Notes under the pieces: model-generated | Databases searched by the model: none | Seen by the model: the letters and a program-made list of their open reading frames with translations, nothing else | What the model was told of the DNA's origin: nothing | Assembly (NCBI RefSeq): GCF_014192275.1 | Contig: NZ_JACHXR010000010.1 | Coordinates: 1-64,000 of the forward strand | DNA from: Halomonas stenophila | Lineage (GTDB): Bacteria > Pseudomonadota > Gammaproteobacteria > Pseudomonadales > Halomonadaceae | DNA: 64,000 bases | Reading direction: 5' to 3' | Translations under genes and position numbers: made by a program | Shown here: positions 1 through 64,000 of the stretch, one piece after another | How positions within the stretch are numbered: position 1 is the stretch's first letter | How the letters are laid out: each line of letters opens with the position of its first letter

Positions 1-66
1 GTCAGCAACGTCAAGTTCCAGGACGGGGAGCAGGTAGCCGATCAATCAGACAGGAATGCGGCCTGA
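1..66 (+). CDS. C-terminal fragment of an unidentified gene entering from the left edge
   Basis: Frame 1 is open from the first base to a TGA at 64-66 and encodes 21 residues, beginning VSNVKFQDGEQVADQ and ending in RNAA. The short basic tail ending in AA looks like the end of some insertion-sequence transposases, but I cannot assign a family from 21 residues. Its stop lies just beyond the point where the opposite-strand repeat protein loses its repeat pattern (about 95-100), so it may mark the end of an element inserted into that gene. This rests on an open frame and position only; it could be chance. Confidence 0.3.
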   Translation, partial: VSNVKFQDGEQVADQSDRNAA

Positions 67-1807
67 CCGCCATCCACCAGATTTGACGATAACTCATCAC
101 CACGAAGCCACCATCGCTCAGGGAAGCCACAGAGGGATATACTTGAGAGCTCTGGGTGTATGTACTGATCTGGAACTCCCCTGCCACGGCCGTGCCGTCG
201 GCGGCATAGCGCTGCCCGTAGATACCATAGCTGGAGCCATCCTGATTATAGGACTCCCAAGCAGCCACGAAGCCGCCATCGGCTAGTGAGGCAATGGATG
301 GATAAAGTTGGTTGCTGGTGGTGGTTGTATTGATCTGGAACTCATTTCCTACAGCCGTGGCGTCGGCGGCATAGCGCTGGCCGTAGATGCCCCAACCGGA
401 GCCGTCCTGATCATCTGAGGACCAAGTCACCACGAAGCCGCCATCGACAAGCGAAGTCACGGCGACATCCCTCTGATCATTAGAGGTATGAGTATTTATC
501 AGGAACTCCGATCCTACTGCCGTGCCATCTTCCGCATAGCGCTGACCATAGACGCCCCAACCGGAGCCGTCTTGGGAACTCCAGACCTGCACATAGCCTC
601 CATCCGGTAACGCGGCAATATCATGAGACCGAAAGCCGGAGAAAAGATCGTCAATTGACACATTGGCCACATGGATCGGATCGCTGCCTAGTTGCGTATA
701 GCCGTCGGGAACGCCAGACATACTGGACGCGATATCGACCGTGACGGTGGCAATCGAGGCTTCTCCGCTCTCGTCCACCACCATAAACTGAAAGTCGTCC
801 GCGCCGCTTTCACCAACCTCCGGGGTATAGGTGAAGCTTCCATCGGCCTCGATGGCCACCGCGCCCTTCGCCGGCCCGGTCTCCAGCGTGAAGGTCAGTG
901 GGTCGCCGTTATCCGGGTCAAAGGCCGTGAGCGACCCCGACGCCTCCCGGTCCTGGTTGGTGGCCACCAGGCTATCGATGGCGACCGGCGCGTCGTTCTT
1001 CCCGGTCACCGTGACGGTGACGTCGTTGGTGGCAGTGGCGCCGTGGGCGTCGGTGGCGGTTACGCCGATCACCACCTCGCGGGTCTCGCCCTCGGCCAGG
1101 TCCTGGAAATCGCTGCCCGGATCGAAGGTCAGCGTCGATCCGCTGATCGAGGCGCTGCCCTCGCCAGGGGCCGTGCTGATGGCATAGCCGAGGCTGGTGC
1201 CGTCGTCGTCGCTGTCGACGTCATCGCCCAGGGTGGCCAGGTCGACCGTGATGACCGCGCCGTCCTCAGCGGCGGCGCCGACCCCGGCGGCCAGCGTCGG
1301 CGCATCATTGCTGCCGGTGACGGTGACGGTGACCCTGGCCCAGCTCAGCGGACGGTTCCCATCCTGAATGGCGTAGATGAAGGAATCCGTCCATGTCTCG
1401 CCCTCGGCCAGGGCATGCAACTCATCCGCGATCGGCCGGATGTCATAGGCCACCACCTCGTTGCCTGTCGCGTCCTCGGTGATCCAGATCCGTGCCCCTT
1501 GTTCACTGCGATCGGGATCGTACCCTTCGGGACTCTCGATCTGCTCCAGGGTGTACTTGACGTCGGCGTCCTCGAGATCGACGACGCTATCCTCCCCTTC
1601 TTCCCCAGTATCCAGGGAGTACAGAACGCCGGCCCCGTCATCCAGGTCGTTACCCATGACATCGAAGAAGGTCACACCACTGATGAGGCCGCCGAACAAG
1701 GCATCCTCCGAGACGGCGTACTCGTCATCCACAGTGAGCGATTGATTGATAGTGGAGTTCCCTCCCCCCTGACCGCCATTGCCGTTATTGCCATTTTTCT
1801 TTGCCAT
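11..1807 (-). CDS. VCBS/cadherin-like, repeat-rich secreted or surface protein, 3' end disrupted
   Basis: A probable exported adhesin or RTX-type protein of 598 residues as it stands. I start it at the ATG at 1807 (MAKKNGN), which has a GGGAGGT ribosome-binding site; an upstream in-frame extension lacks one. A Gly/Asn-rich N-terminus is followed by bacterial Ig/VCBS-like domains with NDAP linkers (about residues 165-360). Then come about four tandem repeats of about 50 residues built on GGFVVTW, QDGSGWGIYGQRYA and GTAVGxEFQINT (about 395-570). The fourth repeat stops after GGFVV and the last 33 or so residues are unrelated and Trp/Arg/Pro-rich. Proteins of this type normally run much longer and end in a type I secretion signal, which is absent. 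The tail therefore looks truncated by insertion or rearrangement near 66-100. Transcribed divergently from the LuxR gene. Confidence 0.75.
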   Translation of the reverse strand: MAKKNGNNGNGGQGGGNSTINQSLTVDDEYAVSEDALFGGLISGVTFFDVMGNDLDDGAGVLYSLDTGEEGEDSVVDLEDADVKYTLEQIESPEGYDPDRSEQGARIWITEDATGNEVVAYDIRPIADELHALAEGETWTDSFIYAIQDGNRPLSWARVTVTVTGSNDAPTLAAGVGAAAEDGAVITVDLATLGDDVDSDDDGTSLGYAISTAPGEGSASISGSTLTFDPGSDFQDLAEGETREVVIGVTATDAHGATATNDVTVTVTGKNDAPVAIDSLVATNQDREASGSLTAFDPDNGDPLTFTLETGPAKGAVAIEADGSFTYTPEVGESGADDFQFMVVDESGEASIATVTVDIASSMSGVPDGYTQLGSDPIHVANVSIDDLFSGFRSHDIAALPDGGYVQVWSSQDGSGWGVYGQRYAEDGTAVGSEFLINTHTSNDQRDVAVTSLVDGGFVVTWSSDDQDGSGWGIYGQRYAADATAVGNEFQINTTTTSNQLYPSIASLADGGFVAAWESYNQDGSSYGIYGQRYAADGTAVAGEFQISTYTQSSQVYPSVASLSDGGFVVMSYRQIWWMAVRPHSCLIDRLPAPRPGT

Positions 1808-2147
1808 GATGACCTCCCAGCACTGCCAACGTGATGAATAAGTGGCATACTCTCCTGGCCTTAAGACTGATGCCATCTCAGTGAATAAAGTTAAGAGACC
1901 ACATCACCTACCGTCACCTTCGGGAGAGCCATATCTCCACGAGACTGGTAATGGATCGCTCGACAATCCATCCAGTCTCCATGGGTATGTAAACCATAGA
2001 TAACCGAAAACAAACCACCCCTATCCAGATGGATAGTTCTAACCTAAACTAAGATAAAAAAGGATCACCCTCTCGCGAACAATACTTAATCAAGAACAAT
2101 GATGACGACCAACTCATTGAAATATGGTTGATTTTTGAGGGTTAACG
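1808..2147. other. Divergent intergenic region between surface protein and LuxR gene
   Basis: This 340-base spacer is clearly AT-richer than the surrounding sequence and must hold the promoters of both divergent genes. I see a small inverted repeat CTATCC-AGAT-GGATAG at 2021-2036 that could be an operator or hairpin. A GAGGGT ribosome-binding site lies just before the LuxR ATG. No further ORF or RNA gene is convincing. Confidence 0.5.
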
Positions 2148-3260
2148 ATGAACGCGGCGGTGCTTACCCTTATCGATGACATCTATTCCGCTGCGGCGGA
2201 TGCAACTCGGTGGCCAGAAGTGGCACAGCACATCAAGCGCACGATCGGTGGGCACAGTGTCAACCTGGCGCTCGAGGACAGGCACGACCACCGCTTTAGT
2301 TTCTTTTTTACCGATGGAGCGAATGCTTCATCGATTGCGCATTACGAAAGCAACATCATTGAGCATGATGAGTTTGGGGCTGTCTTGGAAAGGCAAGAGG
2401 CTGGGACTTCTCTTCTGTCCCAAGACTTATGGGGAGAACGCGAGCTTTCCGAGATCTACCCCTACGAGGATTTCTATAAACCCCTGGGATACACCTACTT
2501 CAATTCTGGACTCTTCTACAGGGATGCGGCCTATCGCGGCTGGGTGTCGGTGGTGAGAAGCCTGCAAGACACGCCGTTTAGCCGGGATGAGCATTTGCTG
2601 ATGAAAGCCCTGATGCCGCACCTCAACCGGGCCTTCTTGCTGAACCTGCAGCTGGTAGAGGCAACTCGTGTATCGCGGTTGGCTCTCGACGCCTTGGAGC
2701 GGGTATCGGCCGCTGTCCTCCTGCTGTCGGCAAGGGGACGCGTCCTGCAACACAATGCGTTGGCCGAGAGATATCTTTGCGCAACCCGCAAACTTACCGA
2801 CTACCAGGACCTGAGGTTGCCCGATGCTGCGGCCAATCGGATGTTATACGACGCCATCACTCGGCAATTCGCGACATGCCTCCCCGATGCTCAGGCCTTC
2901 ATCCCCTTCACCGATGAGACCATCAAGAAGGTTGCGTTGTGCTTTCCCTGGCGTTCGAGTCCGGCGCAAGTCGACTGGTTAGGGAGAGCCACTGGCAGCA
3001 TCATATTCATCCTCACGCCGGGGGCTTCACAGCCGTCCACCATTCACCTGGAACAAGCCTATCAGCTGAGCAAGGCAGAGAACCGGGTGCTCATGGGGCT
3101 GCTGGAAGGAAATACCGCCGCTGAGTTAGCCGACCGACTCTTCGTGTCCCAACCTACCATTCGCTTTCATATCCGCAGTCTGTTGCGCAAGTTCGATAGC
3201 CGGAATCAGGCGGACATGATCATCAAGGCCTTAGGCTGTGGTGCCGTCCACCTGGGCTAA
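2148..3260 (+). CDS. LuxR-family transcriptional regulator
   Basis: A 370-residue DNA-binding regulator. The C-terminal 60 residues (about 305-365) form a typical LuxR/GerE helix-turn-helix: LSKAENRVLMGLLEGNTAAE, then LFVSQPTIRFHIRSLLRKF. The N-terminal 300 residues have no receiver-domain aspartate pocket and no clear autoinducer-binding signature; they resemble the large sensory N-termini of orphan LuxR regulators. Start chosen at the ATG preceded by GAGGGT. It is less GC-rich than the core genes to its right and sits divergently beside the surface-protein gene, so local control of that gene is plausible but unproven. Ligand unknown. Confidence 0.85.
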   Translation: MNAAVLTLIDDIYSAAADATRWPEVAQHIKRTIGGHSVNLALEDRHDHRFSFFFTDGANASSIAHYESNIIEHDEFGAVLERQEAGTSLLSQDLWGERELSEIYPYEDFYKPLGYTYFNSGLFYRDAAYRGWVSVVRSLQDTPFSRDEHLLMKALMPHLNRAFLLNLQLVEATRVSRLALDALERVSAAVLLLSARGRVLQHNALAERYLCATRKLTDYQDLRLPDAAANRMLYDAITRQFATCLPDAQAFIPFTDETIKKVALCFPWRSSPAQVDWLGRATGSIIFILTPGASQPSTIHLEQAYQLSKAENRVLMGLLEGNTAAELADRLFVSQPTIRFHIRSLLRKFDSRNQADMIIKALGCGAVHLG

Positions 3261-3389
3261 ACGGTGTCATCCCACCCAGTTCGTCATGGAGTATTCTACT
3301 CGGCTGACGGGAAGTGGACTTGGGCATGGTGGACTCCTCCTTCTCAAAGGGTCAGATGTCCACCAAACCGGGTCAACTTCAGATCACGC

Positions 3390-5831
3390 CTAGAAACGCG
3401 GCTTAGTGCGCGCGGTGGCCTCGGCCGACCAGGGGTCCTCCGGCCAGGGGTGCTTGGGATAGCGCCCCCGCATGTCCTTGCGCACCTCCGGATAGCCGTT
3501 CGCCCAGAAGCTCGCCAGGTCCGCGGTCACCTGCAGCGGCCGGCGCGCCGGCGACAGCAGGTGCAGCAGCGGCGCGACCCGCCCGCCGACCAGCCGCGGC
3601 GCCTCGCGCCAGCCGAACACCTCCTGGAGCTTGACCGCCAGCACCGGCAACTCGCCGCGGTAGTCCAGCCGGACCCGCGAGCCGCTGGGCACCGCCAGAT
3701 GGGTCGGCGCCAGCTCGTCGAGCCGCGAGCGCAGCGGCCAGTCGAGATGATCGAGCAGGATTCGGGCGAACGGCAATCGCTCCACCGCCTCGAGGCGCGT
3801 CAGCCCGTCGAGGTAGGGCCCGAGCCAGGCCTCGAGGTCGTCGAGCAGGGCGGCATCGGACCAGTCGGGCCAGGGCTCGCCCAGCTCGCGGCGCAGCAGC
3901 GCCACCCGGCCGCGGAGCTGCTCGGCGGCCTCGTCGAGGGGCAGGCCGCGGCGGCGCAGCGCCGCGAGCAGGGCCCGGCGCACCGCCTCCGGTGGCAGGT
4001 CGTGCAGGGGCCGTCGCTCGAGCACCACCGCCCCGAGACCGCGCCGTCGCTCGCCGACCAGCCGGCCCGCCTCATCGGACCATTCGAGGTGCTCGCGCCA
4101 TTCGCCGGCCTCGGGGTGCAGGGCCGGCAGGCGCTCCGTGTCAAGGGCCGCGGCCCGGAAGATCCGCCCGCCGCCTGCCTCGCCGTCGAGGGCCACCGCC
4201 ACCAGCAGCCCGGCGTGGGCCAGGGGGTGGTCGTCGGGCAGGGTCGCCTGGCCGCCGCCGGCCAGCCGGAAGCGACCGGGGGCGAGCCGCTGGGCGATGC
4301 GCTCGGGCCAGGCCAGGGCCAGCAATTCGCCCAGCGGGGCCAGGCTCGGCGCCTCGAGCCGGCAGCCCATGCGGCTCGCCAGCCGCCTGGCGTCGCGCTG
4401 CCAGGCGCGGTCCTCGCGGGGAGCCGCGAAGCGGCGCTCGAGTGCGGCGGCCAGGTCGCGCTCGTCATCGGCGTCGCGGCCCTCGAGCAGCGCGGCGAGG
4501 CCGCAGGCCAGGCCCTGCGCCTCGAGCTCGCCGGCCCGCTCCAGCATCACCGCCAGGCGCGGATGGGTGGGCCAGCGCGCACAGGCCCGGCCCAGCGCGG
4601 TCAGGCGATAGCCGTCGTCCAGGAGCCCGAGCCGGATCAGCAGCTCGCGCCCGGCGGACAGCGCCCCCGCCGGCGGCGGCGTGATCCAGGTCAGGGCCGC
4701 GGGGTCGGCGATCCCCCAGCGCGCCAGCTCGAAGGCCAGCGGCGCCAGGTCGGCCTGGCGGATCTCCGGCTCACGGTCCGGGGCCAACGGCTGCTCCTCC
4801 GCCCACAGCCGATAGCAGACGCCGGGGCCCTGGCGACCGGCACGCCCGCGGCGCTGGTCGGCGCTGGCCCGATTGACGCGCCGGGTCTCCAGGCGGGTCA
4901 GGCCGGTACGCGGCCGGAACACCGGCAGGCGCTCGCGGCCGGCATCGATGACCAGCCGTACCCCGTCCACGGTCACGCTGGACTCGGCGATGGCGGTGGC
5001 CAGCACCACCCGGCGGCGCCCCTGCGGGTCCGGCCGCAGCGCCCGGCGCTGGGTCGCCAGGGGCAAGCGGCCATGCAGCTCCATCACCGTCAGGTGCGGG
5101 GCCCGTGTCGACAGCTCCCGGGCCAGCCGGCGGATCTCGCCGACGCCGGGCAGGATCACCAGGGCGTCGCCGTCATCCGCTGCCAGGGCCTCGGCCACCA
5201 CCGCCGCCTGGTGGCGGGCCGCGTCGTCCCGGGCCCGGGGCGGGCGGTAACGGGTCTCGACCGGGAACTGGCGTCCCGGGCAGTCGATCACCGGCGTGGC
5301 CTCGCCGAGCACGGCGGTGAGCGAGGCGACATCGAGGGTCGCCGACATCACCAGCAAGCGCAGGTCGTCGCGCACCGACTGGGTGTCCAGGGCCAGCGCC
5401 AGTCCCAGGTCGGCCTCGAGGCTGCGCTCGTGGAACTCGTCGAAGATCACGCCCGCCACGCCCTCGAGCAGGGGGTCGTCCTGAAACATGCGCGTCAATA
5501 CCCCCTGGGTCACCACCTCGAGCCGGGTGGCCGGCCCCACCCGGGACTCGCCGCGCATGCGATAGCCCACGGTCTCGCCGACCGTCTCTCCCAACAGGTC
5601 GGCCATATGCCCCGCGGCCAGCCGGGCCGCCACCCGACGCGGCTCCAGCAGCAACAGCCGTCGGCCCCGACACCACTCGGCCTCGAGCAGGGCCAGCGGG
5701 ACCCGGGTGGTCTTGCCGGCCCCGGGCTCGGCCACCAGCAGGGCCCGGGCATGGCTGGCCAGCGCCTGGCGGATCTCGGCCAGGCGGGCCTCGATGGGCA
5801 AGGCCGTCGGCGAGGCTCCCTCATCGTTCAT
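3390..5831 (-). CDS. hrpB: ATP-dependent RNA helicase HrpB
   Basis: A DEAH-type helicase of 813 residues, the usual size of HrpB. Walker A GAGKTT is at residues 37-42, the Walker B box is DEFHERS from residue 131, the coupling motif is SATLD, and motif VI is RRGRAGRQGPG. The C-terminal third carries the HrpB-specific region (RLDYRGELPVLAVKLQEVFG) and the conserved end with YPEVRKDMRGRYPKHPWPEDP split across it. Family members act on structured RNA in the cytoplasm; in some bacteria HrpB affects mRNA processing. It stands alone, divergent from the NCS2 permease gene. Confidence 0.95.
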   Translation of the reverse strand: MNDEGASPTALPIEARLAEIRQALASHARALLVAEPGAGKTTRVPLALLEAEWCRGRRLLLLEPRRVAARLAAGHMADLLGETVGETVGYRMRGESRVGPATRLEVVTQGVLTRMFQDDPLLEGVAGVIFDEFHERSLEADLGLALALDTQSVRDDLRLLVMSATLDVASLTAVLGEATPVIDCPGRQFPVETRYRPPRARDDAARHQAAVVAEALAADDGDALVILPGVGEIRRLARELSTRAPHLTVMELHGRLPLATQRRALRPDPQGRRRVVLATAIAESSVTVDGVRLVIDAGRERLPVFRPRTGLTRLETRRVNRASADQRRGRAGRQGPGVCYRLWAEEQPLAPDREPEIRQADLAPLAFELARWGIADPAALTWITPPPAGALSAGRELLIRLGLLDDGYRLTALGRACARWPTHPRLAVMLERAGELEAQGLACGLAALLEGRDADDERDLAAALERRFAAPREDRAWQRDARRLASRMGCRLEAPSLAPLGELLALAWPERIAQRLAPGRFRLAGGGQATLPDDHPLAHAGLLVAVALDGEAGGGRIFRAAALDTERLPALHPEAGEWREHLEWSDEAGRLVGERRRGLGAVVLERRPLHDLPPEAVRRALLAALRRRGLPLDEAAEQLRGRVALLRRELGEPWPDWSDAALLDDLEAWLGPYLDGLTRLEAVERLPFARILLDHLDWPLRSRLDELAPTHLAVPSGSRVRLDYRGELPVLAVKLQEVFGWREAPRLVGGRVAPLLHLLSPARRPLQVTADLASFWANGYPEVRKDMRGRYPKHPWPEDPWSAEATARTKPRF

Positions 5832-5943
5832 GGTGGCATCGGTCTCCCATGGTGGCGCATCGGCACCTGCTTAATCGTATACAAAAATCACCCTGACTGT
5901 TGCCTAGTCGCCGACTTGTTGACTAGTCTTGAACACCGACAAC

Positions 5944-5960
5944 CTGACCAAAAGGTCAAG
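5944..5960. promoter_or_regulatory. Putative RutR operator upstream of the NCS2 permease
   Basis: CTGACCAAAAGGTCAAG contains the inverted half-sites TGACC and GGTCA with a 4-base spacer, close to the RutR consensus TTGACCAnnTGGTCAA. It lies 48 bases before the permease ATG, and a second copy precedes xdhA. The rutR gene is adjacent to both. I could not place a convincing -35/-10 pair here. Confidence 0.65.
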
Positions 5961-6007
5961 TTGTCGGGATTCCGTCTCCATGCCGACCAACAACAAAGGT
6001 AAGACGC

Positions 6008-7384
6008 ATGCAACATTCCTCCTCTGCCCGCCCCACGGACGTCACGGCGGGCGATGTCCCGCAGGCCGCTCCGGCTCCGTGGCTGGACACCTATTTCGGC
6101 GTCAGCCGCCGTGGCTCCACCCTCAAGACCGAGATACTCGCCGGCATCGCCACCTTCCTGGCCGGCATGTACATCATCGTGGTCAACCCCGCCGTGCTCA
6201 GCGACGCCGGCATCCCCTTCTCCGCCGCCCTCTCGGCCACGGTGCTGATCAGCTTCATGAGCAGCCTGGCCATGGGCCTCTATGCCCGCAATCCCATCCT
6301 GGTGGCGCCGGGCATGGGCATGAACGCCCTGTTTACCTATACCCTGGTGCTGGGCGCCGGCCTGACCTGGCAGGTGGCCCTGGGCTGCGTCTTCTGGTCC
6401 GGGGTGATGTTCGCCGTGCTGGCCATGTTCAACGTGCGCAAGGCGATCATCGAGGCCATCCCGCTATCGCTGCGCTACGCCATCACCTGCGGCATCGGGC
6501 TGTTCATCACCTTCATCGGGCTGCAGAACGCCGGCTTCATCATCGGCAGCGACGCCACCCTGGTCACCCTGGGCAACATGGATGCGAGCCTCGCGACCTT
6601 CTTCCTCGGCCTGGTGGCCACCGGCGTGTTCGTCATCCTGCGCTTCAACGGCGCCCTGATCATGGGCATCGCCCTGACCACCCTGCTGGCCGCGCCCATG
6701 GGCCGGCTGTGGGGCGACGAGGTCATGGTGGCCTGGAACGGCCTGGCCGCCTGGCCGGACTTCGGCGCGGTGATGCAGGTCGATATCGTCGGCGCCCTCA
6801 AGGTGGCCTACCTGCCGTTCATCTTCGTGATGCTGTTCACCAACTTCTTCGATGCCCTGTCCTGTTTCATGGCCCTGTCCGAGTCCGCCAACCTCAAGGA
6901 CAAGGACGGCAACCCGCGCAACCTGAAGCGCTCCATGACGGTGGATGCCTTCGCCTCGATGATCGCCGCGCCGCTCGGCACCAGCGCCGCCCAGACCTTC
7001 ATCGAGTCCGGCGCCGGGGTGGCCCAGGGCGGGCGCACCGGCCTGGTGGCGGTGGTCATCGCCCTGCTCTTCCTGCCCTTCCTGTTCCTGTCGCCGCTGC
7101 TGTCGCTGGTACCGGGCATCGCCACCGCGCCGGCGCTGGTGCTGGTCGGCCTGTTCATGATGGCGCCCATCGGCAAGATCGACTGGCAGCACTTCGATCA
7201 GGCCCTGCCGGCCTTCCTGGCGATCATCCTGATGCCGCTGACCTACTCCATCACCCTGGGCATCGCCTTCGGCTTCATGAGCTTCGTGCTGATCAAGGCG
7301 CTGACCGGTCGTCTGGGCGAGATCAAGCCGGCCATGTGGGTGAGTGCGGCGCTGTCGGTGCTGATGCTGCTCACCGCTCAGTGA
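6008..7384 (+). CDS. NCS2-family purine (hypoxanthine/guanine/adenine) permease
   Basis: An inner-membrane purine/H+ symporter of 458 residues with about 12-14 hydrophobic segments. The sequence is typical of the AzgA-like branch of NCS2 (GhxP/GhxQ/AdeP relatives): IATFLAGMYIIVVNPAVLSD near the N-terminus, NPILVAPGMGMNALFTYTLV, and GTSAAQTFIESGAGVAQGGRT in the second half. These features separate it from the xanthine/uracil branch of NCS2. The neighbours rutR, xdhABC and guanine deaminase support purine import for catabolism or salvage. A RutR-like operator sits in the upstream region. Its 3' end overlaps the convergent rutR gene by 14 bases. Exact substrate cannot be decided by eye. Confidence 0.93.
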   Translation: MQHSSSARPTDVTAGDVPQAAPAPWLDTYFGVSRRGSTLKTEILAGIATFLAGMYIIVVNPAVLSDAGIPFSAALSATVLISFMSSLAMGLYARNPILVAPGMGMNALFTYTLVLGAGLTWQVALGCVFWSGVMFAVLAMFNVRKAIIEAIPLSLRYAITCGIGLFITFIGLQNAGFIIGSDATLVTLGNMDASLATFFLGLVATGVFVILRFNGALIMGIALTTLLAAPMGRLWGDEVMVAWNGLAAWPDFGAVMQVDIVGALKVAYLPFIFVMLFTNFFDALSCFMALSESANLKDKDGNPRNLKRSMTVDAFASMIAAPLGTSAAQTFIESGAGVAQGGRTGLVAVVIALLFLPFLFLSPLLSLVPGIATAPALVLVGLFMMAPIGKIDWQHFDQALPAFLAIILMPLTYSITLGIAFGFMSFVLIKALTGRLGEIKPAMWVSAALSVLMLLTAQ

Positions 7385-8054
7385 GGGTCGCCGGATCCTC
7401 GGCCCGGGGCGCGGGGTGCCTCACCCCGCAGCCCTTGATGACCACCCGGGTCAGGAACTCGGTGATCTTCTCCAGGTCCTCGTCGCTGAGCGCGTCGCGA
7501 CCGGTGATGCCCAACACCTGGGCCTCGAAGTCGGCGTAGTGCTGGGTCGAGGACCAGATCAGGAAGATCAGCCAGATCGGGTCGACCGGGTCCATCAGGC
7601 CCCGATCGGCCCACTCCCGGAACACCGCGGCCCGGCTCTGCACCCAGTCGCGCAGCTCGCCGCTGAGGTACTCCTGGAGGAAGGGCGCCCCGCCGAGGAT
7701 CTCGCTGGCGAACAGCCGCGAGCCCTCCGGGTGACGACGCGAGATCTGCATCTTGGAACGGATGAAGGCCGAGAGCACCTCGGCCGGGTCATCCTCCGGC
7801 GAGATGTCGTCGAGCATGGCGTTCCAGCGTTCCATCATCCTCTCGAGCAGCCGGACGTAGAGCTTGCGCTTGCTGCCCATGTAGTAGAGGACGTTGGACT
7901 TGGGCAGCCCCGCCTGCTCGGCGATCTCCTGCAGGCTGGCCCCGCGGTAGCCATGGCGGGCGAAGACTCGCTCCGCCGCCGCCAGGATCGCTCGCTCGTT
8001 GCGCCGCCGGATGGCGCCCCCTTCCTGTTCGCTGATGTTGTCTACCTTGGCCAT
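7371..8054 (-). CDS. rutR: TetR-family regulator RutR
   Basis: A 227-residue TetR repressor. The N-terminal helix-turn-helix (about residues 20-65) contains ILAAAERVFARHGYRGASLQ and LPKSNVLYYMGSKRKLY. The C-terminal ligand domain closely follows E. coli RutR: SRLFASEILGGAPFL and LIFLIWSSTQHYADFEAQV match the corresponding RutR segments almost position by position. RutR responds to uracil/thymine in E. coli and also controls purine-degradation genes there. Two RutR-type palindromes flank this locus, before the NCS2 permease and before xdhA, so local control of purine uptake and oxidation is likely. Convergent with, and overlapping, the permease gene. Confidence 0.88.
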   Translation of the reverse strand: MAKVDNISEQEGGAIRRRNERAILAAAERVFARHGYRGASLQEIAEQAGLPKSNVLYYMGSKRKLYVRLLERMMERWNAMLDDISPEDDPAEVLSAFIRSKMQISRRHPEGSRLFASEILGGAPFLQEYLSGELRDWVQSRAAVFREWADRGLMDPVDPIWLIFLIWSSTQHYADFEAQVLGITGRDALSDEDLEKITEFLTRVVIKGCGVRHPAPRAEDPATLTER

Positions 8055-8153
8055 GGGCCCTCGCTGTTCGAACCGGTCATGGGGCGAAAGCTTGCCTGAG
8101 AGGCCGGGACCAAGGCAATTCGGCGGCCCGGAGAAAAAAATCGCTCCCGGCGC

Positions 8154-8182
8154 TTGCGAAAGCTGACCACATGGTCAAGAAT
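8154..8182 (+). promoter_or_regulatory. xdhA promoter with RutR operator in its spacer
   Basis: TTGCGA (8154-8159), 17 bases, then AAGAAT (8177-8182) fits a sigma-70 promoter. The spacer and the start of the -10 hold CTGACCACATGGTCAAG (8163-8179), which matches 15 of 16 positions of the RutR consensus TTGACCAnnTGGTCAA. Binding there would block RNA polymerase, so repression is expected. The xdhA ATG is 50 bases downstream. Confidence 0.7.
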
Positions 8183-8232
8183 CAATTCATCCCCTTGTCC
8201 TTCGGCCAACACAACCACAAACGGAGCCGGCC

Positions 8233-9705
8233 ATGATCGACTTCTACCTCAACGGCAAGCGGCAGCACTGCACTGACGTGACCGCCGACACCAGCCTCCT
8301 CGAGCTGCTGCGCACACGACTCGGCCAGACCGGAACCAAGGAGGGCTGTGCCTCCGGGGATTGCGGTGCCTGCACCGTGGCCATCGGCGAGCCCGACACC
8401 AGCGGCGAGCTCGTCTACCACAACGCCAACGCCTGCATCACGCCGGCCCATCAGCTCGACGGCTGCCATCTGGTCACCGTGGAAGGGCTGGCGCGGGGTG
8501 ACACCCTGCATCCCGCCCAGGCGGCCATGGTCGATTGCCACGGCAGCCAGTGCGGCTTCTGCACGCCGGGCATCGTGATGTCGCTGTTCACCCTCTACGA
8601 GAACCAGCGCCGCCAGCCGGCCCCGCTGACCCAGGCGCGCCTGGAGGAGGCCCTGGGCGGCAACCTCTGCCGCTGCACCGGTTACCGACCGATCCGTGAC
8701 GCCGCCCTGACCATGGGCGACTACCCGGCGGCCGATCCCGAGTGGGCCGAGGATCCCCAACTGGGCGGCAACGTCGCCTGGCTGCGCCGCCCGCGCAACG
8801 GGGAGCCGGCCGCCGGGGGCCACTACGTGGCCCCCCAGGACCTCGCCGCCCTGCGCGCGCTCAAGGCCAAGCGTCCCGGCGCCCGGCTGGTCGCCGGCGG
8901 CACCGACCTGTGGCTCGAGACCACCCAGCAGCTCAAGGCGCTGGACGACATCATCGACGTGCGCCAGGTCGCCGAGCTGAACGCCATCGAGGAAACCGCC
9001 GACGGCTGGTGGATCGGTGCCACCGTGACCCTGGCGCGACTGACGCCGCTGCTCGCCGAGCCCTACCCGGCCTTCGAGCACCTGATGCACCGCTTCGCCT
9101 CCTCGCAGATCCGCAACCGCGCCACCCTGGGCGGCAACATCGCCAACGCCTCGCCGATCGGCGACACCCCGCCGGTGCTGCTGGCTCTCGATGCCCGGCT
9201 GCGTCTCGACGGCCCGCGGGGCAGCCGGGAGCTGCCCCTGGCGGACTTCTTCCTCGACTACAAGCGCACGGCGCTGGCCGAGGACGAATTCATCGCCAGC
9301 GTCTTCCTGCCGCGGCCGAGTGCCGAGCAGAATCTCAAGGTCTGGAAACTGTCCAAGCGTCGGGAGGACGACATCTCGGCGGTGCTCGCCGCCTTCGCCT
9401 GGCGACTCGAGGAGGGCGTGATGCGCGACGTCCATCTGGCCTTCGGCGGCATGGCGGCGATCCCGCGTCGGGCCCCCGCTGCCGAGGCGGCCCTGGAGGG
9501 CCGGGCCCCGGACGCCACCGCCTTCGCCGAGGCCCGCGCCGCGCTCGCCGAGGAACTGACGCCCATGTCGGATGTGCGCGGCAGCGCCGACTACCGCCGC
9601 CTCGCCGCCGGCAACCTGCTCGAGCGGCTGCGCCTGATGATCGCGGCCGATGCCGACAACAACAACCCTGCGACCAAGGTGACCCTCGATGCGTACGCTC
9701 ACTGA
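8233..9705 (+). CDS. xdhA: Xanthine dehydrogenase small subunit (FeS/FAD)
   Basis: The electron-transfer subunit of bacterial xanthine dehydrogenase, 490 residues, carrying both [2Fe-2S] clusters and FAD. Plant-type cluster cysteines are visible at C39, C44, C47 and C68, and the second cluster at C107, C110, C146 and C148 (CGFCTPG, CRCTG). The FAD-binding domain begins near residue 210 with LVAGGTDLWLE and contains TLGGNIANASPIGD. The two-subunit bacterial form (XdhA plus XdhB) is therefore complete here. First gene of xdhABC-guaD, behind a RutR-box promoter; its 3' end overlaps xdhB by 17 bases. Confidence 0.97.
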   Translation: MIDFYLNGKRQHCTDVTADTSLLELLRTRLGQTGTKEGCASGDCGACTVAIGEPDTSGELVYHNANACITPAHQLDGCHLVTVEGLARGDTLHPAQAAMVDCHGSQCGFCTPGIVMSLFTLYENQRRQPAPLTQARLEEALGGNLCRCTGYRPIRDAALTMGDYPAADPEWAEDPQLGGNVAWLRRPRNGEPAAGGHYVAPQDLAALRALKAKRPGARLVAGGTDLWLETTQQLKALDDIIDVRQVAELNAIEETADGWWIGATVTLARLTPLLAEPYPAFEHLMHRFASSQIRNRATLGGNIANASPIGDTPPVLLALDARLRLDGPRGSRELPLADFFLDYKRTALAEDEFIASVFLPRPSAEQNLKVWKLSKRREDDISAVLAAFAWRLEEGVMRDVHLAFGGMAAIPRRAPAAEAALEGRAPDATAFAEARAALAEELTPMSDVRGSADYRRLAAGNLLERLRLMIAADADNNNPATKVTLDAYAH

Positions 9706-12133
9706 ACTCGACCTGCCCCGCGACAAGACCCGGCGCAACCAGGGGGACGCGCCCCTGGCCCGCGAGACCGTCGATCCTCAGGGTGGCGCGGGCACTTCCC
9801 GGGCCCACGAGAGCGCCATCAAGCACGTGACCGGTCGCGCCGCCTACATCGACGACATCCCGAGCCCCGCCGGCACCCTGCACGTGGCCCTGGGCCTGTC
9901 GCCGGTGGCCCACGGCCGGCTGACCCGCCTCGACCTCGAGAAGGTCAGGACCGCCCCCGGCGTGGTGGACGTCATCACCCTGGCCGACGTCCCGGGCCAT
10001 ACCGACATCGGCCCGGTCTTTCCCGGCGATCCCCTGTTCGCCGATGACGAGATCAGCTACGTCGGCCAGTGCCTGTTCGCCGTGGCCGCCGAGAGCCACA
10101 AGGCCGCCCGCCTGGCGGTCCAGGCGGCGGTGGTCGAGATCGACGAGCAGCCGGCCTCCCTGGACCCGGTCGCCGCCGCCGAGCGCGAGGACTTCGTGCG
10201 CCCCACCCATACCCACGAGCGCGGCGACTGGCGCCGGGCGCTGACCGATGCCCCCCACGTGCTGGAGGGCGAGCAGTTCGTCGGCGGCCAGGAGCACTTC
10301 TACCTCGAGGGCCAGGCCTGCCTGGTCCAGCCCAGCGAGGACGAGGGGGTGATGGTCTACACCTCCAACCAGCACCCCAGCGAGACCCAGAAGCTGGTCG
10401 CCGAGGTGCTGGGCATCCCCTTCCATGCGGTGACCATGGAGATGCGCCGCATGGGCGGCGGCTTCGGCGGCAAGGAGACCCAGGCCTCACCCTGGGCCTG
10501 CATCGCCGCCCTGGTCGCCCGGCGCACCGGGCGCGCCACCAGGATCCGCCTGCCCCGGGCCGAGGACAGCCGCGCTACCGGCAAGCGTCACCCCTTCCAC
10601 AACCGCTATCGCCTGGGCTTCGACGACCAGGGGGTGCTGGCCGGCGGCGAGATCACGGTGATCGGCGACTGCGGCTATTCGCCGGATTTGTCCGACGCCA
10701 TCGTCGACCGCGCCATGTTCCACTCCGACAACGCCTACTCGCTGGGCGACGCCCGGGTCACCGGCCAGCGGGCCAAGACCCACAAGGCCTCCAACACCGC
10801 CTTCCGCGGCTTCGGCGGCCCCCAGGGGATGATGATCATCGAGCGCGCCATGGACGACATCGCCCGTCACCTGGGCGAGGACCCGCTGACCATCCGCCAG
10901 CGCAACCTCTATCGCCAGGGCCGGGACGTCACCCACTACGGCCAGCGGGTCGAGCAGCTCGGCCTGCTGCATGACATCGTCGCCCAGCTCGAGACCAGCA
11001 GCGACTACTGGAACCGCCGCCGCGAGATCGCCGCCTTCAACGCGCGAAGCCCGATCGTCAAGAAGGGCCTGGCGCTGACCCCGGTGAAGTTCGGCATCTC
11101 CTTCACCGTCCAGCACCTCAACCAGGCCGGCGCCCTGCTGCTCGTCTACACCGATGGCAGCGTGATGATCAACCACGGCGGCACCGAGATGGGCCAGGGC
11201 CTGCACACCAAGGTCTGCCAGGTGGTGGCCCGGGAGCTGGGCCTGGACCTGGAGCGGGTGCGCATCAGCGCCACCCGCACCGACAAGGTGCCCAACACCT
11301 CGCCCACCGCCGCCTCCAGCGGCGCCGACCTCAACGGCCAGGCGGCCCGGGACGCGGCCTGCAGGCTGCGCGAGCGGCTGTTCGACTTCGCCAGCGCCCA
11401 CTTCGACCGCGAGGCCGGTGGGCTCGACCGCGAGAGCATGCGCCTGGAGGACGGCCAGCTGGTGGCCGGCATTGGCGAGGCCGAGCGTCGCATCCCCTGG
11501 GGCGAGCTGGTCCAGGCGGCCTACCTGGGTCGAGTGTCGCTGTCCGAGAAGGGCTTCTACGCCACCCCGCTGATCCACTACGACCGCGCCACCGGCCGCG
11601 GCCGGCCCTTCTACTATTACGCCCACGGCGCCGCCGTGGCCGAGGTGGAAGTCGACACCCTGTCCGGCGAATACCGCCTGGCCCGGGCCGACATCCTCCA
11701 CGACGTGGGCGATTCCCTGAACCCGGCCATCGACATCGGCCAGATCGAGGGCGGCTTCATCCAGGGCATGGGCTGGCTGACCAGCGAGGAGCTGATCTGG
11801 AACGACGCCGGGCGCCTGGTCTCGGACGGTCCGGCCACCTACAAGATCCCGGCCTTCGGCGACCTGCCCGAGACCTTCAACGTCGAGCTGCTCCAGGGCC
11901 ACCCCAACTCCCAGGCCAGCATCTATCGCTCCAAGGCGGTGGGCGAGCCCCCCTTCATGCTGGCGATCTCGGTGTGGTCGGCGCTGCGCGATGCCCTGGC
12001 GAGCCTCGCCGACTACCGGGTGAGCCCGGCGCTGGACACCCCGGCGACGCCCGAGCGGGTGCTGATGGCCGCCGAGGCCCTGCGCCAGGCCCAGCAAGCG
12101 CCCGCCGCGAGGCCCGACCATGCACCGGCCTGA
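9689..12133 (+). CDS. xdhB: Xanthine dehydrogenase molybdopterin-binding subunit
   Basis: The catalytic subunit, 814 residues, which oxidises hypoxanthine to xanthine and xanthine to urate at a molybdenum cofactor. Typical family segments are GRAAYIDDIPSPAGTLHVAL near the N-terminus, RMGGGFGGKETQA, ASNTAFRGFGGPQGM with the conserved substrate-site arginine, NHGGTEMGQGLHTKV, and KAVGEPPFMLAISVWSAL carrying the conserved glutamate that acts as base. The ATG at 9689 overlaps xdhA and the stop overlaps xdhC by 14 bases, so translation is probably coupled. Confidence 0.97.
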   Translation: MRTLTELDLPRDKTRRNQGDAPLARETVDPQGGAGTSRAHESAIKHVTGRAAYIDDIPSPAGTLHVALGLSPVAHGRLTRLDLEKVRTAPGVVDVITLADVPGHTDIGPVFPGDPLFADDEISYVGQCLFAVAAESHKAARLAVQAAVVEIDEQPASLDPVAAAEREDFVRPTHTHERGDWRRALTDAPHVLEGEQFVGGQEHFYLEGQACLVQPSEDEGVMVYTSNQHPSETQKLVAEVLGIPFHAVTMEMRRMGGGFGGKETQASPWACIAALVARRTGRATRIRLPRAEDSRATGKRHPFHNRYRLGFDDQGVLAGGEITVIGDCGYSPDLSDAIVDRAMFHSDNAYSLGDARVTGQRAKTHKASNTAFRGFGGPQGMMIIERAMDDIARHLGEDPLTIRQRNLYRQGRDVTHYGQRVEQLGLLHDIVAQLETSSDYWNRRREIAAFNARSPIVKKGLALTPVKFGISFTVQHLNQAGALLLVYTDGSVMINHGGTEMGQGLHTKVCQVVARELGLDLERVRISATRTDKVPNTSPTAASSGADLNGQAARDAACRLRERLFDFASAHFDREAGGLDRESMRLEDGQLVAGIGEAERRIPWGELVQAAYLGRVSLSEKGFYATPLIHYDRATGRGRPFYYYAHGAAVAEVEVDTLSGEYRLARADILHDVGDSLNPAIDIGQIEGGFIQGMGWLTSEELIWNDAGRLVSDGPATYKIPAFGDLPETFNVELLQGHPNSQASIYRSKAVGEPPFMLAISVWSALRDALASLADYRVSPALDTPATPERVLMAAEALRQAQQAPAARPDHAPA

Positions 12134-12986
12134 AGCCTGGCACGCGGCGCTGGACCGCCTGCAGCGCGAGGCCCGGCCCCACGCGCTGGCCAGCGTGGTG
12201 GGGGTGGCCGGCTCCACGCCCCGGGAGCCCGGCGCCAAGATGGTGATCACCGAGGATGGCGTCCACGACACCCTGGGCGGCGGCACCTTCGAGTGGCAGG
12301 TCATCGAGGCGGCCCGGGAGGCGCTGGCCGCGGGCCAGGCCGGCACGCGGCTGGAGGCCTTCCCGCTCGGCGGGCGTTCCGGGCAGTGCTGCGGCGGCTA
12401 CGTGCACGTGCTGATCGAGCTGTTCGCCGGCGCCGAGATGTGCGTGGCGCTGTTCGGCGCCGGCCATGTGGGCCAGGCCCTGGTGGAGGTGCTCGCCCCC
12501 CTGCCCTGGCGGGTGCTGTGGTTCGACAGCCGCGAGGACGCCTTCCCGGCCACGGCAGTCGAGGGGGAGCGCGTGCGCCGGCAGCGCATCGCCCCGGGCG
12601 CCGAGGGTCCGGACGTGGCCGCCGCCGTGGACACCCTGCCCGCCGGCTGCCATGCCCTGGTGATGACCCATGATCACGCCGAGGATCGCGCCCTGGTCGA
12701 CACCCTGCTCCGGCGCGGCGACTGCGCCTCCCTCGGCCTGATCGGCTCGCAGAGCAAGTGGGCGAGCTTCCGCCGCCGGCTGGCGGACGCGGGTCACGGC
12801 GAGGCGGCGCTGGCGACGGTGCGCTGCCCCATCGGCGTGCCCGGCGCCCATGGCAAGCGCCCCTACGAGATCGCCCTGGCCGTGGCCGCGGAGCTGCTGA
12901 CCCTCAAGCCCGAGAGCGAGCGCCAGGACCGCCGCGGCGTGTCCCCCGAGACCCTGCGCGAGACCTTTTCCCCGTCACGTGACTGA
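12120..12986 (+). CDS. xdhC: Xanthine dehydrogenase accessory protein XdhC
   Basis: A 288-residue chaperone that binds, sulfurates with help, and inserts the molybdenum cofactor into XdhB. The N-terminal part has VVGVAGSTPREPGAKMVI and the cysteine-containing GRSGQCCGGYV motif. The C-terminal Rossmann-like part starts with ALFGAGHVGQALVEVL and ends with CPIGVPGAHGKRPYEIALAV. It follows xdhB with a 14-base overlap and precedes guanine deaminase by 34 bases, the usual order for this operon. Not itself an enzyme of the pathway. Confidence 0.95.
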   Translation: MHRPEAWHAALDRLQREARPHALASVVGVAGSTPREPGAKMVITEDGVHDTLGGGTFEWQVIEAAREALAAGQAGTRLEAFPLGGRSGQCCGGYVHVLIELFAGAEMCVALFGAGHVGQALVEVLAPLPWRVLWFDSREDAFPATAVEGERVRRQRIAPGAEGPDVAAAVDTLPAGCHALVMTHDHAEDRALVDTLLRRGDCASLGLIGSQSKWASFRRRLADAGHGEAALATVRCPIGVPGAHGKRPYEIALAVAAELLTLKPESERQDRRGVSPETLRETFSPSRD

Positions 12987-13020
12987 GCGCCGGCCTGCCC
13001 GGCGCCCACCGGAGAGATTC

Positions 13021-14379
13021 ATGACCGACCCACGTTCCCATATGCGCGTCCTGCGCGGTCCCCTGCTGAGCTTCGACGCCGACCCCGGCGATGGCGACAC
13101 CCCGACGCCGGACAGCGTACGCTACCTGGAGGACGGCGCCCTCTGGCTGGTCGACGGCCATATCCGCGCCGTCTCCGACTACGCCACCCTGGCACCCCAC
13201 CTGCCGGCGGGCCTCGAGGTGGTGGACTATTCGGGCAAGCTGATGCTGCCGGGCTTCATCGACAGCCATGTGCACTATGCGCAGCTCGACATCATGGCCT
13301 CCTACGGCCGCCAGCTGCTCGACTGGCTGAACGACTACACCTTCCCCGAGGAGTGCCGCTTCGCCGAGCGCGCCCATGCCGAGGCCGTGGCCGAGGCCTT
13401 CCTCGACGAGTCGCTGCGGGTCGGCACCACCACCGCCCAGGTGTTCTGCACCTCCCACCCGGGGTCGGTGGACGCCTTCTTCGCCGCCGCCAGGCGTCGC
13501 GGCCTGCGCATGCTGGCCGGCAAGGTGCTGATGGACCGCCATGCCCCGGAGGGCCTGGTGGACGACACCCTGGGCGGGCTCGCCGACAGCGAACGGCTGA
13601 TCGGTGACTGGCACGGCAAGGGGCGCCTGGGCTACAGCCTGACGCCGCGCTTCGCCCCCACCTCGAGCCGTGAGCAGCTCGAGGCCACCGGCGCCGTGCT
13701 GCGCAATGCCCCCGACCTGCACCTGCAGACGCACCTGTCCGAGAACCAGGGCGAGATCGCCTGGGTCGCCGAGCTGTTCCCGGAATGCGAGGACTACCTG
13801 GCCGTCTACGAGCGCTTTGGGCTGGTGGGCCCGCGCAGCACCTTCGCCCATGGCATCCACCTGGACCAGGGGATGCGCCGGCGGCTGGCCGGTGCCGGGG
13901 CCAGCATCGCCTTCTGCCCCACCTCCAACCTCTTCCTCGGCAGCGGCCTGTTCGACCGCCAGGCCTGCCGGGAGGCGGGACTCGCCACCAGCCTGGCCAG
14001 CGACGTGGGCGGCGGCACCGATCTCTCGGGCCTGGCTACCCTCAAGGCCGCCTACCAGGTCGGCCAGCTGCTCGGCCAGCCGCTGACCGCCTGGCAGGGC
14101 TTCTACCGCCTGACCCTCGGCAATGCCCGGGCGCTGCACCTGGACGGCCAGGTCGGTCGGCTGCGCGAGGGGGGCGAGGCCGACATCGTGGTCCTCGATC
14201 CCGAGGCCACCCCGCTGCTGGCCCGGCGCACCGCCCATTGCCGGACCCTGGCCGAGCGCCTGTTCGCGCTGATGATGCTCGGCGACGACCGGGCCGTGCT
14301 GGCCACCTGGGCGGACGGCCGCTGCGTGCATCGTCGTGACGCCCACGCAGCGGAGGCGACGGCGCCCGTCGGCGCCTGA
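13021..14379 (+). CDS. guaD: Guanine deaminase
   Basis: Cytosolic zinc amidohydrolase, 452 residues, converting guanine to xanthine and feeding the XdhAB enzyme encoded just upstream. Metal ligands are visible at H83 and H85 in GFIDSHVHYAQLD, then HLSENQGEI, FAHGIHLDQ and the aspartate of SDVGGGTDLS. The segment SYGRQLLDWLNDYTFPEE is characteristic of guanine deaminase rather than other amidohydrolases. I use the ATG at 13021 with GGAGAG ahead of it; an upstream in-frame GTG at 12979 would overlap xdhC and lacks a good site. A strong terminator follows. Confidence 0.95.
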   Translation: MTDPRSHMRVLRGPLLSFDADPGDGDTPTPDSVRYLEDGALWLVDGHIRAVSDYATLAPHLPAGLEVVDYSGKLMLPGFIDSHVHYAQLDIMASYGRQLLDWLNDYTFPEECRFAERAHAEAVAEAFLDESLRVGTTTAQVFCTSHPGSVDAFFAAARRRGLRMLAGKVLMDRHAPEGLVDDTLGGLADSERLIGDWHGKGRLGYSLTPRFAPTSSREQLEATGAVLRNAPDLHLQTHLSENQGEIAWVAELFPECEDYLAVYERFGLVGPRSTFAHGIHLDQGMRRRLAGAGASIAFCPTSNLFLGSGLFDRQACREAGLATSLASDVGGGTDLSGLATLKAAYQVGQLLGQPLTAWQGFYRLTLGNARALHLDGQVGRLREGGEADIVVLDPEATPLLARRTAHCRTLAERLFALMMLGDDRAVLATWADGRCVHRRDAHAAEATAPVGA

Positions 14380-14407
14380 TCACCGAGCAAGATGGGGTGT
14401 AGACCTT

Positions 14408-14439
14408 GGGCGACCCGGCAGCGGGTCGCCCCTTTTTTT
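14408..14439 (+). terminator. Rho-independent terminator of xdhABC-guaD
   Basis: A perfect 9-bp stem GGGCGACCC / GGGTCGCCC with a 6-base loop is followed by seven consecutive T residues at 14433-14439. It lies 29 bases after the guaD stop and closes the purine operon. The convergent adenine deaminase gene ends at 14478. Confidence 0.93.
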
Positions 14440-14477
14440 GGCGGATTGTGGCCGACGGCGGGCCTGGGGGACGGGGC

Positions 14478-15473
14478 TTAGCGGCAGGCCGCGAGGCGGC
14501 GACGCAGCTCGGTGCGGCGCGCCTCGGGCATGAAGGCCGCCTCGATGGCGTTGCCGGCCAGGTCGAGGAAGACCTCCCGGGACCAGCCGAAGGCCCGGCG
14601 GCAGGCCAGGAAGTTGTCCAGCACGCCGCCGCCGAAGTAGGCGGGATCGTCGGAGTTCAGGGTCAGGGTCAGCCCGGCCTCCAGCAGCCGCGGCAGGGGG
14701 TGGTCCTCCATGCGCTCGACCACCTGGAGGCGCAGGTTGGAGAGCGGGCAGACGGTCAACACCATGGCCTCCTCGCGCAACCGCTCGACCAGGGTCGGAT
14801 CCTCGAGGCAACGCACGCCGTGATCGATGCGGCAGACGTCCAGGGTGTCCAGGGCCTCGAGGATGTAGTCGGGCGGCCCCTCCTCGCCGGCATGGGCGAC
14901 CCGGGCCAGGCCCAGGGCCCTGGCCCGCTGGAACGCCTCGGCGAACTTCGCCGGAGGATTGCCGAGCTCGGCGCTGTCCAGGCCCACCGCGTCCAGGGTC
15001 TCCCAGTAGGGGGCGGCCTCTTCCAGCAGCCTCAGGGCCTCGTCGGCGGGCCGGTCGCGCAGGAAGGCCAGGATCATCGCCGTCGACAGGTCGAGCTCAC
15101 GCTCGGCCCGGCGCCTGGCCCGGCCCAGCCCCTCCATCACCGTGGCCAGCGCCACGCCCCGGGCCAGGTGGGCCTGGGGGTCGACGTGCATCTCCACGTG
15201 CACCACCCCCTCGTCGTGGGCCCGCCGGAAGTAGGCCATCGCCAGGTCCTCGAAGTCCTGGGCGGTGCGCAGCACGCTCATGCCCTGGAAGTAGAGGTCG
15301 AGGAAGGACTGCAGGTCGGTGAAGTCGTAGGCGGCGCGTATCGCCTCCACCGAGGCGTAGGGCAGCGACACGCCGTTGCGCTCGGCCAGCGCCATCATCA
15401 GTTCCGGCTCGAGGGTCCCCTCGATATGCAGGTGCAGTTCGGCCTTGGGCAGGCGCTTGAGGAAATCCCGCAT
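14478..15473 (-). CDS. Adenine deaminase (adenosine deaminase-like family)
   Basis: A 331-residue zinc aminohydrolase. The metal site begins at H14/H16 in LPKAELHLHIEGTLEPEL; HAGEEGPPDYI, RIDHGVRCLED, VCPLSNLRLQV and NSDDPAYFGG follow. The last three, and the overall length, match the adenine aminohydrolase subgroup (as in Pseudomonas aeruginosa PA0148, by memory) better than true adenosine deaminase. It would turn adenine into hypoxanthine, the substrate of the nearby xanthine dehydrogenase. It lies 26 bases after cydC on the same strand, so it may be read through from the cyd operon. Substrate choice between adenine and adenosine is inferred, not proved. Confidence 0.85.
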   Translation of the reverse strand: MRDFLKRLPKAELHLHIEGTLEPELMMALAERNGVSLPYASVEAIRAAYDFTDLQSFLDLYFQGMSVLRTAQDFEDLAMAYFRRAHDEGVVHVEMHVDPQAHLARGVALATVMEGLGRARRRAERELDLSTAMILAFLRDRPADEALRLLEEAAPYWETLDAVGLDSAELGNPPAKFAEAFQRARALGLARVAHAGEEGPPDYILEALDTLDVCRIDHGVRCLEDPTLVERLREEAMVLTVCPLSNLRLQVVERMEDHPLPRLLEAGLTLTLNSDDPAYFGGGVLDNFLACRRAFGWSREVFLDLAGNAIEAAFMPEARRTELRRRLAACR

Positions 15474-15499
15474 GGCTCACCTCGCTAGGGTCCTTTGCC

Positions 15500-17245
15500 C
15501 TATCCTCCAAGATTCCGCGTCCGGGCGCAAAGGGCGTGTTGCGCTGCCGTGTCCAGCGCCAGGCGGCGCGTCACCCCCGGCAGCAGCCCATCGGCGGTGC
15601 CCGGGGCATGCACCAGGTAGAGCACGCTGCGTCCCCGGAGCCAGGCGTCCAGGCGCCCGGCCAGTCGCTCGGCCAGGGCCCGGTCCAGGCCCGCGAAGGG
15701 CTCGTCGAGGATCACCAGGCCCGGGTCGCGCAGCAGCAGGCGAGCCAGCGACAGGCGCCGGGCCTGGCCGCCGGACAGCCGCCGGCCGCCCTCGCCCACC
15801 CGGGTGGCGAGCCCCCGTGGCAGGCGATCGGCCCACTCGGCCAGTTCCACCACCGCCAGCACCTCCCAGAGCCGCGCCTCCTCGGCCGAGGGGTCGGCCA
15901 GGCGCAGGTTGGCCGCCAGGCTGTCGTCGAACAGCTCGGTGAGCTGGGTCAGGCAGGCCGTGCGCCGCCGCAGGTCGGCCTCGGCGATGGCGGCGAGCGG
16001 CCGGCCGGCGAGCCGCATGCGGCCCGCGCTCGGCACGAGCTGGCGCGTCAGCAATGCCGCCACGCTCGACTTGCCGGCCCCGGAGGCGCCATACAGGGCC
16101 AGGCGCTCCCCCGGCGCGAGGGCCAGGTCGAACCCGTCGAGGGCCGGGGTCAGGGCGCCGGGATAGCGCAGGCCGACCCGCTCCAGGGAGACCGCCAGCG
16201 GCCCCTCGGGCAGCGACGCCGTGACCGGGGAGGACGGTGGACGGCGGGCGGCCCTCAGGGCATTCAGCCGCTCGGCGGCGGCCTGGGTGGCGCCGGCCTG
16301 GGTGAAGGCCGAGGGCAGGGCCGTCAAGGCCTCGTTCAGCGCCAGCACGGCCAGGGGCATCATCACCATCACCGGCCCGGCCAGCTCGCCGCCCTGCCAG
16401 GCCCGGGCGGCCAGCCACAGCGCGGCGAGCCAGGTCGCCCCCGTGGCCAGTCCGGCCAGGGCGTTGCCCAGCGCCGCGGCGAGCCCCAGCCGCCGGTGGT
16501 CGGCGGCGAGCCGTGCCTCGACGGCCTCGAGCCGCTGGCGATGGGCCGCCAGGCTGCCATAGGCCTCGAGCTCGGCGAGGCCCTGGAGCTGCTCGATCAC
16601 CCGCCCGCGCAGGCGCTCCAGCGCATCCACGCGACGCCGGCTGGCGGCCAGGCCCAGCCGCGCCTGGCCCAGGGTCAGCCACAGCCAGGCCAGGCCCAGC
16701 ACCGCGGCCACCGTGCCCCCCACCGCCGGCGACCAGAGCGCCAGGAAGCCGGCCAGGGCGAGGATCGCCGCCAGGGCCACCGCCGCCGGCGCCAACAGGC
16801 GCAGGAAGAGGCTGTCCAGGGTATCGATGTCGGCGGTCAGGCGATTCAGCCAGTCACTGGCCCGCCGTCGGGCCAGGCGGGCGGCATCGAGGTCGGCGAG
16901 GACCGCGAACATCCCGGCACGCAGGTCGGCCAGCAGGCGCAGCACGGTGTCGTGGTTGTACAGGCGTTCCAGGTAACGGGCCACGGTGCGGGTCAGGGCG
17001 AAGGCGCGGATCCCCCCGCCGGGCACATAGACATCGAGCGTCAGCGCGGCACCGGCGGCCAGGGCGATGCCGGCCAGGCCCGTGGCGGTGATAAACCAGC
17101 CGGAAAGGGCCAATAACCCCAATGCCGAGGCCAGCGCCAGGGCCATCAGGCCGGCACCGGCCAGCAGGCGACGTCGTCGCCGTCCCAGCAGGCGCAGCCA
17201 GGGCCCCAGGGTGGCCCGCCACCCGGGCCGCGAGGGCTCAGCCAT
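15500..17245 (-). CDS. cydC: ABC transporter CydC (thiol reductant exporter subunit)
   Basis: One half of the CydDC ABC exporter that sends cysteine and glutathione to the periplasm and is needed to assemble cytochrome bd. 581 residues from the ATG at 17245 (MAEPSRPGW); the longer upstream frame belongs to cydD sequence and is rejected. About six membrane segments in the first 300 residues are followed by an ABC ATPase with Walker A GASGAGKSS, signature LSGGQARRLSLAR and Walker B LVILDEPFAGLD. The start overlaps the cydD stop by 8 bases. Last gene of cydABDC. Confidence 0.93.
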   Translation of the reverse strand: MAEPSRPGWRATLGPWLRLLGRRRRRLLAGAGLMALALASALGLLALSGWFITATGLAGIALAAGAALTLDVYVPGGGIRAFALTRTVARYLERLYNHDTVLRLLADLRAGMFAVLADLDAARLARRRASDWLNRLTADIDTLDSLFLRLLAPAAVALAAILALAGFLALWSPAVGGTVAAVLGLAWLWLTLGQARLGLAASRRRVDALERLRGRVIEQLQGLAELEAYGSLAAHRQRLEAVEARLAADHRRLGLAAALGNALAGLATGATWLAALWLAARAWQGGELAGPVMVMMPLAVLALNEALTALPSAFTQAGATQAAAERLNALRAARRPPSSPVTASLPEGPLAVSLERVGLRYPGALTPALDGFDLALAPGERLALYGASGAGKSSVAALLTRQLVPSAGRMRLAGRPLAAIAEADLRRRTACLTQLTELFDDSLAANLRLADPSAEEARLWEVLAVVELAEWADRLPRGLATRVGEGGRRLSGGQARRLSLARLLLRDPGLVILDEPFAGLDRALAERLAGRLDAWLRGRSVLYLVHAPGTADGLLPGVTRRLALDTAAQHALCARTRNLGG

Positions 17246-18830
17246 GAACCGTTCCCGCCTCACGGCCCTCGTGCAGATGCAGGACGCGCCGGGCCAGCGC
17301 CAGGGGGGCCGCCTGGTGACTGGCGATGACCAGGGTGCGCCCCTCCGCGGCCAGGGCGGCCAACCCCTCCAGCACCCGGGCCTCGCTGGCCGCATCCAGG
17401 CTGGCGGTGGGCTCGTCGAGGAGCACCAGGGGCGCCGGCGAGAGGAAGACCCGAGCCAGGGCCAGGCGCTGGGCCTGGCCCCCGGAGAGTCCCACGCCGC
17501 GCTCGCCGAGCCGCGTCTCGAGCCCGGCGGGCAAGGCGGCCAGCAGCTCGCCGAGCCCGGCCCGCTCGAGGGCGTGACGCAGGGCGTCCTCGTCGGCCTC
17601 GGGCGCGGCCAGGCGCAGGTTGTCGGCGAGGCTGCCGTGGATCAGCACCGGGCGCTGGTCCATCCACGCGAAGGCATGGTCCGCCGCCACCCGCCGCGCG
17701 CCCTCGGAGGGCCCGACGAAGCCCGCCAGCAGTTGCAGCAGCGTCGACTTGCCGGCCCCCGAGGGCCCGCTCACCCCGACGATCTCGCCCCGGGCGAGCG
17801 TCAGGTCCAGGGGGCCCAGCACCCGCCCCCGCTCGGGGTGCGAGACGCCGGCGCCGACGAGCTCGACGAGGCCCCCGGGGGCCTGGGGCATCGCCTCCCT
17901 GGCATCCGGGGGCCGGCGTGGCCGCTCCGCCAGCAGGGCCACCAGGCCCTCGGCGGCGCCCAGGGCCGCGGCCCGGTCGTGGTAGTGCTGGGCGAGGCTG
18001 CGCAGCGGCTGGAAGAATTCCGGGGCCAGCAGCAGCACGAGGAGCCCGCTGAACAGGGTCAGCGCGTCCGCCGGGCCATAGCCGATATAGCCCAGCAGGC
18101 CGAAGCCCACGTAGATGGCCACCATGGCGATGGCCACGGCTGCGAAGAACTCGAGGACCGCCGAGGACAGGAAGGCCAGGCGCAGGGTGCGCATGCTGCG
18201 ACGCCGATAGTCGTCGGCGGCGGCATGCACCTCGCGGGTGGCCGCCCGGGTGTGGCCGAACAGCTGCAGGGTGGTGAGGCCCCGCACCCGATCGATGAAA
18301 TGCCGCGACAGCCGCGAGACGGCGTCGAACTGCTCGCGGTTGAGCCGCTCGGCCCCCATGCCGACCAGGGCCATGAACAGCGGGATCAGCGGTGCGGCGA
18401 GCAGCAGGAACAGCGCCGCCAGCCAGTCCAGCCAGGCCACCACGGCGAGGATCAGCAGCGGCATGGCCACGGCCAGCTGACGCTGGGGCAGGAAACGGGC
18501 CACATAGCCGTCCAGGGCCTCGACCTGGTCCACGACCCGGTTGGCGAGACTGGCCGTGTGGTGGCCGGCGACGCCCACGGGCCCCAGCTCCGCCAGGTGG
18601 TCGAGCAGCTGCGCCCTGGCCCGGGTCCGCAGGCGCAGGCTGGCGGCGAGCCCGGCGGCGTCCTGGCCCCACTGGGCCAGGGCCCGCAACACGAGCAGCG
18701 CCGCCAGCGCCAGAAAGCCCGGCACCAGGGCCGAAAGCGGCGTGCCGTCCACCAGCAGGGCCGCCACCAGCCAGGCCAGCAGGGTCAGCTGGGCGACGGT
18801 CAGGCCGCCGGCGACGAGCCCGGCGGCCAC
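17238..18830 (-). CDS. cydD: ABC transporter CydD (thiol reductant exporter subunit)
   Basis: Partner of CydC. ABC ATPase motifs are SGPSGAGKSTLLQLLAG, LSGGQAQRLALARV and LVLLDEPTASLD, preceded by a six-helix membrane domain. The first usual start is the GTG at 18830 (530 residues), but this misses the expected N-terminus. The frame is open upstream for 28 more codons to 18914, encoding TARRWLARLAHAERRWLAL just as CydD proteins begin, with no ATG, GTG or TTG. The probable true start is therefore non-canonical, perhaps ATC at 18914, eight bases after GGGAGGG and overlapping the cydB stop. Coordinates given are the conservative form. Confidence 0.88.
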   Translation of the reverse strand: MAAGLVAGGLTVAQLTLLAWLVAALLVDGTPLSALVPGFLALAALLVLRALAQWGQDAAGLAASLRLRTRARAQLLDHLAELGPVGVAGHHTASLANRVVDQVEALDGYVARFLPQRQLAVAMPLLILAVVAWLDWLAALFLLLAAPLIPLFMALVGMGAERLNREQFDAVSRLSRHFIDRVRGLTTLQLFGHTRAATREVHAAADDYRRRSMRTLRLAFLSSAVLEFFAAVAIAMVAIYVGFGLLGYIGYGPADALTLFSGLLVLLLAPEFFQPLRSLAQHYHDRAAALGAAEGLVALLAERPRRPPDAREAMPQAPGGLVELVGAGVSHPERGRVLGPLDLTLARGEIVGVSGPSGAGKSTLLQLLAGFVGPSEGARRVAADHAFAWMDQRPVLIHGSLADNLRLAAPEADEDALRHALERAGLGELLAALPAGLETRLGERGVGLSGGQAQRLALARVFLSPAPLVLLDEPTASLDAASEARVLEGLAALAAEGRTLVIASHQAAPLALARRVLHLHEGREAGTVHG

Positions 18831-18906
18831 CGCCAGGGCCAGCCACCGGCGCTCGGCGTGCGCCAGGCGCGCCAGCCAGCGGCGGGCGGTGAGCGTCTCG
18901 GTGGCC

Positions 18907-19908
18907 TCAGTGATACCCCTCGCCCTCCCGGACCTTGCCGCGGAAGATCCAGTAGGTCCAGGCGGTATAGGCCAGCACGATGGGAATCACGAAGAGCATC
19001 CCGAGCAGCAGGAAGAGCTGGGATTCCGGCGCCGAGGCGGCCTCCCAGAGGGTGTAGTCCGGCGGCACGATCACCGGCCACTTGCTCACCACCAGTCCCA
19101 GGTAGGTGAAGACGAACAGCCCCAGGGTGGCGATGAACGGCTGGCCCTCGCGGCGCTCCTGCACCGAGCGCCACAGCCAGGCCGCACTGGCCAGCGCCAA
19201 CGCCGGGAAGATCCAGATCAGGTGCAGCTGGCCGAACCAGCGGTCACGCACGTAATCGTCGACGAAGGGCGTCCACAGGCTGATGACGGCGAACACCGCC
19301 AGCACCGCCAGCAGCAGCCGCGGGGCCAGCCGGTAGGCCCAGTCCTGGGTATGGCCCTCGCTCTTCATGATCAGCCAGGTGGCGCCGAGCAGGGCATAGC
19401 CCGCCATCAGGCCGACCCCGGTGAGGATGGTAAAGGGCGTGAGCCAGTCCAGGGGCCCGCCGACATAGACGAAGTCCTCCACGGCGAAGCCCTGGATATA
19501 GGTGCCCACGACCGCGCCCTGGGCGAAGGCGGCCACCGCCGAGCCCCAGCAGAAGGCGCGGTTCCACCAGCGGCGGTTGCGGTGGGACTTGAAGCGGAAC
19601 TCGAAGGCGATGCCGCGGAAGATCAGCCCGGCCAGCATCAGGAAGACGCCGATATAGAGCGCCGGCAGGAAGACCGCATAGACCAGCGGGAAGGCCGCCA
19701 GCAGGCCGGCCCCACCCAGCACCAGCCAGGTCTCGTTGCCGTCCCACACCGGCGCCACCGAGTTCATCATCACGTCCCGGCTGCCCTCGTCCGGGGCGAA
19801 GGGGAAGAGGATCCCCACGCCCAGGTCGAAGCCGTCCATCAGCACGTACATGATCACGCCAAAGCCGATGATGGCGGCCCAGATCAGCGACAGATCGAAC
19901 ATTTCCAT
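18907..19908 (-). CDS. cydB: Cytochrome bd ubiquinol oxidase subunit II
   Basis: A 333-residue inner-membrane subunit with eight or nine hydrophobic segments. The opening IIGFGVIMYVLMDGFDLGVG and the APVWDGNETWLVLGGAGLLA segment are diagnostic of CydB/CioB. Its short length suits the short-Q-loop, CioB-like class. Starts three bases after the cydA stop and is followed by cydD, forming a cydABDC operon that makes oxidase and assembly exporter together. No small cydX-like ORF was found after it. Confidence 0.95.
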   Translation of the reverse strand: MEMFDLSLIWAAIIGFGVIMYVLMDGFDLGVGILFPFAPDEGSRDVMMNSVAPVWDGNETWLVLGGAGLLAAFPLVYAVFLPALYIGVFLMLAGLIFRGIAFEFRFKSHRNRRWWNRAFCWGSAVAAFAQGAVVGTYIQGFAVEDFVYVGGPLDWLTPFTILTGVGLMAGYALLGATWLIMKSEGHTQDWAYRLAPRLLLAVLAVFAVISLWTPFVDDYVRDRWFGQLHLIWIFPALALASAAWLWRSVQERREGQPFIATLGLFVFTYLGLVVSKWPVIVPPDYTLWEAASAPESQLFLLLGMLFVIPIVLAYTAWTYWIFRGKVREGEGYH

Positions 19909-19911
19909 GGC

Positions 19912-21330
19912 TCAGCTCCTCCCCGGGTGGCTGGCGGCGTCTTCGAAGGGCACGTGGGCGGCGGAGAGGGGGCGCTTGGGCCGCTCGACCTCGTCCTCGT
20001 GGGGCGCCTCGGGCAGCATGCCCTGGCGGACCACCCGGGTCAGGTAGAGCACCCCGGCCCAGAACACCACGGCATAGACCAGGCCATAGCCGACCAGGGT
20101 GAACAGCGCCATGCCCCCGGTCAGCGAGGGGGTCACGGCCTCGGCCTGGCTCATGATGCCGTAGACCAGCCAGGGGGCGCGGCCGGTCTCGGTGACGAAC
20201 CAGCCGGCGAGCACGGCCAGGAAGGGCGTCACCGACATCAGCCGCATCAGTTGCAGGTAGCCGCGATGCGCATGGAGCCCGAAGAGCCGCCCCTTGAGGC
20301 GCAGCCAGAGCCCGGCGACCGCCACGGCGATCATCGCGAAGCCCAGCCCCACCATGACGCGGAAGGACCAGAAGACGATCCACACCGGCGGCTGTTCCGC
20401 CGGGGGCACCTCACTGATCCCCGGCAACTCGCCGTCCAGGTGATGGGTCAGGATCAGGCTGGCCAGCCCCGGGATGCCGAGTTCGAAGCGATTCTCCTGG
20501 GCCTCCTGATCGGGCCAGGCGAACAGCAGCAGGGGGGCGCCCTGCCGGGTTTCCCAGTTGCCTTCCATGGCCGCCACCTTGGTCGGCTGGTGCTCCAGGG
20601 TGTTGAGGCCATGGAAGTCCCCCACCACCGCCTGGGTCGGGGCCAGCACCAGCAACAACCACAGGCACATGGAGAAGGCCTTGCGGTTGGCCTCGACGTC
20701 GCGGTCGATCAGCAGGTACCAGGCGCTGACGCCGGCCACCACGAAGCCCCCGGTGAGGAAGGACGCCAGCACCATATGGGTGAAGCGATAGGGGAAGGAG
20801 GGATTGAAGATCGCCTCGCTCCAGTCGGTGACGTGGAAGCGCCCGTCGATCAGTTCCATGCCCACCGGCGTCTGCATCCAGCTGTTGGCGGCGAGGATCC
20901 AGAAGGCCGAGATGAAGGTGCCGATGGCCACCATGATCGAGGCGAAGAGATGCACCCCCTGGGGCACCTTGCCGCGGCCGAACAGCAGCACGCCGAGGAA
21001 GGCCGCCTCCAGGAAGAAGGCCGTGACCACCTCATAGCTGAGCATCGGTCCGAGGAAGTTCGCGGCCGCGAGGGAGAAGTTGCTCCAGTTGGTGCCGAAC
21101 TGGAAGGACATCACGATCCCCGAGACCACGCCCATGCCGAACACCACGGCGAAGACCCGTGCCCAGAAGATCGCCAGGCGCTCCCAGGCGGGGTTCTGGG
21201 TACGATAGAAGAGGCCATTGAGCACGGCGAGATAGGATGCCAGGCCGATGGAGAACACCGGGAAGATGGCATGAAAGGACACCACGAAGGCGAACTGCAA
21301 CCGCGACAACAGCAGGGGATCTAGCTCCAT
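19912..21330 (-). CDS. cydA: Cytochrome bd ubiquinol oxidase subunit I
   Basis: The haem-bearing quinol oxidase subunit, 472 residues from the ATG at 21330, preceded by GAGGAG. The N-terminal FAFVVSFHAIFPVFSIG carries the haem b595 histidine, and GWFVTETGRAPWLVYG is the conserved quinol-site motif, with RAPW where E. coli has RQPW. The Q-loop region between WPDQEAQENRFELGIPG and WIVFWSFRVMVGLG is short, as in cyanide-insensitive (CioA-like) oxidases. It supports respiration at low oxygen or under inhibition. First gene of the operon. Confidence 0.95.
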   Translation of the reverse strand: MELDPLLLSRLQFAFVVSFHAIFPVFSIGLASYLAVLNGLFYRTQNPAWERLAIFWARVFAVVFGMGVVSGIVMSFQFGTNWSNFSLAAANFLGPMLSYEVVTAFFLEAAFLGVLLFGRGKVPQGVHLFASIMVAIGTFISAFWILAANSWMQTPVGMELIDGRFHVTDWSEAIFNPSFPYRFTHMVLASFLTGGFVVAGVSAWYLLIDRDVEANRKAFSMCLWLLLVLAPTQAVVGDFHGLNTLEHQPTKVAAMEGNWETRQGAPLLLFAWPDQEAQENRFELGIPGLASLILTHHLDGELPGISEVPPAEQPPVWIVFWSFRVMVGLGFAMIAVAVAGLWLRLKGRLFGLHAHRGYLQLMRLMSVTPFLAVLAGWFVTETGRAPWLVYGIMSQAEAVTPSLTGGMALFTLVGYGLVYAVVFWAGVLYLTRVVRQGMLPEAPHEDEVERPKRPLSAAHVPFEDAASHPGRS

Positions 21331-21365
21331 GAGACACTCCTCGGTCCTGCGGGCGAAGGGGCAAG

Positions 21366-21398
21366 GATGCACCGGGCACTGGCCGTGCCCGGTGCATC
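21366..21398 (-). promoter_or_regulatory. Perfect hairpin in the cydA leader
   Basis: A 14-bp perfect inverted repeat (GATGCACCGGGCAC and its complement) encloses a 5-base loop, 36-68 bases before the cydA ATG. No T-run follows on either strand. It could be a leader structure, a protein-binding palindrome, or the end of the upstream exchanger transcript. Confidence 0.6.
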
Positions 21399-21530
21399 GG
21401 ACGCGGGAGCGTCCTGCCGCATTCATCGGTCGTGCCTGAACAGCCTAGCCAATCCCGACGGATGGCGGGCTCGCGCGTCACCCGGCCAGCGCACATTCAG
21501 GCAATCCCCGCCATCATACCCCCGGCACGG

Positions 21531-21568
21531 GACGAGGCGAGGTCTTGCCCGTGCCGGGCGCTGTGTCG
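21531..21568 (-). terminator. Possible terminator hairpin after the exchanger gene
   Basis: CCCGGCACGGG (21531-21541) pairs with CCCGTGCCGGG (21558-21568), 11 bp with a 16-base loop, beginning 20 bases after the exchanger stop on the minus strand. There is no T-tract, so intrinsic termination is uncertain. Confidence 0.45.
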
Positions 21569-21588
21569 CGTTGTCGCAGCCGGCCGGC

Positions 21589-22572
21589 TCAGGCCGTCGC
21601 GCTGCCGACCACCAGGCTGATCATGAAACCGATATAGGCCGTGTACATCGCCAGCAGTGCCCCGCCCTCGAGGCGGTTGATGCGCCCTGCCCGCCCCCGC
21701 CAGCCCATGGCGAAGACCATCATCAGCACGGTCATGGCGGTCATCAGGCTCCAGTCGCGCAGCAGCACCTCGCGGCCGGCGTCGATGGGCGCGATCACCG
21801 CGGCGAGCCCCACCACCCCGAGGGTGTTGAAGAGGTTGGAGCCCACCACGTTGCCGAGCACCAGGTCATGCTCGCCCCGCCGCAGGGCGCTCAGCGAGGA
21901 CGCCAGTTCCGGCAGCGAGGTGCCCACGGCCACCACCGTCAGGCCGATGATCAGGTCGCTGACGCCGAAGCTCTGGGCGATGGCCACCGCCCCCCAGACC
22001 AGCAGCCGGGAGCTCGCCACCAGCAGCACCAGGCCGATGCCCGTCCAGGCCAGGGACGCGCGCAGCGACATGGGATGGGACGCCAGATCGGTCTCGGTGT
22101 CGGCGGAGAGGGGGTCGCTGCCATCGCGCAGCCCCTTGACGACGCTGACCGCCATGAATCCCCCCAGCAGCACCAGCAGCAGCACGCCCTCCAGGCGAGC
22201 GATGCCGCCGCCCAGCAGCAGCAGCGCCGACAGCAGGGTCGCGGCCCCCAGCACCGGCAGTTCCCGGCGGACCACACCCGAATGTACCGCCAGCGGCGAG
22301 ATCAGCGCCACCAGGCCCAGGATCAGGCCGATATTGGCGATGTTCGAGCCGTAGGCGTTACCCAGGGCCAGGCCGGGATTGCCCTGCCCGGCCGCGATGG
22401 CCGAGACCACCAGCTCCGGCGCCGAGGTACCGAAGCCGATCACCAGCATGCCGATCAACAGGGGGGAAAGGCCGAGTCGTGCAGAGGTCGCGGCGGCACC
22501 GTCGATGAAGCGCTCGGCGCTCCATACCAGCAGGATCAGGCCTGCCACCACCGCCAGAACGGGAAGCATCAT
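21589..22572 (-). CDS. Calcium/sodium antiporter (CaCA family, YrbG-like)
   Basis: An inner-membrane cation exchanger of 327 residues with about ten membrane segments in two inverted halves. Both alpha repeats are clear: GFGTSAPELVVSAIAAG followed by GNAYGSNIANIGL in the first half, and VGTSLPELASSLSALRRG followed by GNVVGSNLFNTLG in the second. The acidic residues that bind the ions are present in each. Start taken at the ATG at 22572, seven bases after GGAG; an upstream in-frame start (22593) has no ribosome site. Single gene between the cyd operon and divergent pqiA. Confidence 0.93.
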   Translation of the reverse strand: MMLPVLAVVAGLILLVWSAERFIDGAAATSARLGLSPLLIGMLVIGFGTSAPELVVSAIAAGQGNPGLALGNAYGSNIANIGLILGLVALISPLAVHSGVVRRELPVLGAATLLSALLLLGGGIARLEGVLLLVLLGGFMAVSVVKGLRDGSDPLSADTETDLASHPMSLRASLAWTGIGLVLLVASSRLLVWGAVAIAQSFGVSDLIIGLTVVAVGTSLPELASSLSALRRGEHDLVLGNVVGSNLFNTLGVVGLAAVIAPIDAGREVLLRDWSLMTAMTVLMMVFAMGWRGRAGRINRLEGGALLAMYTAYIGFMISLVVGSATA

Positions 22573-22683
22573 GGGATCTCCAAGGGGGAACATTCAGGCC
22601 CGCATGTTTGACTATGGTGCCCCCGGCGTCAACGTGACACACTCCGTAACAGTGCCGTTTATCGTCAGGAGGACCCCTCGCCA

Positions 22684-24048
22684 GTGCCAAGGCCGGCCTT
22701 TCGCCATGTCGCCCTGCCCCGGCAAGCGCCCCTCGTGGATCGCGCCCCGCCGGAAGTCCGGGTCTCCCGGCGACGCCTGCGCGCGTGCCACGAGTGCGAC
22801 TGGCTGATGGCCCTCCCGCCCCTGCATGCCGGCGAGCAGGCCGTCTGCCCGCGCTGCCGCCATCCGCAGGTCCGACGCCACCGCTACCCCGCCCAGCGCA
22901 GCCTGGCCCTGTCCCTCGCCGCCCTGACGGCGCTGGCCCTGGCCGTGGCCTTCCCCTTTCTCGGCTTCAGCGTCAGCGGCGTCGGCAACCGCATCGAGCT
23001 GACCCAGACCGCCGCCCAGCTGATCGGCCACGCCGCGCCCCTGGTGGCGATCGCGGTGCTGTTGACCATCCTGGTGCTGCCGGCCCTCTACCTCGCCGGC
23101 GTCGTCTGGCTCCAGGCGGGGCTGCTGCGGGGCTCGCCCCTGCCGGCGAGCCGGGGCATCGCCCGCACCCTGGCCCATCTGGAGCCCTGGATGATGGCCG
23201 ACGTCTTCCTGATCGGCACCCTGGTCAGCCTGATCAAGATCGCGGGACTCGCCCAGGTGGAACTGGGCCCCTCCTTCTGGGCCTTCGGGGCCTTCGCCCT
23301 GTTGCTGCTGGCCACCTCCCAGTCGGTGGATCGCGACTGGCTATGGTTCGCCCTGGCCGGGGAGCCGAGCGCCCCGGACGGCAGCCGCACCGGCGAGACC
23401 GCCGCCGCCCAGGGCCTCACCGGCTGCCCCACCTGCGGCCTGGTCAATCGACTCGAGGCCGACGGCAAGGGCCGCTGCCGGCGCTGCCACGAGCCCCTGC
23501 ATTCGCGCCATCCGCGGAGCATCCAGCGCACCTGGGCGCTGCTCGCCGCGGCGGCCATCTGCTACGTTCCGGCCAACGTCTACCCGATCATGACCACCAC
23601 CAGCCTGGGCCGCAGCAGCCCGTCCACCATCGTCGGCGGCATCGTCGAGCTGATCGAGATGGGCTCCTGGCCGGTGGCACTGGTGATCCTGGTGGCCAGC
23701 GTGATCGTGCCGGTGGGCAAGCTGCTGGCCCTGTCCTGGCTGTGCCTGGTGGCGCCCCGGGCCCACAACCACTTCGCGCTGTCGCGCACCCGGCTGTATC
23801 GGCTGACCGAGTTCATCGGCCGCTGGTCGATGGTCGACATCTTCGTGGTCGCCATCCTGGTCGCGCTGATCCGCGCCGGCAACCTGATGTCGGTCACGCC
23901 CGGCCCCGCGGCCCTGGCCTTCGGCGCCGTGGTGGTGCTCACCATGCTGGCGGCCATGAGCTTCGACCCCAGGCTGATCTGGGACATCCCTACGCCCCCG
24001 AGACCTGCAGCGGACAAGGACGCAGCCCATGAACGACTCGCCCCGTGA
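22684..24048 (+). CDS. pqiA: PqiA-like inner-membrane protein
   Basis: Membrane component of the Pqi MCE lipid-transport system, 454 residues. Two zinc-ribbon-like cysteine pairs, CHEC with CPRC near residues 35-58 and CPTC with CRRC near 245-268, each precede a block of four membrane segments, the duplicated PqiA layout. The segment CYVPANVYPIMTTTSLGR and GSWPVALVILVASVIVPVGK are typical. The start is a GTG preceded at some distance by AGGAGG. The gene overlaps pqiB by 20 bases. Confidence 0.93.
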   Translation: MPRPAFRHVALPRQAPLVDRAPPEVRVSRRRLRACHECDWLMALPPLHAGEQAVCPRCRHPQVRRHRYPAQRSLALSLAALTALALAVAFPFLGFSVSGVGNRIELTQTAAQLIGHAAPLVAIAVLLTILVLPALYLAGVVWLQAGLLRGSPLPASRGIARTLAHLEPWMMADVFLIGTLVSLIKIAGLAQVELGPSFWAFGAFALLLLATSQSVDRDWLWFALAGEPSAPDGSRTGETAAAQGLTGCPTCGLVNRLEADGKGRCRRCHEPLHSRHPRSIQRTWALLAAAAICYVPANVYPIMTTTSLGRSSPSTIVGGIVELIEMGSWPVALVILVASVIVPVGKLLALSWLCLVAPRAHNHFALSRTRLYRLTEFIGRWSMVDIFVVAILVALIRAGNLMSVTPGPAALAFGAVVVLTMLAAMSFDPRLIWDIPTPPRPAADKDAAHERLAP

Positions 24049-25711
24049 CGACACGGCCGACGATGTGCACCGTGCCCGGGCCACGCCCCAGGCACCGCTC
24101 TCGCCGATCTGGATCGTGCCCATCGTGGCGCTGCTGATCGGCGCCTGGCTGGTCTACGACAACTACCTCGGTCGCGGTCCCCTGATCACCCTGACCATGG
24201 AGAGCGCCGACGGCATCGAGGCCGGCAGCACCCTGATCAAGACCCGCAACGTGGAGATCGGCCGGGTGGAGGCGGTATCGCTGTCGGATGACCTCTCCCG
24301 GGTGGTGATCAAGGCGCGGATGAAGCCCGAGGCCACCCCCCTGCTCGTCGAGGACAGCACCTTCTGGGTGGTCAAGCCGCGCATCGGCCGGGAGGGCATC
24401 AGCGGCCTGAACACCGTGCTCTCCGGCGCCTACCTGCAGCTCGAGCCGGGGCGCAGCGAGGAGGACGAGCGCACCTTCCGGGTCAGCGAGCAGCCGCCGG
24501 TGGCGCCTCCCGGGGCCGAGGGCCTGAGGGTCAACCTGATCAGCCAGCTGGGCAGCTCCCTGACTGTCGGTGACCCGGTCACCTACCAGGGCTTCGCCGT
24601 GGGCCGCGTCGAGGAGGCGGATTTCGAGGTGGAGTCCCGGCGCATGCACCACCGCATCTTCATCGAGAGCCCCTACCACCGCCTAGTCACCGAGAACACG
24701 CGCTTCTGGACCGCCAGTGGCGTCGACCTGCGTCTCGACTCCGAGGGCGTGCGCGTGCAGCTGGAGTCCCTGGAGGCACTGCTCGGCGGCGGGGTGACCT
24801 TCGGCGTGCCCGAGGACCTCCCCCGCGGCCTGCCCGCCGACCCCGACACCACCTTCACCCTCTATGCCGACGAGGACAGCGCCCGGCAGGGCACCTTCGA
24901 TCGCTACCTCGAGTACGTGCTGCTGATCGAGGACACGGTCCGCGGGCTGAGCCGCGGCGCCCCGGTGGAGTTCCGCGGCGTGCGGGTCGGCACGGTGGCC
25001 AGCGTGCCCTGGAACTTCACCGCGCCCCAGCCCGACGGGCGGGACCGGCTGGCCATCCCGGTGCTGATCCGCATCGAGCCCCAGCGGCTGGGCATCGACA
25101 GCCAGGCGCTGGACCTCGAGGACTGGCGGGCTCGCTTCGACCGGCTCTTCCAGCGTGGCCTGCAGGCATCGCTGAAGAGCGGCAGCCTGCTGACCGGGGC
25201 GCTGTTCGTGGACCTGACCCTCGACCGCCAGCGGGCCGGCGAGTACCAGCCCGAGACCTTCGCCGAGCGCACCGTCTTCCCCACCACCTCCGGTGGCCTG
25301 GCCCAGATCCAGGCCCAGGTCACGGCCCTGCTCGACAAGCTCAACGAGCTCGAGGTGGCGCCGATCCTCGACGGCCTGGCCCGCAACCTCGCCACCTCGG
25401 AGGCGATGCTCGAGGAAGTCCGCGAGCTCACCGCCGGGGTGCAGACCCTGCTCGACGACCCGGGCACCCGAGCGCTGCCCGGCAACCTCAACGCCACCCT
25501 GCAGGAGCTGCGCGGCACCCTCGAGGGCCTCTCGCCCGAGGCCCCGGCCTACCGCGACCTGACCGACACCCTCGACCAGGTCGAGCGGCTGATGCGCGAC
25601 CTGCAGCCGATGGCCCGCCAGTTGGGTGACGATCCCCGCGCCCTGCTATTCGACAGCCTGCAGACCGAGGACCCGATGCCTCGTGCCCCGACCGGGAGGA
25701 GCCCGCCATGA
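24029..25711 (+). CDS. pqiB: PqiB-like MCE-domain protein
   Basis: Periplasm-spanning MCE protein, 560 residues, that forms a tunnel for lipids between the membranes. A single N-terminal membrane anchor (IWIVPIVALLIGAWLVYDNY, about residues 30-50) is followed by three MCE repeats: ESADGIEAGSTLIKTRNVEIG, VGDPVTYQGFAVGRV, and GAPVEFRGVRVGTV. A long C-terminal helical part from about residue 430 completes the needle. Overlaps pqiA and, through ATGA, pqiC. Confidence 0.94.
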   Translation: MNDSPRDDTADDVHRARATPQAPLSPIWIVPIVALLIGAWLVYDNYLGRGPLITLTMESADGIEAGSTLIKTRNVEIGRVEAVSLSDDLSRVVIKARMKPEATPLLVEDSTFWVVKPRIGREGISGLNTVLSGAYLQLEPGRSEEDERTFRVSEQPPVAPPGAEGLRVNLISQLGSSLTVGDPVTYQGFAVGRVEEADFEVESRRMHHRIFIESPYHRLVTENTRFWTASGVDLRLDSEGVRVQLESLEALLGGGVTFGVPEDLPRGLPADPDTTFTLYADEDSARQGTFDRYLEYVLLIEDTVRGLSRGAPVEFRGVRVGTVASVPWNFTAPQPDGRDRLAIPVLIRIEPQRLGIDSQALDLEDWRARFDRLFQRGLQASLKSGSLLTGALFVDLTLDRQRAGEYQPETFAERTVFPTTSGGLAQIQAQVTALLDKLNELEVAPILDGLARNLATSEAMLEEVRELTAGVQTLLDDPGTRALPGNLNATLQELRGTLEGLSPEAPAYRDLTDTLDQVERLMRDLQPMARQLGDDPRALLFDSLQTEDPMPRAPTGRSPP

Positions 25712-26298
25712 CCCGTGCCCAAGGCCTCGCCATCCTGTTGCCCCTGCTGTGGCTGGGCGGCTGCGCCGTCGGTGGCGAGCCGCCGACCCGCTATACCCTG
25801 CCCGACGATGCCGCACGCCCGTCCGATCGGGCCTCGGGCGCGGCGGCCCGCCACCAGCTGGTGCTGCGCCCGCTGCGCCTGGCCCGCTACCTGGACGTCG
25901 AGGGCATCGTCTTCCAGCTCGATGACATCACCCTGCAGGAGGCCAGCGGCCACCGGTGGGTCGAGCCCCTGGGCCGGCAGCTCGAGCGCGGCCTGCGCGA
26001 GCGGCTCGCCCATCGGCTTCCGGAAACCCGGGTAATGCTCGAGGCCGACGCCGGGGCCGAGACCTCGCAGCGACTGCGCGTCGAGGTGGAGCGCTTCCAG
26101 GGCCGCCACGACGGCCTGGCCGTCACCGAGGGCCGCTGGCAGCTGCGCGACGCCGACGGCCACCTGCTGGCCCTCGAGCCCTTCCGGGTGACCACGCCCC
26201 TGGCGGCCGACGGCTACCCCGCCCTGGTGCGCGCCCTGGGACACGGCTGGGACAGCGTCGCCGACGAGATCGCCGCCGACATTCGCCGGCTGCGCTGA
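25708..26298 (+). CDS. pqiC: PqiC-like outer-membrane lipoprotein
   Basis: A 196-residue lipoprotein that docks the PqiB tunnel at the outer membrane. The signal peptide has the lipobox LGGC at about residues 17-20, followed by the ABC-transporter-auxiliary-like start PTRYTLPDD. The conserved later segment VEVERFQGRHDGLAVTEGRW agrees with the PqiC/DUF330 family. Its ATG overlaps the pqiB stop in ATGA. Confidence 0.9.
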   Translation: MTRAQGLAILLPLLWLGGCAVGGEPPTRYTLPDDAARPSDRASGAAARHQLVLRPLRLARYLDVEGIVFQLDDITLQEASGHRWVEPLGRQLERGLRERLAHRLPETRVMLEADAGAETSQRLRVEVERFQGRHDGLAVTEGRWQLRDADGHLLALEPFRVTTPLAADGYPALVRALGHGWDSVADEIAADIRRLR

Positions 26299-26309
26299 CG
26301 GCGCCGCTG

Positions 26310-26318
26310 TGGCATAAT
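26310..26318 (+). promoter_or_regulatory. Possible extended -10 promoter for rhlE
   Basis: TGGCATAAT reads as an extended -10 element (TGn followed by CATAAT) 12 bases after the pqiC stop and about 120 bases before the helicase ATG. No good -35 hexamer is seen, as is usual for this promoter type. It implies a leader of about 115 bases. Confidence 0.4.
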
Positions 26319-26440
26319 GCCCCCTCTCGCGGCTCCCTCGGTCCCTTCCGCCGCGTCTTACCCCATTCCCACGCCCCGGCCCGGGACTGGCCAGTCGCAC
26401 TTCCGACTGGCGCGGACCGAGGCGTTGTTGCGGAGACCGC

Positions 26441-27748
26441 ATGACCTTTTCCGACCTCGGCCTGAGCGCCGACCTGCTTCGCGCCATCGATGCCCAGGGC
26501 TACACGACCCCGACCCCGATCCAGCGCCAGGCCATTCCCGCCGTCCTGCAGGGCGGCGACCTGCTGGCCAGCGCCCAGACCGGCACCGGCAAGACCGCCG
26601 GCTTCACCCTGCCCATGCTGCAGCGCCTGTCCGGCGGCCAGCGGCCGGCCAAGCGCGGCGTACGCGCCCTGGTGCTGACCCCGACCCGCGAACTGGCCGC
26701 CCAGGTGGGCGAGAGCGTGCGCGACTATGGTCGCCACCTGCCGCTCACCTCCCACGTGATCTTCGGCGGCGTCGGCCAGCAGCCCCAAGTGGACGCCATC
26801 CGTCCCGGCCTCGACATCCTGGTGGCGACCCCGGGACGCCTGCTCGACCTGCACCAGCAGGGCCATGTCGACCTCTCCAGGGTCGAGATCCTGGTGCTCG
26901 ATGAAGCCGACCGCATGCTCGACATGGGCTTCATCCACGACATCAAGAAGGTGTTGAAGCTGCTGCCCGAGAAGCGACAGAACCTGCTGTTCTCGGCGAC
27001 CTTCTCCAACGAGATCCAGGCGTTGGCCAACAAGCTGCTCGACGCCCCGACCCTGATCGAGGTGGCCCGCCGCAACACCACCGCCGAGACCGTGGACCAG
27101 GCCATCTATCGGGTCGACCGCGAGAAGAAGCGCGACCTGCTGGCCCACCTGATCAGCGCCCACCGGTGGTACCAGGTGCTGGTCTTCACCCGCACCAAGC
27201 ATGGCGCCAACCGGCTCGCCGAGCACCTCGGCAAGCAGGACATCCCGGCCATGGCCATCCACGGCAACAAGAGCCAGTCGGCCCGCACCCGGGCGCTGTC
27301 CGCCTTCAAGTCCGGCGAGTTGCAGGTGCTGGTGGCCACCGACATCGCCGCCCGCGGCCTGGATATCGACGAGCTGCCCCACGTGGTCAACTTCGAGCTG
27401 CCCAACGTCGCCGAGGACTATGTCCACCGCATCGGCCGCACCGGCCGGGCCGGCAACGACGGCCAGGCGGTCTCGCTGGTCTGCGTCGACGAGCACGGCC
27501 TGCTCAGGAACATCGAGCGGCTGATCAAGCGCGACCTGGAGAAGCACATCGAGCCGGGATTCGAGCCGGATCCCAACGCCAAGCCGGAACCGATCGAGAA
27601 CGGTCGCGGCAACCGCGGCGGTGGTCGCGGACGCAACGGCGGCGGCGGCGGCAAGCCTCAGCAGGCCCAGGGCGGCCGCGGCAGCGACGACGGCCAGCGT
27701 CCCTCGCGTCGCCGGCGCCGCGGCGGCCAGGGCCGCCAGCAGGCCTGA
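26441..27748 (+). CDS. rhlE: DEAD-box RNA helicase, RhlE type
   Basis: A 435-residue ATP-dependent RNA helicase. Q motif [13 protein letters not shown], Walker [44 protein letters not shown] and [10 protein letters not shown] are all present in order. The C-terminal 60 residues are Arg/Gly-rich and basic ([13 protein letters not shown]), a flexible RNA-binding tail typical of RhlE. It acts in ribosome assembly or RNA decay. Preceded by a 142-base leader and its own probable promoter. Confidence 0.94.
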
Positions 27749-27835
27749 GGCCCGGGCTGGCGGGCCACCGCGGAATATGCGACGGTGGCCCGGCCGCCAG
27801 GCGTGACGTTCCCCCATCCAGAGCAAGGAATGCCC

Positions 27836-28339
27836 ATGGAGTCCAACGACCCGATCCACGACTATCAACGCTGGCTCACCTTCCAGCGGCAGGCCCAGCT
27901 GGACCGCGAGCATCGTGCCGCCTGGCAGAAGCTCGAGTCTTCGGGAGTCTCGGCGACCCGCACCACCGAGGCCTATCGCAGCATGGCCGAGAAGGCCGCC
28001 GGCCAGGGGGCCTGCTATCGCACCCTCTTCCTGCGCCAGCACCCGAGCGGCCAGGCGCTGGCCTGCGAGGGCTGGCTGTTCGTGCGCCGCGTGCTGGCCG
28101 AGGGCGGGGCCACCCGGGTGCGCGCCACCCTGCTGCCGAGCTTCACGCTGCAGGAGGGTCCGCTCGAACCGGGCGCGGCCGACGCCGAGAAGCTGACCCT
28201 GGAGATCTTCGACCAGTTGTCGGTGGGACGCGGCATGGCCAGCGTCGCGCGGGTCGACCGCATCGATGCCTCCGGCGACAGCCACTTCATCGCGCTGCTG
28301 GACAGCGTGCGGGGCGACCTGCGCCGCCACCTGGGATAG
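27836..28339 (+). CDS. Hypothetical protein
   Basis: A soluble 167-residue protein of unknown function that I do not recognise. It starts MESNDPIHDYQRWLTFQRQA, with AAGGA six bases before the ATG at 27836 (another ATG at 27830 is possible). The first 60 residues look helical and charged; the rest (GWLFVRRVLAEGGATRV and LTLEIFDQLSVGRG) looks like an alpha/beta domain. No signal peptide or membrane segment. The next gene begins four bases after its stop, so the two probably form a pair. Confidence 0.75.
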   Translation: MESNDPIHDYQRWLTFQRQAQLDREHRAAWQKLESSGVSATRTTEAYRSMAEKAAGQGACYRTLFLRQHPSGQALACEGWLFVRRVLAEGGATRVRATLLPSFTLQEGPLEPGAADAEKLTLEIFDQLSVGRGMASVARVDRIDASGDSHFIALLDSVRGDLRRHLG

Positions 28340-28343
28340 GCCC

Positions 28344-28892
28344 ATGTGGAAGAAACTCTTTGGCCGGACGCCCGTGCGGGTCTGGGTCATCAAGCAGATC
28401 GACCGGGACCTCCTCCACCTCTGCGGCGAGGGTCGCCTCGACACCGGGCGCAAGGCCGATGCGGTGCTGGCCGAGCTGAGCGAGGGACGCTACCAGGGGC
28501 CGGTGCAGATGGGCGACGGCGGCCTGATCCTCAACGCCCGGCTGTTCGCCGCCCTGATCCCCCACGACGGCCTGCACCTCGGCGCCGATGGCCAGGCCCA
28601 CTGGCGGGGCCACAACTGGCGGGTCGCCCGGGTCCCGCAGCGTTGCTGGGCCTACGAGGGCCGCCTGGTCCCCCAGATGACCTCCCAGGGGCGCCTGCAC
28701 CTGACCAGCACGGAAGACCTCTCCGGCATCAGGCGCCGCGCCGACAGCGACCGTGCCGCCCCCGGCACGGTGCACTTCCGTGCCGCCAACGAGCTCGAGG
28801 ACGAGGCCGCCTTCAGCGAGCGACAGCAGCGGCGGCGCGCCCGGCCGGCCCCGCACCGGGAGTGGCGGGAAGATGACCATGGTGGCCGCTGA
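28344..28892 (+). CDS. Hypothetical protein
   Basis: A 182-residue soluble protein, family not recognised. It starts MWKKLFGRTPVRVWVIKQID, four bases after the previous gene. Middle repeats of short strands (GGLILNARLFAALIP, HWRGHNWRVARVP) suggest a beta-rich fold, and the last 40 residues are charged and Arg-rich, likely disordered. The 3' end overlaps the MFS gene by 20 bases. Conserved adjacency of these two genes in relatives would be the first clue to function. Confidence 0.7.
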   Translation: MWKKLFGRTPVRVWVIKQIDRDLLHLCGEGRLDTGRKADAVLAELSEGRYQGPVQMGDGGLILNARLFAALIPHDGLHLGADGQAHWRGHNWRVARVPQRCWAYEGRLVPQMTSQGRLHLTSTEDLSGIRRRADSDRAAPGTVHFRAANELEDEAAFSERQQRRRARPAPHREWREDDHGGR

Positions 28893-30096
28893 ACACGCTC
28901 CGTCGCGGCGGCGTCCGCTGGTGTTCATCGCGCTGATGATCCTGGTGGGACTCAACCTGCGCCCGGCGCTGTCGTCCCTCGCGCCTCTGCTGCCTCGCAT
29001 CGAGACCCAGGCCGGCCTGCCGGTACTCGCCATCGGTGCCCTGACCACCCTGCCGGTGCTGTGCCTGGGGCTCTTCGCCCCCCTGGCCCCCTGGCTGTCC
29101 CGGCGCCTGGGGGCGGAACGCACCCTGTCGCTGGCGCTGCTCGCCCTGACCCTGGGCCTGGCCCTGCGTGGCCTGGCGAGCCCCGCCTGGCTGTTCGGCG
29201 GCACCCTGCTGGCCGGCGCGGCGATCGGCATCGCCGGCACGCTGCTGCCGGCGCTGGTCAAGCGCGAGCTGGCCGAGAGCGCCGACCTCATGACCGGGGT
29301 CTATACCATGGCGCTGTGCCTGGGCGGCGCCCTCGGGGCCGGCCTCAGCATCCCGCTGGCCGAGGGCCTCGACGGCTGGGCGGCGAGCCTGACGGCCTGG
29401 GCCGGCCTGTCCGCCCTGGCCCTGGTGGGCTGGGCGGCCCTGATGCCGAGCCCCAGGACCTTGCCGCCGCCCCCCGCCCCCACCGGCAATACCCGGGCCC
29501 TGCTGCACCAGCCCCTGGCCTGGCAGGTGATGCTGTTCATGGGCTTCCAGTCGTCGCTGGCCTATATCGTCTTCGGCTGGCTGCCGCGCCTGCTGGTCGC
29601 GCGCGGCTACGACGAGGCCACGGCCGGCTGGATGATGGGCGTCTCGGTGATGGTCCAGCTCGTCGCGGCCCTGGCCGCCCCCTGGCTCGCCCGCCTGGGA
29701 CGGGATCAGCGGCCGGCGCTGCTGCTGGTGTTGTCGCTGGTGGGCAGCGGCCTGTGGCTGCTGCTGCTGGGCCCGGCGGCCTGGCGCTGGGCGGGGGTCG
29801 TGCTGCTCGGCCTCGGCCAGGGGGGCGGCTTCAGCCTGGCGCTGACCCTGATCGTGCTGCGCACCGCCGATTCGCGCCTCGCCGGCAAGCTCTCCGGTCT
29901 GGCGCAGGGCGGCGGCTATACCCTGGCCGCCCTGGGCCCGCTGGCGGTGGGGGTGATGCTCGACCGGGCGCTGAGCCTGGCGCAGATCACCGCCGCCCTG
30001 CTGGGCATCGTGGTGGCCGCCGCCGGCTTCGCCCTGCTGGCGGGGCGCAACCGCCGGCTCGAGACCAACGCGCAGGGCCGCCTGGTGACCCACTAG
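28873..30096 (+). CDS. MFS transporter, CynX/NimT-like
   Basis: A 407-residue inner-membrane major facilitator with twelve predicted segments. The start LMILVGLNLRPALSSLAPLL, and the layout with short loops and GLGQGGGFSLALTLIVLRT in the tenth to eleventh segments, is typical of the cyanate/2-nitroimidazole (CynX/NimT) MFS branch. No cyanase gene is nearby, so cyanate is not supported as substrate. Start chosen at the ATG at 28873, preceded by GGGAAG; a longer frame runs back into the previous gene and is rejected. Confidence 0.88.
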   Translation: MTMVAAEHAPSRRRPLVFIALMILVGLNLRPALSSLAPLLPRIETQAGLPVLAIGALTTLPVLCLGLFAPLAPWLSRRLGAERTLSLALLALTLGLALRGLASPAWLFGGTLLAGAAIGIAGTLLPALVKRELAESADLMTGVYTMALCLGGALGAGLSIPLAEGLDGWAASLTAWAGLSALALVGWAALMPSPRTLPPPPAPTGNTRALLHQPLAWQVMLFMGFQSSLAYIVFGWLPRLLVARGYDEATAGWMMGVSVMVQLVAALAAPWLARLGRDQRPALLLVLSLVGSGLWLLLLGPAAWRWAGVVLLGLGQGGGFSLALTLIVLRTADSRLAGKLSGLAQGGGYTLAALGPLAVGVMLDRALSLAQITAALLGIVVAAAGFALLAGRNRRLETNAQGRLVTH

Positions 30097-30124
30097 CCGA
30101 TCCAGCGAGATTTCACCGGCGCGC

Positions 30125-30152
30125 TTGCCCGGTGACGCCACGCCCGTATCAT
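30125..30152 (+). promoter_or_regulatory. Probable sigma-70 promoter of the asparaginase gene
   Basis: TTGCCC (30125-30130), 16 bases, then TATCAT (30147-30152) lies just upstream of the asparaginase ATG at 30181. The implied leader is about 20 bases. Confidence 0.45.
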
Positions 30153-30180
30153 GACGCCAATCCCCCGGCCCGGAGACCCC

Positions 30181-31245
30181 ATGACGAGCAGCGCCCCCGC
30201 CTCCCCCCTGCTGGTGATCTATACCGGCGGCACCCTCGGCATGGTCGACGGCCCCGATGGCCTGGTGCCCGGCCCCGACTTCGAGGCGCGGCTGCGCCGC
30301 GCCCTGGCGACCCTGCCGCCGGCTCGCCGAGCCGCCCTCCCGGACTTCGAGCTGATCGCCACCCCGACGCCCATCGACTCCAGTGCCGCCTCGCCCCGGG
30401 ACTGGCAATGGCTGGCCGGCCTGATCGCCGGGCGCTACCAGCGCCATGCCGGCATCGTGGTGCTGCATGGCACCGACACCCTGGCCTGGACCGCCGCCAG
30501 CCTGGCCTACCAGCTCCAGGGCATCGACCGCGGCGTGGTCCTCACCGGCGCCATGCAGCCCCTCGAGGCTCCGGCCAGCGATGCCCTGGCCAACATCGAG
30601 GCCTCGCTACGCTTCGCCGCCGATCCCCGCCTGCAGGAAGTCGCCCTGTGCTTCGCCGGCCGCCTGTTGCGCGGGGTACGCAGCCGCAAGTGGCAGACCC
30701 GCCGCGCCGACGCCTTCGCCAGCCCCAACCATCCGCCCCTCGGCGAGTGCGTGGACGAGGATTGCGTGCTCTACCCGACCCGTGGCCTGGAGCGCCAGCA
30801 ACGCGGGGCCCCGCGCTTCGAGCTGCCGGACTACGCCGCCCTCGGCGAGGGCGGCGTGCCCCGCATCGTGCTGTGGCCGGGTCTCGCCGCCTGGCAGCTG
30901 GAGGCCTGGCTGCTCGACGACCGGGTGCGCGGGGCCCTGCTGGAGGTCTGGGGCGGCGGCAACCTGCCGGACGATCCGGCCATGACCGGCGTGCTGGCCC
31001 AGGCCGCCGGCGAAGGCAAGCTGATCGCCGCCATCAGCCAGTGCCCCCATGGCGGGGTGACGATCGGCGACTACGCCGCCGGCCGCCCGCTGGTCGAGGC
31101 GGGGGTGCTGTCCGGGGACGACATGACGCCCGAAGCCGCGGCCACCAAACTGGTCCACCTGCTCGCCCAGCCCCTGGACGAGACCGAGCGCCGCCGGCGT
31201 TTCCTGACCCCCCTGGTGGGAGAGCGCGAGACGCCGAAGCGTTGA
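30181..31245 (+). CDS. Asparaginase (type I, cytoplasmic)
   Basis: Hydrolyses L-asparagine to aspartate and ammonia; 354 residues. The first catalytic threonine lies in IYTGGTLGM (T15, T18), and the second conserved motif is VVLHGTDTLAWTAASLAY. There is no signal peptide, which fits the cytoplasmic AnsA type. GGNLPDD and CPHGGVTIGDYAAGRPL are typical C-terminal segments. The ATG at 30181 has GGAG ahead; a longer in-frame start at 30151 has none and would delete the predicted promoter. A glutaminase-active variant cannot be excluded. Confidence 0.92.
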   Translation: MTSSAPASPLLVIYTGGTLGMVDGPDGLVPGPDFEARLRRALATLPPARRAALPDFELIATPTPIDSSAASPRDWQWLAGLIAGRYQRHAGIVVLHGTDTLAWTAASLAYQLQGIDRGVVLTGAMQPLEAPASDALANIEASLRFAADPRLQEVALCFAGRLLRGVRSRKWQTRRADAFASPNHPPLGECVDEDCVLYPTRGLERQQRGAPRFELPDYAALGEGGVPRIVLWPGLAAWQLEAWLLDDRVRGALLEVWGGGNLPDDPAMTGVLAQAAGEGKLIAAISQCPHGGVTIGDYAAGRPLVEAGVLSGDDMTPEAAATKLVHLLAQPLDETERRRRFLTPLVGERETPKR

Positions 31246-31317
31246 ACGACACCGGTGCCTGGTCGCGTCGCGACGGGCTAGAGTAAACGGCACACTTGGC
31301 AGCCTCCGGAGTGGCTC

Positions 31318-31554
31318 ATGGAACACCCCGATCATCCCTTCAGCGAACTCTTCGAGCAGCTCGGACTGGCCTCGGACCCGGCGTCCATCCAGCGCTTCAT
31401 CGAGCGCCATGCGCCGATCCCGGACACGGTAGCGCTGCCGGATGCCCCCTGCTGGAACGAGGGCCAGGCGGAGTTCCTCCGCGAGGCCATCGCCGACGAC
31501 GCCGACTGGGCCGAGGTGGTCGACCATCTCAATGCCTCGCTGCGCAAGGCCTGA
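31318..31554 (+). CDS. DUF2789 family protein
   Basis: A small 78-residue acidic cytoplasmic protein. Its whole length fits DUF2789: HPFSELFEQLGLASD, IQRFIERHAP and LREAIADDADWAEVVDHLN. Function is unknown; homologues are common in Pseudomonas and Halomonas relatives. Convergent with the SRPBCC gene, whose stop is 29 bases away. Confidence 0.85.
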   Translation: MEHPDHPFSELFEQLGLASDPASIQRFIERHAPIPDTVALPDAPCWNEGQAEFLREAIADDADWAEVVDHLNASLRKA

Positions 31555-31583
31555 TCGCGGCGGCCCGCCGGGAAGGGGGACGA

Positions 31584-31994
31584 CTAGAGCCGTGCCTCGA
31601 CCCGGTCGAGGATCTGCTGGCTGACCTTGTTGACCAGGGGCCGGACCGCCCGGTTGACCGCCTTCTCCACCAGGCGGTTCTTGATCTCGTATTCCAGCGT
31701 CAGGGCCACCTCGGTGCCCTCCGGCACCGGGCTGAGCCGATAGCGGCCGCGATTGTGGACGCCGCTCAACGACTCCCAGGCCAGCACCTCCGGGGCGCGG
31801 GACTCGGTGATCGCCACCTCGAAGGTCCAGTCCATGCCCACCGCGTGCACATGCCAGCGATAGTGCCCGTCACCCAGCGGCTCGATGTCCCGGATCAGGT
31901 CGGAGTAATCGACGAAGTCCTCGACCCGCTCGAGCAGGCTGAAGACCCGCTCAGGCGGCGCCGGGAGGGTGGCGCTGTGCTCGATGATGGCCAT
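31584..31994 (-). CDS. SRPBCC (START-like) family protein
   Basis: A 136-residue lipid-binding-fold protein. ATLPAPPERVFSLLERVEDF is the usual opening of polyketide-cyclase/SRPBCC proteins, followed by strands ending in a long C-terminal helix. The family is related to Coq10/RatA-type proteins, but I cannot tell whether this is a ubiquinone-binding Coq10-like protein or another member; E. coli-type RatA is similar in length. Upstream of it on the same strand is trhP, about 105 bases away. Confidence 0.8.
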   Translation of the reverse strand: MAIIEHSATLPAPPERVFSLLERVEDFVDYSDLIRDIEPLGDGHYRWHVHAVGMDWTFEVAITESRAPEVLAWESLSGVHNRGRYRLSPVPEGTEVALTLEYEIKNRLVEKAVNRAVRPLVNKVSQQILDRVEARL

Positions 31995-32099
31995 GCCGGT
32001 TCCTTCTGGTCGATGTCATCGGGAGGCTGGGCAGCCCCCGCCGGTCCCAGCTTCCCCGAAGGCGACCGGCGCTGTCCAGCCCGGCGTTCGCGCCGGGGC

Positions 32100-33515
32100 T
32101 CAGCCCAGGTCGCGCATCAGCAGCGCGAATTCGATGCGCTCCGGCGCGATGGGCTCGCCGGGCACCGGGATGCGCACCACATGACCCGAGCCGGGGGCGG
32201 CGTCCACCGATTCGCCGCGCCGGTTCTCGATATGTTCGAGGGAGAAGCGGCGGTTGCCGCCGGGCAGCATCAGCTCCATGCCGTCGCCGACCTCGAAGCG
32301 ATTCTTGACGTCGATCTCCAGCACCCCCCGATCGGGGTCGTAGCCGGTGACCTCGCCGACGAACTGCTGATGGACGCCCACGGAGTTGCCCTGCTCGTAG
32401 TTCTGGTACTCGTCGTGGACGTGGCGGCGATAGAAGCCTTCCGTATAACCGCGGTTGGCCAGGTTGTCGAGCTCGTCCATCAGCCGCATGTCGAAGGGCC
32501 GGCCGGCCACGGCGTCGTCGATGGCCCGGCGGTAGACCTGGGCGGTTCGCGCCACATAGTAGGGCGACTTGGTGCGGCCCTCGATCTTCAGCGAGGTGAC
32601 GCCCATCTCGGTGAGCCGGGGCACGTGCTGTACGGCGCGCAGGTCCTTGGAGTTCATGATGTAGGTACCGTGCTCGTCCTCGTACACCGGCATCAGCTCG
32701 CCGGGCCGGGTACGGTCCTCGATCAGCGCCGAGAGCTCGTCCTGGCCCTCCACGCCGCCGGCGGTGGCGGTGCTCACCTCGGCGCTGCCCCCGGCGGAGG
32801 CGATCATGCCGCCGCCCTGCCCCGGGGTCCAGATGCCGCTGGCGGCATGGGCGCGGGCCGAATTGGCCGGCACCAGGTCGCCGGTCTCGTCCTCCGCCGC
32901 CGCCACGGTGTTGTACTTCCAGCGACAGGCATTGGTGCAGGTCCCCTGGTTGGGGTCCCGGTGGTTGAAGTAGCCGGACAGCAGGCAGCGCCCGGAATAG
33001 GCGATGCACAGGGCGCCGTGGACGAAGGTCTCGATTTCCAGGTCGGGGCACTCGGCGCGGATCTGGGCGATCTCCTCGAGCGACAGCTCCCGGGACAGGA
33101 TGATCCGGCTGATGCCCTGCTGCTGCCAGAACCGCGCCGCCGCGTAGTTGACCACGTTGGACTGCACGGAGAGGTGGATGACCTGCTCGGGCCAACGCTC
33201 GCGGATCATCATGATCAGGCCGGGGTCGGACATGATCAGCGCATCGGGGCCGGCCTCGATGACCGGCTCCATGTCGCGCAGATAGGTCTTCAGCTTGCTG
33301 TTGTGCGGTGCGATGTTGGACGCCACGTAGAACTGCTTGCCCCGCTCGTGGGCATAGGCGATGCCCTTGTGCAGGTTATCGAGCTTGAAATCGTTGTTGC
33401 GCACGCGCAGCGAATAGCGCGGCTGGCCGGCGTAGACCGCATCCGCCCCGTAGGCGAAGGCATAGCGCATGTTCTTGAAGGTGCCGGCGGGCGACAGCAG
33501 TTCGGGGGCTTGCAT
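32100..33515 (-). CDS. trhP: tRNA 5-hydroxyuridine biosynthesis protein TrhP (peptidase U32 family, YegQ)
   Basis: A prephenate-dependent enzyme needed for hydroxylation of uridine-34 in tRNA; 471 residues, against about 453 in E. coli YegQ. Family hallmarks are ELLSPAGTFKNMRYAFAYGA, FVHGALCIAYSGRCLLSGYF, NQGTCTNACRWKYN with FeS-cluster cysteines, DEHGTYIMNSKDLRA, and the C-terminal ELMLPGGNRRFSLEHIENRRG. An Ala/Gly/Ser-rich insert of about 20 residues follows CRWKYN, where E. coli has a shorter linker. Start taken at the ATG at 33515. Divergent from queC, another tRNA-modification gene, across a structured repeat. Confidence 0.92.
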   Translation of the reverse strand: MQAPELLSPAGTFKNMRYAFAYGADAVYAGQPRYSLRVRNNDFKLDNLHKGIAYAHERGKQFYVASNIAPHNSKLKTYLRDMEPVIEAGPDALIMSDPGLIMMIRERWPEQVIHLSVQSNVVNYAAARFWQQQGISRIILSRELSLEEIAQIRAECPDLEIETFVHGALCIAYSGRCLLSGYFNHRDPNQGTCTNACRWKYNTVAAAEDETGDLVPANSARAHAASGIWTPGQGGGMIASAGGSAEVSTATAGGVEGQDELSALIEDRTRPGELMPVYEDEHGTYIMNSKDLRAVQHVPRLTEMGVTSLKIEGRTKSPYYVARTAQVYRRAIDDAVAGRPFDMRLMDELDNLANRGYTEGFYRRHVHDEYQNYEQGNSVGVHQQFVGEVTGYDPDRGVLEIDVKNRFEVGDGMELMLPGGNRRFSLEHIENRRGESVDAAPGSGHVVRIPVPGEPIAPERIEFALLMRDLG

Positions 33516-33671
33516 GGAGATCACCGTTGTCAGGACGATGGCGCGCGAAGGCGCAGGATGTGAAGGGGCAGGGATTATAGCAGGGGTGAAGGGTGAGCGC
33601 CGAGCCGCGTATGTCGGGTAAGCGAGCCTGCGAGCGCACCCGACAGATCAGACAGAGAGCGTCTCCTCCTG

Positions 33672-33822
33672 CGATAGCGCCGAGGGGCGCCGGGGACAGG
33701 TCGAAGAGGGGGTCCTACGCCATGGATGGCGTCGGTAGCGCCCAGGGAGGGGTTCACAGCGCCCCCTCGCAGACCTGTCGACGGATCAGCCCTGAGCAAC
33801 AACCTTAATTGCGATTGCCCTG
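33672..33822 (+). repeat. Dispersed structured repeat, copy 1 (short form)
   Basis: Copy 1 of a family found four times in this window. The right end has a degenerate terminal repeat TTGCGATTGCCCTG (33809-33822); the left terminal repeat is lost. The core folds into a long hairpin. Stem P3 pairs CAGGTC (33697-33702) with GACCTG (33772-33777), and stem P4 pairs GAGGGGG (33706-33712) with CCCCCTC (33762-33768). Both stems differ from the other copies on both sides while staying paired. It lies in the divergent trhP/queC spacer, in sense with queC, and contains the GTTCACAGCG and GATGGCGTCGGTAG segments shared by the family. Confidence 0.88.
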
Positions 33823-33840
33823 GCCGAGGGGCGAGCCAGC

Positions 33841-33870
33841 TTGGCGCCTGTCCCTCTGGTCAAGTAGACT
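33841..33870 (+). promoter_or_regulatory. Probable sigma-70 promoter of queC
   Basis: TTGGCG (33841-33846), 18 bases, TAGACT (33865-33870). It is just outside repeat copy 1 and 58 bases before the queC ATG. The leader shows no preQ1-riboswitch-like pattern. Confidence 0.45.
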
Positions 33871-33927
33871 ATGGGGCCTCCCGGACCGGACCCCGGTTAA
33901 GAAAATTCTCCGACCCACAGGTATCCC

Positions 33928-34647
33928 ATGTCCAAGCCCGTCTCACCGGCCACCGTGGTGATCTACTCCGGTGGCATGGACTCCTACACCGTGCTGCACC
34001 GCGCCCTGCGCGAGGGCCGCGAGGTCCACGCTCTGTCCTTCGACTACGGCCAGCGCCATGCCCGTGAACTCGACATCGCCCGCGAGGTCTGCCGCAAGCT
34101 CGGCGTGCCCCACCAGGTGATCGACATCACCGCCATCCATGGCCTGATCGACGCCTCGGCCCTCACCGACAGCGGCCGCGAGCTGCCCGACGCCGACTAC
34201 GCCGAGGCCAATCTCAAGGACACCGTGGTCCCCAACCGCAACATGATCCTGCTGTCGCTGGCCATCGCCAAGGCCGTCAACATCGGCGCCGACCGGGTCG
34301 ACTACGGCGCCCATGGCGGCGACCACGTGCTCTACCCGGACTGCCGGCCCGAGTTCGTCGAGGCCATGAACGCCGTGGCCGGCATCGCCAACTTCGAGCC
34401 GGTCACCCTGCACGCGCCCTACCTGCGGGCCGGCAAGGCCGAGATCCTCGCCGACGGCCTCGCCATGGGACTCGACTACGCCGAGACCTGGACCTGCTAT
34501 CGCGGCGAGGCCCTGGCCTGCGGGCGTTGCGGCAGCTGCCGGGAGCGCCTGGCCGCCTTCGCCGCCAACGGCGTCCACGATCCCCTGGACTATGCTCGGC
34601 GGCCCGATGCCGCCGCCGGAGCCCCCGAGGATGCCGGCGATGTATAG
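33928..34647 (+). CDS. queC: 7-cyano-7-deazaguanine synthase QueC
   Basis: ATP-dependent conversion of 7-carboxy-7-deazaguanine to preQ0 in queuosine biosynthesis; 239 residues. The PP-loop motif [12 protein letters not shown] is at the start, and the C-terminal zinc site is visible as [29 protein letters not shown] and [14 protein letters not shown] are typical. First of queC-queE-queD; the queE start overlaps its stop by 8 bases. Confidence 0.95.
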
Positions 34648-35284
34648 CGTCAAGGAAGCCTTCTACTCGCTGCAGGGGGAAGGCGGCCAGGCCGGGCGCG
34701 CCAGCGTCTTCTGCCGCTTCGCCGGGTGCAACCTCTGGTCGGGCCGCGAGGCCGACCGGGCCGGCGCCGCCTGCCGCTTCTGCGACACCGACATCCGCGG
34801 CACCGACGGCCAGCACGGCGGGCGCTTCGCCAGCGCCGCGGCCCTCGCCGATCACCTGGTCGCGCTCTGGCCGGACGCCCCCGGCACGGCCACCCCCCAG
34901 GTCATCTTCACCGGCGGCGAGCCGCTGCTGCAGCTCGACGGTGCCCTGATCGAGGCCATGCACGGCCGCGGCTTCGATGTCGCCGTGGAGACCAACGGCA
35001 CCCTGCCGGCGCCCCCCGGCATCGACTGGCTGTGCGTCAGCCCCAAGGGCACCGCGCCCCTCGTCCAGACCTCGGGGGATGAACTCAAGCTGGTCTACCC
35101 CCAGGACGACGCCCCACCATCGCGCTTCGTCGACCTGGACTTCCGGCATTTCTTCCTGCAGCCCATGGACACCGCCACCCTGGGCGGAGGGGACGCCCCC
35201 CTGGCCGAGACCGTGAGCTACTGCCTGGGCCATCCCCAGTGGCGGTTGTCGCTGCAGACCCACAAGATCGCGGGGATCGACTGA
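34640..35284 (+). CDS. queE: 7-carboxy-7-deazaguanine synthase QueE (radical SAM)
   Basis: Radical-SAM enzyme making the 7-deazaguanine ring from carboxytetrahydropterin; 214 residues from the ATG at 34640. It begins [19 protein letters not shown], and the FeS cysteines follow a CX14CX2C spacing (GCNLWSG to CRFCDTD), the variant known from QueE rather than the usual CX3CX2[10 protein letters not shown] is the SAM-binding GGE motif. An upstream in-frame start lacks a good site; GAGGA lies about eight bases before the chosen ATG. Stop overlaps the queD ATG. Confidence 0.93.
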
Positions 35285-36129
35285 TGACGCTTTTCGTCAA
35301 CCGCCTCACCCACCTCGACGTCTCCCTGTGGTGCCCCGAGCGCGGCCTCATGGGCGCCAGCTGGCGCGTGGACGCGGAGCTCGACGGCGAGCTCGGCGGG
35401 GACGGCATGCTGTTCGACTTCGGCGAGGTCAAGCCGTGGATCAAGTCGCGCCTCGACCAGGGCGCCGACCACACCCTGCTGGTGCCCACCGAGGCCCCCG
35501 GGGTCAGCGTGCGCGACTGCCCCGAGGGCCTCTGCCTGCGCACCGAGACCCCCTATCCCATGGAGGTCCGTGGCCCCCGCCAGGCCTTCACCCTGCTCCC
35601 CTGGCCGACGATCACCCCGGATCGGCTGGCCGACCGGCTGGCCGCCGAGCTGATGCGCCAGCCGCCGGAGCGGGTCAGCGACATTCGCCTGACGCTCCTC
35701 GAGGAGGCCATCGAGGGGGCGAGCTACACCTACAGCCACGGCTTGCGCCGCCATGCCGGCAACTGCCAGCGGATCGCCCACGGCCATCGCTCGCGGCTGC
35801 ACGTCTGGCAGGACGGCGAGCGACGCCCCGAGCTGGAGGCCGACTGGGCACGGCAGCTGGCGGATCGCTACCTGGTGGACGAGGCGGATATCGCCGAGGG
35901 GCGCGAGGCCTCCTTCCTCGGCCGCCTGACCAGCCGCTACCAGGCCGACCAGGGCCGCTTCGCGCTGACCCTGCCCCGCGAACGCTGCGTGGTGCTGCCC
36001 ACGCCCACCACCGTCGAGCATATCGCCGCCTGGCTGGCCGGCGAGATCGCCCGGGAGACCGGCCGGGCCACCCGGGTCCAGGCCTTCGAGGGCATCGACA
36101 AGGGGGCCCTCGCGGAGGCGCGCCCATGA
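35284..36129 (+). CDS. queD: 6-carboxytetrahydropterin synthase QueD, long form
   Basis: Makes 6-carboxytetrahydropterin from dihydroneopterin triphosphate, the first dedicated step of the pathway. 281 residues, about twice E. coli QueD (about 120). The C-terminal half holds a recognisable synthase core: SYTYSHGLRRHAGNCQRIAHG and HGHRSRLHVW with the zinc histidines. The N-terminal half (VNRLTHLDVSLWCPERGL) looks like a diverged second synthase domain. Two-domain forms of this family are known in gammaproteobacteria. Start overlaps the queE stop as TGATG. Confidence 0.86.
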   Translation: MTLFVNRLTHLDVSLWCPERGLMGASWRVDAELDGELGGDGMLFDFGEVKPWIKSRLDQGADHTLLVPTEAPGVSVRDCPEGLCLRTETPYPMEVRGPRQAFTLLPWPTITPDRLADRLAAELMRQPPERVSDIRLTLLEEAIEGASYTYSHGLRRHAGNCQRIAHGHRSRLHVWQDGERRPELEADWARQLADRYLVDEADIAEGREASFLGRLTSRYQADQGRFALTLPRERCVVLPTPTTVEHIAAWLAGEIARETGRATRVQAFEGIDKGALAEARP

Positions 36130-36395
36130 CCGCGCGCCAGAACAGCGGCGGCTGCCGTCCCGGCTGCGGCGCCTGCTGCATCGCCCCGTCGATCAGCTCG
36201 CCGATCCCCGACATGCCGGCGGGAAAACCCGCCGGCGTACGCTGCACCCAGCTCGACGCCGACAACCTGTGCCGGCTGTTCGGCGACCCGCGACGCCCGG
36301 CGGTCTGCGCCCACTTCGATTTCGACCCCGACCTGTGCGGTGAGCATCGCGACCAGGCGCTGGCACGCATCGCCGCCCTGGAAGTCCAGACCTGA
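36126..36395 (+). CDS. YkgJ-like cysteine-cluster protein
   Basis: An 89-residue protein with a dense cysteine cluster near the N-terminus (CRPGCGACC) and further cysteines at RCTQLD, NLCRLFG, AVCAHF and DLCGEH. This matches the UPF0153/YkgJ zinc- or iron-chelating family, whose function is unclear. The ATG overlaps the queD stop by ATGA, so it is the fourth gene of the que operon. It ends before a strong hairpin. Confidence 0.85.
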   Translation: MTARQNSGGCRPGCGACCIAPSISSPIPDMPAGKPAGVRCTQLDADNLCRLFGDPRRPAVCAHFDFDPDLCGEHRDQALARIAALEVQT

Positions 36396-36424
36396 ACGGC
36401 CCTCCCCGCCCCCCTCCAAGACAA

Positions 36425-36463
36425 ACGCCCGGCGGCGCTCTCCTCTCGAGCGCCGCCGGGCGT
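36425..36463. terminator. Bidirectional hairpin between convergent genes
   Basis: A perfect 16-bp stem (ACGCCCGGCGGCGCTC and its complement, 36425-36440 and 36448-36463) with a 7-base loop sits between the ykgJ-like gene and the convergent BTAD gene. T-tracts are weak on both sides (GTTTGT on the minus strand). It probably stops transcripts from both directions. Confidence 0.7.
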
Positions 36464-36488
36464 CATGCTGCCTCGTTCCGTTGCGGTA

Positions 36489-39400
36489 TCAGTCTTCCAG
36501 ATCGGCGGTATGCGGCAGGCGCTTGTCGAGCAGGGTCCGCCAGCGCACCAGCACCGGCGCATCGCTGTGACTGACTTTCCCGAGCAGGGTCCGGAAGGCC
36601 TCCCGGGCCGCCTCGTCGCCGGGATCGACCAGGGTCAGCCAAGCTTCCAGGGCACACAGTTCCTGGTGCAGGTTGCCATCGCCCCGGGCCTGCTGCAGGG
36701 CCTGGTCGGTCAACGCCCGCACCTCCTCGGCGGGGTGGCCGAGACGGTGCCGCACGCGGGCCAGCTGGATCGCCAGCTCGGGCACGAACAGGGTGGTGCG
36801 CTCCCGGGCGATCATCAGGCACTGATCGAGATAGTCCTCGGCGCGGGCCAGCTCGCCCAGCGACACGCAGGCATCGACCAGCCACAGCGCCGGCCGCTGG
36901 TGGGGATCGCGGCCGGTGACCTCGGCGAGCTCCTCCAGGGCGGCCTCGATGCGGGTCAACCCCCCGCGGTCGCCCGATAACGCCCGCTGCCAACCCAGCA
37001 CGGTGCGCGACGAGGCCTGCCAGAGGTGCAGGTCCGGCGTGCCGGTGATCTCGAAGGCCCGCTCGGCGCGGTTGGCCGCCAGGTGCACGTGGCCCACCTG
37101 GCGGTACAGGGAGGCGGCATACATCAGCGCCATGGCCAGGCTGCCGGGATGGTTGATCCGCTCGGCGAGACGGATCGCCGACTCCACCTGCTGCTCGGCG
37201 CGACGGTAGTCGCCGCGCAGGCACAGGGCCCAGCCCTGGAAGCAGGCGGCGGCCACTTGGGGGTGGTCGGAGAACGGCAGCCACTCGATCATCATCGACA
37301 CATTGAGCGGATCGATCTCCTCGAGATGCTCATAGGCCTGCTGGATGCGTCCCGCCCAGTACTCGCAGCTCGCCCGGGCGAAGTCGGCCAGGCGGCGATA
37401 GCGGGGATCCTCGAGCTGCGCGGCCAGATCGGCCAGCCGCGCGGCCAGCAGGAAGGCATCGGCATGGGCGTTGCGCTGGCTGCAGCCCACCCACAGGCCC
37501 CACTTGACCAGGAAGGCCTGCTCCAGGTCCTCGCTGTCCTCCGGGGCCTCCTCGGCGCTGGTCAACAGCTCCCGGGCCCGCACGAAGCACTCGTGGGCGG
37601 TGGGCGAGCCATGCCCCTCGAGGGCGAAGGCCGCCTGGCCACGCACCGTGTGCAGGCTGATCTCACGCTCCTGCTGCCCCTCCACGTGACGCAGGCTGGC
37701 CAGGCCGAAGTCGGCCATGCGCAGCGCCGTGCGATTGGCGCTGACCTTGAGCGCCTCCCGGGCCGCCAGCTCGAAGTAGCGGGCGCCGCGGGCATAGTGG
37801 CCGCTGCGCCGCAGGTGGGTGGCGAAGTCGCCCGGATGGCGGCTGATCCATACCGGGAAGCGCTCCTCGATCAGGCCGACCACCTGCCGGTGGATATTGA
37901 CCCGCACGTCGCGGGGACAGGCCAGGTAGGCCGCCTCCTGGAGCAGTTGATGGGTGAACTGGTACTCGCGGCCCTCCTCGGCGTCCTCGGCCGGCTCGAT
38001 GATCTCCAGCCGACACATCTGCTCGAGGGCCGAGGTCAGCCGGGACATCTCCCAGCCGCTGCATTCGGCCAGGAAATCCAGCCGGAAGCGGCGCCCCAGC
38101 ACCGCGGCCACGTGGGCCACCTCTCGGTCGGCATCCAGCTGGTCGATGCGGCTGGCCAGCAGGCCGAGCAGGCCGCGGGGCAGCTCGTCCAGCTGGACGC
38201 TGCGCCCCTCGCGTCGATCCATGTCGACGCGGCGGCAGATCTCCTGGAGGTACAGCGGCACGCCGTCGCAGCGCTCGATGATCTGGCTGCGCAGCCGCGG
38301 GCTGAGATGCAGCCGGTAGCGCCGGGCGAGCTGCGACAGCAGCCGCGAGGCCTGCATGGGATCGAGACGCCCGAGGGTGATCTGCTGGTCCCAGTCGAGT
38401 CGCGCCGGGAGGGCCTCCCGGCCATGGTGGCTGGCCACCAGCAGGAAGGGACAGTTGATCGGCAGGCGGGCCTGGAGACCGGCCAGCACCTTGAAGGAGG
38501 GCTCGTCGAGCCACTGCAGGTCATCGATCATCAGCACCAGGGTGCGCTCGGCGGTCAACTGACCGATCAGCCGGTGCACCAGCCCGACCACCAGCTCCAC
38601 GGCCTCGCCGCTCTGGGCCAGGGCCGCCAGCTCGCGGGGCTCGCGCACCCCCAGGGCCTCTTCCAGCAGTAGCCGATGATCGTCGTCCCGCGCCACGCCC
38701 TCGATCCCGGCCAGGGCGTCGGCGTCGATGGCCCCGCCGAGGTGCCAGCGCAGCAGCTGGCGGGCCACGCCGTAGGGCTCCTGGACCGACAGGCGGGTGG
38801 TGGGCTGCCAGCAGATCGCCGCCTCGCGACTCTGCTCGAGCTGGCGAAAACCGACCAGCAGGGCCGACTTGCCGAGCCCCGAGGGGCCCCGCACCAGCAC
38901 GCTCTGCCGCAGCCCGATCCCGGCCCGGGCCAGGGCGTCGCGCAGGGTGCGCATCGCCGACTCGCGCCCCACCAGGCTCGGCGGCAGGGCCTCCCGGCCG
39001 CCCTCGTTGGCCCCGAGCACCAGCGCCCGCAGGCGCACCCGGCCATCGCTGGCCACCAGCCGCGAGGAGAGCCGGGGCTGCAGGTCCAGGGCCGGCGGCA
39101 TGTGCTGGCTGGCATCCTGGGAGATCACCAGCTCGCTGCCCTCGGCCGCGCTCATCAGGTCCAGGGCGCCCTGGGTCACCTGGCCCAGCGGATCGACCAG
39201 GTGGCGCTCGGGCAGGTAGACCACCCGACCGCTGTTGAGCCCGGCATCGAGGGCGATCCGCGGCGGCTCGCCCTCGCCGTTCCAGTGCCGCTGGCATTCG
39301 TCGGGCAGCACGCGGCGACAATGCTCGTAGAGGGCCACCAGCTCGGCGAGCTGGTGGGCCGGGCCATGGGTGCCGAAACAGGCCAGGCCCAGGCCGCCGG

Positions 39401-40388
39401 TGGCACCGGGCAACCAGAAGCCGCCCAGGTGGTGGCACTGCTGTTCCAGCCAGCGCATCAGCTCGATCTGCAGGGCCAGGCAGGCCCGGGCCTCGCTGCG
39501 CGAGGAGAGATCGGCGTCCAGGGTCAGGCGAATCGCCATCACCGAGAGCTGGCGCTGCTCGATCTCGTCCTCGCGCAGCGGCGAGCTGTCGGGGGCCAGC
39601 GCCCGGGAGAAGGCGCCGCTCGGCCCGGTGCTCTGCTCGGGCTTGCCGTCGGACCAGTAGCGGGCCAGTTGCAGGAAGGCCGGATCCGGCTGCTGGCCGG
39701 TCAGCGCCAGCAGCTGCAGGTAGGCATTGTACTGCTCGTGGGCGGCGGCCAGCTGGCCGTGCTCGGCCAGCTGGCGCACCAGCCGCTCGTGGAAGGGGCC
39801 ATAGCCGGAAAAGCGGCTGACCAGCGCCTGCAACAGGCTGTCCGGCAGCGGCTCGTGCTGCTCGAGCACGGCCTCGGCGAAACGGATCACCCGCTGACGC
39901 CACTCGTTGCGAACCTGGACCAGCCAGCGCTGGAAGTCCGCGCAGGCGGAGAGCTGCAGCTCCTCGACGAGATCGCCCTGGTAGCAGGTCAGCACCGCCT
40001 CCAGGCTCGACACATCGGCCGGGGCGTCGAGCAGGGCCTGCAGCTCATGGAGGTCGAAATGCCAGCTCTCGGGCAGCTTGAAGGCGATGGTCTGGCGGGA
40101 GACCGACAGCACCTGCTCGGCCTGCTCGCCCAGCGACTGCCGCAGGCAGTGCAGGGCGTGGCGCAGGTTGGTGCGACCCGATGACAGCCCCTGGTCCGGC
40201 CACAGCAGCTCGGCCAGGGTGGCCCGGTTGACCGGCTGATCGTGGAGCAGCAGGTAGACCAGCAACGCCTTGACCTTGTCATAGCTGAAATGGGTCAGGG
40301 CGTCGTCGCCCAGGGTCAGCGAGAAGTGACCGAAGAGGGCCAGGCGATCCTGGTCGTCATGAGTAACGGCGTCGGAAGCATCCCGCAT
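36489..40388 (-). CDS. BTAD/AAA-ATPase/TPR transcriptional regulator with degenerate cyclase-like domain
   Basis: A 1299-residue signalling ATPase of the SARP/MalT-like kind. Residues about 15-105 form an OmpR-type winged helix (FGHFSLTLGDDALTHFSYDK; NLRHALHCLRQSLGE) and about 110-250 a bacterial transcriptional activation domain. Residues about 285-440 resemble a class III nucleotide cyclase (IALDAGLNSGRVVYLP), but the two metal aspartates are missing (VMAIRLTLD and GATGGLGLACFG where cyclases have Asp). An ATPase follows: Walker A RGPSGLGKSALL near 498, Walker B LVLMIDDLQWLD near 618. The last 500 residues are TPR-like helical repeats. It starts 32 bases after miaE on the same strand. The target genes and signal are unknown. 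Confidence 0.88.
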   Translation of the reverse strand: MRDASDAVTHDDQDRLALFGHFSLTLGDDALTHFSYDKVKALLVYLLLHDQPVNRATLAELLWPDQGLSSGRTNLRHALHCLRQSLGEQAEQVLSVSRQTIAFKLPESWHFDLHELQALLDAPADVSSLEAVLTCYQGDLVEELQLSACADFQRWLVQVRNEWRQRVIRFAEAVLEQHEPLPDSLLQALVSRFSGYGPFHERLVRQLAEHGQLAAAHEQYNAYLQLLALTGQQPDPAFLQLARYWSDGKPEQSTGPSGAFSRALAPDSSPLREDEIEQRQLSVMAIRLTLDADLSSRSEARACLALQIELMRWLEQQCHHLGGFWLPGATGGLGLACFGTHGPAHQLAELVALYEHCRRVLPDECQRHWNGEGEPPRIALDAGLNSGRVVYLPERHLVDPLGQVTQGALDLMSAAEGSELVISQDASQHMPPALDLQPRLSSRLVASDGRVRLRALVLGANEGGREALPPSLVGRESAMRTLRDALARAGIGLRQSVLVRGPSGLGKSALLVGFRQLEQSREAAICWQPTTRLSVQEPYGVARQLLRWHLGGAIDADALAGIEGVARDDDHRLLLEEALGVREPRELAALAQSGEAVELVVGLVHRLIGQLTAERTLVLMIDDLQWLDEPSFKVLAGLQARLPINCPFLLVASHHGREALPARLDWDQQITLGRLDPMQASRLLSQLARRYRLHLSPRLRSQIIERCDGVPLYLQEICRRVDMDRREGRSVQLDELPRGLLGLLASRIDQLDADREVAHVAAVLGRRFRLDFLAECSGWEMSRLTSALEQMCRLEIIEPAEDAEEGREYQFTHQLLQEAAYLACPRDVRVNIHRQVVGLIEERFPVWISRHPGDFATHLRRSGHYARGARYFELAAREALKVSANRTALRMADFGLASLRHVEGQQEREISLHTVRGQAAFALEGHGSPTAHECFVRARELLTSAEEAPEDSEDLEQAFLVKWGLWVGCSQRNAHADAFLLAARLADLAAQLEDPRYRRLADFARASCEYWAGRIQQAYEHLEEIDPLNVSMMIEWLPFSDHPQVAAACFQGWALCLRGDYRRAEQQVESAIRLAERINHPGSLAMALMYAASLYRQVGHVHLAANRAERAFEITGTPDLHLWQASSRTVLGWQRALSGDRGGLTRIEAALEELAEVTGRDPHQRPALWLVDACVSLGELARAEDYLDQCLMIARERTTLFVPELAIQLARVRHRLGHPAEEVRALTDQALQQARGDGNLHQELCALEAWLTLVDPGDEAAREAFRTLLGKVSHSDAPVLVRWRTLLDKRLPHTADLED

Positions 40389-40420
40389 GGTGATCGGCCC
40401 TGCTGGGCGGCGCGGCGGCC

Positions 40421-41056
40421 TCAGGCCGGTACGCCGCTGTGAAAACGAAATGCCGTGTCCGGCATGGTGATCAGTTCGGCCTCGCGTTCGGCGAAGAAGG
40501 CGAGGCGTGTGTCGAGCGCCTCCGGGGCGAGCTGCCGCGCCAGCATCAGATAGTCCTCATAGTGGCGCCCTTCCGACTTAACCAGACCGCGATAGAACTT
40601 GGCAAGCTCGGCGTCCAGGTGCGGGATCAGGCGAGCGAAGCGCTCGCAGCTGCGCGCCTCGATCAGGGCCCCGACCAGCAGGATGTCGACCAGCCGGTGG
40701 GGCTCCTCGCCGCGCACGTGCCGGCGCAACCCCTCGGCATAGCGCGACGCCCCGATATGGCGGTAGACGATGCCCCGAGCCTCCATCAGCTTGATCACCT
40801 GCTCGAAATGCAGCAGTTCCTCCCGAGCCAACTGGCACATCCTGGACAGCAGCAGGGGCTGGTCCACATAGCGGTGGAGCAGGCTCATGGCGGTGGCGGC
40901 GGCCTTCTTCTCGCACTGGGCATGGTCGATCAGCAGCAGCTCGGGATTGGCGAGCGCCCAGTCGACCCAGGCATCGGGGGTGGCACAGGGCAGGAAGTCG
41001 AGCAGCCCCGGGGGGAGCAGGTCGTCGAGATCGGGCGCGGCAAGCATCGCAGTCAT
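40421..41056 (-). CDS. miaE: tRNA hydroxylase MiaE (tRNA-(ms2io6A)-hydroxylase)
   Basis: Non-haem di-iron oxygenase that hydroxylates the isopentenyl group of ms2i6A-37 in tRNA; 211 residues. The ferritin-like four-helix ligands are visible: IDHAQCEKKAAATAMSLLH, the ExxH of REELLHFEQV, IEARSCERFARL, and SEGRHYEDYLMLA. Second gene of DUF1289-miaE-BTAD on the minus strand, with a 26-base gap upstream. Confidence 0.94.
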   Translation of the reverse strand: MTAMLAAPDLDDLLPPGLLDFLPCATPDAWVDWALANPELLLIDHAQCEKKAAATAMSLLHRYVDQPLLLSRMCQLAREELLHFEQVIKLMEARGIVYRHIGASRYAEGLRRHVRGEEPHRLVDILLVGALIEARSCERFARLIPHLDAELAKFYRGLVKSEGRHYEDYLMLARQLAPEALDTRLAFFAEREAELITMPDTAFRFHSGVPA

Positions 41057-41082
41057 GTGGGGAAGTCCGGCGGCTCAAGGGT

Positions 41083-41517
41083 TCAGGAGAGGGGCACGGC
41101 CGCATGCCGGCGCGTCTCGGCGGCGGCCATCAGCTCGGCCGAGATCCGGGCATGCAGGGCCGCGGCGTCCAGCCGCTCCCGCGGCGCCAGGCCGTAGCGG
41201 GACAGGTCGCGGATCCGCCCGCGCCCCACCCGCAACAGCTCCACGGCCCGGGACAGCGGGGGCTGCTCGGCACGAAAGCGGATGCGATGGCGTTGCAGCT
41301 GGGCCTCCAGGGCCTCGGCATCCAGCACGACCAGGTGGCGCCCGGCCACCGCCACGCGGAGGGCATCGAGCTCGGCCATGCGCCGCTCGCGCGCCTCCCC
41401 TGCCAGGGCCGGCCAGTCGCGGATCTCGCCATCCAGGCGTTGGCAGCCCCGGCAGACGCGGTCGCCCACCGTGGTCGAACAGAGCCCCACGCAGGGTGAG
41501 GTGACGCGCCCGGCCAT
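41083..41517 (-). CDS. DUF1289 domain protein
   Basis: 144 residues. The N-terminus is a compact cysteine zinc motif, SPCVGLCSTT followed by VCRGCQRLDGEIRDW, as in DUF1289. The rest has an internal alpha-helical region (about 45-130) not seen in the shortest family members, so it may be a fusion or an extended form. Function unknown. First gene of the set with miaE, divergent from acnB. Confidence 0.8.
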   Translation of the reverse strand: MAGRVTSPCVGLCSTTVGDRVCRGCQRLDGEIRDWPALAGEARERRMAELDALRVAVAGRHLVVLDAEALEAQLQRHRIRFRAEQPPLSRAVELLRVGRGRIRDLSRYGLAPRERLDAAALHARISAELMAAAETRRHAAVPLS

Positions 41518-41625
41518 CGTCCGCTCCTCTCCGTTGATTCGTTATCCATGGTAACGCGGCACGGGCGCGCTGGCACCCTGCGGAGGGCGCAGACCAAAGT
41601 TCAAGGGCCGGCGGGAGGGGCGTCC

Positions 41626-41654
41626 TTAACATTGTCGACAGTTTCTTCTAGAAT
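41626..41654 (+). promoter_or_regulatory. Strong sigma-70 promoter of acnB
   Basis: TTAACA (41626-41631), exactly 17 bases, TAGAAT (41649-41654): one mismatch from consensus in each hexamer. Transcription should begin near 41661, giving a leader of about 93 bases that includes the perfect hairpin at 41685-41728. A short palindrome TGTCGACA lies in the spacer. Confidence 0.7.
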
Positions 41655-41684
41655 TGCGCCACCGTTGACCGTGTCGATTCACGC

Positions 41685-41728
41685 GCCGAGTCGGCCGCGC
41701 GACGGCCCCGTCGCGCGGCCGACTCGGC
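41685..41728 (+). promoter_or_regulatory. Perfect 20-bp hairpin in the acnB leader
   Basis: Bases 41685-41704 are the exact complement of 41709-41728, with a 4-base GCCC loop. The stem is inside the predicted transcript, ending 25 bases before the acnB start codon, and no T-run follows, so it is not an ordinary terminator. It may stabilise the mRNA or bind a protein; aconitase itself binds mRNA in E. coli, but its target there is in the 3' region. Confidence 0.75.
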
Positions 41729-41753
41729 TATCACCACCAATGAGGGCCACCAC

Positions 41754-44354
41754 GTGCTTGAAGCCTATCGCCAACATGTCGAGGAGCGTGCCCAGGCCGG
41801 CGTTCCGCCGAAGCCCCTGAACGCCGAGCAGACGGCTGCCCTGGTCGAGCTGCTGAAGTCCCCGCCCGCCGGAGAAGAAGAGGCCATTCTCGACTTGCTC
41901 ACCAACCGCGTCCCGCCGGGCGTCGACGAGGCCGCCTACGTCAAGGCCGGCTTCCTCACCGCCATCGCCAGGGGCGAGGCCGAGTCCCCGCTGATCGACC
42001 GCGTCCATGCGGTCAAGCTGCTGGGCACCATGCAGGGCGGCTACAACATCGTCTCCCTGGTCGAGCTGCTGGACGACGAGGCGCTGGCCACCGAGGTCGG
42101 TGAACAGCTCAAGCATACCCTGCTGATGTTCGATGCCTTCCACGACGTGGAGGAGCGCGCCAAGGCAGGCAACGCCGTGGCCGAGGACGTGATCCGGTCC
42201 TGGGCCGAGGCCGAGTGGTTCCTCTCCCGGCCGGCCCTCGACGAGAAGATCACCCTGAGCGTGTTCAAGGTGCCCGGCGAGACCAACACCGACGACCTCT
42301 CCCCGGCCCCGGATGCCTGGTCGCGCCCGGACATCCCCCTGCACGCCAACGCCATGCTCAAGAACGAGCGCGACGGCATCGAGCCGGTCGAGCCCGGCGT
42401 GACCGGCCCGCTCGAGCAGATCGAGGCCGTCAAGGCCCAGGGCTTCCCGGTCGCCTACGTCGGCGACGTCGTCGGCACCGGCTCCTCGCGCAAGTCCGCC
42501 ACCAACTCGGTGCTGTGGTTCTTCGGTGACGACATCCCCAACGTGCCGAACAAGCGCGCCGGCGGCTTCTGCTTCGGCGGCAAGATCGCGCCGATCTTCT
42601 TCAACACCATGGAAGACTCCGGCGCCCTGCCGGTCGAGATGGACGTCGAGAAGCTCGAGATGGGCGACGTCATCGACGTCTATCCCTACGCGGGCAAGGT
42701 CTGCCGTCACGGCAGCGACGAGGTGCTGACCACCTTCGAACTCAAGACCCAGCTGCTGCTCGACGAGGTGCGTGCCGGCGGCCGGATTCCGCTGATCATC
42801 GGCCGCGGCCTGACCGCCAAGGCCCGCGAGTCCCTGGGCCTCGCGCCCTCCGACGTCTTCCGACTGCCCGAGCAGCCCGCCGACACCGGCAAGGGCTTCA
42901 CCCTGGCCCAGAAGATGGTCGGCAAGGCCTGCGGCATGGACGGCGTGCGTCCGGGCATGTACTGCGAGCCGAAGATGACCACCGTGGGCTCCCAGGACAC
43001 CACCGGGCCGATGACCCGCGACGAGCTCAAGGACCTGGCCTGCCTGGGCTTCCAGGCCGACCTGGTGATGCAGTCCTTCTGCCACACCAGCGCCTATCCC
43101 AAGCCGGTCGACGTGGAGACCCACCACACCCTGCCCGACTTCATCATGAACCGCGGCGGCGTCTCGCTGCGTCCGGGCGACGGCATCATCCACTCCTGGC
43201 TGAACCGCATGCTGCTGCCCGACACCGTGGGCACCGGCGGCGATTCCCACACCCGCTTCCCGATGGGCATCTCCTTCCCGGCGGGCTCCGGGCTGGTGGC
43301 CTTCGCCGCCGCCACCGGGGTGATGCCGCTGGACATGCCGGAATCGGTGCTGGTGCGCTTCAAGGGCCAGCGTCAGCCCGGCGTCACCCTGCGTGACCTG
43401 GTCCACGCCATCCCCTACTACGCCATCCAGCAGGGCCTGCTGACCGTCGAGAAGTCCGGCAAGAAGAACGCCTTCTCCGGTCGCGTCCTGGAGATCGAGG
43501 GCCTCGAGGACCTCACCGTCGAGCAGGCCTTCGAGCTCTCCGACGCCTCCGCCGAGCGCTCCGCGGCCGGCTGCACGATCACCCTGGGCGAGGACTCGGT
43601 CGCCGAGTACCTGAAGTCCAACATCACCCTGCTCAAGTGGATGATCGCCAACGGCTACGGCGACAAGCGCACCATCGAACGCCGCATCCTGGCCATGGAG
43701 GAGTGGCTGGCCGAGCCGAGCCTGATGCGCGCCGACCAGGACGCCGAGTACGCCGAGGTCATCGAGATCGACCTCGACCAGCTGGCGGAGCCGGTGCTGT
43801 GCGCCCCGAACGACCCGGACGACGCCCGCCTGCTCTCCGAGGTGGCCGGCGAGACGATCGACGAGGTGTTCATCGGCTCGTGCATGACCAACATCGGCCA
43901 CTTCCGCGCCGCCGGCAAGCTGCTCGAGAAGCAGCCCGCCGGCAGCCTGAAGACCAAGCTGTGGCTGGCCCCGCCGACCAAGATGGACCAGCACCAGCTG
44001 ACCGAGGAAGGCTACTACGGCATCTACGGCCGTGCCGGCGCACGCATGGAGATGCCCGGCTGCTCGCTGTGCATGGGCAACCAGGCGCGGGTCGCCGCCA
44101 AGAGCACCGTGGTCTCCACCTCCACCCGCAACTTCCCCAACCGCCTGGGCGACGGCGCCGACGTCTACCTGGCCTCGGCGGAGCTGGCCGCGGTGGCCGC
44201 GGTGGAAGGCCGCCTGCCCAGCGTCGACGAGTACCGGCGCTACATGAGCGAGTTCGACGCCATGGCCGGCGAGATCTATCGCTACATGAACTTCCACGAG
44301 ATCGAGGAGTTCCAGAAGGCCGCCTCGAACGTGATTCCGGTGGCCGAGGCCTGA
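41754..44354 (+). CDS. acnB: Bifunctional aconitate hydratase 2 / 2-methylisocitrate dehydratase
   Basis: Citrate-to-isocitrate isomerase of the TCA cycle, also acting on 2-methylisocitrate; 866 residues, as in E. coli AcnB. The [4Fe-4S] ligands are C710 in [15 protein letters not shown] and C770 and C773 in [26 protein letters not shown] is a conserved active-site segment, and the N-terminal HEAT-like domain begins [16 protein letters not shown]. Start is a GTG with GAGGG about seven bases before. Preceded by a strong promoter and a long leader hairpin, followed by an intrinsic terminator. Confidence 0.97.
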
Positions 44355-44435
44355 GCCGGAGCCCACCCTTCGACTCCGATGCTCGCACCATCGAAGGCCC
44401 GCCGCCCCGGCGGCGCGGCCGGAGCCGATGACCGA

Positions 44436-44462
44436 AGCGCCCCGTTACGGGACGCTTTTTTT
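44436..44462 (+). terminator. Rho-independent terminator of acnB
   Basis: AGCG-C-CCCG / CGGG-A-CGCT with a TTA loop (one mismatch in the stem) followed by seven T residues at 44456-44462. It is 81 bases after the acnB stop and 24 bases before repeat copy 2. Confidence 0.85.
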
Positions 44463-44485
44463 GTACCCACCCGGCCGGCCACCAC

Positions 44486-44651
44486 CAGGGCTATCGCAGT
44501 TGCCTATAGCGAGGGGCGCCGGGGGCAGGCCGTAGAGGAGGTCCTACGCCAGGGATGGCGTCGGTAGCGCCCAGGGAGGGGTTCACAGCGCCTCCTCAAA
44601 GGCCTGTCGACGGATCAGCCCCGAGCGATCCTGCTATCTGCGATACCCCTG
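44486..44651 (+). repeat. Dispersed structured repeat, copy 2 (short form, complete, with flanking direct repeat)
   Basis: The best-preserved short copy, 166 bp. Terminal inverted repeats are CAGGGCTATCGCAG (44486-44499) and CTGCGATACCCCTG (44638-44651), 13 of 14 bases complementary. CGGCCACCACCA occurs at 44476-44487 and again at 44652-44663, a 12-base direct repeat suggesting target duplication on insertion. Stem P3 is CAGGCC (44526-44531) with GGCCTG (44601-44606); P4 is GAGGAGG (44535-44541) with CCTCCTC (44591-44597), and a smaller CTACGCC/GGCG-GTAG hairpin forms the tip. It sits between acnB and rraA, in sense with both. Confidence 0.92.
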
Positions 44652-44730
44652 CGGCCACCACCAAGGAGGGATGGCCTTCGCCGGCCGCTATGGCATCATC
44701 GAGACCTCATTCCGAGACGAGGACGTTGCC

Positions 44731-45216
44731 ATGTCCCCCATCGTGACACCCGATATCTGCGACGCCTATCCCGAGGTCGCGGTCCTCGAGCCGCTGTTCG
44801 TCAACTTCGGTGGCGTGGAGGCCTTCTGCGGCCCGGTGCGCACCGTGAAGTGCTTCGAGGACAACTCCCTGGTCAAGCAGGCCGTCGACGAGCCCGGGGA
44901 CGGCGCCGTGCTGGTCGTCGATGCCGGCGGCTCGACCCGCTGCGCGATGCTCGGCGACATGCTGGCCGAGCAGGCCGCCGGCAACGGCTGGGCCGGCGTG
45001 ATCCTGTACGGGTGCGTGCGCGACGTGGACATCCTGGCCGAGACCGAACTCGGCATCCAGGCACTGGCCGCCCATCCGCGCAAGAGCGAGAAGCGCGGCG
45101 AGGGCCAGCGGGATCTCCCGGTCAGCTTCGCCGGGGCGACGATCACCCCCGGCCAGTGGCTCTACGCCGACAACAACGGCATCCTGGTGGCCGACGAGCG
45201 CCTGACGCTGCCGTGA
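44731..45216 (+). CDS. rraA: Ribonuclease E activity regulator RraA
   Basis: A 161-residue ring-forming protein that inhibits RNase E in the degradosome. Family marks are the start [63 protein letters not shown] (split by the length rule here as [13 protein letters not shown] then [11 protein letters not shown]), and the [13 protein letters not shown] end. The ATG at 44731 has GAGGA nine bases before; the in-frame extension upstream is rejected. The superfamily also holds aldolases, but length and motifs favour RraA. Confidence 0.92.
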
Positions 45217-45286
45217 GCGACCGAGGATTTGCCTCGGCCCCCGGCCGGTGCCACCCTGAGGCCATGACCTCGTTCCCGCGGTGTTC

Positions 45287-47170
45287 ATGCAGGCCCTGCC
45301 ACGACTGACCGGCGATGTGCTGCGCAGCATGCGCGAGCACCTGCGCCCGCTGGTCGCCTATCACCTGTTCTTCACCCTGCTGGCCTCCAGCCTGCTGCTG
45401 CCGGCGGCGGGCTGGGCCCTGGCCCACCTGCTCGGGCACTTCGGGCGGCCGCTGCTCTCCCCGGGGGCCCTGCTCGAGATCCTGCTGACCCCCGGTGGCC
45501 AGGCCTGGCTGCTGGCCGCCCTGGGCGTCATCTTCCTGCTGCTCTACCTGCAGCAGGCCGGCATGACCCTGGTCGCGGTGCGCCCGCGGGACCATCACGT
45601 CCGCCTGGCCTTCGAGGCCCTCTGGGGCTGCCTGAGGCGGCTGCCGGCGCTGTCCGGCCTGGTCGTCCTGCAGGTCGGCAGCCAGCTGCTGCTGGCGCTG
45701 CCGCTGGTGTTGGCCCTGGTGGGTCTGCATGACCTCATCCTGGGCCACCTGGACAGCTACTACGTCCAGCAGGTGCGCCCGCCGGCGTTCTGGGGCTTCC
45801 TGTCCGCGGCCCTGCCGCTGGTGCTGCTCTGGGCGGTGGCAGCCGCCACCCTCTACACCCGCTGGCACCTGGCCCTGCCGGTGCTGATCCTCGAGGAGGC
45901 GTCTCCCCGTCGTGCCCTGGCCCGCAGCGTCGCCCTGACCCGCGGCCGCGGGCACGACATCGCCCTGTCGATCCTGGTGCTGCTGGCGGTGATCCTCGCC
46001 CTGCCACTCGCGGCGAGCGCCGCCTTCGATGCTCTCTTCACCCCCTTGCTCGGGCACCTGCCCGACCGCCAGGCGGTGCTGGTTCCCGCCATGCTCGGCT
46101 ACGTGGGGCTCTATGTACTGGTCACGCTGGCCATCGCCTTCCTCGGCATCGCGGCCAACGCCCTGATGGGGGCCTGCCTCTACCTGCGCCTGGCCCATCG
46201 CGAGCCCAAGCCGCCGGCCCCACCCCCCGGCACCCATCCGGGCCGACTGGCCTGGGCCGTGGAGCTGGCGGTGGTGCTGTTCGCGATCAGCCAGGCCTGG
46301 TTGATCGTCAACCGCTTCGAGCTGCGCGAGGAGGTGGCGATCATCGCCCACCGCGGGAGTTCGCTGAAGGCGCCGGAGAACACCCTGGCGGCCATCGACC
46401 AGGCCATCGTCGACGGTGCCGATCTCATCGAGGTCGATGCCCGCCTGACCGCCGACGAGCAGGTGGTCCTCCACCACGACAGCAGCCTGGCACGACTCGC
46501 CGGTGATTCGCGACGCATCGCCGACCTCGACCGTGCCAGCCTCGCCACGGTGGACGTGGGCAGCTGGTTCGGCGACCCCTTCGTGGGCACCCGGATTCCC
46601 GGCCTCGACGAGGCGCTGGTGCGGGTACGCGGTCGCGCCGCCCTGATGATCGAGCTCAAGCCCGCGGCGGGGGACGGCGGGACCCTGGTGCGGCGGGTGC
46701 TCGACGTCCTGGCCGAGGAACGCGCGGTCCGCCTGGCCTGCCGCGAGCGCGCCCCCGACGGCATCCGGCGGGCCGCCTGTGGCGAGCCCGCCGTGCTGGA
46801 GCAGGTGGCACTGGCGACCCAGGCCTACCCGCTGCTCGCCGAGATCGAGCGGCAGGCCCCCCGGGCCCGCACCATCCTGCTGGCCCAGCTGGTGATGCGC
46901 GGCACCCTGCCGCGACGGGGCTTCGATGCCCTGGCCCTGCGCCACAACCGGATCGATGCGGACGAGGTACGCCGCGCCCACCACTATGGCTACCGACTCC
47001 ACGCCTGGACCATCAACGACCCGGCGCGCATGTCGCGGCTGATCGACCTCGGCGTGGACGGCATCATCACCGACCGGCCGGACCGGCTGGCGGCACTGAT
47101 CGCCGAACGCCATCGCCTCGGCGATGGGGCCCTGATGCTGGTCAAGCTGCGCAACTGGCTGCGGGGGTGA
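45287..47170 (+). CDS. Membrane-anchored glycerophosphodiester phosphodiesterase
   Basis: 627 residues in two parts. The N-terminal 340 residues hold about eight membrane segments matching the GPDPase membrane domain. The C-terminal 270 residues are a GDPD catalytic domain with the metal/acid site IIAHRGSSLKAPENT, LIEVDARLTADEQVVLHHD and the conserved IELKP, and it ends with HAWTINDP and GVDGIITDRPD. It would release glycerol 3-phosphate from phospholipid head-group diesters at the membrane. A GTG at 45281 is an alternative start; neither has a strong ribosome site. Convergent with ggt. Confidence 0.92.
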   Translation: MQALPRLTGDVLRSMREHLRPLVAYHLFFTLLASSLLLPAAGWALAHLLGHFGRPLLSPGALLEILLTPGGQAWLLAALGVIFLLLYLQQAGMTLVAVRPRDHHVRLAFEALWGCLRRLPALSGLVVLQVGSQLLLALPLVLALVGLHDLILGHLDSYYVQQVRPPAFWGFLSAALPLVLLWAVAAATLYTRWHLALPVLILEEASPRRALARSVALTRGRGHDIALSILVLLAVILALPLAASAAFDALFTPLLGHLPDRQAVLVPAMLGYVGLYVLVTLAIAFLGIAANALMGACLYLRLAHREPKPPAPPPGTHPGRLAWAVELAVVLFAISQAWLIVNRFELREEVAIIAHRGSSLKAPENTLAAIDQAIVDGADLIEVDARLTADEQVVLHHDSSLARLAGDSRRIADLDRASLATVDVGSWFGDPFVGTRIPGLDEALVRVRGRAALMIELKPAAGDGGTLVRRVLDVLAEERAVRLACRERAPDGIRRAACGEPAVLEQVALATQAYPLLAEIERQAPRARTILLAQLVMRGTLPRRGFDALALRHNRIDADEVRRAHHYGYRLHAWTINDPARMSRLIDLGVDGIITDRPDRLAALIAERHRLGDGALMLVKLRNWLRG

Positions 47171-47178
47171 CGGCCGCG

Positions 47179-49008
47179 TCAGTCACCACTCGCGGTGCCG
47201 ACCCCTCGCGGGTCGCTGGCCCCGACCAGGCCATCGTCGGCGCGTCGCAGGACCTGAAGACCACTGGTCAGCTCGCCGGTCTCGACGTCATGCCCCCGCT
47301 CGGCGAGGGCCGCGTGGACCGCCTCGGGGTAGCCGTCCGCCTCGAGGCGGATCCCCCCGTCGCGGGTGACCACGTGCGGCAGGCCGATGGCCGTGGCCGG
47401 ATCGAGCCGCCAGTCCAGCAGGGCCACCAGTGTCTTCGCCAGGTAGTGGACGATGGCGGCGCCGCCGGAGGCCCCCAGGCTCGCCACCAGCTCGCCGCTC
47501 GCCCGGTCGAAGACCAGGGTCGGGCTCATGCTCGAGCGCGGTCGCTTGCCGGCGGCCACCCGGTTGGCGAATGGGGTTCCCTGGTCATCCGCCGGTCGCC
47601 AGGAGAAATCGGTCAGCCCACTGTTGAGCAGGTAGCCCCCGGCCTTGCCGGTGCCCCCGTCGGCCAGTAGCCGGGCCCCGAACGCCTGCCCGATGGAGGT
47701 GGTCATGGCCACGGCCTGTCCCTCGCCATCGATGACGCTGACATGGCTCGTGCCGTGCTCCGGCTGGACGGGCTGCATCGCCCAGGCGCTGTCCAGCGGG
47801 CCCGGATTGCCCGCCAGCGCCCGATCATCGCCCATGCGCTGCTCGCCGATGAGGCCGGCGCGACTGGCCAGGTATTCGTCGGCCACCAGCGTCGACCAGT
47901 CGCCACCCGGCGGATCAACGAAGTCCGGATCGGCGACATAGCGGTTGCGGTCGGCGAGCGCCAGCCGCGAGGCCTCGACGAAGCGGTGCAGCCAGGCCGC
48001 CGTGGGCCGCTCCTCCTCCAGTGGCGCCTCCAGCGGGGACAGCTGGGCGAGCGTGCCGAGGACCTGCATGACGGAGAGGTGACCGGAGGACGGCGGGGGG
48101 AAACCGCAGACACGCCAGCGCCGCCAGGGGACACAGAGCGGCTCGCGCTGCTTGGCGACATAGGTGGCGAGATCCTCGAGGCTCAGCGCGCCGGGCAAGT
48201 CGGGATGGCCCTGGACCCGGGCCACCAGGTCCTCGGCGACGGCGCCGGTATGCAGCGCCGAACTGCCCTGTTCGGCGACCCGGCCGAGGATCGCCGCCAG
48301 GGCGGGGTTGGTCAGCGTCTCCCCCGCAGCGAGCGGCTCGCCGTCCTCCGTGAAGTAGAGGGCGGCCGCCGCGCCGTCGTCGGCGAGCTCGGTGGCCGCA
48401 GCCAGCTCGTGGTTCAAGCGGTGGCTTACCGGGACCCCCTGCTTGGCCAGCGCAATGGCCGGCGCGACGAGGCTCGCCCAGGCCAGGCGGCCATGGGCGT
48501 CGTGGGCCACCTCCAGCATCCTCAGCAGGCCCGGCACGCCGACGGCACGGCCACTGGAAGCGGCCACGGAAAAGGCCAGCGGCTCGTCCGCCCCATCCAT
48601 GAACAGCGTCGCCTCCACGCCCGAGGGGGCACTCACCCGACCATCGAAGGCCCGCACCTGCTCCCCGTCGTAGAGCATCAGGAAGCCACCACCGCCGATG
48701 CCGCTGGACTGCGGCTCGACCAGGGTCAACACCAACTGCGCGGCGACGGCGGCATCGATGGCCGCGCCACCGGCCGCGAGGACCTGGCGGCCGGCATCGG
48801 TGGCCAGCGGGTGCGGCGTGACGACGGCGAAGGAGGTGGCGGCCACGCTGGACGGGGCATCCTCATCGGCGGCCCGCTCAGGGAGCGAGTCGGGGCGTTG
48901 ATACTGGAACGACGACTCGGCCTCGCCCAGCACCGGCATCAGTACCAGCAGGGCGCCCAGGGCCGCCTGCCCCAGGCGTGGGCTGACTAGTGGGGGATCT
49001 CTATCCAT
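47179..49008 (-). CDS. ggt: Gamma-glutamyltransferase / glutathione hydrolase
   Basis: An exported enzyme that cleaves the gamma-glutamyl bond of glutathione and related compounds and matures by self-cleavage. 609 residues with a signal peptide (AALGALLVLMPVLGEAES). The nucleophile is the threonine in HGTSHVSVIDGEGQA, near residue 420, splitting large and small subunits. PHPLATDAGRQVLAAGG and EPQSSGIGGGGFLMLYDG are typical of the large subunit, and SMSPTLVFD of the small. Start at the ATG at 49008; an in-frame GTG six bases upstream is possible. Convergent with the GDPD gene. Confidence 0.94.
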   Translation of the reverse strand: MDRDPPLVSPRLGQAALGALLVLMPVLGEAESSFQYQRPDSLPERAADEDAPSSVAATSFAVVTPHPLATDAGRQVLAAGGAAIDAAVAAQLVLTLVEPQSSGIGGGGFLMLYDGEQVRAFDGRVSAPSGVEATLFMDGADEPLAFSVAASSGRAVGVPGLLRMLEVAHDAHGRLAWASLVAPAIALAKQGVPVSHRLNHELAAATELADDGAAAALYFTEDGEPLAAGETLTNPALAAILGRVAEQGSSALHTGAVAEDLVARVQGHPDLPGALSLEDLATYVAKQREPLCVPWRRWRVCGFPPPSSGHLSVMQVLGTLAQLSPLEAPLEEERPTAAWLHRFVEASRLALADRNRYVADPDFVDPPGGDWSTLVADEYLASRAGLIGEQRMGDDRALAGNPGPLDSAWAMQPVQPEHGTSHVSVIDGEGQAVAMTTSIGQAFGARLLADGGTGKAGGYLLNSGLTDFSWRPADDQGTPFANRVAAGKRPRSSMSPTLVFDRASGELVASLGASGGAAIVHYLAKTLVALLDWRLDPATAIGLPHVVTRDGGIRLEADGYPEAVHAALAERGHDVETGELTSGLQVLRRADDGLVGASDPRGVGTASGD

Positions 49009-49065
49009 GGCCACGGCTCCCGTGACGAAGAAGGTCAGGCTCCTCCCAGCATAGGCGATGCCGGC

Positions 49066-49488
49066 TCAGCGCCGACATCGCCAGGCCGCCAGTAGACCGA
49101 TGCCGGCTAGGGCGCCCAGCCCCACGGCCCCCCAGCCCAGTGCCTCGACGATCTGGAGGAACTCGCCGGGCAGGGAGTGGGGACGGGCGGCCATGCCATG
49201 GGCGGCCAGCCGGGTCCCGCCATGGAGCAGCAGGACCAGCAGGGCCAGGGGCCAGGCGCCGTGCAGCCGCGCCAGCGCCTGGGTGAGACGCCAGGGGCCT
49301 GACGGGGCGGGCCGGCGCGCGGCGCGAGCGGCGTTGCCGCGCCGCCGGGGGGTGGCGGCGGAACGCGACGGCGTGGCCCGCCGGCGGCCCAGGCGACCGA
49401 ACAGCCAGCGACCGGTCCGCCACAGCCCCCAGCCCAGGGTGAAGGAGACCGACAGCGCCAGCCCGCCCATCACCAGGAAATACGTCAT
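49066..49488 (-). CDS. Small integral membrane protein, function unknown
   Basis: A 140-residue protein with three hydrophobic segments: FLVMGGLALSVSFTLGWGLW near the N-terminus, PLALLVLLLHGG in the middle, and LGWGAVGLGALAGIGLLAAW at the end. Between the first two is a very Arg/Ala-rich loop of about 50 residues. I do not recognise the family. Start taken at the ATG at 49488 (MTYFLV); a start further upstream would add 11 residues. It is followed by ggt on the same strand after 57 bases. Confidence 0.65.
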   Translation of the reverse strand: MTYFLVMGGLALSVSFTLGWGLWRTGRWLFGRLGRRRATPSRSAATPRRRGNAARAARRPAPSGPWRLTQALARLHGAWPLALLVLLLHGGTRLAAHGMAARPHSLPGEFLQIVEALGWGAVGLGALAGIGLLAAWRCRR

Positions 49489-49540
49489 GGAAAGAGTCCT
49501 ACCAGGGATGGAGGCCGACATGATGCCAAAAGTCGCCGGC

Positions 49541-50317
49541 TCAGGGCACCACGACGACCGGCATGGCCAGACGGGACAGCCAGTCGGGGTCCTCGGCGAG
49601 CAGCCCGCGAAGCGCGTCGCGATGCAACAGCAGGGCGCCGCCGCGGCACACCGCCAGCCGACGCGTCAGCGCGGCTGCGTCGCGGCGGGGAATCGCCTCC
49701 GTGCCGTCGAAGAGCGTCGACAAGGGCGTGGGGACCGAAGGCGCGTCGCCGGAGGCCGGATCCACCAGCACCCGCAGCGGGCCCGGCATCGCCGGCGCCC
49801 TCCCCTCGTCCCAGACGACCACCGGACAGGGCGCGGAGAGGATCAGCCCCAGGCTGGTGGTGCCCAGCCGGGCGCCGAAGCGACCGGCCAGCCCGGCCTT
49901 GCCGAGCAGCATGATGTCCCCGGGGGTGGCGATGGACAACGCCTCGGGGATTACCCGGCCCCGGCTGATCTGCAGCGAATGCCGGAGCCGCCGCCCGGCC
50001 ACGGCGAGCTCCAGCGCCTGGCTGACCCGCTCCGCCTGGCGTGCCAGGCTCGCCTCGAGCTGGGGGGCGGTGAGGCGACGCACCTGGCCGGAATGGCCCC
50101 CCACCTCCCGGGCGAAGGGAAAGGCGACGCTGTGCAACAAGTCCTGATCCTCGACATAGACCGCGACCAGCTCCACCCCCTCCCGCTCGGCGAGACGCAC
50201 GGCGGCGGACAACGCCGCCAGGCTGTGGCGGGAGGCATCGAGCAGGGCCAGCACCCGGGCCACGGCCACGGCGATGTCGCCTTCCGTGCCGTCCTGATGC
50301 CTATCATTCTCGGCCAT
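49541..50317 (-). CDS. Universal stress protein-like protein
   Basis: A 258-residue protein with a Usp-type opening (VLALLDASRHSLAALSAAVRLA, then VELVAVYVED) and a nucleotide-site-like stretch MLLGKAGLAGRFGARLGTTS. Its second half looks like a further, diverged Usp-like domain, so it could be a tandem Usp. It starts inside the last codons of the Lon-like gene (14-base overlap) after GGGGAAG, suggesting coupling between the two. Stress role is inferred from the family only. Confidence 0.75.
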   Translation of the reverse strand: MAENDRHQDGTEGDIAVAVARVLALLDASRHSLAALSAAVRLAEREGVELVAVYVEDQDLLHSVAFPFAREVGGHSGQVRRLTAPQLEASLARQAERVSQALELAVAGRRLRHSLQISRGRVIPEALSIATPGDIMLLGKAGLAGRFGARLGTTSLGLILSAPCPVVVWDEGRAPAMPGPLRVLVDPASGDAPSVPTPLSTLFDGTEAIPRRDAAALTRRLAVCRGGALLLHRDALRGLLAEDPDWLSRLAMPVVVVP

Positions 50318-52712
50318 CGGCTTCCCCCACGTCTCCATCGCCGTGATTGCCGTCCCCCCCATCACTGGTCGTGGCGGGGCGCGAACGGCTGCGCCGGACG
50401 GCCGCGCGGAACGCCCTCAGGCGCTCGGCGACCCGGTCATCCAGCGAGTGGTTCTCCTCTTCCGCCTCGGTCAGCAGCTCCAGCGCCTCGTCGACGTGGC
50501 GGATGGCGTAGAGTCGGAATGCGCCCGACGCCACGGCCTCGCGGACCTCGCTACGCAGCATCAGATGCTCGAGGTTGGCGGCCGGCAGGATCACCGCCTG
50601 CCCCTCCGCCCCTCCCCGGGCCCGACAGACCTCGAAGAAGCCCTCGACCTTCTCGTTGACGCCGCCCACCGCCTGCACCTCGCCATGCTGGTTGATGGAC
50701 CCGGTCACGGCGAAGGCCTGGTCCAGCGGTATCCGGGCGATGGCCGAGACCAGCGCACAGGCCTCGGCCACCGAGGCGCTGTCACCCTCCACGCCCCCGT
50801 AGGACTGCTCGAAGGCCAGGCTCGCGGACAGCGACAGCGGCTCGTCGCCGGCATAGCGATTGGCGAGGTAACGCGACAGGATCATCACCGCCTTGGAGTG
50901 GATGGGCCCGCCCATCTTGGCCTCGCGCTCGATATCCACCACCTGGCCGTTGCCGGGGCGGGCGGTGGCGGTGATGCGGATCGGCTGACCGAAGCCATGA
51001 TTCGTCAGCTGCATCACCGTCAGGCCGTTGACCTGCCCGACCCGGGTCCCCTGGGTGTCGATCAACAGGGTGCCGCGGATGATCGCCTCCTGGCTACGCT
51101 CGCGGACCCGGCCGGCCCTGTGGCGCTGCTCATCCACGGCGCGCTCCACGGCCTCGCGGCCGATCACCTCCCGACCCGCGATTCCGGCCCAGTGGTCGGC
51201 CTCCACCAGCAGGTCGTGCAGGTCGCGATGGCGGGCGGTGAGTCTGCACTGGTCATCGGCCAGGCGGCTGGCCCGCTCGATCACCGCGGCCACCCCCTCC
51301 GGGTCCAGGGGACGCAGGCGCTCCTCCTGGACGAGCATGGCCACCATGCGCGCATAGAGATCGAGCTTGCCGTGGTCGCGGTCGAACTCGTCGTCCAGGT
51401 CGGCCTGGACCTTGAACAGTGCCAGGAAGTCCGGGTCATGCTCGCAGAGCAGGTAGTAGAGCAGGCGATCACCCAGCAGCACGACCTTGACATCCAGCGG
51501 CACCGGTTCGGGTTCGAGGGTCATGGTGCTGATCAGCCCATAGGCCTGTTCGAGGGACTCGGTGCGGATCTGCCCGCCGTCCAGCACCCGCTTGAGGGTC
51601 TCCCAGGCCCCGGGTTGGGTCAGCAGGGCGCGCACATCCAGCACCAGGTAACCGCCGCTGGCCCGATGCAGGGCGCCGGCGCGGATCAGGCTGAAGTCGG
51701 TGAGCAGGGTGCCATTGTGTACCTGATGCTCGATCCGCCCCACCAGGTGCTGATGGCTGGGCAGGTCCTGATAGACCACCGGCGCGCCCTCGGTGTCGCC
51801 GTGGTCCACCAGCAGATTGATGCGCAACCGGCTGAACACCGCCTCGGGCGGCACCTCGGGCTGGTCGGAATGGAAGGCATCGACATGATGGAGGATCGAC
51901 TCGCGGATACCCGACAGGTGGGCCAGCACGCCCTCATGATCCGCGTAGCGTTCCTCCAGCTCGCCCAGGGGGGCGCCAATGACGGACTGTAGCATCTCCT
52001 CGTTGAGGGCATTGACCTGCTCGCGCAGGGACTTGGTCAGCTTGGGCATCTGGCGGATGGCCTTGGTCAGCTTCTCCTGCAGGATCTCCACGGTGCGCTC
52101 GATGCGCTCGCGTTCCTCCTGATCCAGGGCCTGGTAGGCATCCGGCGACATCATCTCGCCGTTCTCGTCGGCGGGGGCGAAGGTGAAACCGCTGGGCGTC
52201 GAGAGCAGCAGGATGTCGTGTTCCCTGGCCTCGCGGCGCACCGACTCGACGGCATCCCGCTGCTGCTCGCTCATGGCCTGCTTGAGCTCATGGAGGCGGT
52301 TCTGGTACTCATCACTCTCGAACACCGCCGGGATGGCACCTCCCAGCTCCTCGATCAGCCGCTCGATATCGCCGCGCAGCTGCCGCCCCAGGCCGGGCGG
52401 CAGACGTAGCAGCACGGGACTGGCGGGGTCGTCGAAGTTGTTGAGGTAGCACAGGTCCGGGGGCACCGAGCCCTCGGCGGCGCGCCCTTCGAGGAAGCGC
52501 GTGACCAGGCTACGCAGGCCGTGTCCGGCCGGGCCCAGCACGTAGAGGTTGAAGCCCTGATGTCGGACGCCCGTGCCCAGGATCAGGGCCTCCCGGGCCC
52601 GATCCTGGCCCCCGATCAGGTCCAGGGGGTCGAGTTCGCTGGTCAGCTCGAAGTCGAAGCTCTCGCTCGGGCAGCGCCGGAACACCGCCTCCACCGTCAG
52701 GGGGTCCACCAT
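50304..52712 (-). CDS. Lon-like ATP-dependent protease (AAA_32 / LonB type)
   Basis: An 802-residue cytoplasmic protease of the COG1067 group. The C-terminal serine-lysine catalytic pair is visible: Ser near 645 in EGDSASVAEACALVSAIA, and Lys near 688 in GGVNEKVEGFFEVCR. The middle is an AAA-like domain; the Walker A equivalent reads GPAGHGLRSLV without the usual lysine, as in some members of this family. SGGYLVLDVRALL and KVVLLGDRLLYYLL lie in the ATPase-like region. Overlaps the Usp-like gene downstream. Confidence 0.88.
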   Translation of the reverse strand: MVDPLTVEAVFRRCPSESFDFELTSELDPLDLIGGQDRAREALILGTGVRHQGFNLYVLGPAGHGLRSLVTRFLEGRAAEGSVPPDLCYLNNFDDPASPVLLRLPPGLGRQLRGDIERLIEELGGAIPAVFESDEYQNRLHELKQAMSEQQRDAVESVRREAREHDILLLSTPSGFTFAPADENGEMMSPDAYQALDQEERERIERTVEILQEKLTKAIRQMPKLTKSLREQVNALNEEMLQSVIGAPLGELEERYADHEGVLAHLSGIRESILHHVDAFHSDQPEVPPEAVFSRLRINLLVDHGDTEGAPVVYQDLPSHQHLVGRIEHQVHNGTLLTDFSLIRAGALHRASGGYLVLDVRALLTQPGAWETLKRVLDGGQIRTESLEQAYGLISTMTLEPEPVPLDVKVVLLGDRLLYYLLCEHDPDFLALFKVQADLDDEFDRDHGKLDLYARMVAMLVQEERLRPLDPEGVAAVIERASRLADDQCRLTARHRDLHDLLVEADHWAGIAGREVIGREAVERAVDEQRHRAGRVRERSQEAIIRGTLLIDTQGTRVGQVNGLTVMQLTNHGFGQPIRITATARPGNGQVVDIEREAKMGGPIHSKAVMILSRYLANRYAGDEPLSLSASLAFEQSYGGVEGDSASVAEACALVSAIARIPLDQAFAVTGSINQHGEVQAVGGVNEKVEGFFEVCRARGGAEGQAVILPAANLEHLMLRSEVREAVASGAFRLYAIRHVDEALELLTEAEEENHSLDDRVAERLRAFRAAVRRSRSRPATTSDGGDGNHGDGDVGEADGRE

Positions 52713-52836
52713 GGCGTATCTCCTGTGCCGATACGTCCAGTATGGAAGATGGCACCGCGACCCGCCCGACCCGGGTCATGGTCATCGCGATCGGCGCAGG
52801 ATGGCGCGACGCCGGCCGATCCCGGGCACCAGACGA

Positions 52837-52863
52837 CGACACCCGGGCAAGGCCCGGGTGTCG
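52837..52863 (-). terminator. Probable terminator hairpin after ppsA
   Basis: A perfect 12-bp stem CGACACCCGGGC / GCCCGGGTGTCG with a 3-base loop lies 31 bases past the ppsA stop on the minus strand. No T-tract follows, so termination may need Rho or be partial. Confidence 0.55.
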
Positions 52864-52894
52864 CGGTCGAGGTGGCGGTGGCGGCGAGGCCGGC

Positions 52895-55267
52895 TCAACC
52901 CAGCTTTTCGCCGGCCAGCATGAACCAGGTCTCGAGCACCGCATCGGGGTTCAGGGATACCGAGTCGATGCCCTGCTCCATCAGCCACTTGGCGAGGTCA
53001 GGGTGGTCCGACGGCCCCTGGCCGCAGATGCCCACGTACTTGCCCTGGGCCTTGCAGGCCTGGATCGCCATGGACAGCAGCTTCTTGACCGCCGGGTTCC
53101 GCTCCTCGAAGAGGTGCGCGACGATGCCGGAGTCCCGGTCGAGGCCCAGGGTCAGCTGGGTGAGGTCGTTGGAGCCGATGGAGAAGCCGTCGAAGTACTC
53201 CAGGAACTCGTCGGCCAGCAGGGCATTGGCCGGCAGCTCGCACATCATGATGACCTTGAGGCCGTCCTGCCCCCGTTCCAGGCCGTTGGCCGCCAGCAGG
53301 TCGACCACCTCGCGGGCCTCGTCGGTGGTGCGCACGAAAGGCACCATGATCTCGACGTTGTTCAGCCCCATCTCGTCGCGGACGCGCTTCAGTGCGCGGC
53401 ACTCCAGCTCGAAGCAGGGGCGGAAGGCGTCGGAGATGTAGCGCGAGGCCCCGCGGAAGCCGAGCATGGGGTTCTCTTCGCCGGGCTCGTAGAGCTTGCC
53501 GCCGATCAGGTTCTCGTACTCGTTGGACTTGAAGTCGGAGAGGCGCACGATGACCCGCTGGGGATAGAAGGAGGCCGCCAGGGTGGAGATCCCCTCCACC
53601 AGCTTGTCGACATAGAAGCTGACCGGGTCGGCATAGCCCGCGGTGCGCAGGTCGATGGTCTGCTGCAGGTCGGCGGGCAGGGTGTCGTACTCCAGCAATG
53701 CCTTGGGGTGCACGCCGATCATGCGGTTGATGATGAACTCCAGGCGGGCCAGGCCGACGCCGGCATTGGGCAGGCCGGCGAAGCCGAAGGCGCGGTCCGG
53801 GTTGCCCACGTTCATCATGATCTTGAAGGGGATCTCGGGCATGGCATCGACGCTGGTGACGTTGCGGTCGAATTCCAGCAGGCCGTCGTAGACATGGCCG
53901 GTATCGCCCTCGGCGCAGGACACGGTGACGTCGCGGCCATCGGCCAGGGCCTCGGTGGCGTCGCCACAGCCGACCACCGCCGGGATGCCCAGCTCGCGGG
54001 CGATGATCGCCGCGTGGCAGGTGCGACCGCCGCGGTTGGTGACGATCGCCGAGGCCCGCTTCATGATCGGCTCCCAGTCCGGGTCGGTCATGTCGGTGAC
54101 CAGCACATCACCCGCATGGACCTTGTCCATGTCGTCCGGCGAGAACACGACCTTGACGGTGCCGCGGCCGATGCGCTGGCCGATGGCGCGGCCGGTGACC
54201 AGGGTGCGCCCCTTCTCCTTGAGCTGGAAGCGCTCCAGCTTGCCGCCCTCCTGCTGGGAGACTACCGTCTCGGGACGCGCCTGGACGATGTAGAGGCTGC
54301 CGTCGTCGCCATCCAGCGCCCACTCGATGTCCATGGGACGGCCGTAGTGCTCCTCGATGGTCACCGCCTGGCGGGCCAGCGCCATGACCTGCTCGTCGTT
54401 GATGCTGAAGCGGCTGCGGTCGGCCAGGGGCACGTCGACGGTCTCCACCGACTTGCCGGCGCTGGCATCCTCGGTGTAGACCATCTTGATCAGCTTGGAG
54501 CCCAGGCTGCGGCGCAGCACCGCCGGGCGGCCGGCGGCCAGGGTCGGCTTGTGGACGTAGAACTCGTCGGGATTCACCGCGCCCTGTACCACGGTCTCGC
54601 CCAGGCCCCAGGAGGCGGTGACGAAGACCGCATCGCGGTAACCGGACTCGGTATCCAGGGTGAACATCACGCCGGCGGCGCCGGTCTCGGAGCGCACCAT
54701 CTTCTGCACGCCGGCGGACAGCGCCACGTTCTCGTGGGCATAGCCACGGTGCACCCGATAGGAGATCGCCCGGTCATTGAACAGCGAGGCGAACACCTCG
54801 TGGACGGCGCGCTTGATGTTGTCGAAGCCCTCGATGTTGAGGAAGGTCTCCTGCTGGCCGGCAAAGGAGGCGTCCGGCAGGTCCTCGGCGGTGGCCGAGC
54901 TACGCACCGCCACCTTGAGATTGGGGTGCCGGGCCAGCAACTGTTCGTAGCTGTCGCGCAGGGCCTGCTCGAAGGCCGGCGGCAGCGGGGTATCGATCAC
55001 CCACTGGCGGATCTGGGCACCGACCCGGGACAGCTCGGCGACGTCATCCACGTCCAGGGTGGCCAGCGCCTGGTTGATGCGGTCGTTGAGCCCCTCGTGG
55101 GACAGGAATTCCCGGTAGGCGTCCGCCGTGGTGGCGAAGCCACCGGGAACGGTGACGCCGGCACCGGCGAGGTTGGAGATCATCTCGCCGAGGGAGGCAT
55201 TCTTGCCGCCCACTCGCTCGACGTCGTCCATGCCCAACTGATCGAACCACAGAATGTACTCGTCCAC
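52895..55267 (-). CDS. ppsA: Phosphoenolpyruvate synthase
   Basis: Gluconeogenic enzyme making PEP from pyruvate with ATP; 790 residues, usual length. The N-terminal ATP-grasp part begins [20 protein letters not shown]. The phosphohistidine is near residue 418 in [18 protein letters not shown]. The C-terminal TIM-barrel part ends with [20 protein letters not shown] and the SLNPD loop. Divergent from ppsR across 245 bases, so both likely share a control region; regulation by PpsR is expected to be by phosphorylation of the protein, not transcription. Confidence 0.96.
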
Positions 55268-55512
55268 GTGAGACCCCCCTTGGATGGCGTCGCCGGGAAC
55301 CCTGGGCGCGCCGTCATGACTGGATGCTGGCGACTCTACCAGCGGCGATCCATATTCGCCATTGGTCTAACATCGAAGTCACTGGAGGTTTTTTACAACA
55401 TCGGCCCGCGAGAGCCGATTCCTGTAGTGCCCCCCCCCATGCCGCGGCTTGTGCCGTGATCGATCTCGCTCGACAATGGAGGCCATTCCCACAGCCTGAG
55501 CGACGTCCCGCC

Positions 55513-56346
55513 ATGCCCCGTACCGCCTTCTTCATCTCCGACGGCACCGGCATCACCGCCGAGAGCCTGGGCCGCAGCCTGCTGGCCCAGTTCGAGAACG
55601 TCGATATCCGCATGCTCACCAAGCCCTATATCGACAGCATCGAGAAGGCCAGGGGGCTGGTCGAGATCATCGAGGGCGCGGCGGTCAAGGACGGCGAGCA
55701 GCCGATCATCATCGACACCATCGTCGACCAGGACGTGCGCAACGTGATCCGCGATGCGCCGGGCTTCAAGGTGGACATCTTCTCCACCTTCCTCAAGCCC
55801 CTGGAGCAGGAGCTGGCCACCCACTCCTCCTACAGCGTGGGGCGGACCCACGCCATCGGCAGCGATGACGTCTACATGGACCGTATCCACTCGGTGCATT
55901 TCGCCCTGGACAACGACGACGGGGCCCGCACCCACCAGTACGACAAGGCCGACGTCATCCTGGTGGGCGTGTCGCGCTGCGGCAAGACCCCCTCCTCGCT
56001 CTACCTGGCGCTGCAGTTCGGCATCCGTGCCGCCAACTACCCGCTTACCGAGGACGACCAGGACGAGGACGGCAACCTCAAGCTGCCCAAGGCGCTGGAA
56101 CCCTACCGCCACAAGCTGTTCGGCCTGACCATCGATCCGCGGCGGCTGGCGGCGATCCGCCACGAGCGGCGCCCCAACAGCCGCTACAGTTCCATCGACC
56201 AGTGCGTACAGGAGGTCCAGCAGGCCGAGGCCCTCTACCGGCGCATGCATATCCCCTTCATCGATACCACGCGCTTCTCGGTGGAGGAGATCTCCACCCG
56301 GATGATCGCCGAGACCGGCATCAATCGGCGCTTCTCGCCGCGCTAA
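55513..56346 (+). CDS. ppsR: PEP synthase regulatory protein (kinase/pyrophosphorylase)
   Basis: A 277-residue bifunctional enzyme that switches PEP synthase off by ADP-dependent threonine phosphorylation and on by pyrophosphorolysis. It opens with [20 protein letters not shown] and has a P-loop [11 protein letters not shown] near residue 152, both characteristic of the PSRP family. The ATG at 55513 is used; the frame extends upstream but without homology. Ends three bases from the convergent CoA-transferase gene. Its substrate enzyme PpsA is encoded on the other side of the shared spacer. Confidence 0.95.
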
Positions 56347-56349
56347 CCC

Positions 56350-57555
56350 TTACCTCACCACCCCGGCCCTTCTGAGCCGGGCGATATCGTCCGCGGACAG
56401 GCCCAGCTCGGCCAGCACCGCATCGCTGCCCTGCCCGAGGCCGGGCGGCGGGAGCTCGCTGGTGACGCTGTCGCCATCGAAGCGCAGGGGGTTGGCCACC
56501 TGGGGGATGCGCCGCTCCCCGTCCGTCACCTCCCGGCACAGGCCACGGTGGCGTACCTGGGGATCGGCGAAGACCTCGGTGAGGGTGTTGATGGGGCCGG
56601 CGGGAATGCCCCTCGCCTCGAGTTCGGTGAGCCAGGCATCCCGCTCGCCGGCCAGCAAGGCCTCGGCGATCCTCGGCACCAGCACCTCGCGGTTGCCGAC
56701 CCGCGCGGCATTGGTGGCAAAGGCCGGGTCCTCGGCCCAGTCGGGATGACCGAGCAGGTCCGCGAGTCGCGCGAACTGGGTATCGTTGCCCACGGTCAGC
56801 ACCAGATGCCCGTCGGCACAGGCGAAGGCCTGATAGGGCACGATATTGGGGTGGGCATTGCCGTGGCGGTGGGGATCCTGCCCGGTGACCAGGGCATTGA
56901 GCGCCTGGTTGGCCAGGGTGGCCAGCTGGACGTCGAGCAGCGCCACGTCGATGTGGCGCCCCCGGCCGGTGCGGCGACGCTCGTGCAGTGCGGCCAGCAC
57001 CCCGATGGTCGCATAGAGCCCGGTCATCACGTCGGTGATCGCCACGCCGGTCTTCATGGGCATGCCGTCGGACTCGCCGGTCAGGCTCATCAGCCCCCCC
57101 ATGGCCTGGATCATGAAGTCGTAGCCGGCGCGATGGGCATAGGGGCCGTCCTGGCCGAAACCGGTGATGGAGCAGGCAATCAGCCGCGGATTGCGCTCGC
57201 GCAGGCGCGCCGGGTCGAGGCCGTAGCGGGCCAGGCCACCGACCTTGAAGTTCTCGAGCAGCACGTCGGCCCCGGCGGCCAGTTCACGCACCAGCGCCTG
57301 GCCGTCCGGGGTGGCGATATCCACGGCCAGCGACTGCTTGCCGCGGTTGGCGCAGAGGTAGTAGGCCGCCTGGCGCTCGGCGGCGTGCTCACCGTCCAGC
57401 CAGGGCGGCCCCCAGCCCCGGGTGTCGTCGCCCCGCTCGGGATGCTCGATCTTGATCACCCGGGCGCCCAGGTCGGCCAGCAGTTGGCCGGCCCAGGGGC
57501 CGGCCAGTACCCGCGACATGTCCAGCACCACCACGCCGTCCAGTGGTCCACTCAT
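56350..57555 (-). CDS. CaiB/BaiF (class III) CoA transferase, probably for glutarate
   Basis: A 401-residue CoA transferase. The start MSGPLDGVVVLDMSRVLAGP and LLADLGARVIKIEHPERGDD are typical of the family; the catalytic aspartate is probably in AITDVMTGLYA. Its neighbour upstream on the same strand is glutaryl-CoA dehydrogenase, matching the gcdH-gcdG arrangement in Pseudomonas, so activation of glutarate is likely. The ATG at 57555 has GAGGAG at six bases; the frame continues upstream into repeat copy 3, which is not coding. Other dicarboxylic acids are possible substrates. Confidence 0.88.
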   Translation of the reverse strand: MSGPLDGVVVLDMSRVLAGPWAGQLLADLGARVIKIEHPERGDDTRGWGPPWLDGEHAAERQAAYYLCANRGKQSLAVDIATPDGQALVRELAAGADVLLENFKVGGLARYGLDPARLRERNPRLIACSITGFGQDGPYAHRAGYDFMIQAMGGLMSLTGESDGMPMKTGVAITDVMTGLYATIGVLAALHERRRTGRGRHIDVALLDVQLATLANQALNALVTGQDPHRHGNAHPNIVPYQAFACADGHLVLTVGNDTQFARLADLLGHPDWAEDPAFATNAARVGNREVLVPRIAEALLAGERDAWLTELEARGIPAGPINTLTEVFADPQVRHRGLCREVTDGERRIPQVANPLRFDGDSVTSELPPPGLGQGSDAVLAELGLSADDIARLRRAGVVR

Positions 57556-57569
57556 CTTGACTCCTCGCT

Positions 57570-57812
57570 CACTCGGGGCTGATTCGGCGACAAGCCCCGA
57601 AGTGTCGGACCATCGAGGAGGCGCTGTGAATATCTCCCTGTACGCTACCGACGCCCTGCTGCGCTCTCGCGTCCTGCTCCGCTTGCAGGGCCGGTGCTGG
57701 CCATCCCTGGCCAGCCCGTTCGGAGGAGTCCTCCTCACCCATGGCGTAGGACCTCCTCTTCGGCCTGTCCCCAGCGCCCCTCGTTAGAAATGTCTTTGCA
57801 ACTCCGATGAGG
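57570..57812 (-). repeat. Dispersed structured repeat, copy 3 (long form)
   Basis: A long-form copy reading on the minus strand, about 243 bp; ends are less exact than in copies 2 and 4. Its left terminal repeat is degenerate (57799-57812) and the right one is lost beside the CoA-transferase start. Stem P3 (minus strand) pairs CAGGCC (57762-57767) with GGCTTG (57591-57596), kept by one G-U pair; P4 pairs 57752-57758 with 57615-57621. It contains the extra hairpins of the long form, including TGGCCAGGGATGGCCA. It fills the space between gcdH and the CoA-transferase gene. Confidence 0.88.
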
Positions 57813-57816
57813 CAAT

Positions 57817-58998
<1,182 letters not shown>

Positions 58999-59017
58999 GG
59001 TGGCGCTCCTATAAATT

Positions 59018-59040
59018 TCTACATTTCGTATAAATGTAGA
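59018..59040 (-). promoter_or_regulatory. Inverted-repeat operator upstream of gcdH
   Basis: TCTACATTT (59018-59026) and AAATGTAGA (59032-59040) are perfect inverted arms with a 5-base spacer, 20-42 bases before the gcdH start. The AT-rich stretch TTTATA toward the gene could be a -10 element. The regulator is not known; no copy occurs at the neighbouring genes. Confidence 0.6.
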
Positions 59041-59089
59041 CCAAAAGCGCGCGATTGCCAAGCCCGGATCCCCCTGCGGCGTCAGGGGA

Positions 59090-59992
59090 TCACTGCCCCT
59101 CCCCCGCCCGGTAGAGGGTCTGGATGCTCGAGAAATCCAGCCCACCGTTGCCCTGGGCGCTGTGCAGGGCGAAGAGGTTACGCGCCTGGGAGCCCATGGG
59201 CACGCTGGCCCTGGCCTTGAGCGCCAGCTCCCAGGCCAGGCCCAGGTCCTTGGCCATCAGGTCGGTGAGAAAGCCCCCCTGATAGCCCCGGGAGGCCGCC
59301 GAGCCCTCCATCACCCCCGGCCAGGGATTGTAGACGTTGAGCGCCCAGTTGCCGCCGCTGCTCTGCTTCATGATCTCGGAGAGCACCGCCGGGTCCAGGC
59401 CGTTCTTGACGCCCAGGGACAGCGCCTCGGCAGTGCCGCTCATCAGGATGCCGAGCAGCATGTTGTTGCAGATCTTGGCCACCTGGCCGGCACCGATCTC
59501 GCCGGCATGGAAGATGTTCTTGCCCATGCCCTCGAGCACCGGTTTCGCCTTCTCGAAACCGGCTTCCTCGCCGCCGACGATGAAGGTCAGGGTGCCGGCC
59601 TTGGCCCCGCCGACCCCGCCGGAGACCGGCGCGTCCAGGTAGGTCAGGCCGCGCTCGGTAGCGGCGGCGCCCACCAGCCGGGCATCGTCCGGGGAGATGG
59701 TCGAGGCCTCGATGATCAGCGGCTCGTGGCCCAGGGCGTCGAGCAGGCCGCCCTGGCCGTCGCGGCCCAGGTAGAGGCCGCGCACATGGACGCCGGCGGG
59801 CAGCATGGAGATGACCACCTCGGCGTCGCGGCAGGCCGCGGCGGCGCTCTCGCCGCGCCGCGCGCCCTGCCCCTCGAGGTCCGCCATGGCGGCCTCGACC
59901 AGGTCGAAGACGCAGAGGTCATGCCCCGCGCCCAGGAGGTTGGCGGCCATGGGCGCGCCCATGTTGCCGAGTCCGATGAATGCGATCTTCAT
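59090..59992 (-). CDS. mmsB: 3-hydroxyisobutyrate dehydrogenase
   Basis: NAD-dependent oxidation of 3-hydroxyisobutyrate to methylmalonate semialdehyde in valine breakdown; 300 residues. Rossmann start [37 protein letters not shown] substrate loop, [16 protein letters not shown] with the catalytic lysine, and the end [20 protein letters not shown] are typical. AAGGAG precedes the ATG. Same strand as gcdH but separated by 91 bases and the gcdH operator. Repeat copy 4 is immediately upstream. Confidence 0.93.
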
Positions 59993-60047
59993 GGCGTTGC
60001 TCCTTGGTGTCTTGTGAGTTGTAGCAGAGAGTGAGAGCCAGACCCCA

Positions 60048-60309
60048 CAGGGCTATCGCAGTTGAGTCTGACGAGGGGCGCCGGGGACAAGCCGAAGAGG
60101 AGGTCCTACGCCAGGGGTGAGGAGGATTCCTCCGAACGGGCTGGCCACGGATGGCCAGCACCGGTCCTGCAAGCGGAGCAGGATGCGAGAGCGCCGCAGG
60201 GCGTCGGTAGCGCCCAGGGAGGGGTTCACAGCGCCTCCTCGATGGTCCGACACTTCGGGGCTTGTCGACGGATCAGCCCCGAGAGATACCGCTATCTGCG
60301 ATAGCCCTG
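60048..60309 (+). repeat. Dispersed structured repeat, copy 4 (long form, complete)
   Basis: The best-preserved long copy, 262 bp, with perfect 14-bp terminal inverted repeats CAGGGCTATCGCAG (60048-60061) and CTGCGATAGCCCTG (60296-60309). Stem P3 pairs CAAGCC (60088-60093) with GGCTTG (60259-60264), a compensatory change relative to copy 2; P4 pairs GAGGAGG (60097-60103) with CCTCCTC (60234-60240). The long form adds hairpins such as TGGCCACGGATGGCCA and CCTGCAAGCGGAGCAGG, and CCGACACTTCGG on the other arm. It lies between mmsB and the hydrolase gene, antisense to both. No clear flanking direct repeat. Confidence 0.92.
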
Positions 60310-60319
60310 ACGGTCCCGA

Positions 60320-61474
60320 TCAGCCTACACGGTGGCCCACCCCCAGATCCCTCAAGGGGTGCTTCTCGTCGCTCCAGGGCGAGGTCATCAGCGCCTGGAT
60401 GTCCGCTTCCGGGACGCTGGCCACGTCGACGTGGCTCCAGCGCGGCTGCTTGTCCTTGTCGATCAGCAGCGCCCGCACCCCCTCGGGGAAATCCCCCTGC
60501 CGGCAGCACTGCACCGACAGCCCGAGCTCGTCGCGGAAGGCATCGGCCAGGCCGCTGTGGCGATGGCGCTCGAGCATCCGCCACACCAGGTGGGCGCTCA
60601 TTGGGCAGCCGACCTCGAGGCGTGCCCGGTTGGCGGCGAGCCAGGGATCGTCGCGGGTATCGGCGAGGATGCGCGACACGGCATCGGCGGCCCCCGTCTC
60701 CCCCACCAGCGACTGCAGATGGTCACGCTGCGACCAGACCTGCCCCTCGGGCGCCTGGTCGCGGGCCTCGAAGCGATCGAGCACCGTCTCCACCGCCAGT
60801 CGGCGGGCCGCACTCCCCTGGTCGCCGTAGTCGGCCTCGGCCAGGGCACCGAGCAGGTCGTCCCGGCGGCCGCGGGGGATGAGGCGGTCGGCCAGGCCCA
60901 GGTCCAGGGCATCCCGGGCATTGAGTTGGGCACCGGTCAGCCCCAGGTAGGCCCCCAGGCCGGGCGGCATGCGCCCCAGGAACCAGCTGGCCCCGATGTC
61001 CGGGTAGAGGCCGATGGTGATCTCCGGCATGGCGATGCGCGTCGTCTCGGTGACCAGCCGCTGGAAACCACCGGCCATCAGGCCCAGCCCGCCGCCCATC
61101 ACGATGCCGTCGCCCCACACCAGGATCGGCTTGGGATAGGTATGGATGCGATGGTCGAGACGGTACTCGGCCGTGAAGTAGGTCTCGGCGAAGAGGCCGT
61201 CACGCTCGGCGACGTGGGTGTCGTCCTGCTCGGCGAGGGAACGGTACAGCGCCACCACGTCGCCGCCGGCACAGAAGGCCTTGTCGCCCGCCCCCTCCAG
61301 CCAGACCGCGACCACGCTGCGGTCCACCGCCCAGGTGTCGAGCTTGGCCTCGAGGCGCTGGATCATTTCCAGCGACAGGGCGTTGAGGGCCTTCGGCGCG
61401 TTGAGCCTGGCCACGCCGACGCGGCCGCCGCCGCGGGTCGGTAGTTCGTCGAAGCAAACCGCGAGGTCCGACAT
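60320..61474 (-). CDS. 3-hydroxyisobutyryl-CoA hydrolase (enoyl-CoA hydratase superfamily)
   Basis: Releases 3-hydroxyisobutyrate from its CoA ester in valine catabolism, the step before MmsB; 384 residues, longer than simple enoyl-CoA hydratases. The crotonase fold is clear: LNAPKALNALSLEMI, KAFCAGGDVVALY, GIVMGGGLGLMAGG oxyanion region, and MPEITIGLYPDIGASWFLGR with the catalytic Glu/Asp of this subgroup. The C-terminal part has the family FREGVRALLIDKDKQPRW-like segment (here FPEGVRALLIDKDKQPRW). Between repeat copy 4 and the isobutyryl-CoA dehydrogenase gene; gap to the latter 22 bases. Confidence 0.9.
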   Translation of the reverse strand: MSDLAVCFDELPTRGGGRVGVARLNAPKALNALSLEMIQRLEAKLDTWAVDRSVVAVWLEGAGDKAFCAGGDVVALYRSLAEQDDTHVAERDGLFAETYFTAEYRLDHRIHTYPKPILVWGDGIVMGGGLGLMAGGFQRLVTETTRIAMPEITIGLYPDIGASWFLGRMPPGLGAYLGLTGAQLNARDALDLGLADRLIPRGRRDDLLGALAEADYGDQGSAARRLAVETVLDRFEARDQAPEGQVWSQRDHLQSLVGETGAADAVSRILADTRDDPWLAANRARLEVGCPMSAHLVWRMLERHRHSGLADAFRDELGLSVQCCRQGDFPEGVRALLIDKDKQPRWSHVDVASVPEADIQALMTSPWSDEKHPLRDLGVGHRVG

Positions 61475-61496
61475 CGATGTCCCTCCTGGTGTCCGG

Positions 61497-62663
61497 TTAC
61501 TGAAGCGATTCGATGACGCCGTCGGCCAGCAGCCGGCGGGCGACGATCAGCCGCATGATCTCGTTGGTGCCCTCGAGGATCTGGTGCACGCGGGTGTCGC
61601 GGACCAGGCGTTCGAGGGGATATTCGCGGATATAACCATAGCCGCCGTGCAGCTGCAGGGCCTCGTTGCAGACATTGAAGCCCATGTCGGTGGCGAAGCG
61701 CTTGGCCATGGCGCAGTGGGCGGTGGCCTCCGGGTCGCCCTGGTCGAGCCGCCAGGCGGCGTGGCGCACCATCAGCCGGGCGGCGGTCAGCTCGCTGGCC
61801 ATGTCGGCGAGCTTGAACTGCAGGGCCTGGAAGCTCGACAGTTCGCGCCCGAACTGCCTGCGCTCGGCCAGGTAGTCCCGGGACAGGGTCAGCGCCTGCT
61901 GGGCGGCCCCCAGCGAGCAGCTGGCGATGTTCAGGCGCCCGCCGTCGAGGCCCTTCATGGCGAACTTGAAGCCCTCGCCCTCGGCGCCCAGGCGGTGGCT
62001 CATCGGCACCCGCACGCCGTCGAAGCTGATCAGGCAGGTCGGCTGGCTCTTCCAGCCCATCTTCTCTTCCTTCTTGCCGACCTCGACGCCCGCGGCATCG
62101 GCCGGCACCAGGATCGCCGAGACGCCGGCGGCGCCGCTGTCGGGGGCGCCGGTGCGCGCCATCACCACCAGCACGTCCGTGGCCCCGGCACCGGAGATGA
62201 ACATCTTCGAGCCGCTGATGACGTACTCGTCACCCTCGCGCACCGCCTTGGTCTTGAGGTTGGCAGCATCCGAGCCGGCTCCCGGCTCCGTCAGGCAGTA
62301 GGACCCCAGCGCCTCACCGGCTATCATGGCCGGGACATAGCGCTCGCACAGGGCATCGTCCCCCCAGCTGGCCACCATCCAGGTGACCATGTTGTGAATG
62401 GTCAGGTAGGCGGTGGTGGAGATGCAGCCCTGGGCGAGCTGCTCGAAGATCAGCGAGGCGTCCAGTCGCGACAGCCCCAGGCCCCCGCGCTCCTCGGGAG
62501 TATAGATGCCGAGGAAGCCCGCCTCGCCGGCGCGGCGGATGACGTCCACCGGAAAGTGGCTGCGCGCATCCCAGTCCGCGGCATGCTCGGCCAGCTCGGC
62601 CCGGGCGAAATCGGCGGCGGCAGCGGCCAGCGCCTTCTGATCGTCGGTCAGCGCAAAATCCAT
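61497..62663 (-). CDS. Isobutyryl-CoA dehydrogenase-like acyl-CoA dehydrogenase
   Basis: Flavin-dependent dehydrogenase of 388 residues, likely oxidising isobutyryl-CoA to methacrylyl-CoA in valine breakdown. SYCLTEPGAGSDAANLKTKA, GLDGGRLNIASCSLGAAQ, LHGGYGYIREYPLERLVRD and QILEGTNEIMRLIVAR are typical, with the catalytic glutamate near 364. The neighbours (hydrolase, mmsB) support the valine role over other short-chain substrates. The ATG at 62663 has GAGG about six bases before; upstream sequence to 62765 is not coding. Divergent from the MerR regulator; a LiuR-type palindrome is in between. Confidence 0.88.
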   Translation of the reverse strand: MDFALTDDQKALAAAAADFARAELAEHAADWDARSHFPVDVIRRAGEAGFLGIYTPEERGGLGLSRLDASLIFEQLAQGCISTTAYLTIHNMVTWMVASWGDDALCERYVPAMIAGEALGSYCLTEPGAGSDAANLKTKAVREGDEYVISGSKMFISGAGATDVLVVMARTGAPDSGAAGVSAILVPADAAGVEVGKKEEKMGWKSQPTCLISFDGVRVPMSHRLGAEGEGFKFAMKGLDGGRLNIASCSLGAAQQALTLSRDYLAERRQFGRELSSFQALQFKLADMASELTAARLMVRHAAWRLDQGDPEATAHCAMAKRFATDMGFNVCNEALQLHGGYGYIREYPLERLVRDTRVHQILEGTNEIMRLIVARRLLADGVIESLQ

Positions 62664-62815
62664 GGGAACCTCTCTTCGAACGGCAATGGGGTGTGGATGG
62701 CATCGGCGCCCTGCCCGGCGGGGCCGTCGCAGCGATGGACGCCCGCTCCGCTGGCTGGACACCAACCTAGCACTTGCTCGGTTTATCCCATATCACCCCA
62801 TGGTCGAACAAGCAC

Positions 62816-62831
62816 TTTACGTTAACGTAAA
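62816..62831. promoter_or_regulatory. LiuR-type palindromic operator
   Basis: TTTACGTTAACGTAAA is a perfect 16-bp palindrome, of the form I recall for LiuR, the MerR regulator of branched-chain amino acid catabolism. It lies in the divergent spacer of the dehydrogenase and the merR gene, so it may control both. A 9-bp hairpin (arms 62831-62839 and 62849-62857) overlaps its edge and would lie in the merR leader. Confidence 0.7.
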
Positions 62832-62897
62832 CCTCGTCTAGGGTTTCCAGACGAGGTGGGAAACCGCCGGCGGACCACCCGGCTACAGGACAACGCC

Positions 62898-63341
62898 ATG
62901 AGTCGATCGTCACCCCAGGCCCCCGACGCCCAGACGGACACCCTGCCCCGGCAGCAGCGTACCTACAGCATCGGCGAACTGGCGCGAATGTTCGAGGTCA
63001 CGCCTCGCACCATTCGCTTCTATGAGCAGGAGGGGCTGTTGGCCCCGACCCGCCAGGGCCAGAAACGCATCTATCGGGAAAAGGATCGGGTGCGGCTGAA
63101 ACTCACCCTGCGCGGCAAGCGGCTGGGATTCTCGCTGGCCGAGATCCGCGAGGTGGTGATGATGTATGACGCCATGCCCGACGGCAACGCCCGCCAGCTC
63201 AAGCGGCTGCTGGAGATCCTCGCCGACAAGCGGGCCAACCTCGAGCGTCAGCTGGAGGATATCCGCCTGATGCGCATGGAGATCGATGACGTGGACCAGC
63301 GGGCACGAGAGGTGCTGCGCCAGCTGGGAGACGATGTGTAG
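62898..63341 (+). CDS. MerR-family regulator, LiuR-like
   Basis: A 147-residue DNA-binding regulator. The MerR winged helix is at about 25-95: RTYSIGELARMFEVTPRTIR, FYEQEGLLAPTRQGQKRIY, RLKLTLRGKRLGFSLAEIRE. A C-terminal coiled coil (KRLLEILADKRANLERQLED) would drive dimerisation. There are no metal-binding cysteines, as expected for the LiuR/acyl-CoA-responsive branch. Start at the ATG at 62898; an in-frame earlier start at 62856 is weak. Its likely operator is the palindrome at 62816-62831. It probably controls branched-chain amino acid genes. Confidence 0.87.
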   Translation: MSRSSPQAPDAQTDTLPRQQRTYSIGELARMFEVTPRTIRFYEQEGLLAPTRQGQKRIYREKDRVRLKLTLRGKRLGFSLAEIREVVMMYDAMPDGNARQLKRLLEILADKRANLERQLEDIRLMRMEIDDVDQRAREVLRQLGDDV

Positions 63342-63411
63342 CCGGGCCATGGCCGCCGCGTGAGTTTCCCGGTGCCCGACGCTTTCACGCCACAACAAGA
63401 CGAGAGCCACC

Positions 63412-64000
63412 ATGCCACGCCAAACCCCTCAGATCAGCTATGTGAGCGGCATCAGCGATACCCCCTTGAAGGGCCAGACCATCGGCGACTGTTTCGACGC
63501 CACCGTCGAGCGCTTCCCCGAGCAGGATGCCCTGATCAGCCGCCATCAGGGGCTGCGCTACAGCTGGCAGCAGCTCCAGCAGGCCGTCGACCAGGCGGCC
63601 CGGGGCCTGCTGGCCCTGGGCGTCGCCAAGGGCGACCGGGTGGGCATCTGGTCCCCCAACTGCGCCGAGTGGACCATCACCCAGTTCGCCACGGCCAAGG
63701 TCGGCGCCATCCTGGTCAACATCAATCCCAGCTATCGCACCCATGAGCTGGAGTACGCCCTCAAGCAGTCCGCTACCTCCACGCTGATCCTGCAGGGGAG
63801 CTTCAAGACCTCCGACTACGTGGCCACGCTGGCAGAGCTGGTGCCGGAGCTCCGGGAAGCGCAGGCCCCCGAGCTGCGCGACGGCTCCCCGGACGGCCTC
63901 GCCAGCGCCCGCCTGCCGGAGCTCAAGCGGGTGATCTGCCTCGACGAGGAACGGGCGCTCCCCGGCATGCACAGCTGGAGTGGCCTGCTGGCGCATGCCG
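63412..64000 (+). CDS. AMP-binding acyl-CoA synthetase, 5' part
   Basis: The first 196 residues of an acyl-CoA ligase; the gene runs off the right edge. It starts MPRQTPQISYVSGISDTPLK and has family segments QDALISRHQGLRYSWQQLQQ, ALGVAKGDRVGIWSPNCAEW and AKVGAILVNINPSYRTHELE. The ATP-binding TSGTTG-type loop is not yet reached. This matches the medium/long-chain AMP-dependent ligases found near LiuR-regulated genes, so activation of a branched or medium-chain acid is likely. Start supported by position, 70 bases after the MerR gene. Confidence 0.88.
   Translation, partial: MPRQTPQISYVSGISDTPLKGQTIGDCFDATVERFPEQDALISRHQGLRYSWQQLQQAVDQAARGLLALGVAKGDRVGIWSPNCAEWTITQFATAKVGAILVNINPSYRTHELEYALKQSATSTLILQGSFKTSDYVATLAELVPELREAQAPELRDGSPDGLASARLPELKRVICLDEERALPGMHSWSGLLAHA

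What the first reader, a model, noticed from the sequence alone, without database searches (positions are those of the whole stretch)
33672..60309. A family of four dispersed structured repeats, possibly an undescribed mobile hairpin element
Four intergenic stretches (33672-33822, 44486-44651, 57570-57812 reversed, 60048-60309) share a core with GTCCTACGCCA, GGCGTCGGTAGCG, TTCACAGCG and GGATCAGCC segments. Copy 4 has perfect and copy 2 near-perfect 14-bp terminal inverted repeats (CAGGGCTATCGCAG). All lie strictly between genes. None encodes a transposase, so they resemble MITE/ERIC/REP-type elements, but the ends and fold match no family I can name. Four in 64 kb suggests many per genome.
Basis: partly seen in the sequence, partly recalled or inferred. 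Interest (0 to 1): 0.85.

Follow-up and report, generated by a model that had tools for sequence, protein, structure and literature searches.

The report
Scattered RNA hairpins resembling CsrA decoys
Dozens of copies of an apparently undescribed folded RNA are scattered between the genes of this salt-loving bacterium and of many distant relatives, each showing two loops that look like landing sites for the global regulator CsrA; some copies were spread by a jumping-gene enzyme.

Summary
Two things are superposed.

(1) Copies with CAGGGCWATCGCAGTTG ends are miniature transposons of an ISAs1-family insertion sequence. The same ends bound ISAs1 elements in named Halomonadaceae. 20 of 33 such elements have 10-bp target duplications. 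Window copy 2 has an empty site in two relatives.

(2) The core is a wider structured RNA, found with and without these ends in 62 of 101 family genomes and, multi-copy, across the class. It fits no Rfam family. In 55 class-wide sequences 96.2% of pair cells pair, 688 with both sides changed against 186.5 in shuffles. Stems vary, but both apical loops read A-N-GGA-N with few exceptions, closed by C-G in 55/55 (P4) and 53/55 (P3), 19-21 nt apart. That is the published CsrA/RsmA site and spacing.

Best reading: a dispersed RNA presenting a paired site to one CsrA dimer. Structure and transposition are shown; transcription, CsrA binding and effect are inferred.

The parts
33684..33794 (+). copy 1, short form, structured core (P0-P1-P2-P3-P4)
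   Evidence: R1 134.1 bits, R3 106.3 bits; P3 33714-33735 with loop ATGGAT 33722-33727; P4 33741-33752 with loop AGGGAG 33744-33749
33806..33822 (-). copy 1, remaining right terminal inverted repeat (2 mismatches); the left one is degenerate
44476..44485 (+). copy 2, left 10-bp target-site duplication CGGCCACCAC
   Evidence: one imperfect copy at the empty sites of G666 and G698
44486..44651 (+). copy 2, short form, complete ISAs1-type miniature element bounded by 14-bp TIRs
44513..44623 (+). copy 2, structured core
   Evidence: R1 131.9 bits, R3 107.4 bits
44543..44564 (+). copy 2, P3 hairpin with ANGGAN loop AGGGAT at 44551-44556
44570..44581 (+). copy 2, P4 hairpin with ANGGAN loop AGGGAG at 44573-44578
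44652..44661 (+). copy 2, right 10-bp target-site duplication CGGCCACCAC
57569..57788 (-). copy 3, long form without TIRs, sense orientation between an acyl-CoA dehydrogenase gene and a CoA-transferase gene; insert-hairpin loop AGGGAT 57703-57708; P4 loop AGGGAG 57634-57639 closed by a C.A mismatch
60048..60309 (+). copy 4, long form with perfect 14-bp TIRs, antisense to both flanking genes; target duplication no longer recognisable (6 of 10)
60141..60159 (+). copy 4, hairpin of the long insert with loop ACGGAT 60147-60152
60213..60224 (+). copy 4, P4 hairpin with loop AGGGAG 60216-60221

Best explanation
The core is a dispersed, structured RNA element. A long stem (P0-P1-P2) carries a three-way junction from which two short hairpins (P3, P4) show ANGGAN hexaloops closed by C-G, with 19-21 nt between the two GGAs. 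Inferred: when transcribed, mostly between or just after co-directional genes, the two loops bind the two faces of one CsrA/RsmA dimer. Each copy would tether CsrA to the RNA that contains it (altering stability of the upstream part or translation of the downstream gene), and the many copies together would titrate CsrA. In Halomonadaceae a subset was captured between the ends of an ISAs1-family insertion sequence and spread as miniature transposons with 10-bp target duplications. Shown: structure, strand preference, loop conservation, spacing, class-wide dispersal, ISAs1-type ends, target duplication, empty site, shared intergenic positions between species. Inferred: transcription, CsrA binding, regulatory effect, and how copies without TIRs spread.
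For: Covariation: class-wide set A9 (55 sequences) 96.2% of cells paired, 33 of 37 pairs with double changes, 688 double-change cells against a shuffled mean of 186.5 (0/500), slid controls at most 147; Halomonadaceae set A6 (66 sequences) 98.1%, 25 of 37, 268 against 56.4. Strand: G.U against A.C plus C.A cells 133 to 8 in A9, 63 to 8 without two near-invariant G.U positions; 173 to 12 in A6, 45 to 12 without them. Loops: in A9 P4 has A 55, G 55, G 55, A 55 of 55 with both N free and closing C-G 55/55; P3 has A 52/55, then G, G, A in 55/55 each, closing C-G 53/55; in A6 (66) P3 A 66, G 66, G 65, A 66 and P4 A, G, G, A 66 each. Spacing between GGAs 19 nt in 64 of 64 A6 rows with two sites (64 of 66 rows) and 19-21 nt in 50 of 50 such A9 rows (50 of 55). 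The CsrA review PMC7652899 (passages) gives SELEX RUACARGGAUGU, mostly six-nt loops, ANGGAN for RsmE, and one dimer bridging sites 10-63 nt apart, optimum above 18. The full 12-nt SELEX consensus occurs in 7 of 55 A9 and 1 of 66 A6 rows. Own genome: one csrA. Of 74 own copies, 60 lie between co-directional genes, 41 sense and 19 antisense (p = 0.006). Mobility.
Against: No binding or expression data. 19 of 60 copies between co-directional genes are antisense to them, and 3 of the 6 sites whose both flanks match in another genome are antisense; such copies could act only through antisense transcripts. The link with csrA presence is weak: csrA found in 48 of 52 element-positive and 265 of 317 element-negative class genomes (one-sided p = 0.07), and G481 (98% complete) has six matches but no csrA hit. 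The stems are long and stable, whereas most SELEX hairpins had four or fewer contiguous pairs. Only 8 of 121 rows of A9 and A6 carry the full SELEX consensus. The alignments were fitted to the model and the searches favour its consensus; in A6 most rows score over 100 bits, so loss of one loop would not have hidden a copy there, but for the class-wide hits (mostly 49-70 bits) it might.
Confidence: 0.65

Rival explanations
1. A REP/ERIC-like dispersed hairpin repeat whose conserved loops are read by a transposase or another protein, on single-stranded DNA or RNA, with no link to CsrA. The covariation reflects selection for mobility.
For: Many dispersed copies; pairs in opposite orientation about 240 bp apart in G276; tandem arrays of 227-bp units in G142 and 287-bp units in G711, the G142 unit also holding a REP-like GTAGGAGCGGCTTCAGCCGCGA (REP identity recalled). 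Antisense copies keep the loops. How TIR-less copies spread is unexplained.
Against: Two separate loops each keep the A-N-GGA-N pattern, closing C-G and optimal spacing of CsrA sites. The G.U excess over A.C favours RNA of one strand. Some copies are shared at the same place between species, two sites between genera of the sample.
Confidence: 0.2
2. A structured RNA of another kind (small RNA, ribozyme, ligand- or ribosomal-protein-binding element) in which the GGA loops serve tertiary contacts or another protein.
For: Junction nucleotides are strongly conserved, for example the GC and CG pairs at A9 columns 71-93 and 72-92, invariant in 55 of 55, which CsrA sites alone would not require.
Against: The N positions of both loops vary while A and GGA hardly do, which fits CsrA contacts better than a tetraloop contact. 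Some 74 copies in the genome, the window ones next to unrelated genes, argue against a ligand-responsive switch.
Confidence: 0.1
3. An ordinary ISAs1 MITE with no RNA role; the hairpin is a by-product of inverted repeats.
For: TIRs, 10-bp duplications, empty site, ISAs1 parents and short relatives of 63-73 bp that lost most or all of the core.
Against: 41 of 74 own copies have neither TIR at the threshold used, and the core is found in many other families of the class without them. A MITE needs no compensatory changes or invariant loops.
Confidence: 0.05

Closest known systems
MITEs of ISAs1-family insertion sequences
   Same: Terminal inverted repeats shared with ISAs1 elements of Vreelandella rituensis and Halomonas sp. 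Y3, 10-bp target duplication, empty site, no transposase of their own
   Different: They carry a structured RNA core that also exists without the TIRs and over a much wider taxonomic range
REP/BIME and ERIC repeats (features recalled)
   Same: Short palindromic intergenic repeats in tens of copies, sometimes paired or in arrays
   Different: A three-way junction with two ANGGAN hairpins; no GTAG/GGAG foot seen by eye at the base of the window copies; ends differ; covariation over a whole class
CsrB/CsrC and RsmX/Y/Z small RNAs, and Aln1a-c of Alteromonas (PMC5864184, passages)
   Same: A(N)GGA motifs in loops or single strands, several per RNA, that bind or should bind CsrA/RsmA
   Different: Here the sites come as one rigid pair per element scattered through the genome, instead of many sites on a dedicated sRNA
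R178 and other intergenic repeat families of Pseudomonas fluorescens (PMC2718517, passages)
   Same: R178 is 101 bp, 9 to 28 copies per strain, with an internal inverted repeat
   Different: Its consensus is in a supplement that I did not see; R3 finds no match in Pseudomonas sp. BGI-2, so identity seems unlikely but is untested

Membership tests
ISAs1-family MITE (TIR-bearing copies only) | TIRs shared with an autonomous ISAs1 element | tested here: met
   The same end sequence bounds 1182-bp and 1196-bp elements in L134 and L178 whose ORFs match NF033564 transpos_ISAs1 at E 3.1e-111 and 4.9e-118
ISAs1-family MITE (TIR-bearing copies only) | Fixed-length target duplication | tested here: met
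   10 bp: 15 perfect and 20 with at least 9/10 of 34 rows, one row being a spurious pairing; shuffled mean 0.58, maximum 4; at 8, 9, 11 and 12 bp 0 of 34 with at least k-1 matches
ISAs1-family MITE (TIR-bearing copies only) | Empty site in relatives | tested here: met
   Only copy 2 was examined: G698 and G666 lack it and have one imperfect target copy
ISAs1-family MITE (all copies) | TIRs present | tested here: not met
   41 of 74 own copies have neither TIR at up to 3 substitutions; 0 of 44 class-wide loci have one
Rfam family (any of 4227) | Score at or above gathering threshold | tested here: not met
   0 matches in the window. Permissive scans of 5 own-genome loci and 10 distant loci gave only sub-threshold matches on the element, on its opposite strand: Ysr224 RF02770 29.1 of 70 bits, E 0.007; mir-266 30.8 of 80 bits, E 0.03
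CsrA/RsmA-binding RNA | ANGGAN hexaloop closed by C-G | tested here: met
   P4 in 55/55; P3 GGA 55/55, A 52/55, C-G 53/55
CsrA/RsmA-binding RNA | Two sites 10-63 nt apart, optimum above 18 nt | tested here: met
   19 nt (64/64) and 19-21 nt (50/50) in rows with two sites; rule from PMC7652899
CsrA/RsmA-binding RNA | Physical binding by CsrA | not testable with these tools
   needs gel shift or CLIP
CsrB/RsmZ sRNA family | Dedicated, highly expressed sRNA gene with many GGA sites | tested here: not met
   Tens of dispersed copies with two sites each; expression not testable
REP | Conserved GTAG/GGAG tetranucleotide at the foot of the hairpin, with a REP-associated tyrosine transposase (recalled) | tested here: inconclusive
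   No such foot seen by eye at the base of the window copies; a transposase of this type was not searched for
ERIC | 127-bp ERIC consensus (recalled) | not tested
   No ERIC sequence was aligned

The most novel reading that the evidence does not exclude
A class-wide, self-spreading RNA family that scatters ready-made CsrA-dimer binding sites through Gammaproteobacterial genomes: a mobile device that attaches mRNAs to the Csr/Rsm network and, by copy number, sets the free pool of CsrA, in Halomonadaceae additionally carried by an ISAs1 transposase.
Probability: 0.4. Interest if true: 0.93.

Novelty: new variant of a known kind. Interest (0 to 1): 0.82.

Why it matters
If CsrA binds these elements, a global regulator with one csrA gene found in this genome faces more than a hundred extra binding sites (74 copies, two loops each) spread through the genome, and a transposon has been handing such sites out. 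That would be a concrete case of a mobile element wiring genes into a post-transcriptional network, testable with simple binding assays. Even without CsrA, it is a covarying RNA structure found in many genera of the class with no match in Rfam 15.

Tried and rejected
Rejected: one homogeneous MITE family; a plasmid or phage home (no blastn match of copy 4 in either collection; near relatives of the own genome may be left out there); an Rfam family. A transposase parent inside the own genome was not found: no homologue of the Halomonas sp. Y3 protein at E <= 1e-80; 2 of 101 family genomes have one, at 44-45% identity. Protein-coding content of the element was not tested formally.

Led nowhere: paper searches for the sequence words (0 papers) and for Halomonas MITEs, Halomonadaceae repeats, CsrA with repeats, REP with CsrA/RsmA, Gammaproteobacterial repeat families, structured-RNA surveys with CsrA, and CsrA-binding transposons; I saw no description of this element in the listings. 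They cover only open-licence PMC papers; ISfinder and Dfam could not be searched. The csrA co-occurrence test was inconclusive.

Corrected on recheck: the counts (62 own copies, 51 foreign) were too low because copies with identical cores had been merged; one search recounts by flanks (74 and 53) and replaces them. The sense bias became 41 to 19 (p = 0.006) instead of 37 to 15 (p = 0.003).

Limits: the 74 copies require CANGGA in P4 (75 without that requirement), so loop statistics come only from the covariance-model alignments A6 and A9. A8 held two opposite-strand rows and was not used for counts. The family, order, class and phylum searches scored at most 37, 19, 10 and 9 candidates per genome, so copy numbers there are lower bounds. 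Gene orientations come from my crude codon-usage gene finder; one copy (L023) fell inside a called ORF and was kept. The 34 rows include mini-elements of 63-88 bp and one spurious pairing (L067, 260 bp).
Full report
OBSERVATION. Two are short (1 and 2) and two are long (3 and 4, with an extra multi-hairpin insert in the loop of P3). In the own genome (G000, 4.34 Mb, 34 contigs) blastn with copy 4 gives 55 matches, the covariance model R1 (built from 29 short own copies) gives 66 matches of which some are fragments of long copies and one is an opposite-strand self-match, and a landmark script that separates copies by their flanks counts 74, of which 46 short and 28 long. No Rfam family reaches threshold in the window, and permissive scans of 5 own-genome and 10 distant loci give only sub-threshold matches. 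Plasmid and phage collections have no blastn match.

ANATOMY. On the first alignment (29 short copies) RNAalifold gives 36 pairs, 14 with double compensatory changes. The fold is P0 (GGGGC/GCCCC), P1 (GACAGGUC/GACCUGUC and variants such as GGCAGGCC/GGCCUGCC), P2 (GAGGGGG/CCCCCUC or GAGGAGG/CCUCCUC), then a three-way junction with P3 and P4. P3 is very variable with compensation (CCUACGCC/GGCGUCGG, CCUUUGCC/GGCAAAGG, CUUUUUCC/GGAAAAAG and others). The two loops do not vary in the same way: each is A-N-G-G-A-N. The window copies show AUGGAU and AGGGAG (copy 1) and AGGGAU and AGGGAG (copy 2). The long insert carries its own hairpin of the type GGCCA-NGGA-UGGCC; among the hits printed I read 28 genuine inserts, 27 with CANGGATG and one (L011) with CATGGAGG. 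That list also printed 171 chance matches of a loose pattern, which I set aside by eye. In copy 3 the pair closing the P4 loop is a C.A mismatch.

COVARIATION AND STRAND. Halomonadaceae set A6 (66 sequences): 98.1% of cells paired, 25 of 37 pairs with double changes, 268 double-change cells against 56.4 in shuffles. Class-wide set A9 (55 sequences): 96.2%, 33 of 37, 688 against 186.5, slid controls at most 147. G.U cells far outnumber A.C plus C.A cells: 133 to 8 in A9 (63 to 8 without two near-invariant G.U positions) and 173 to 12 in A6 (45 to 12 without them). On the opposite strand these G.U pairs would be A.C mismatches, so selection acts on the strand carrying the GGA loops, most simply as RNA. 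Caveat: both alignments were fitted to the model.

LOOPS. In A9, P4 reads A 55/55, N (G43 U9 A2 C1), G 55, G 55, A 55, N (U28 A11 C11 G5), closing pair C-G 55/55. P3 reads A 52/55, N (G35 U15 A4, one gap), then G, G, A in 55/55 each, N, closing pair C-G 53/55. In A6 every A and GGA position is kept in 65 or 66 of 66. Rows with two or more CANGGANG: 50 of 55 and 64 of 66; full RUACARGGAUGU: 7 of 55 and 1 of 66. Between the two GGAs lie 19 nt in 64 of 64 A6 rows and 19-21 nt in 50 of 50 A9 rows with two sites. The review PMC7652899 (passages seen) states the SELEX consensus RUACARGGAUGU, mostly six-nucleotide loops, ANGGAN as the RsmE-bound loop, and bridging of one RNA by one dimer at 10 to 63 nt with an optimum above 18 nt. 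Match of pattern, closing pair and spacing in two loops is the ground for the CsrA reading; binding itself was not tested.

MOBILITY. The terminal repeat occurs 61 times in the own genome at up to 2 mismatches, 0 for the reversed control. V. rituensis also has 109-122-bp miniature elements with these ends. Of 34 TIR-bounded rows in the own genome, one a spurious pairing, 15 have a perfect and 20 a 9/10 or better 10-bp target duplication (shuffled mean 0.58, maximum 4 in 1000 shuffles); at 8, 9, 11 and 12 bp none reach k-1. At copy 2 two relatives lack the element and have one imperfect copy of the target (right flank 97% identical; left flank 97% and 94%). No homologue of the Y3 transposase was found in the own genome at E <= 1e-80; 2 of 101 family genomes have one. 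Copy 4 no longer shows a duplication. Mini-elements of 63-73 bp have lost most or all of the core.

DISTRIBUTION. R1: 62 of 101 genomes of the family, 15 of 24 genera. R2 (66 Halomonadaceae sequences): 61 of 194 genomes drawn from the order, 57 of the 61 outside the family, and 52 of 369 drawn from the class, 50 of the 52 outside the family. R3 (class-wide): 31 of 398 drawn from the phylum, all 31 labelled same class or nearer; the output does not say how many of the 398 were outside the class. Among eight genomes reached through named loci only the Pseudohongiella MAG (Gammaproteobacteria) has matches (50); Pseudomonas sp. BGI-2, Pantoea, Aestuariibacter, Chromobacterium, Sphingopyxis, Limimaricola and Bradyrhizobium have none. 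The class-wide copies show the same junction, loops and spacing on long outer stems that differ between genomes.

CONTEXT. With a crude gene finder, 60 of 74 own copies lie between co-directional genes (41 sense, 19 antisense; p = 0.006), 9 between divergent and 5 between convergent genes. 26 have both TIRs, 7 one, 41 none at up to 3 substitutions; among the 41 the split is 25 sense to 11 antisense (p = 0.03). In 44 of 64 copies that have a gene 3' end on a flank, that end lies within 60 nt of the approximate element edge. Of 53 copies examined in other genomes, 8 match an own copy by both flanks, at 6 sites: L108/L087, L109 and L121/L018, L122/L079, L127 and L130/L102, L207/L002, L161/L085 (flanks 73-96% identical; 14 further pairs match by one flank only). 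L109, L121 and L122 lie in genomes of other genera of the sample. At L102/L127/L130 P3 changed from CCUAUGCC/GGCAUCGG to CUUUUGCC/GGCAAAAG with the ANGGA loop kept. Gene conversion between copies could mimic this. Three of the six sites are antisense to their flanking genes, the main difficulty for a purely cis-acting mRNA model.

MECHANISM. I commit to a paired CsrA/RsmA-dimer binding RNA, acting where it is transcribed and collectively as a distributed decoy (0.65). Structure, strand preference, loop and spacing conservation, dispersal and ISAs1 transposition of a subset are shown; transcription, CsrA binding, effect on genes and the spread of TIR-less copies are inferred. The csrA co-occurrence test is compatible but weak (48 of 52 against 265 of 317, one-sided p = 0.07).

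NOVELTY. I met no description in the listings of eight paper searches of an open-licence library, nor a match in Rfam 15. It may exist elsewhere under a name I did not meet; ISfinder and Dfam were not available. PMC2718517 and PMC5864184 were seen in passages: R178 of P. fluorescens and Aln1a-c of Alteromonas are the nearest printed items and appear different. REP and ERIC features are recalled.

Noticed in passing
L363 (G142:C1:93000-97000) 1288-2652: Six tandem 227-bp units, each holding the structured element together with what looks like a classical REP (GTAGGAGCGGCTTCAGCCGCGA), so the two repeat types were amplified together.
   Followed up: partly
L362 (G711, Pseudohongiella MAG) 1313-2637: About 4.6 tandem 287-bp units containing the element, next to a nine-copy CAGTCAC tract.
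   Followed up: partly
L151, L186, L193, L197, L202 (Vreelandella rituensis): 109-122-bp miniature elements with the same terminal repeats but a different interior, without the RNA core.
   Followed up: partly
L139 from position 4313 on the minus strand (Halomonas sp. NO4): A 161-bp element with the same terminal repeats carrying a different hairpin-rich cargo.
   Followed up: no
L025, L044, window copies 3 and 4: Some copies carry a second optional hairpin on the 3' side of P1 (GATGGTCCGACACTTCGGGG or similar), with or without the P3 insert.
   Followed up: no
L269, L271, L272 (own genome): Copies that lost P3 and P4 but keep P0, P1 and the conserved internal loop, suggesting that the base of the element has a role of its own or that the apical part is lost by slippage.
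   Followed up: no
L303, L305, L307 (G276): Two element copies in opposite orientation about 240 bp apart, resembling BIME pairs.
   Followed up: no
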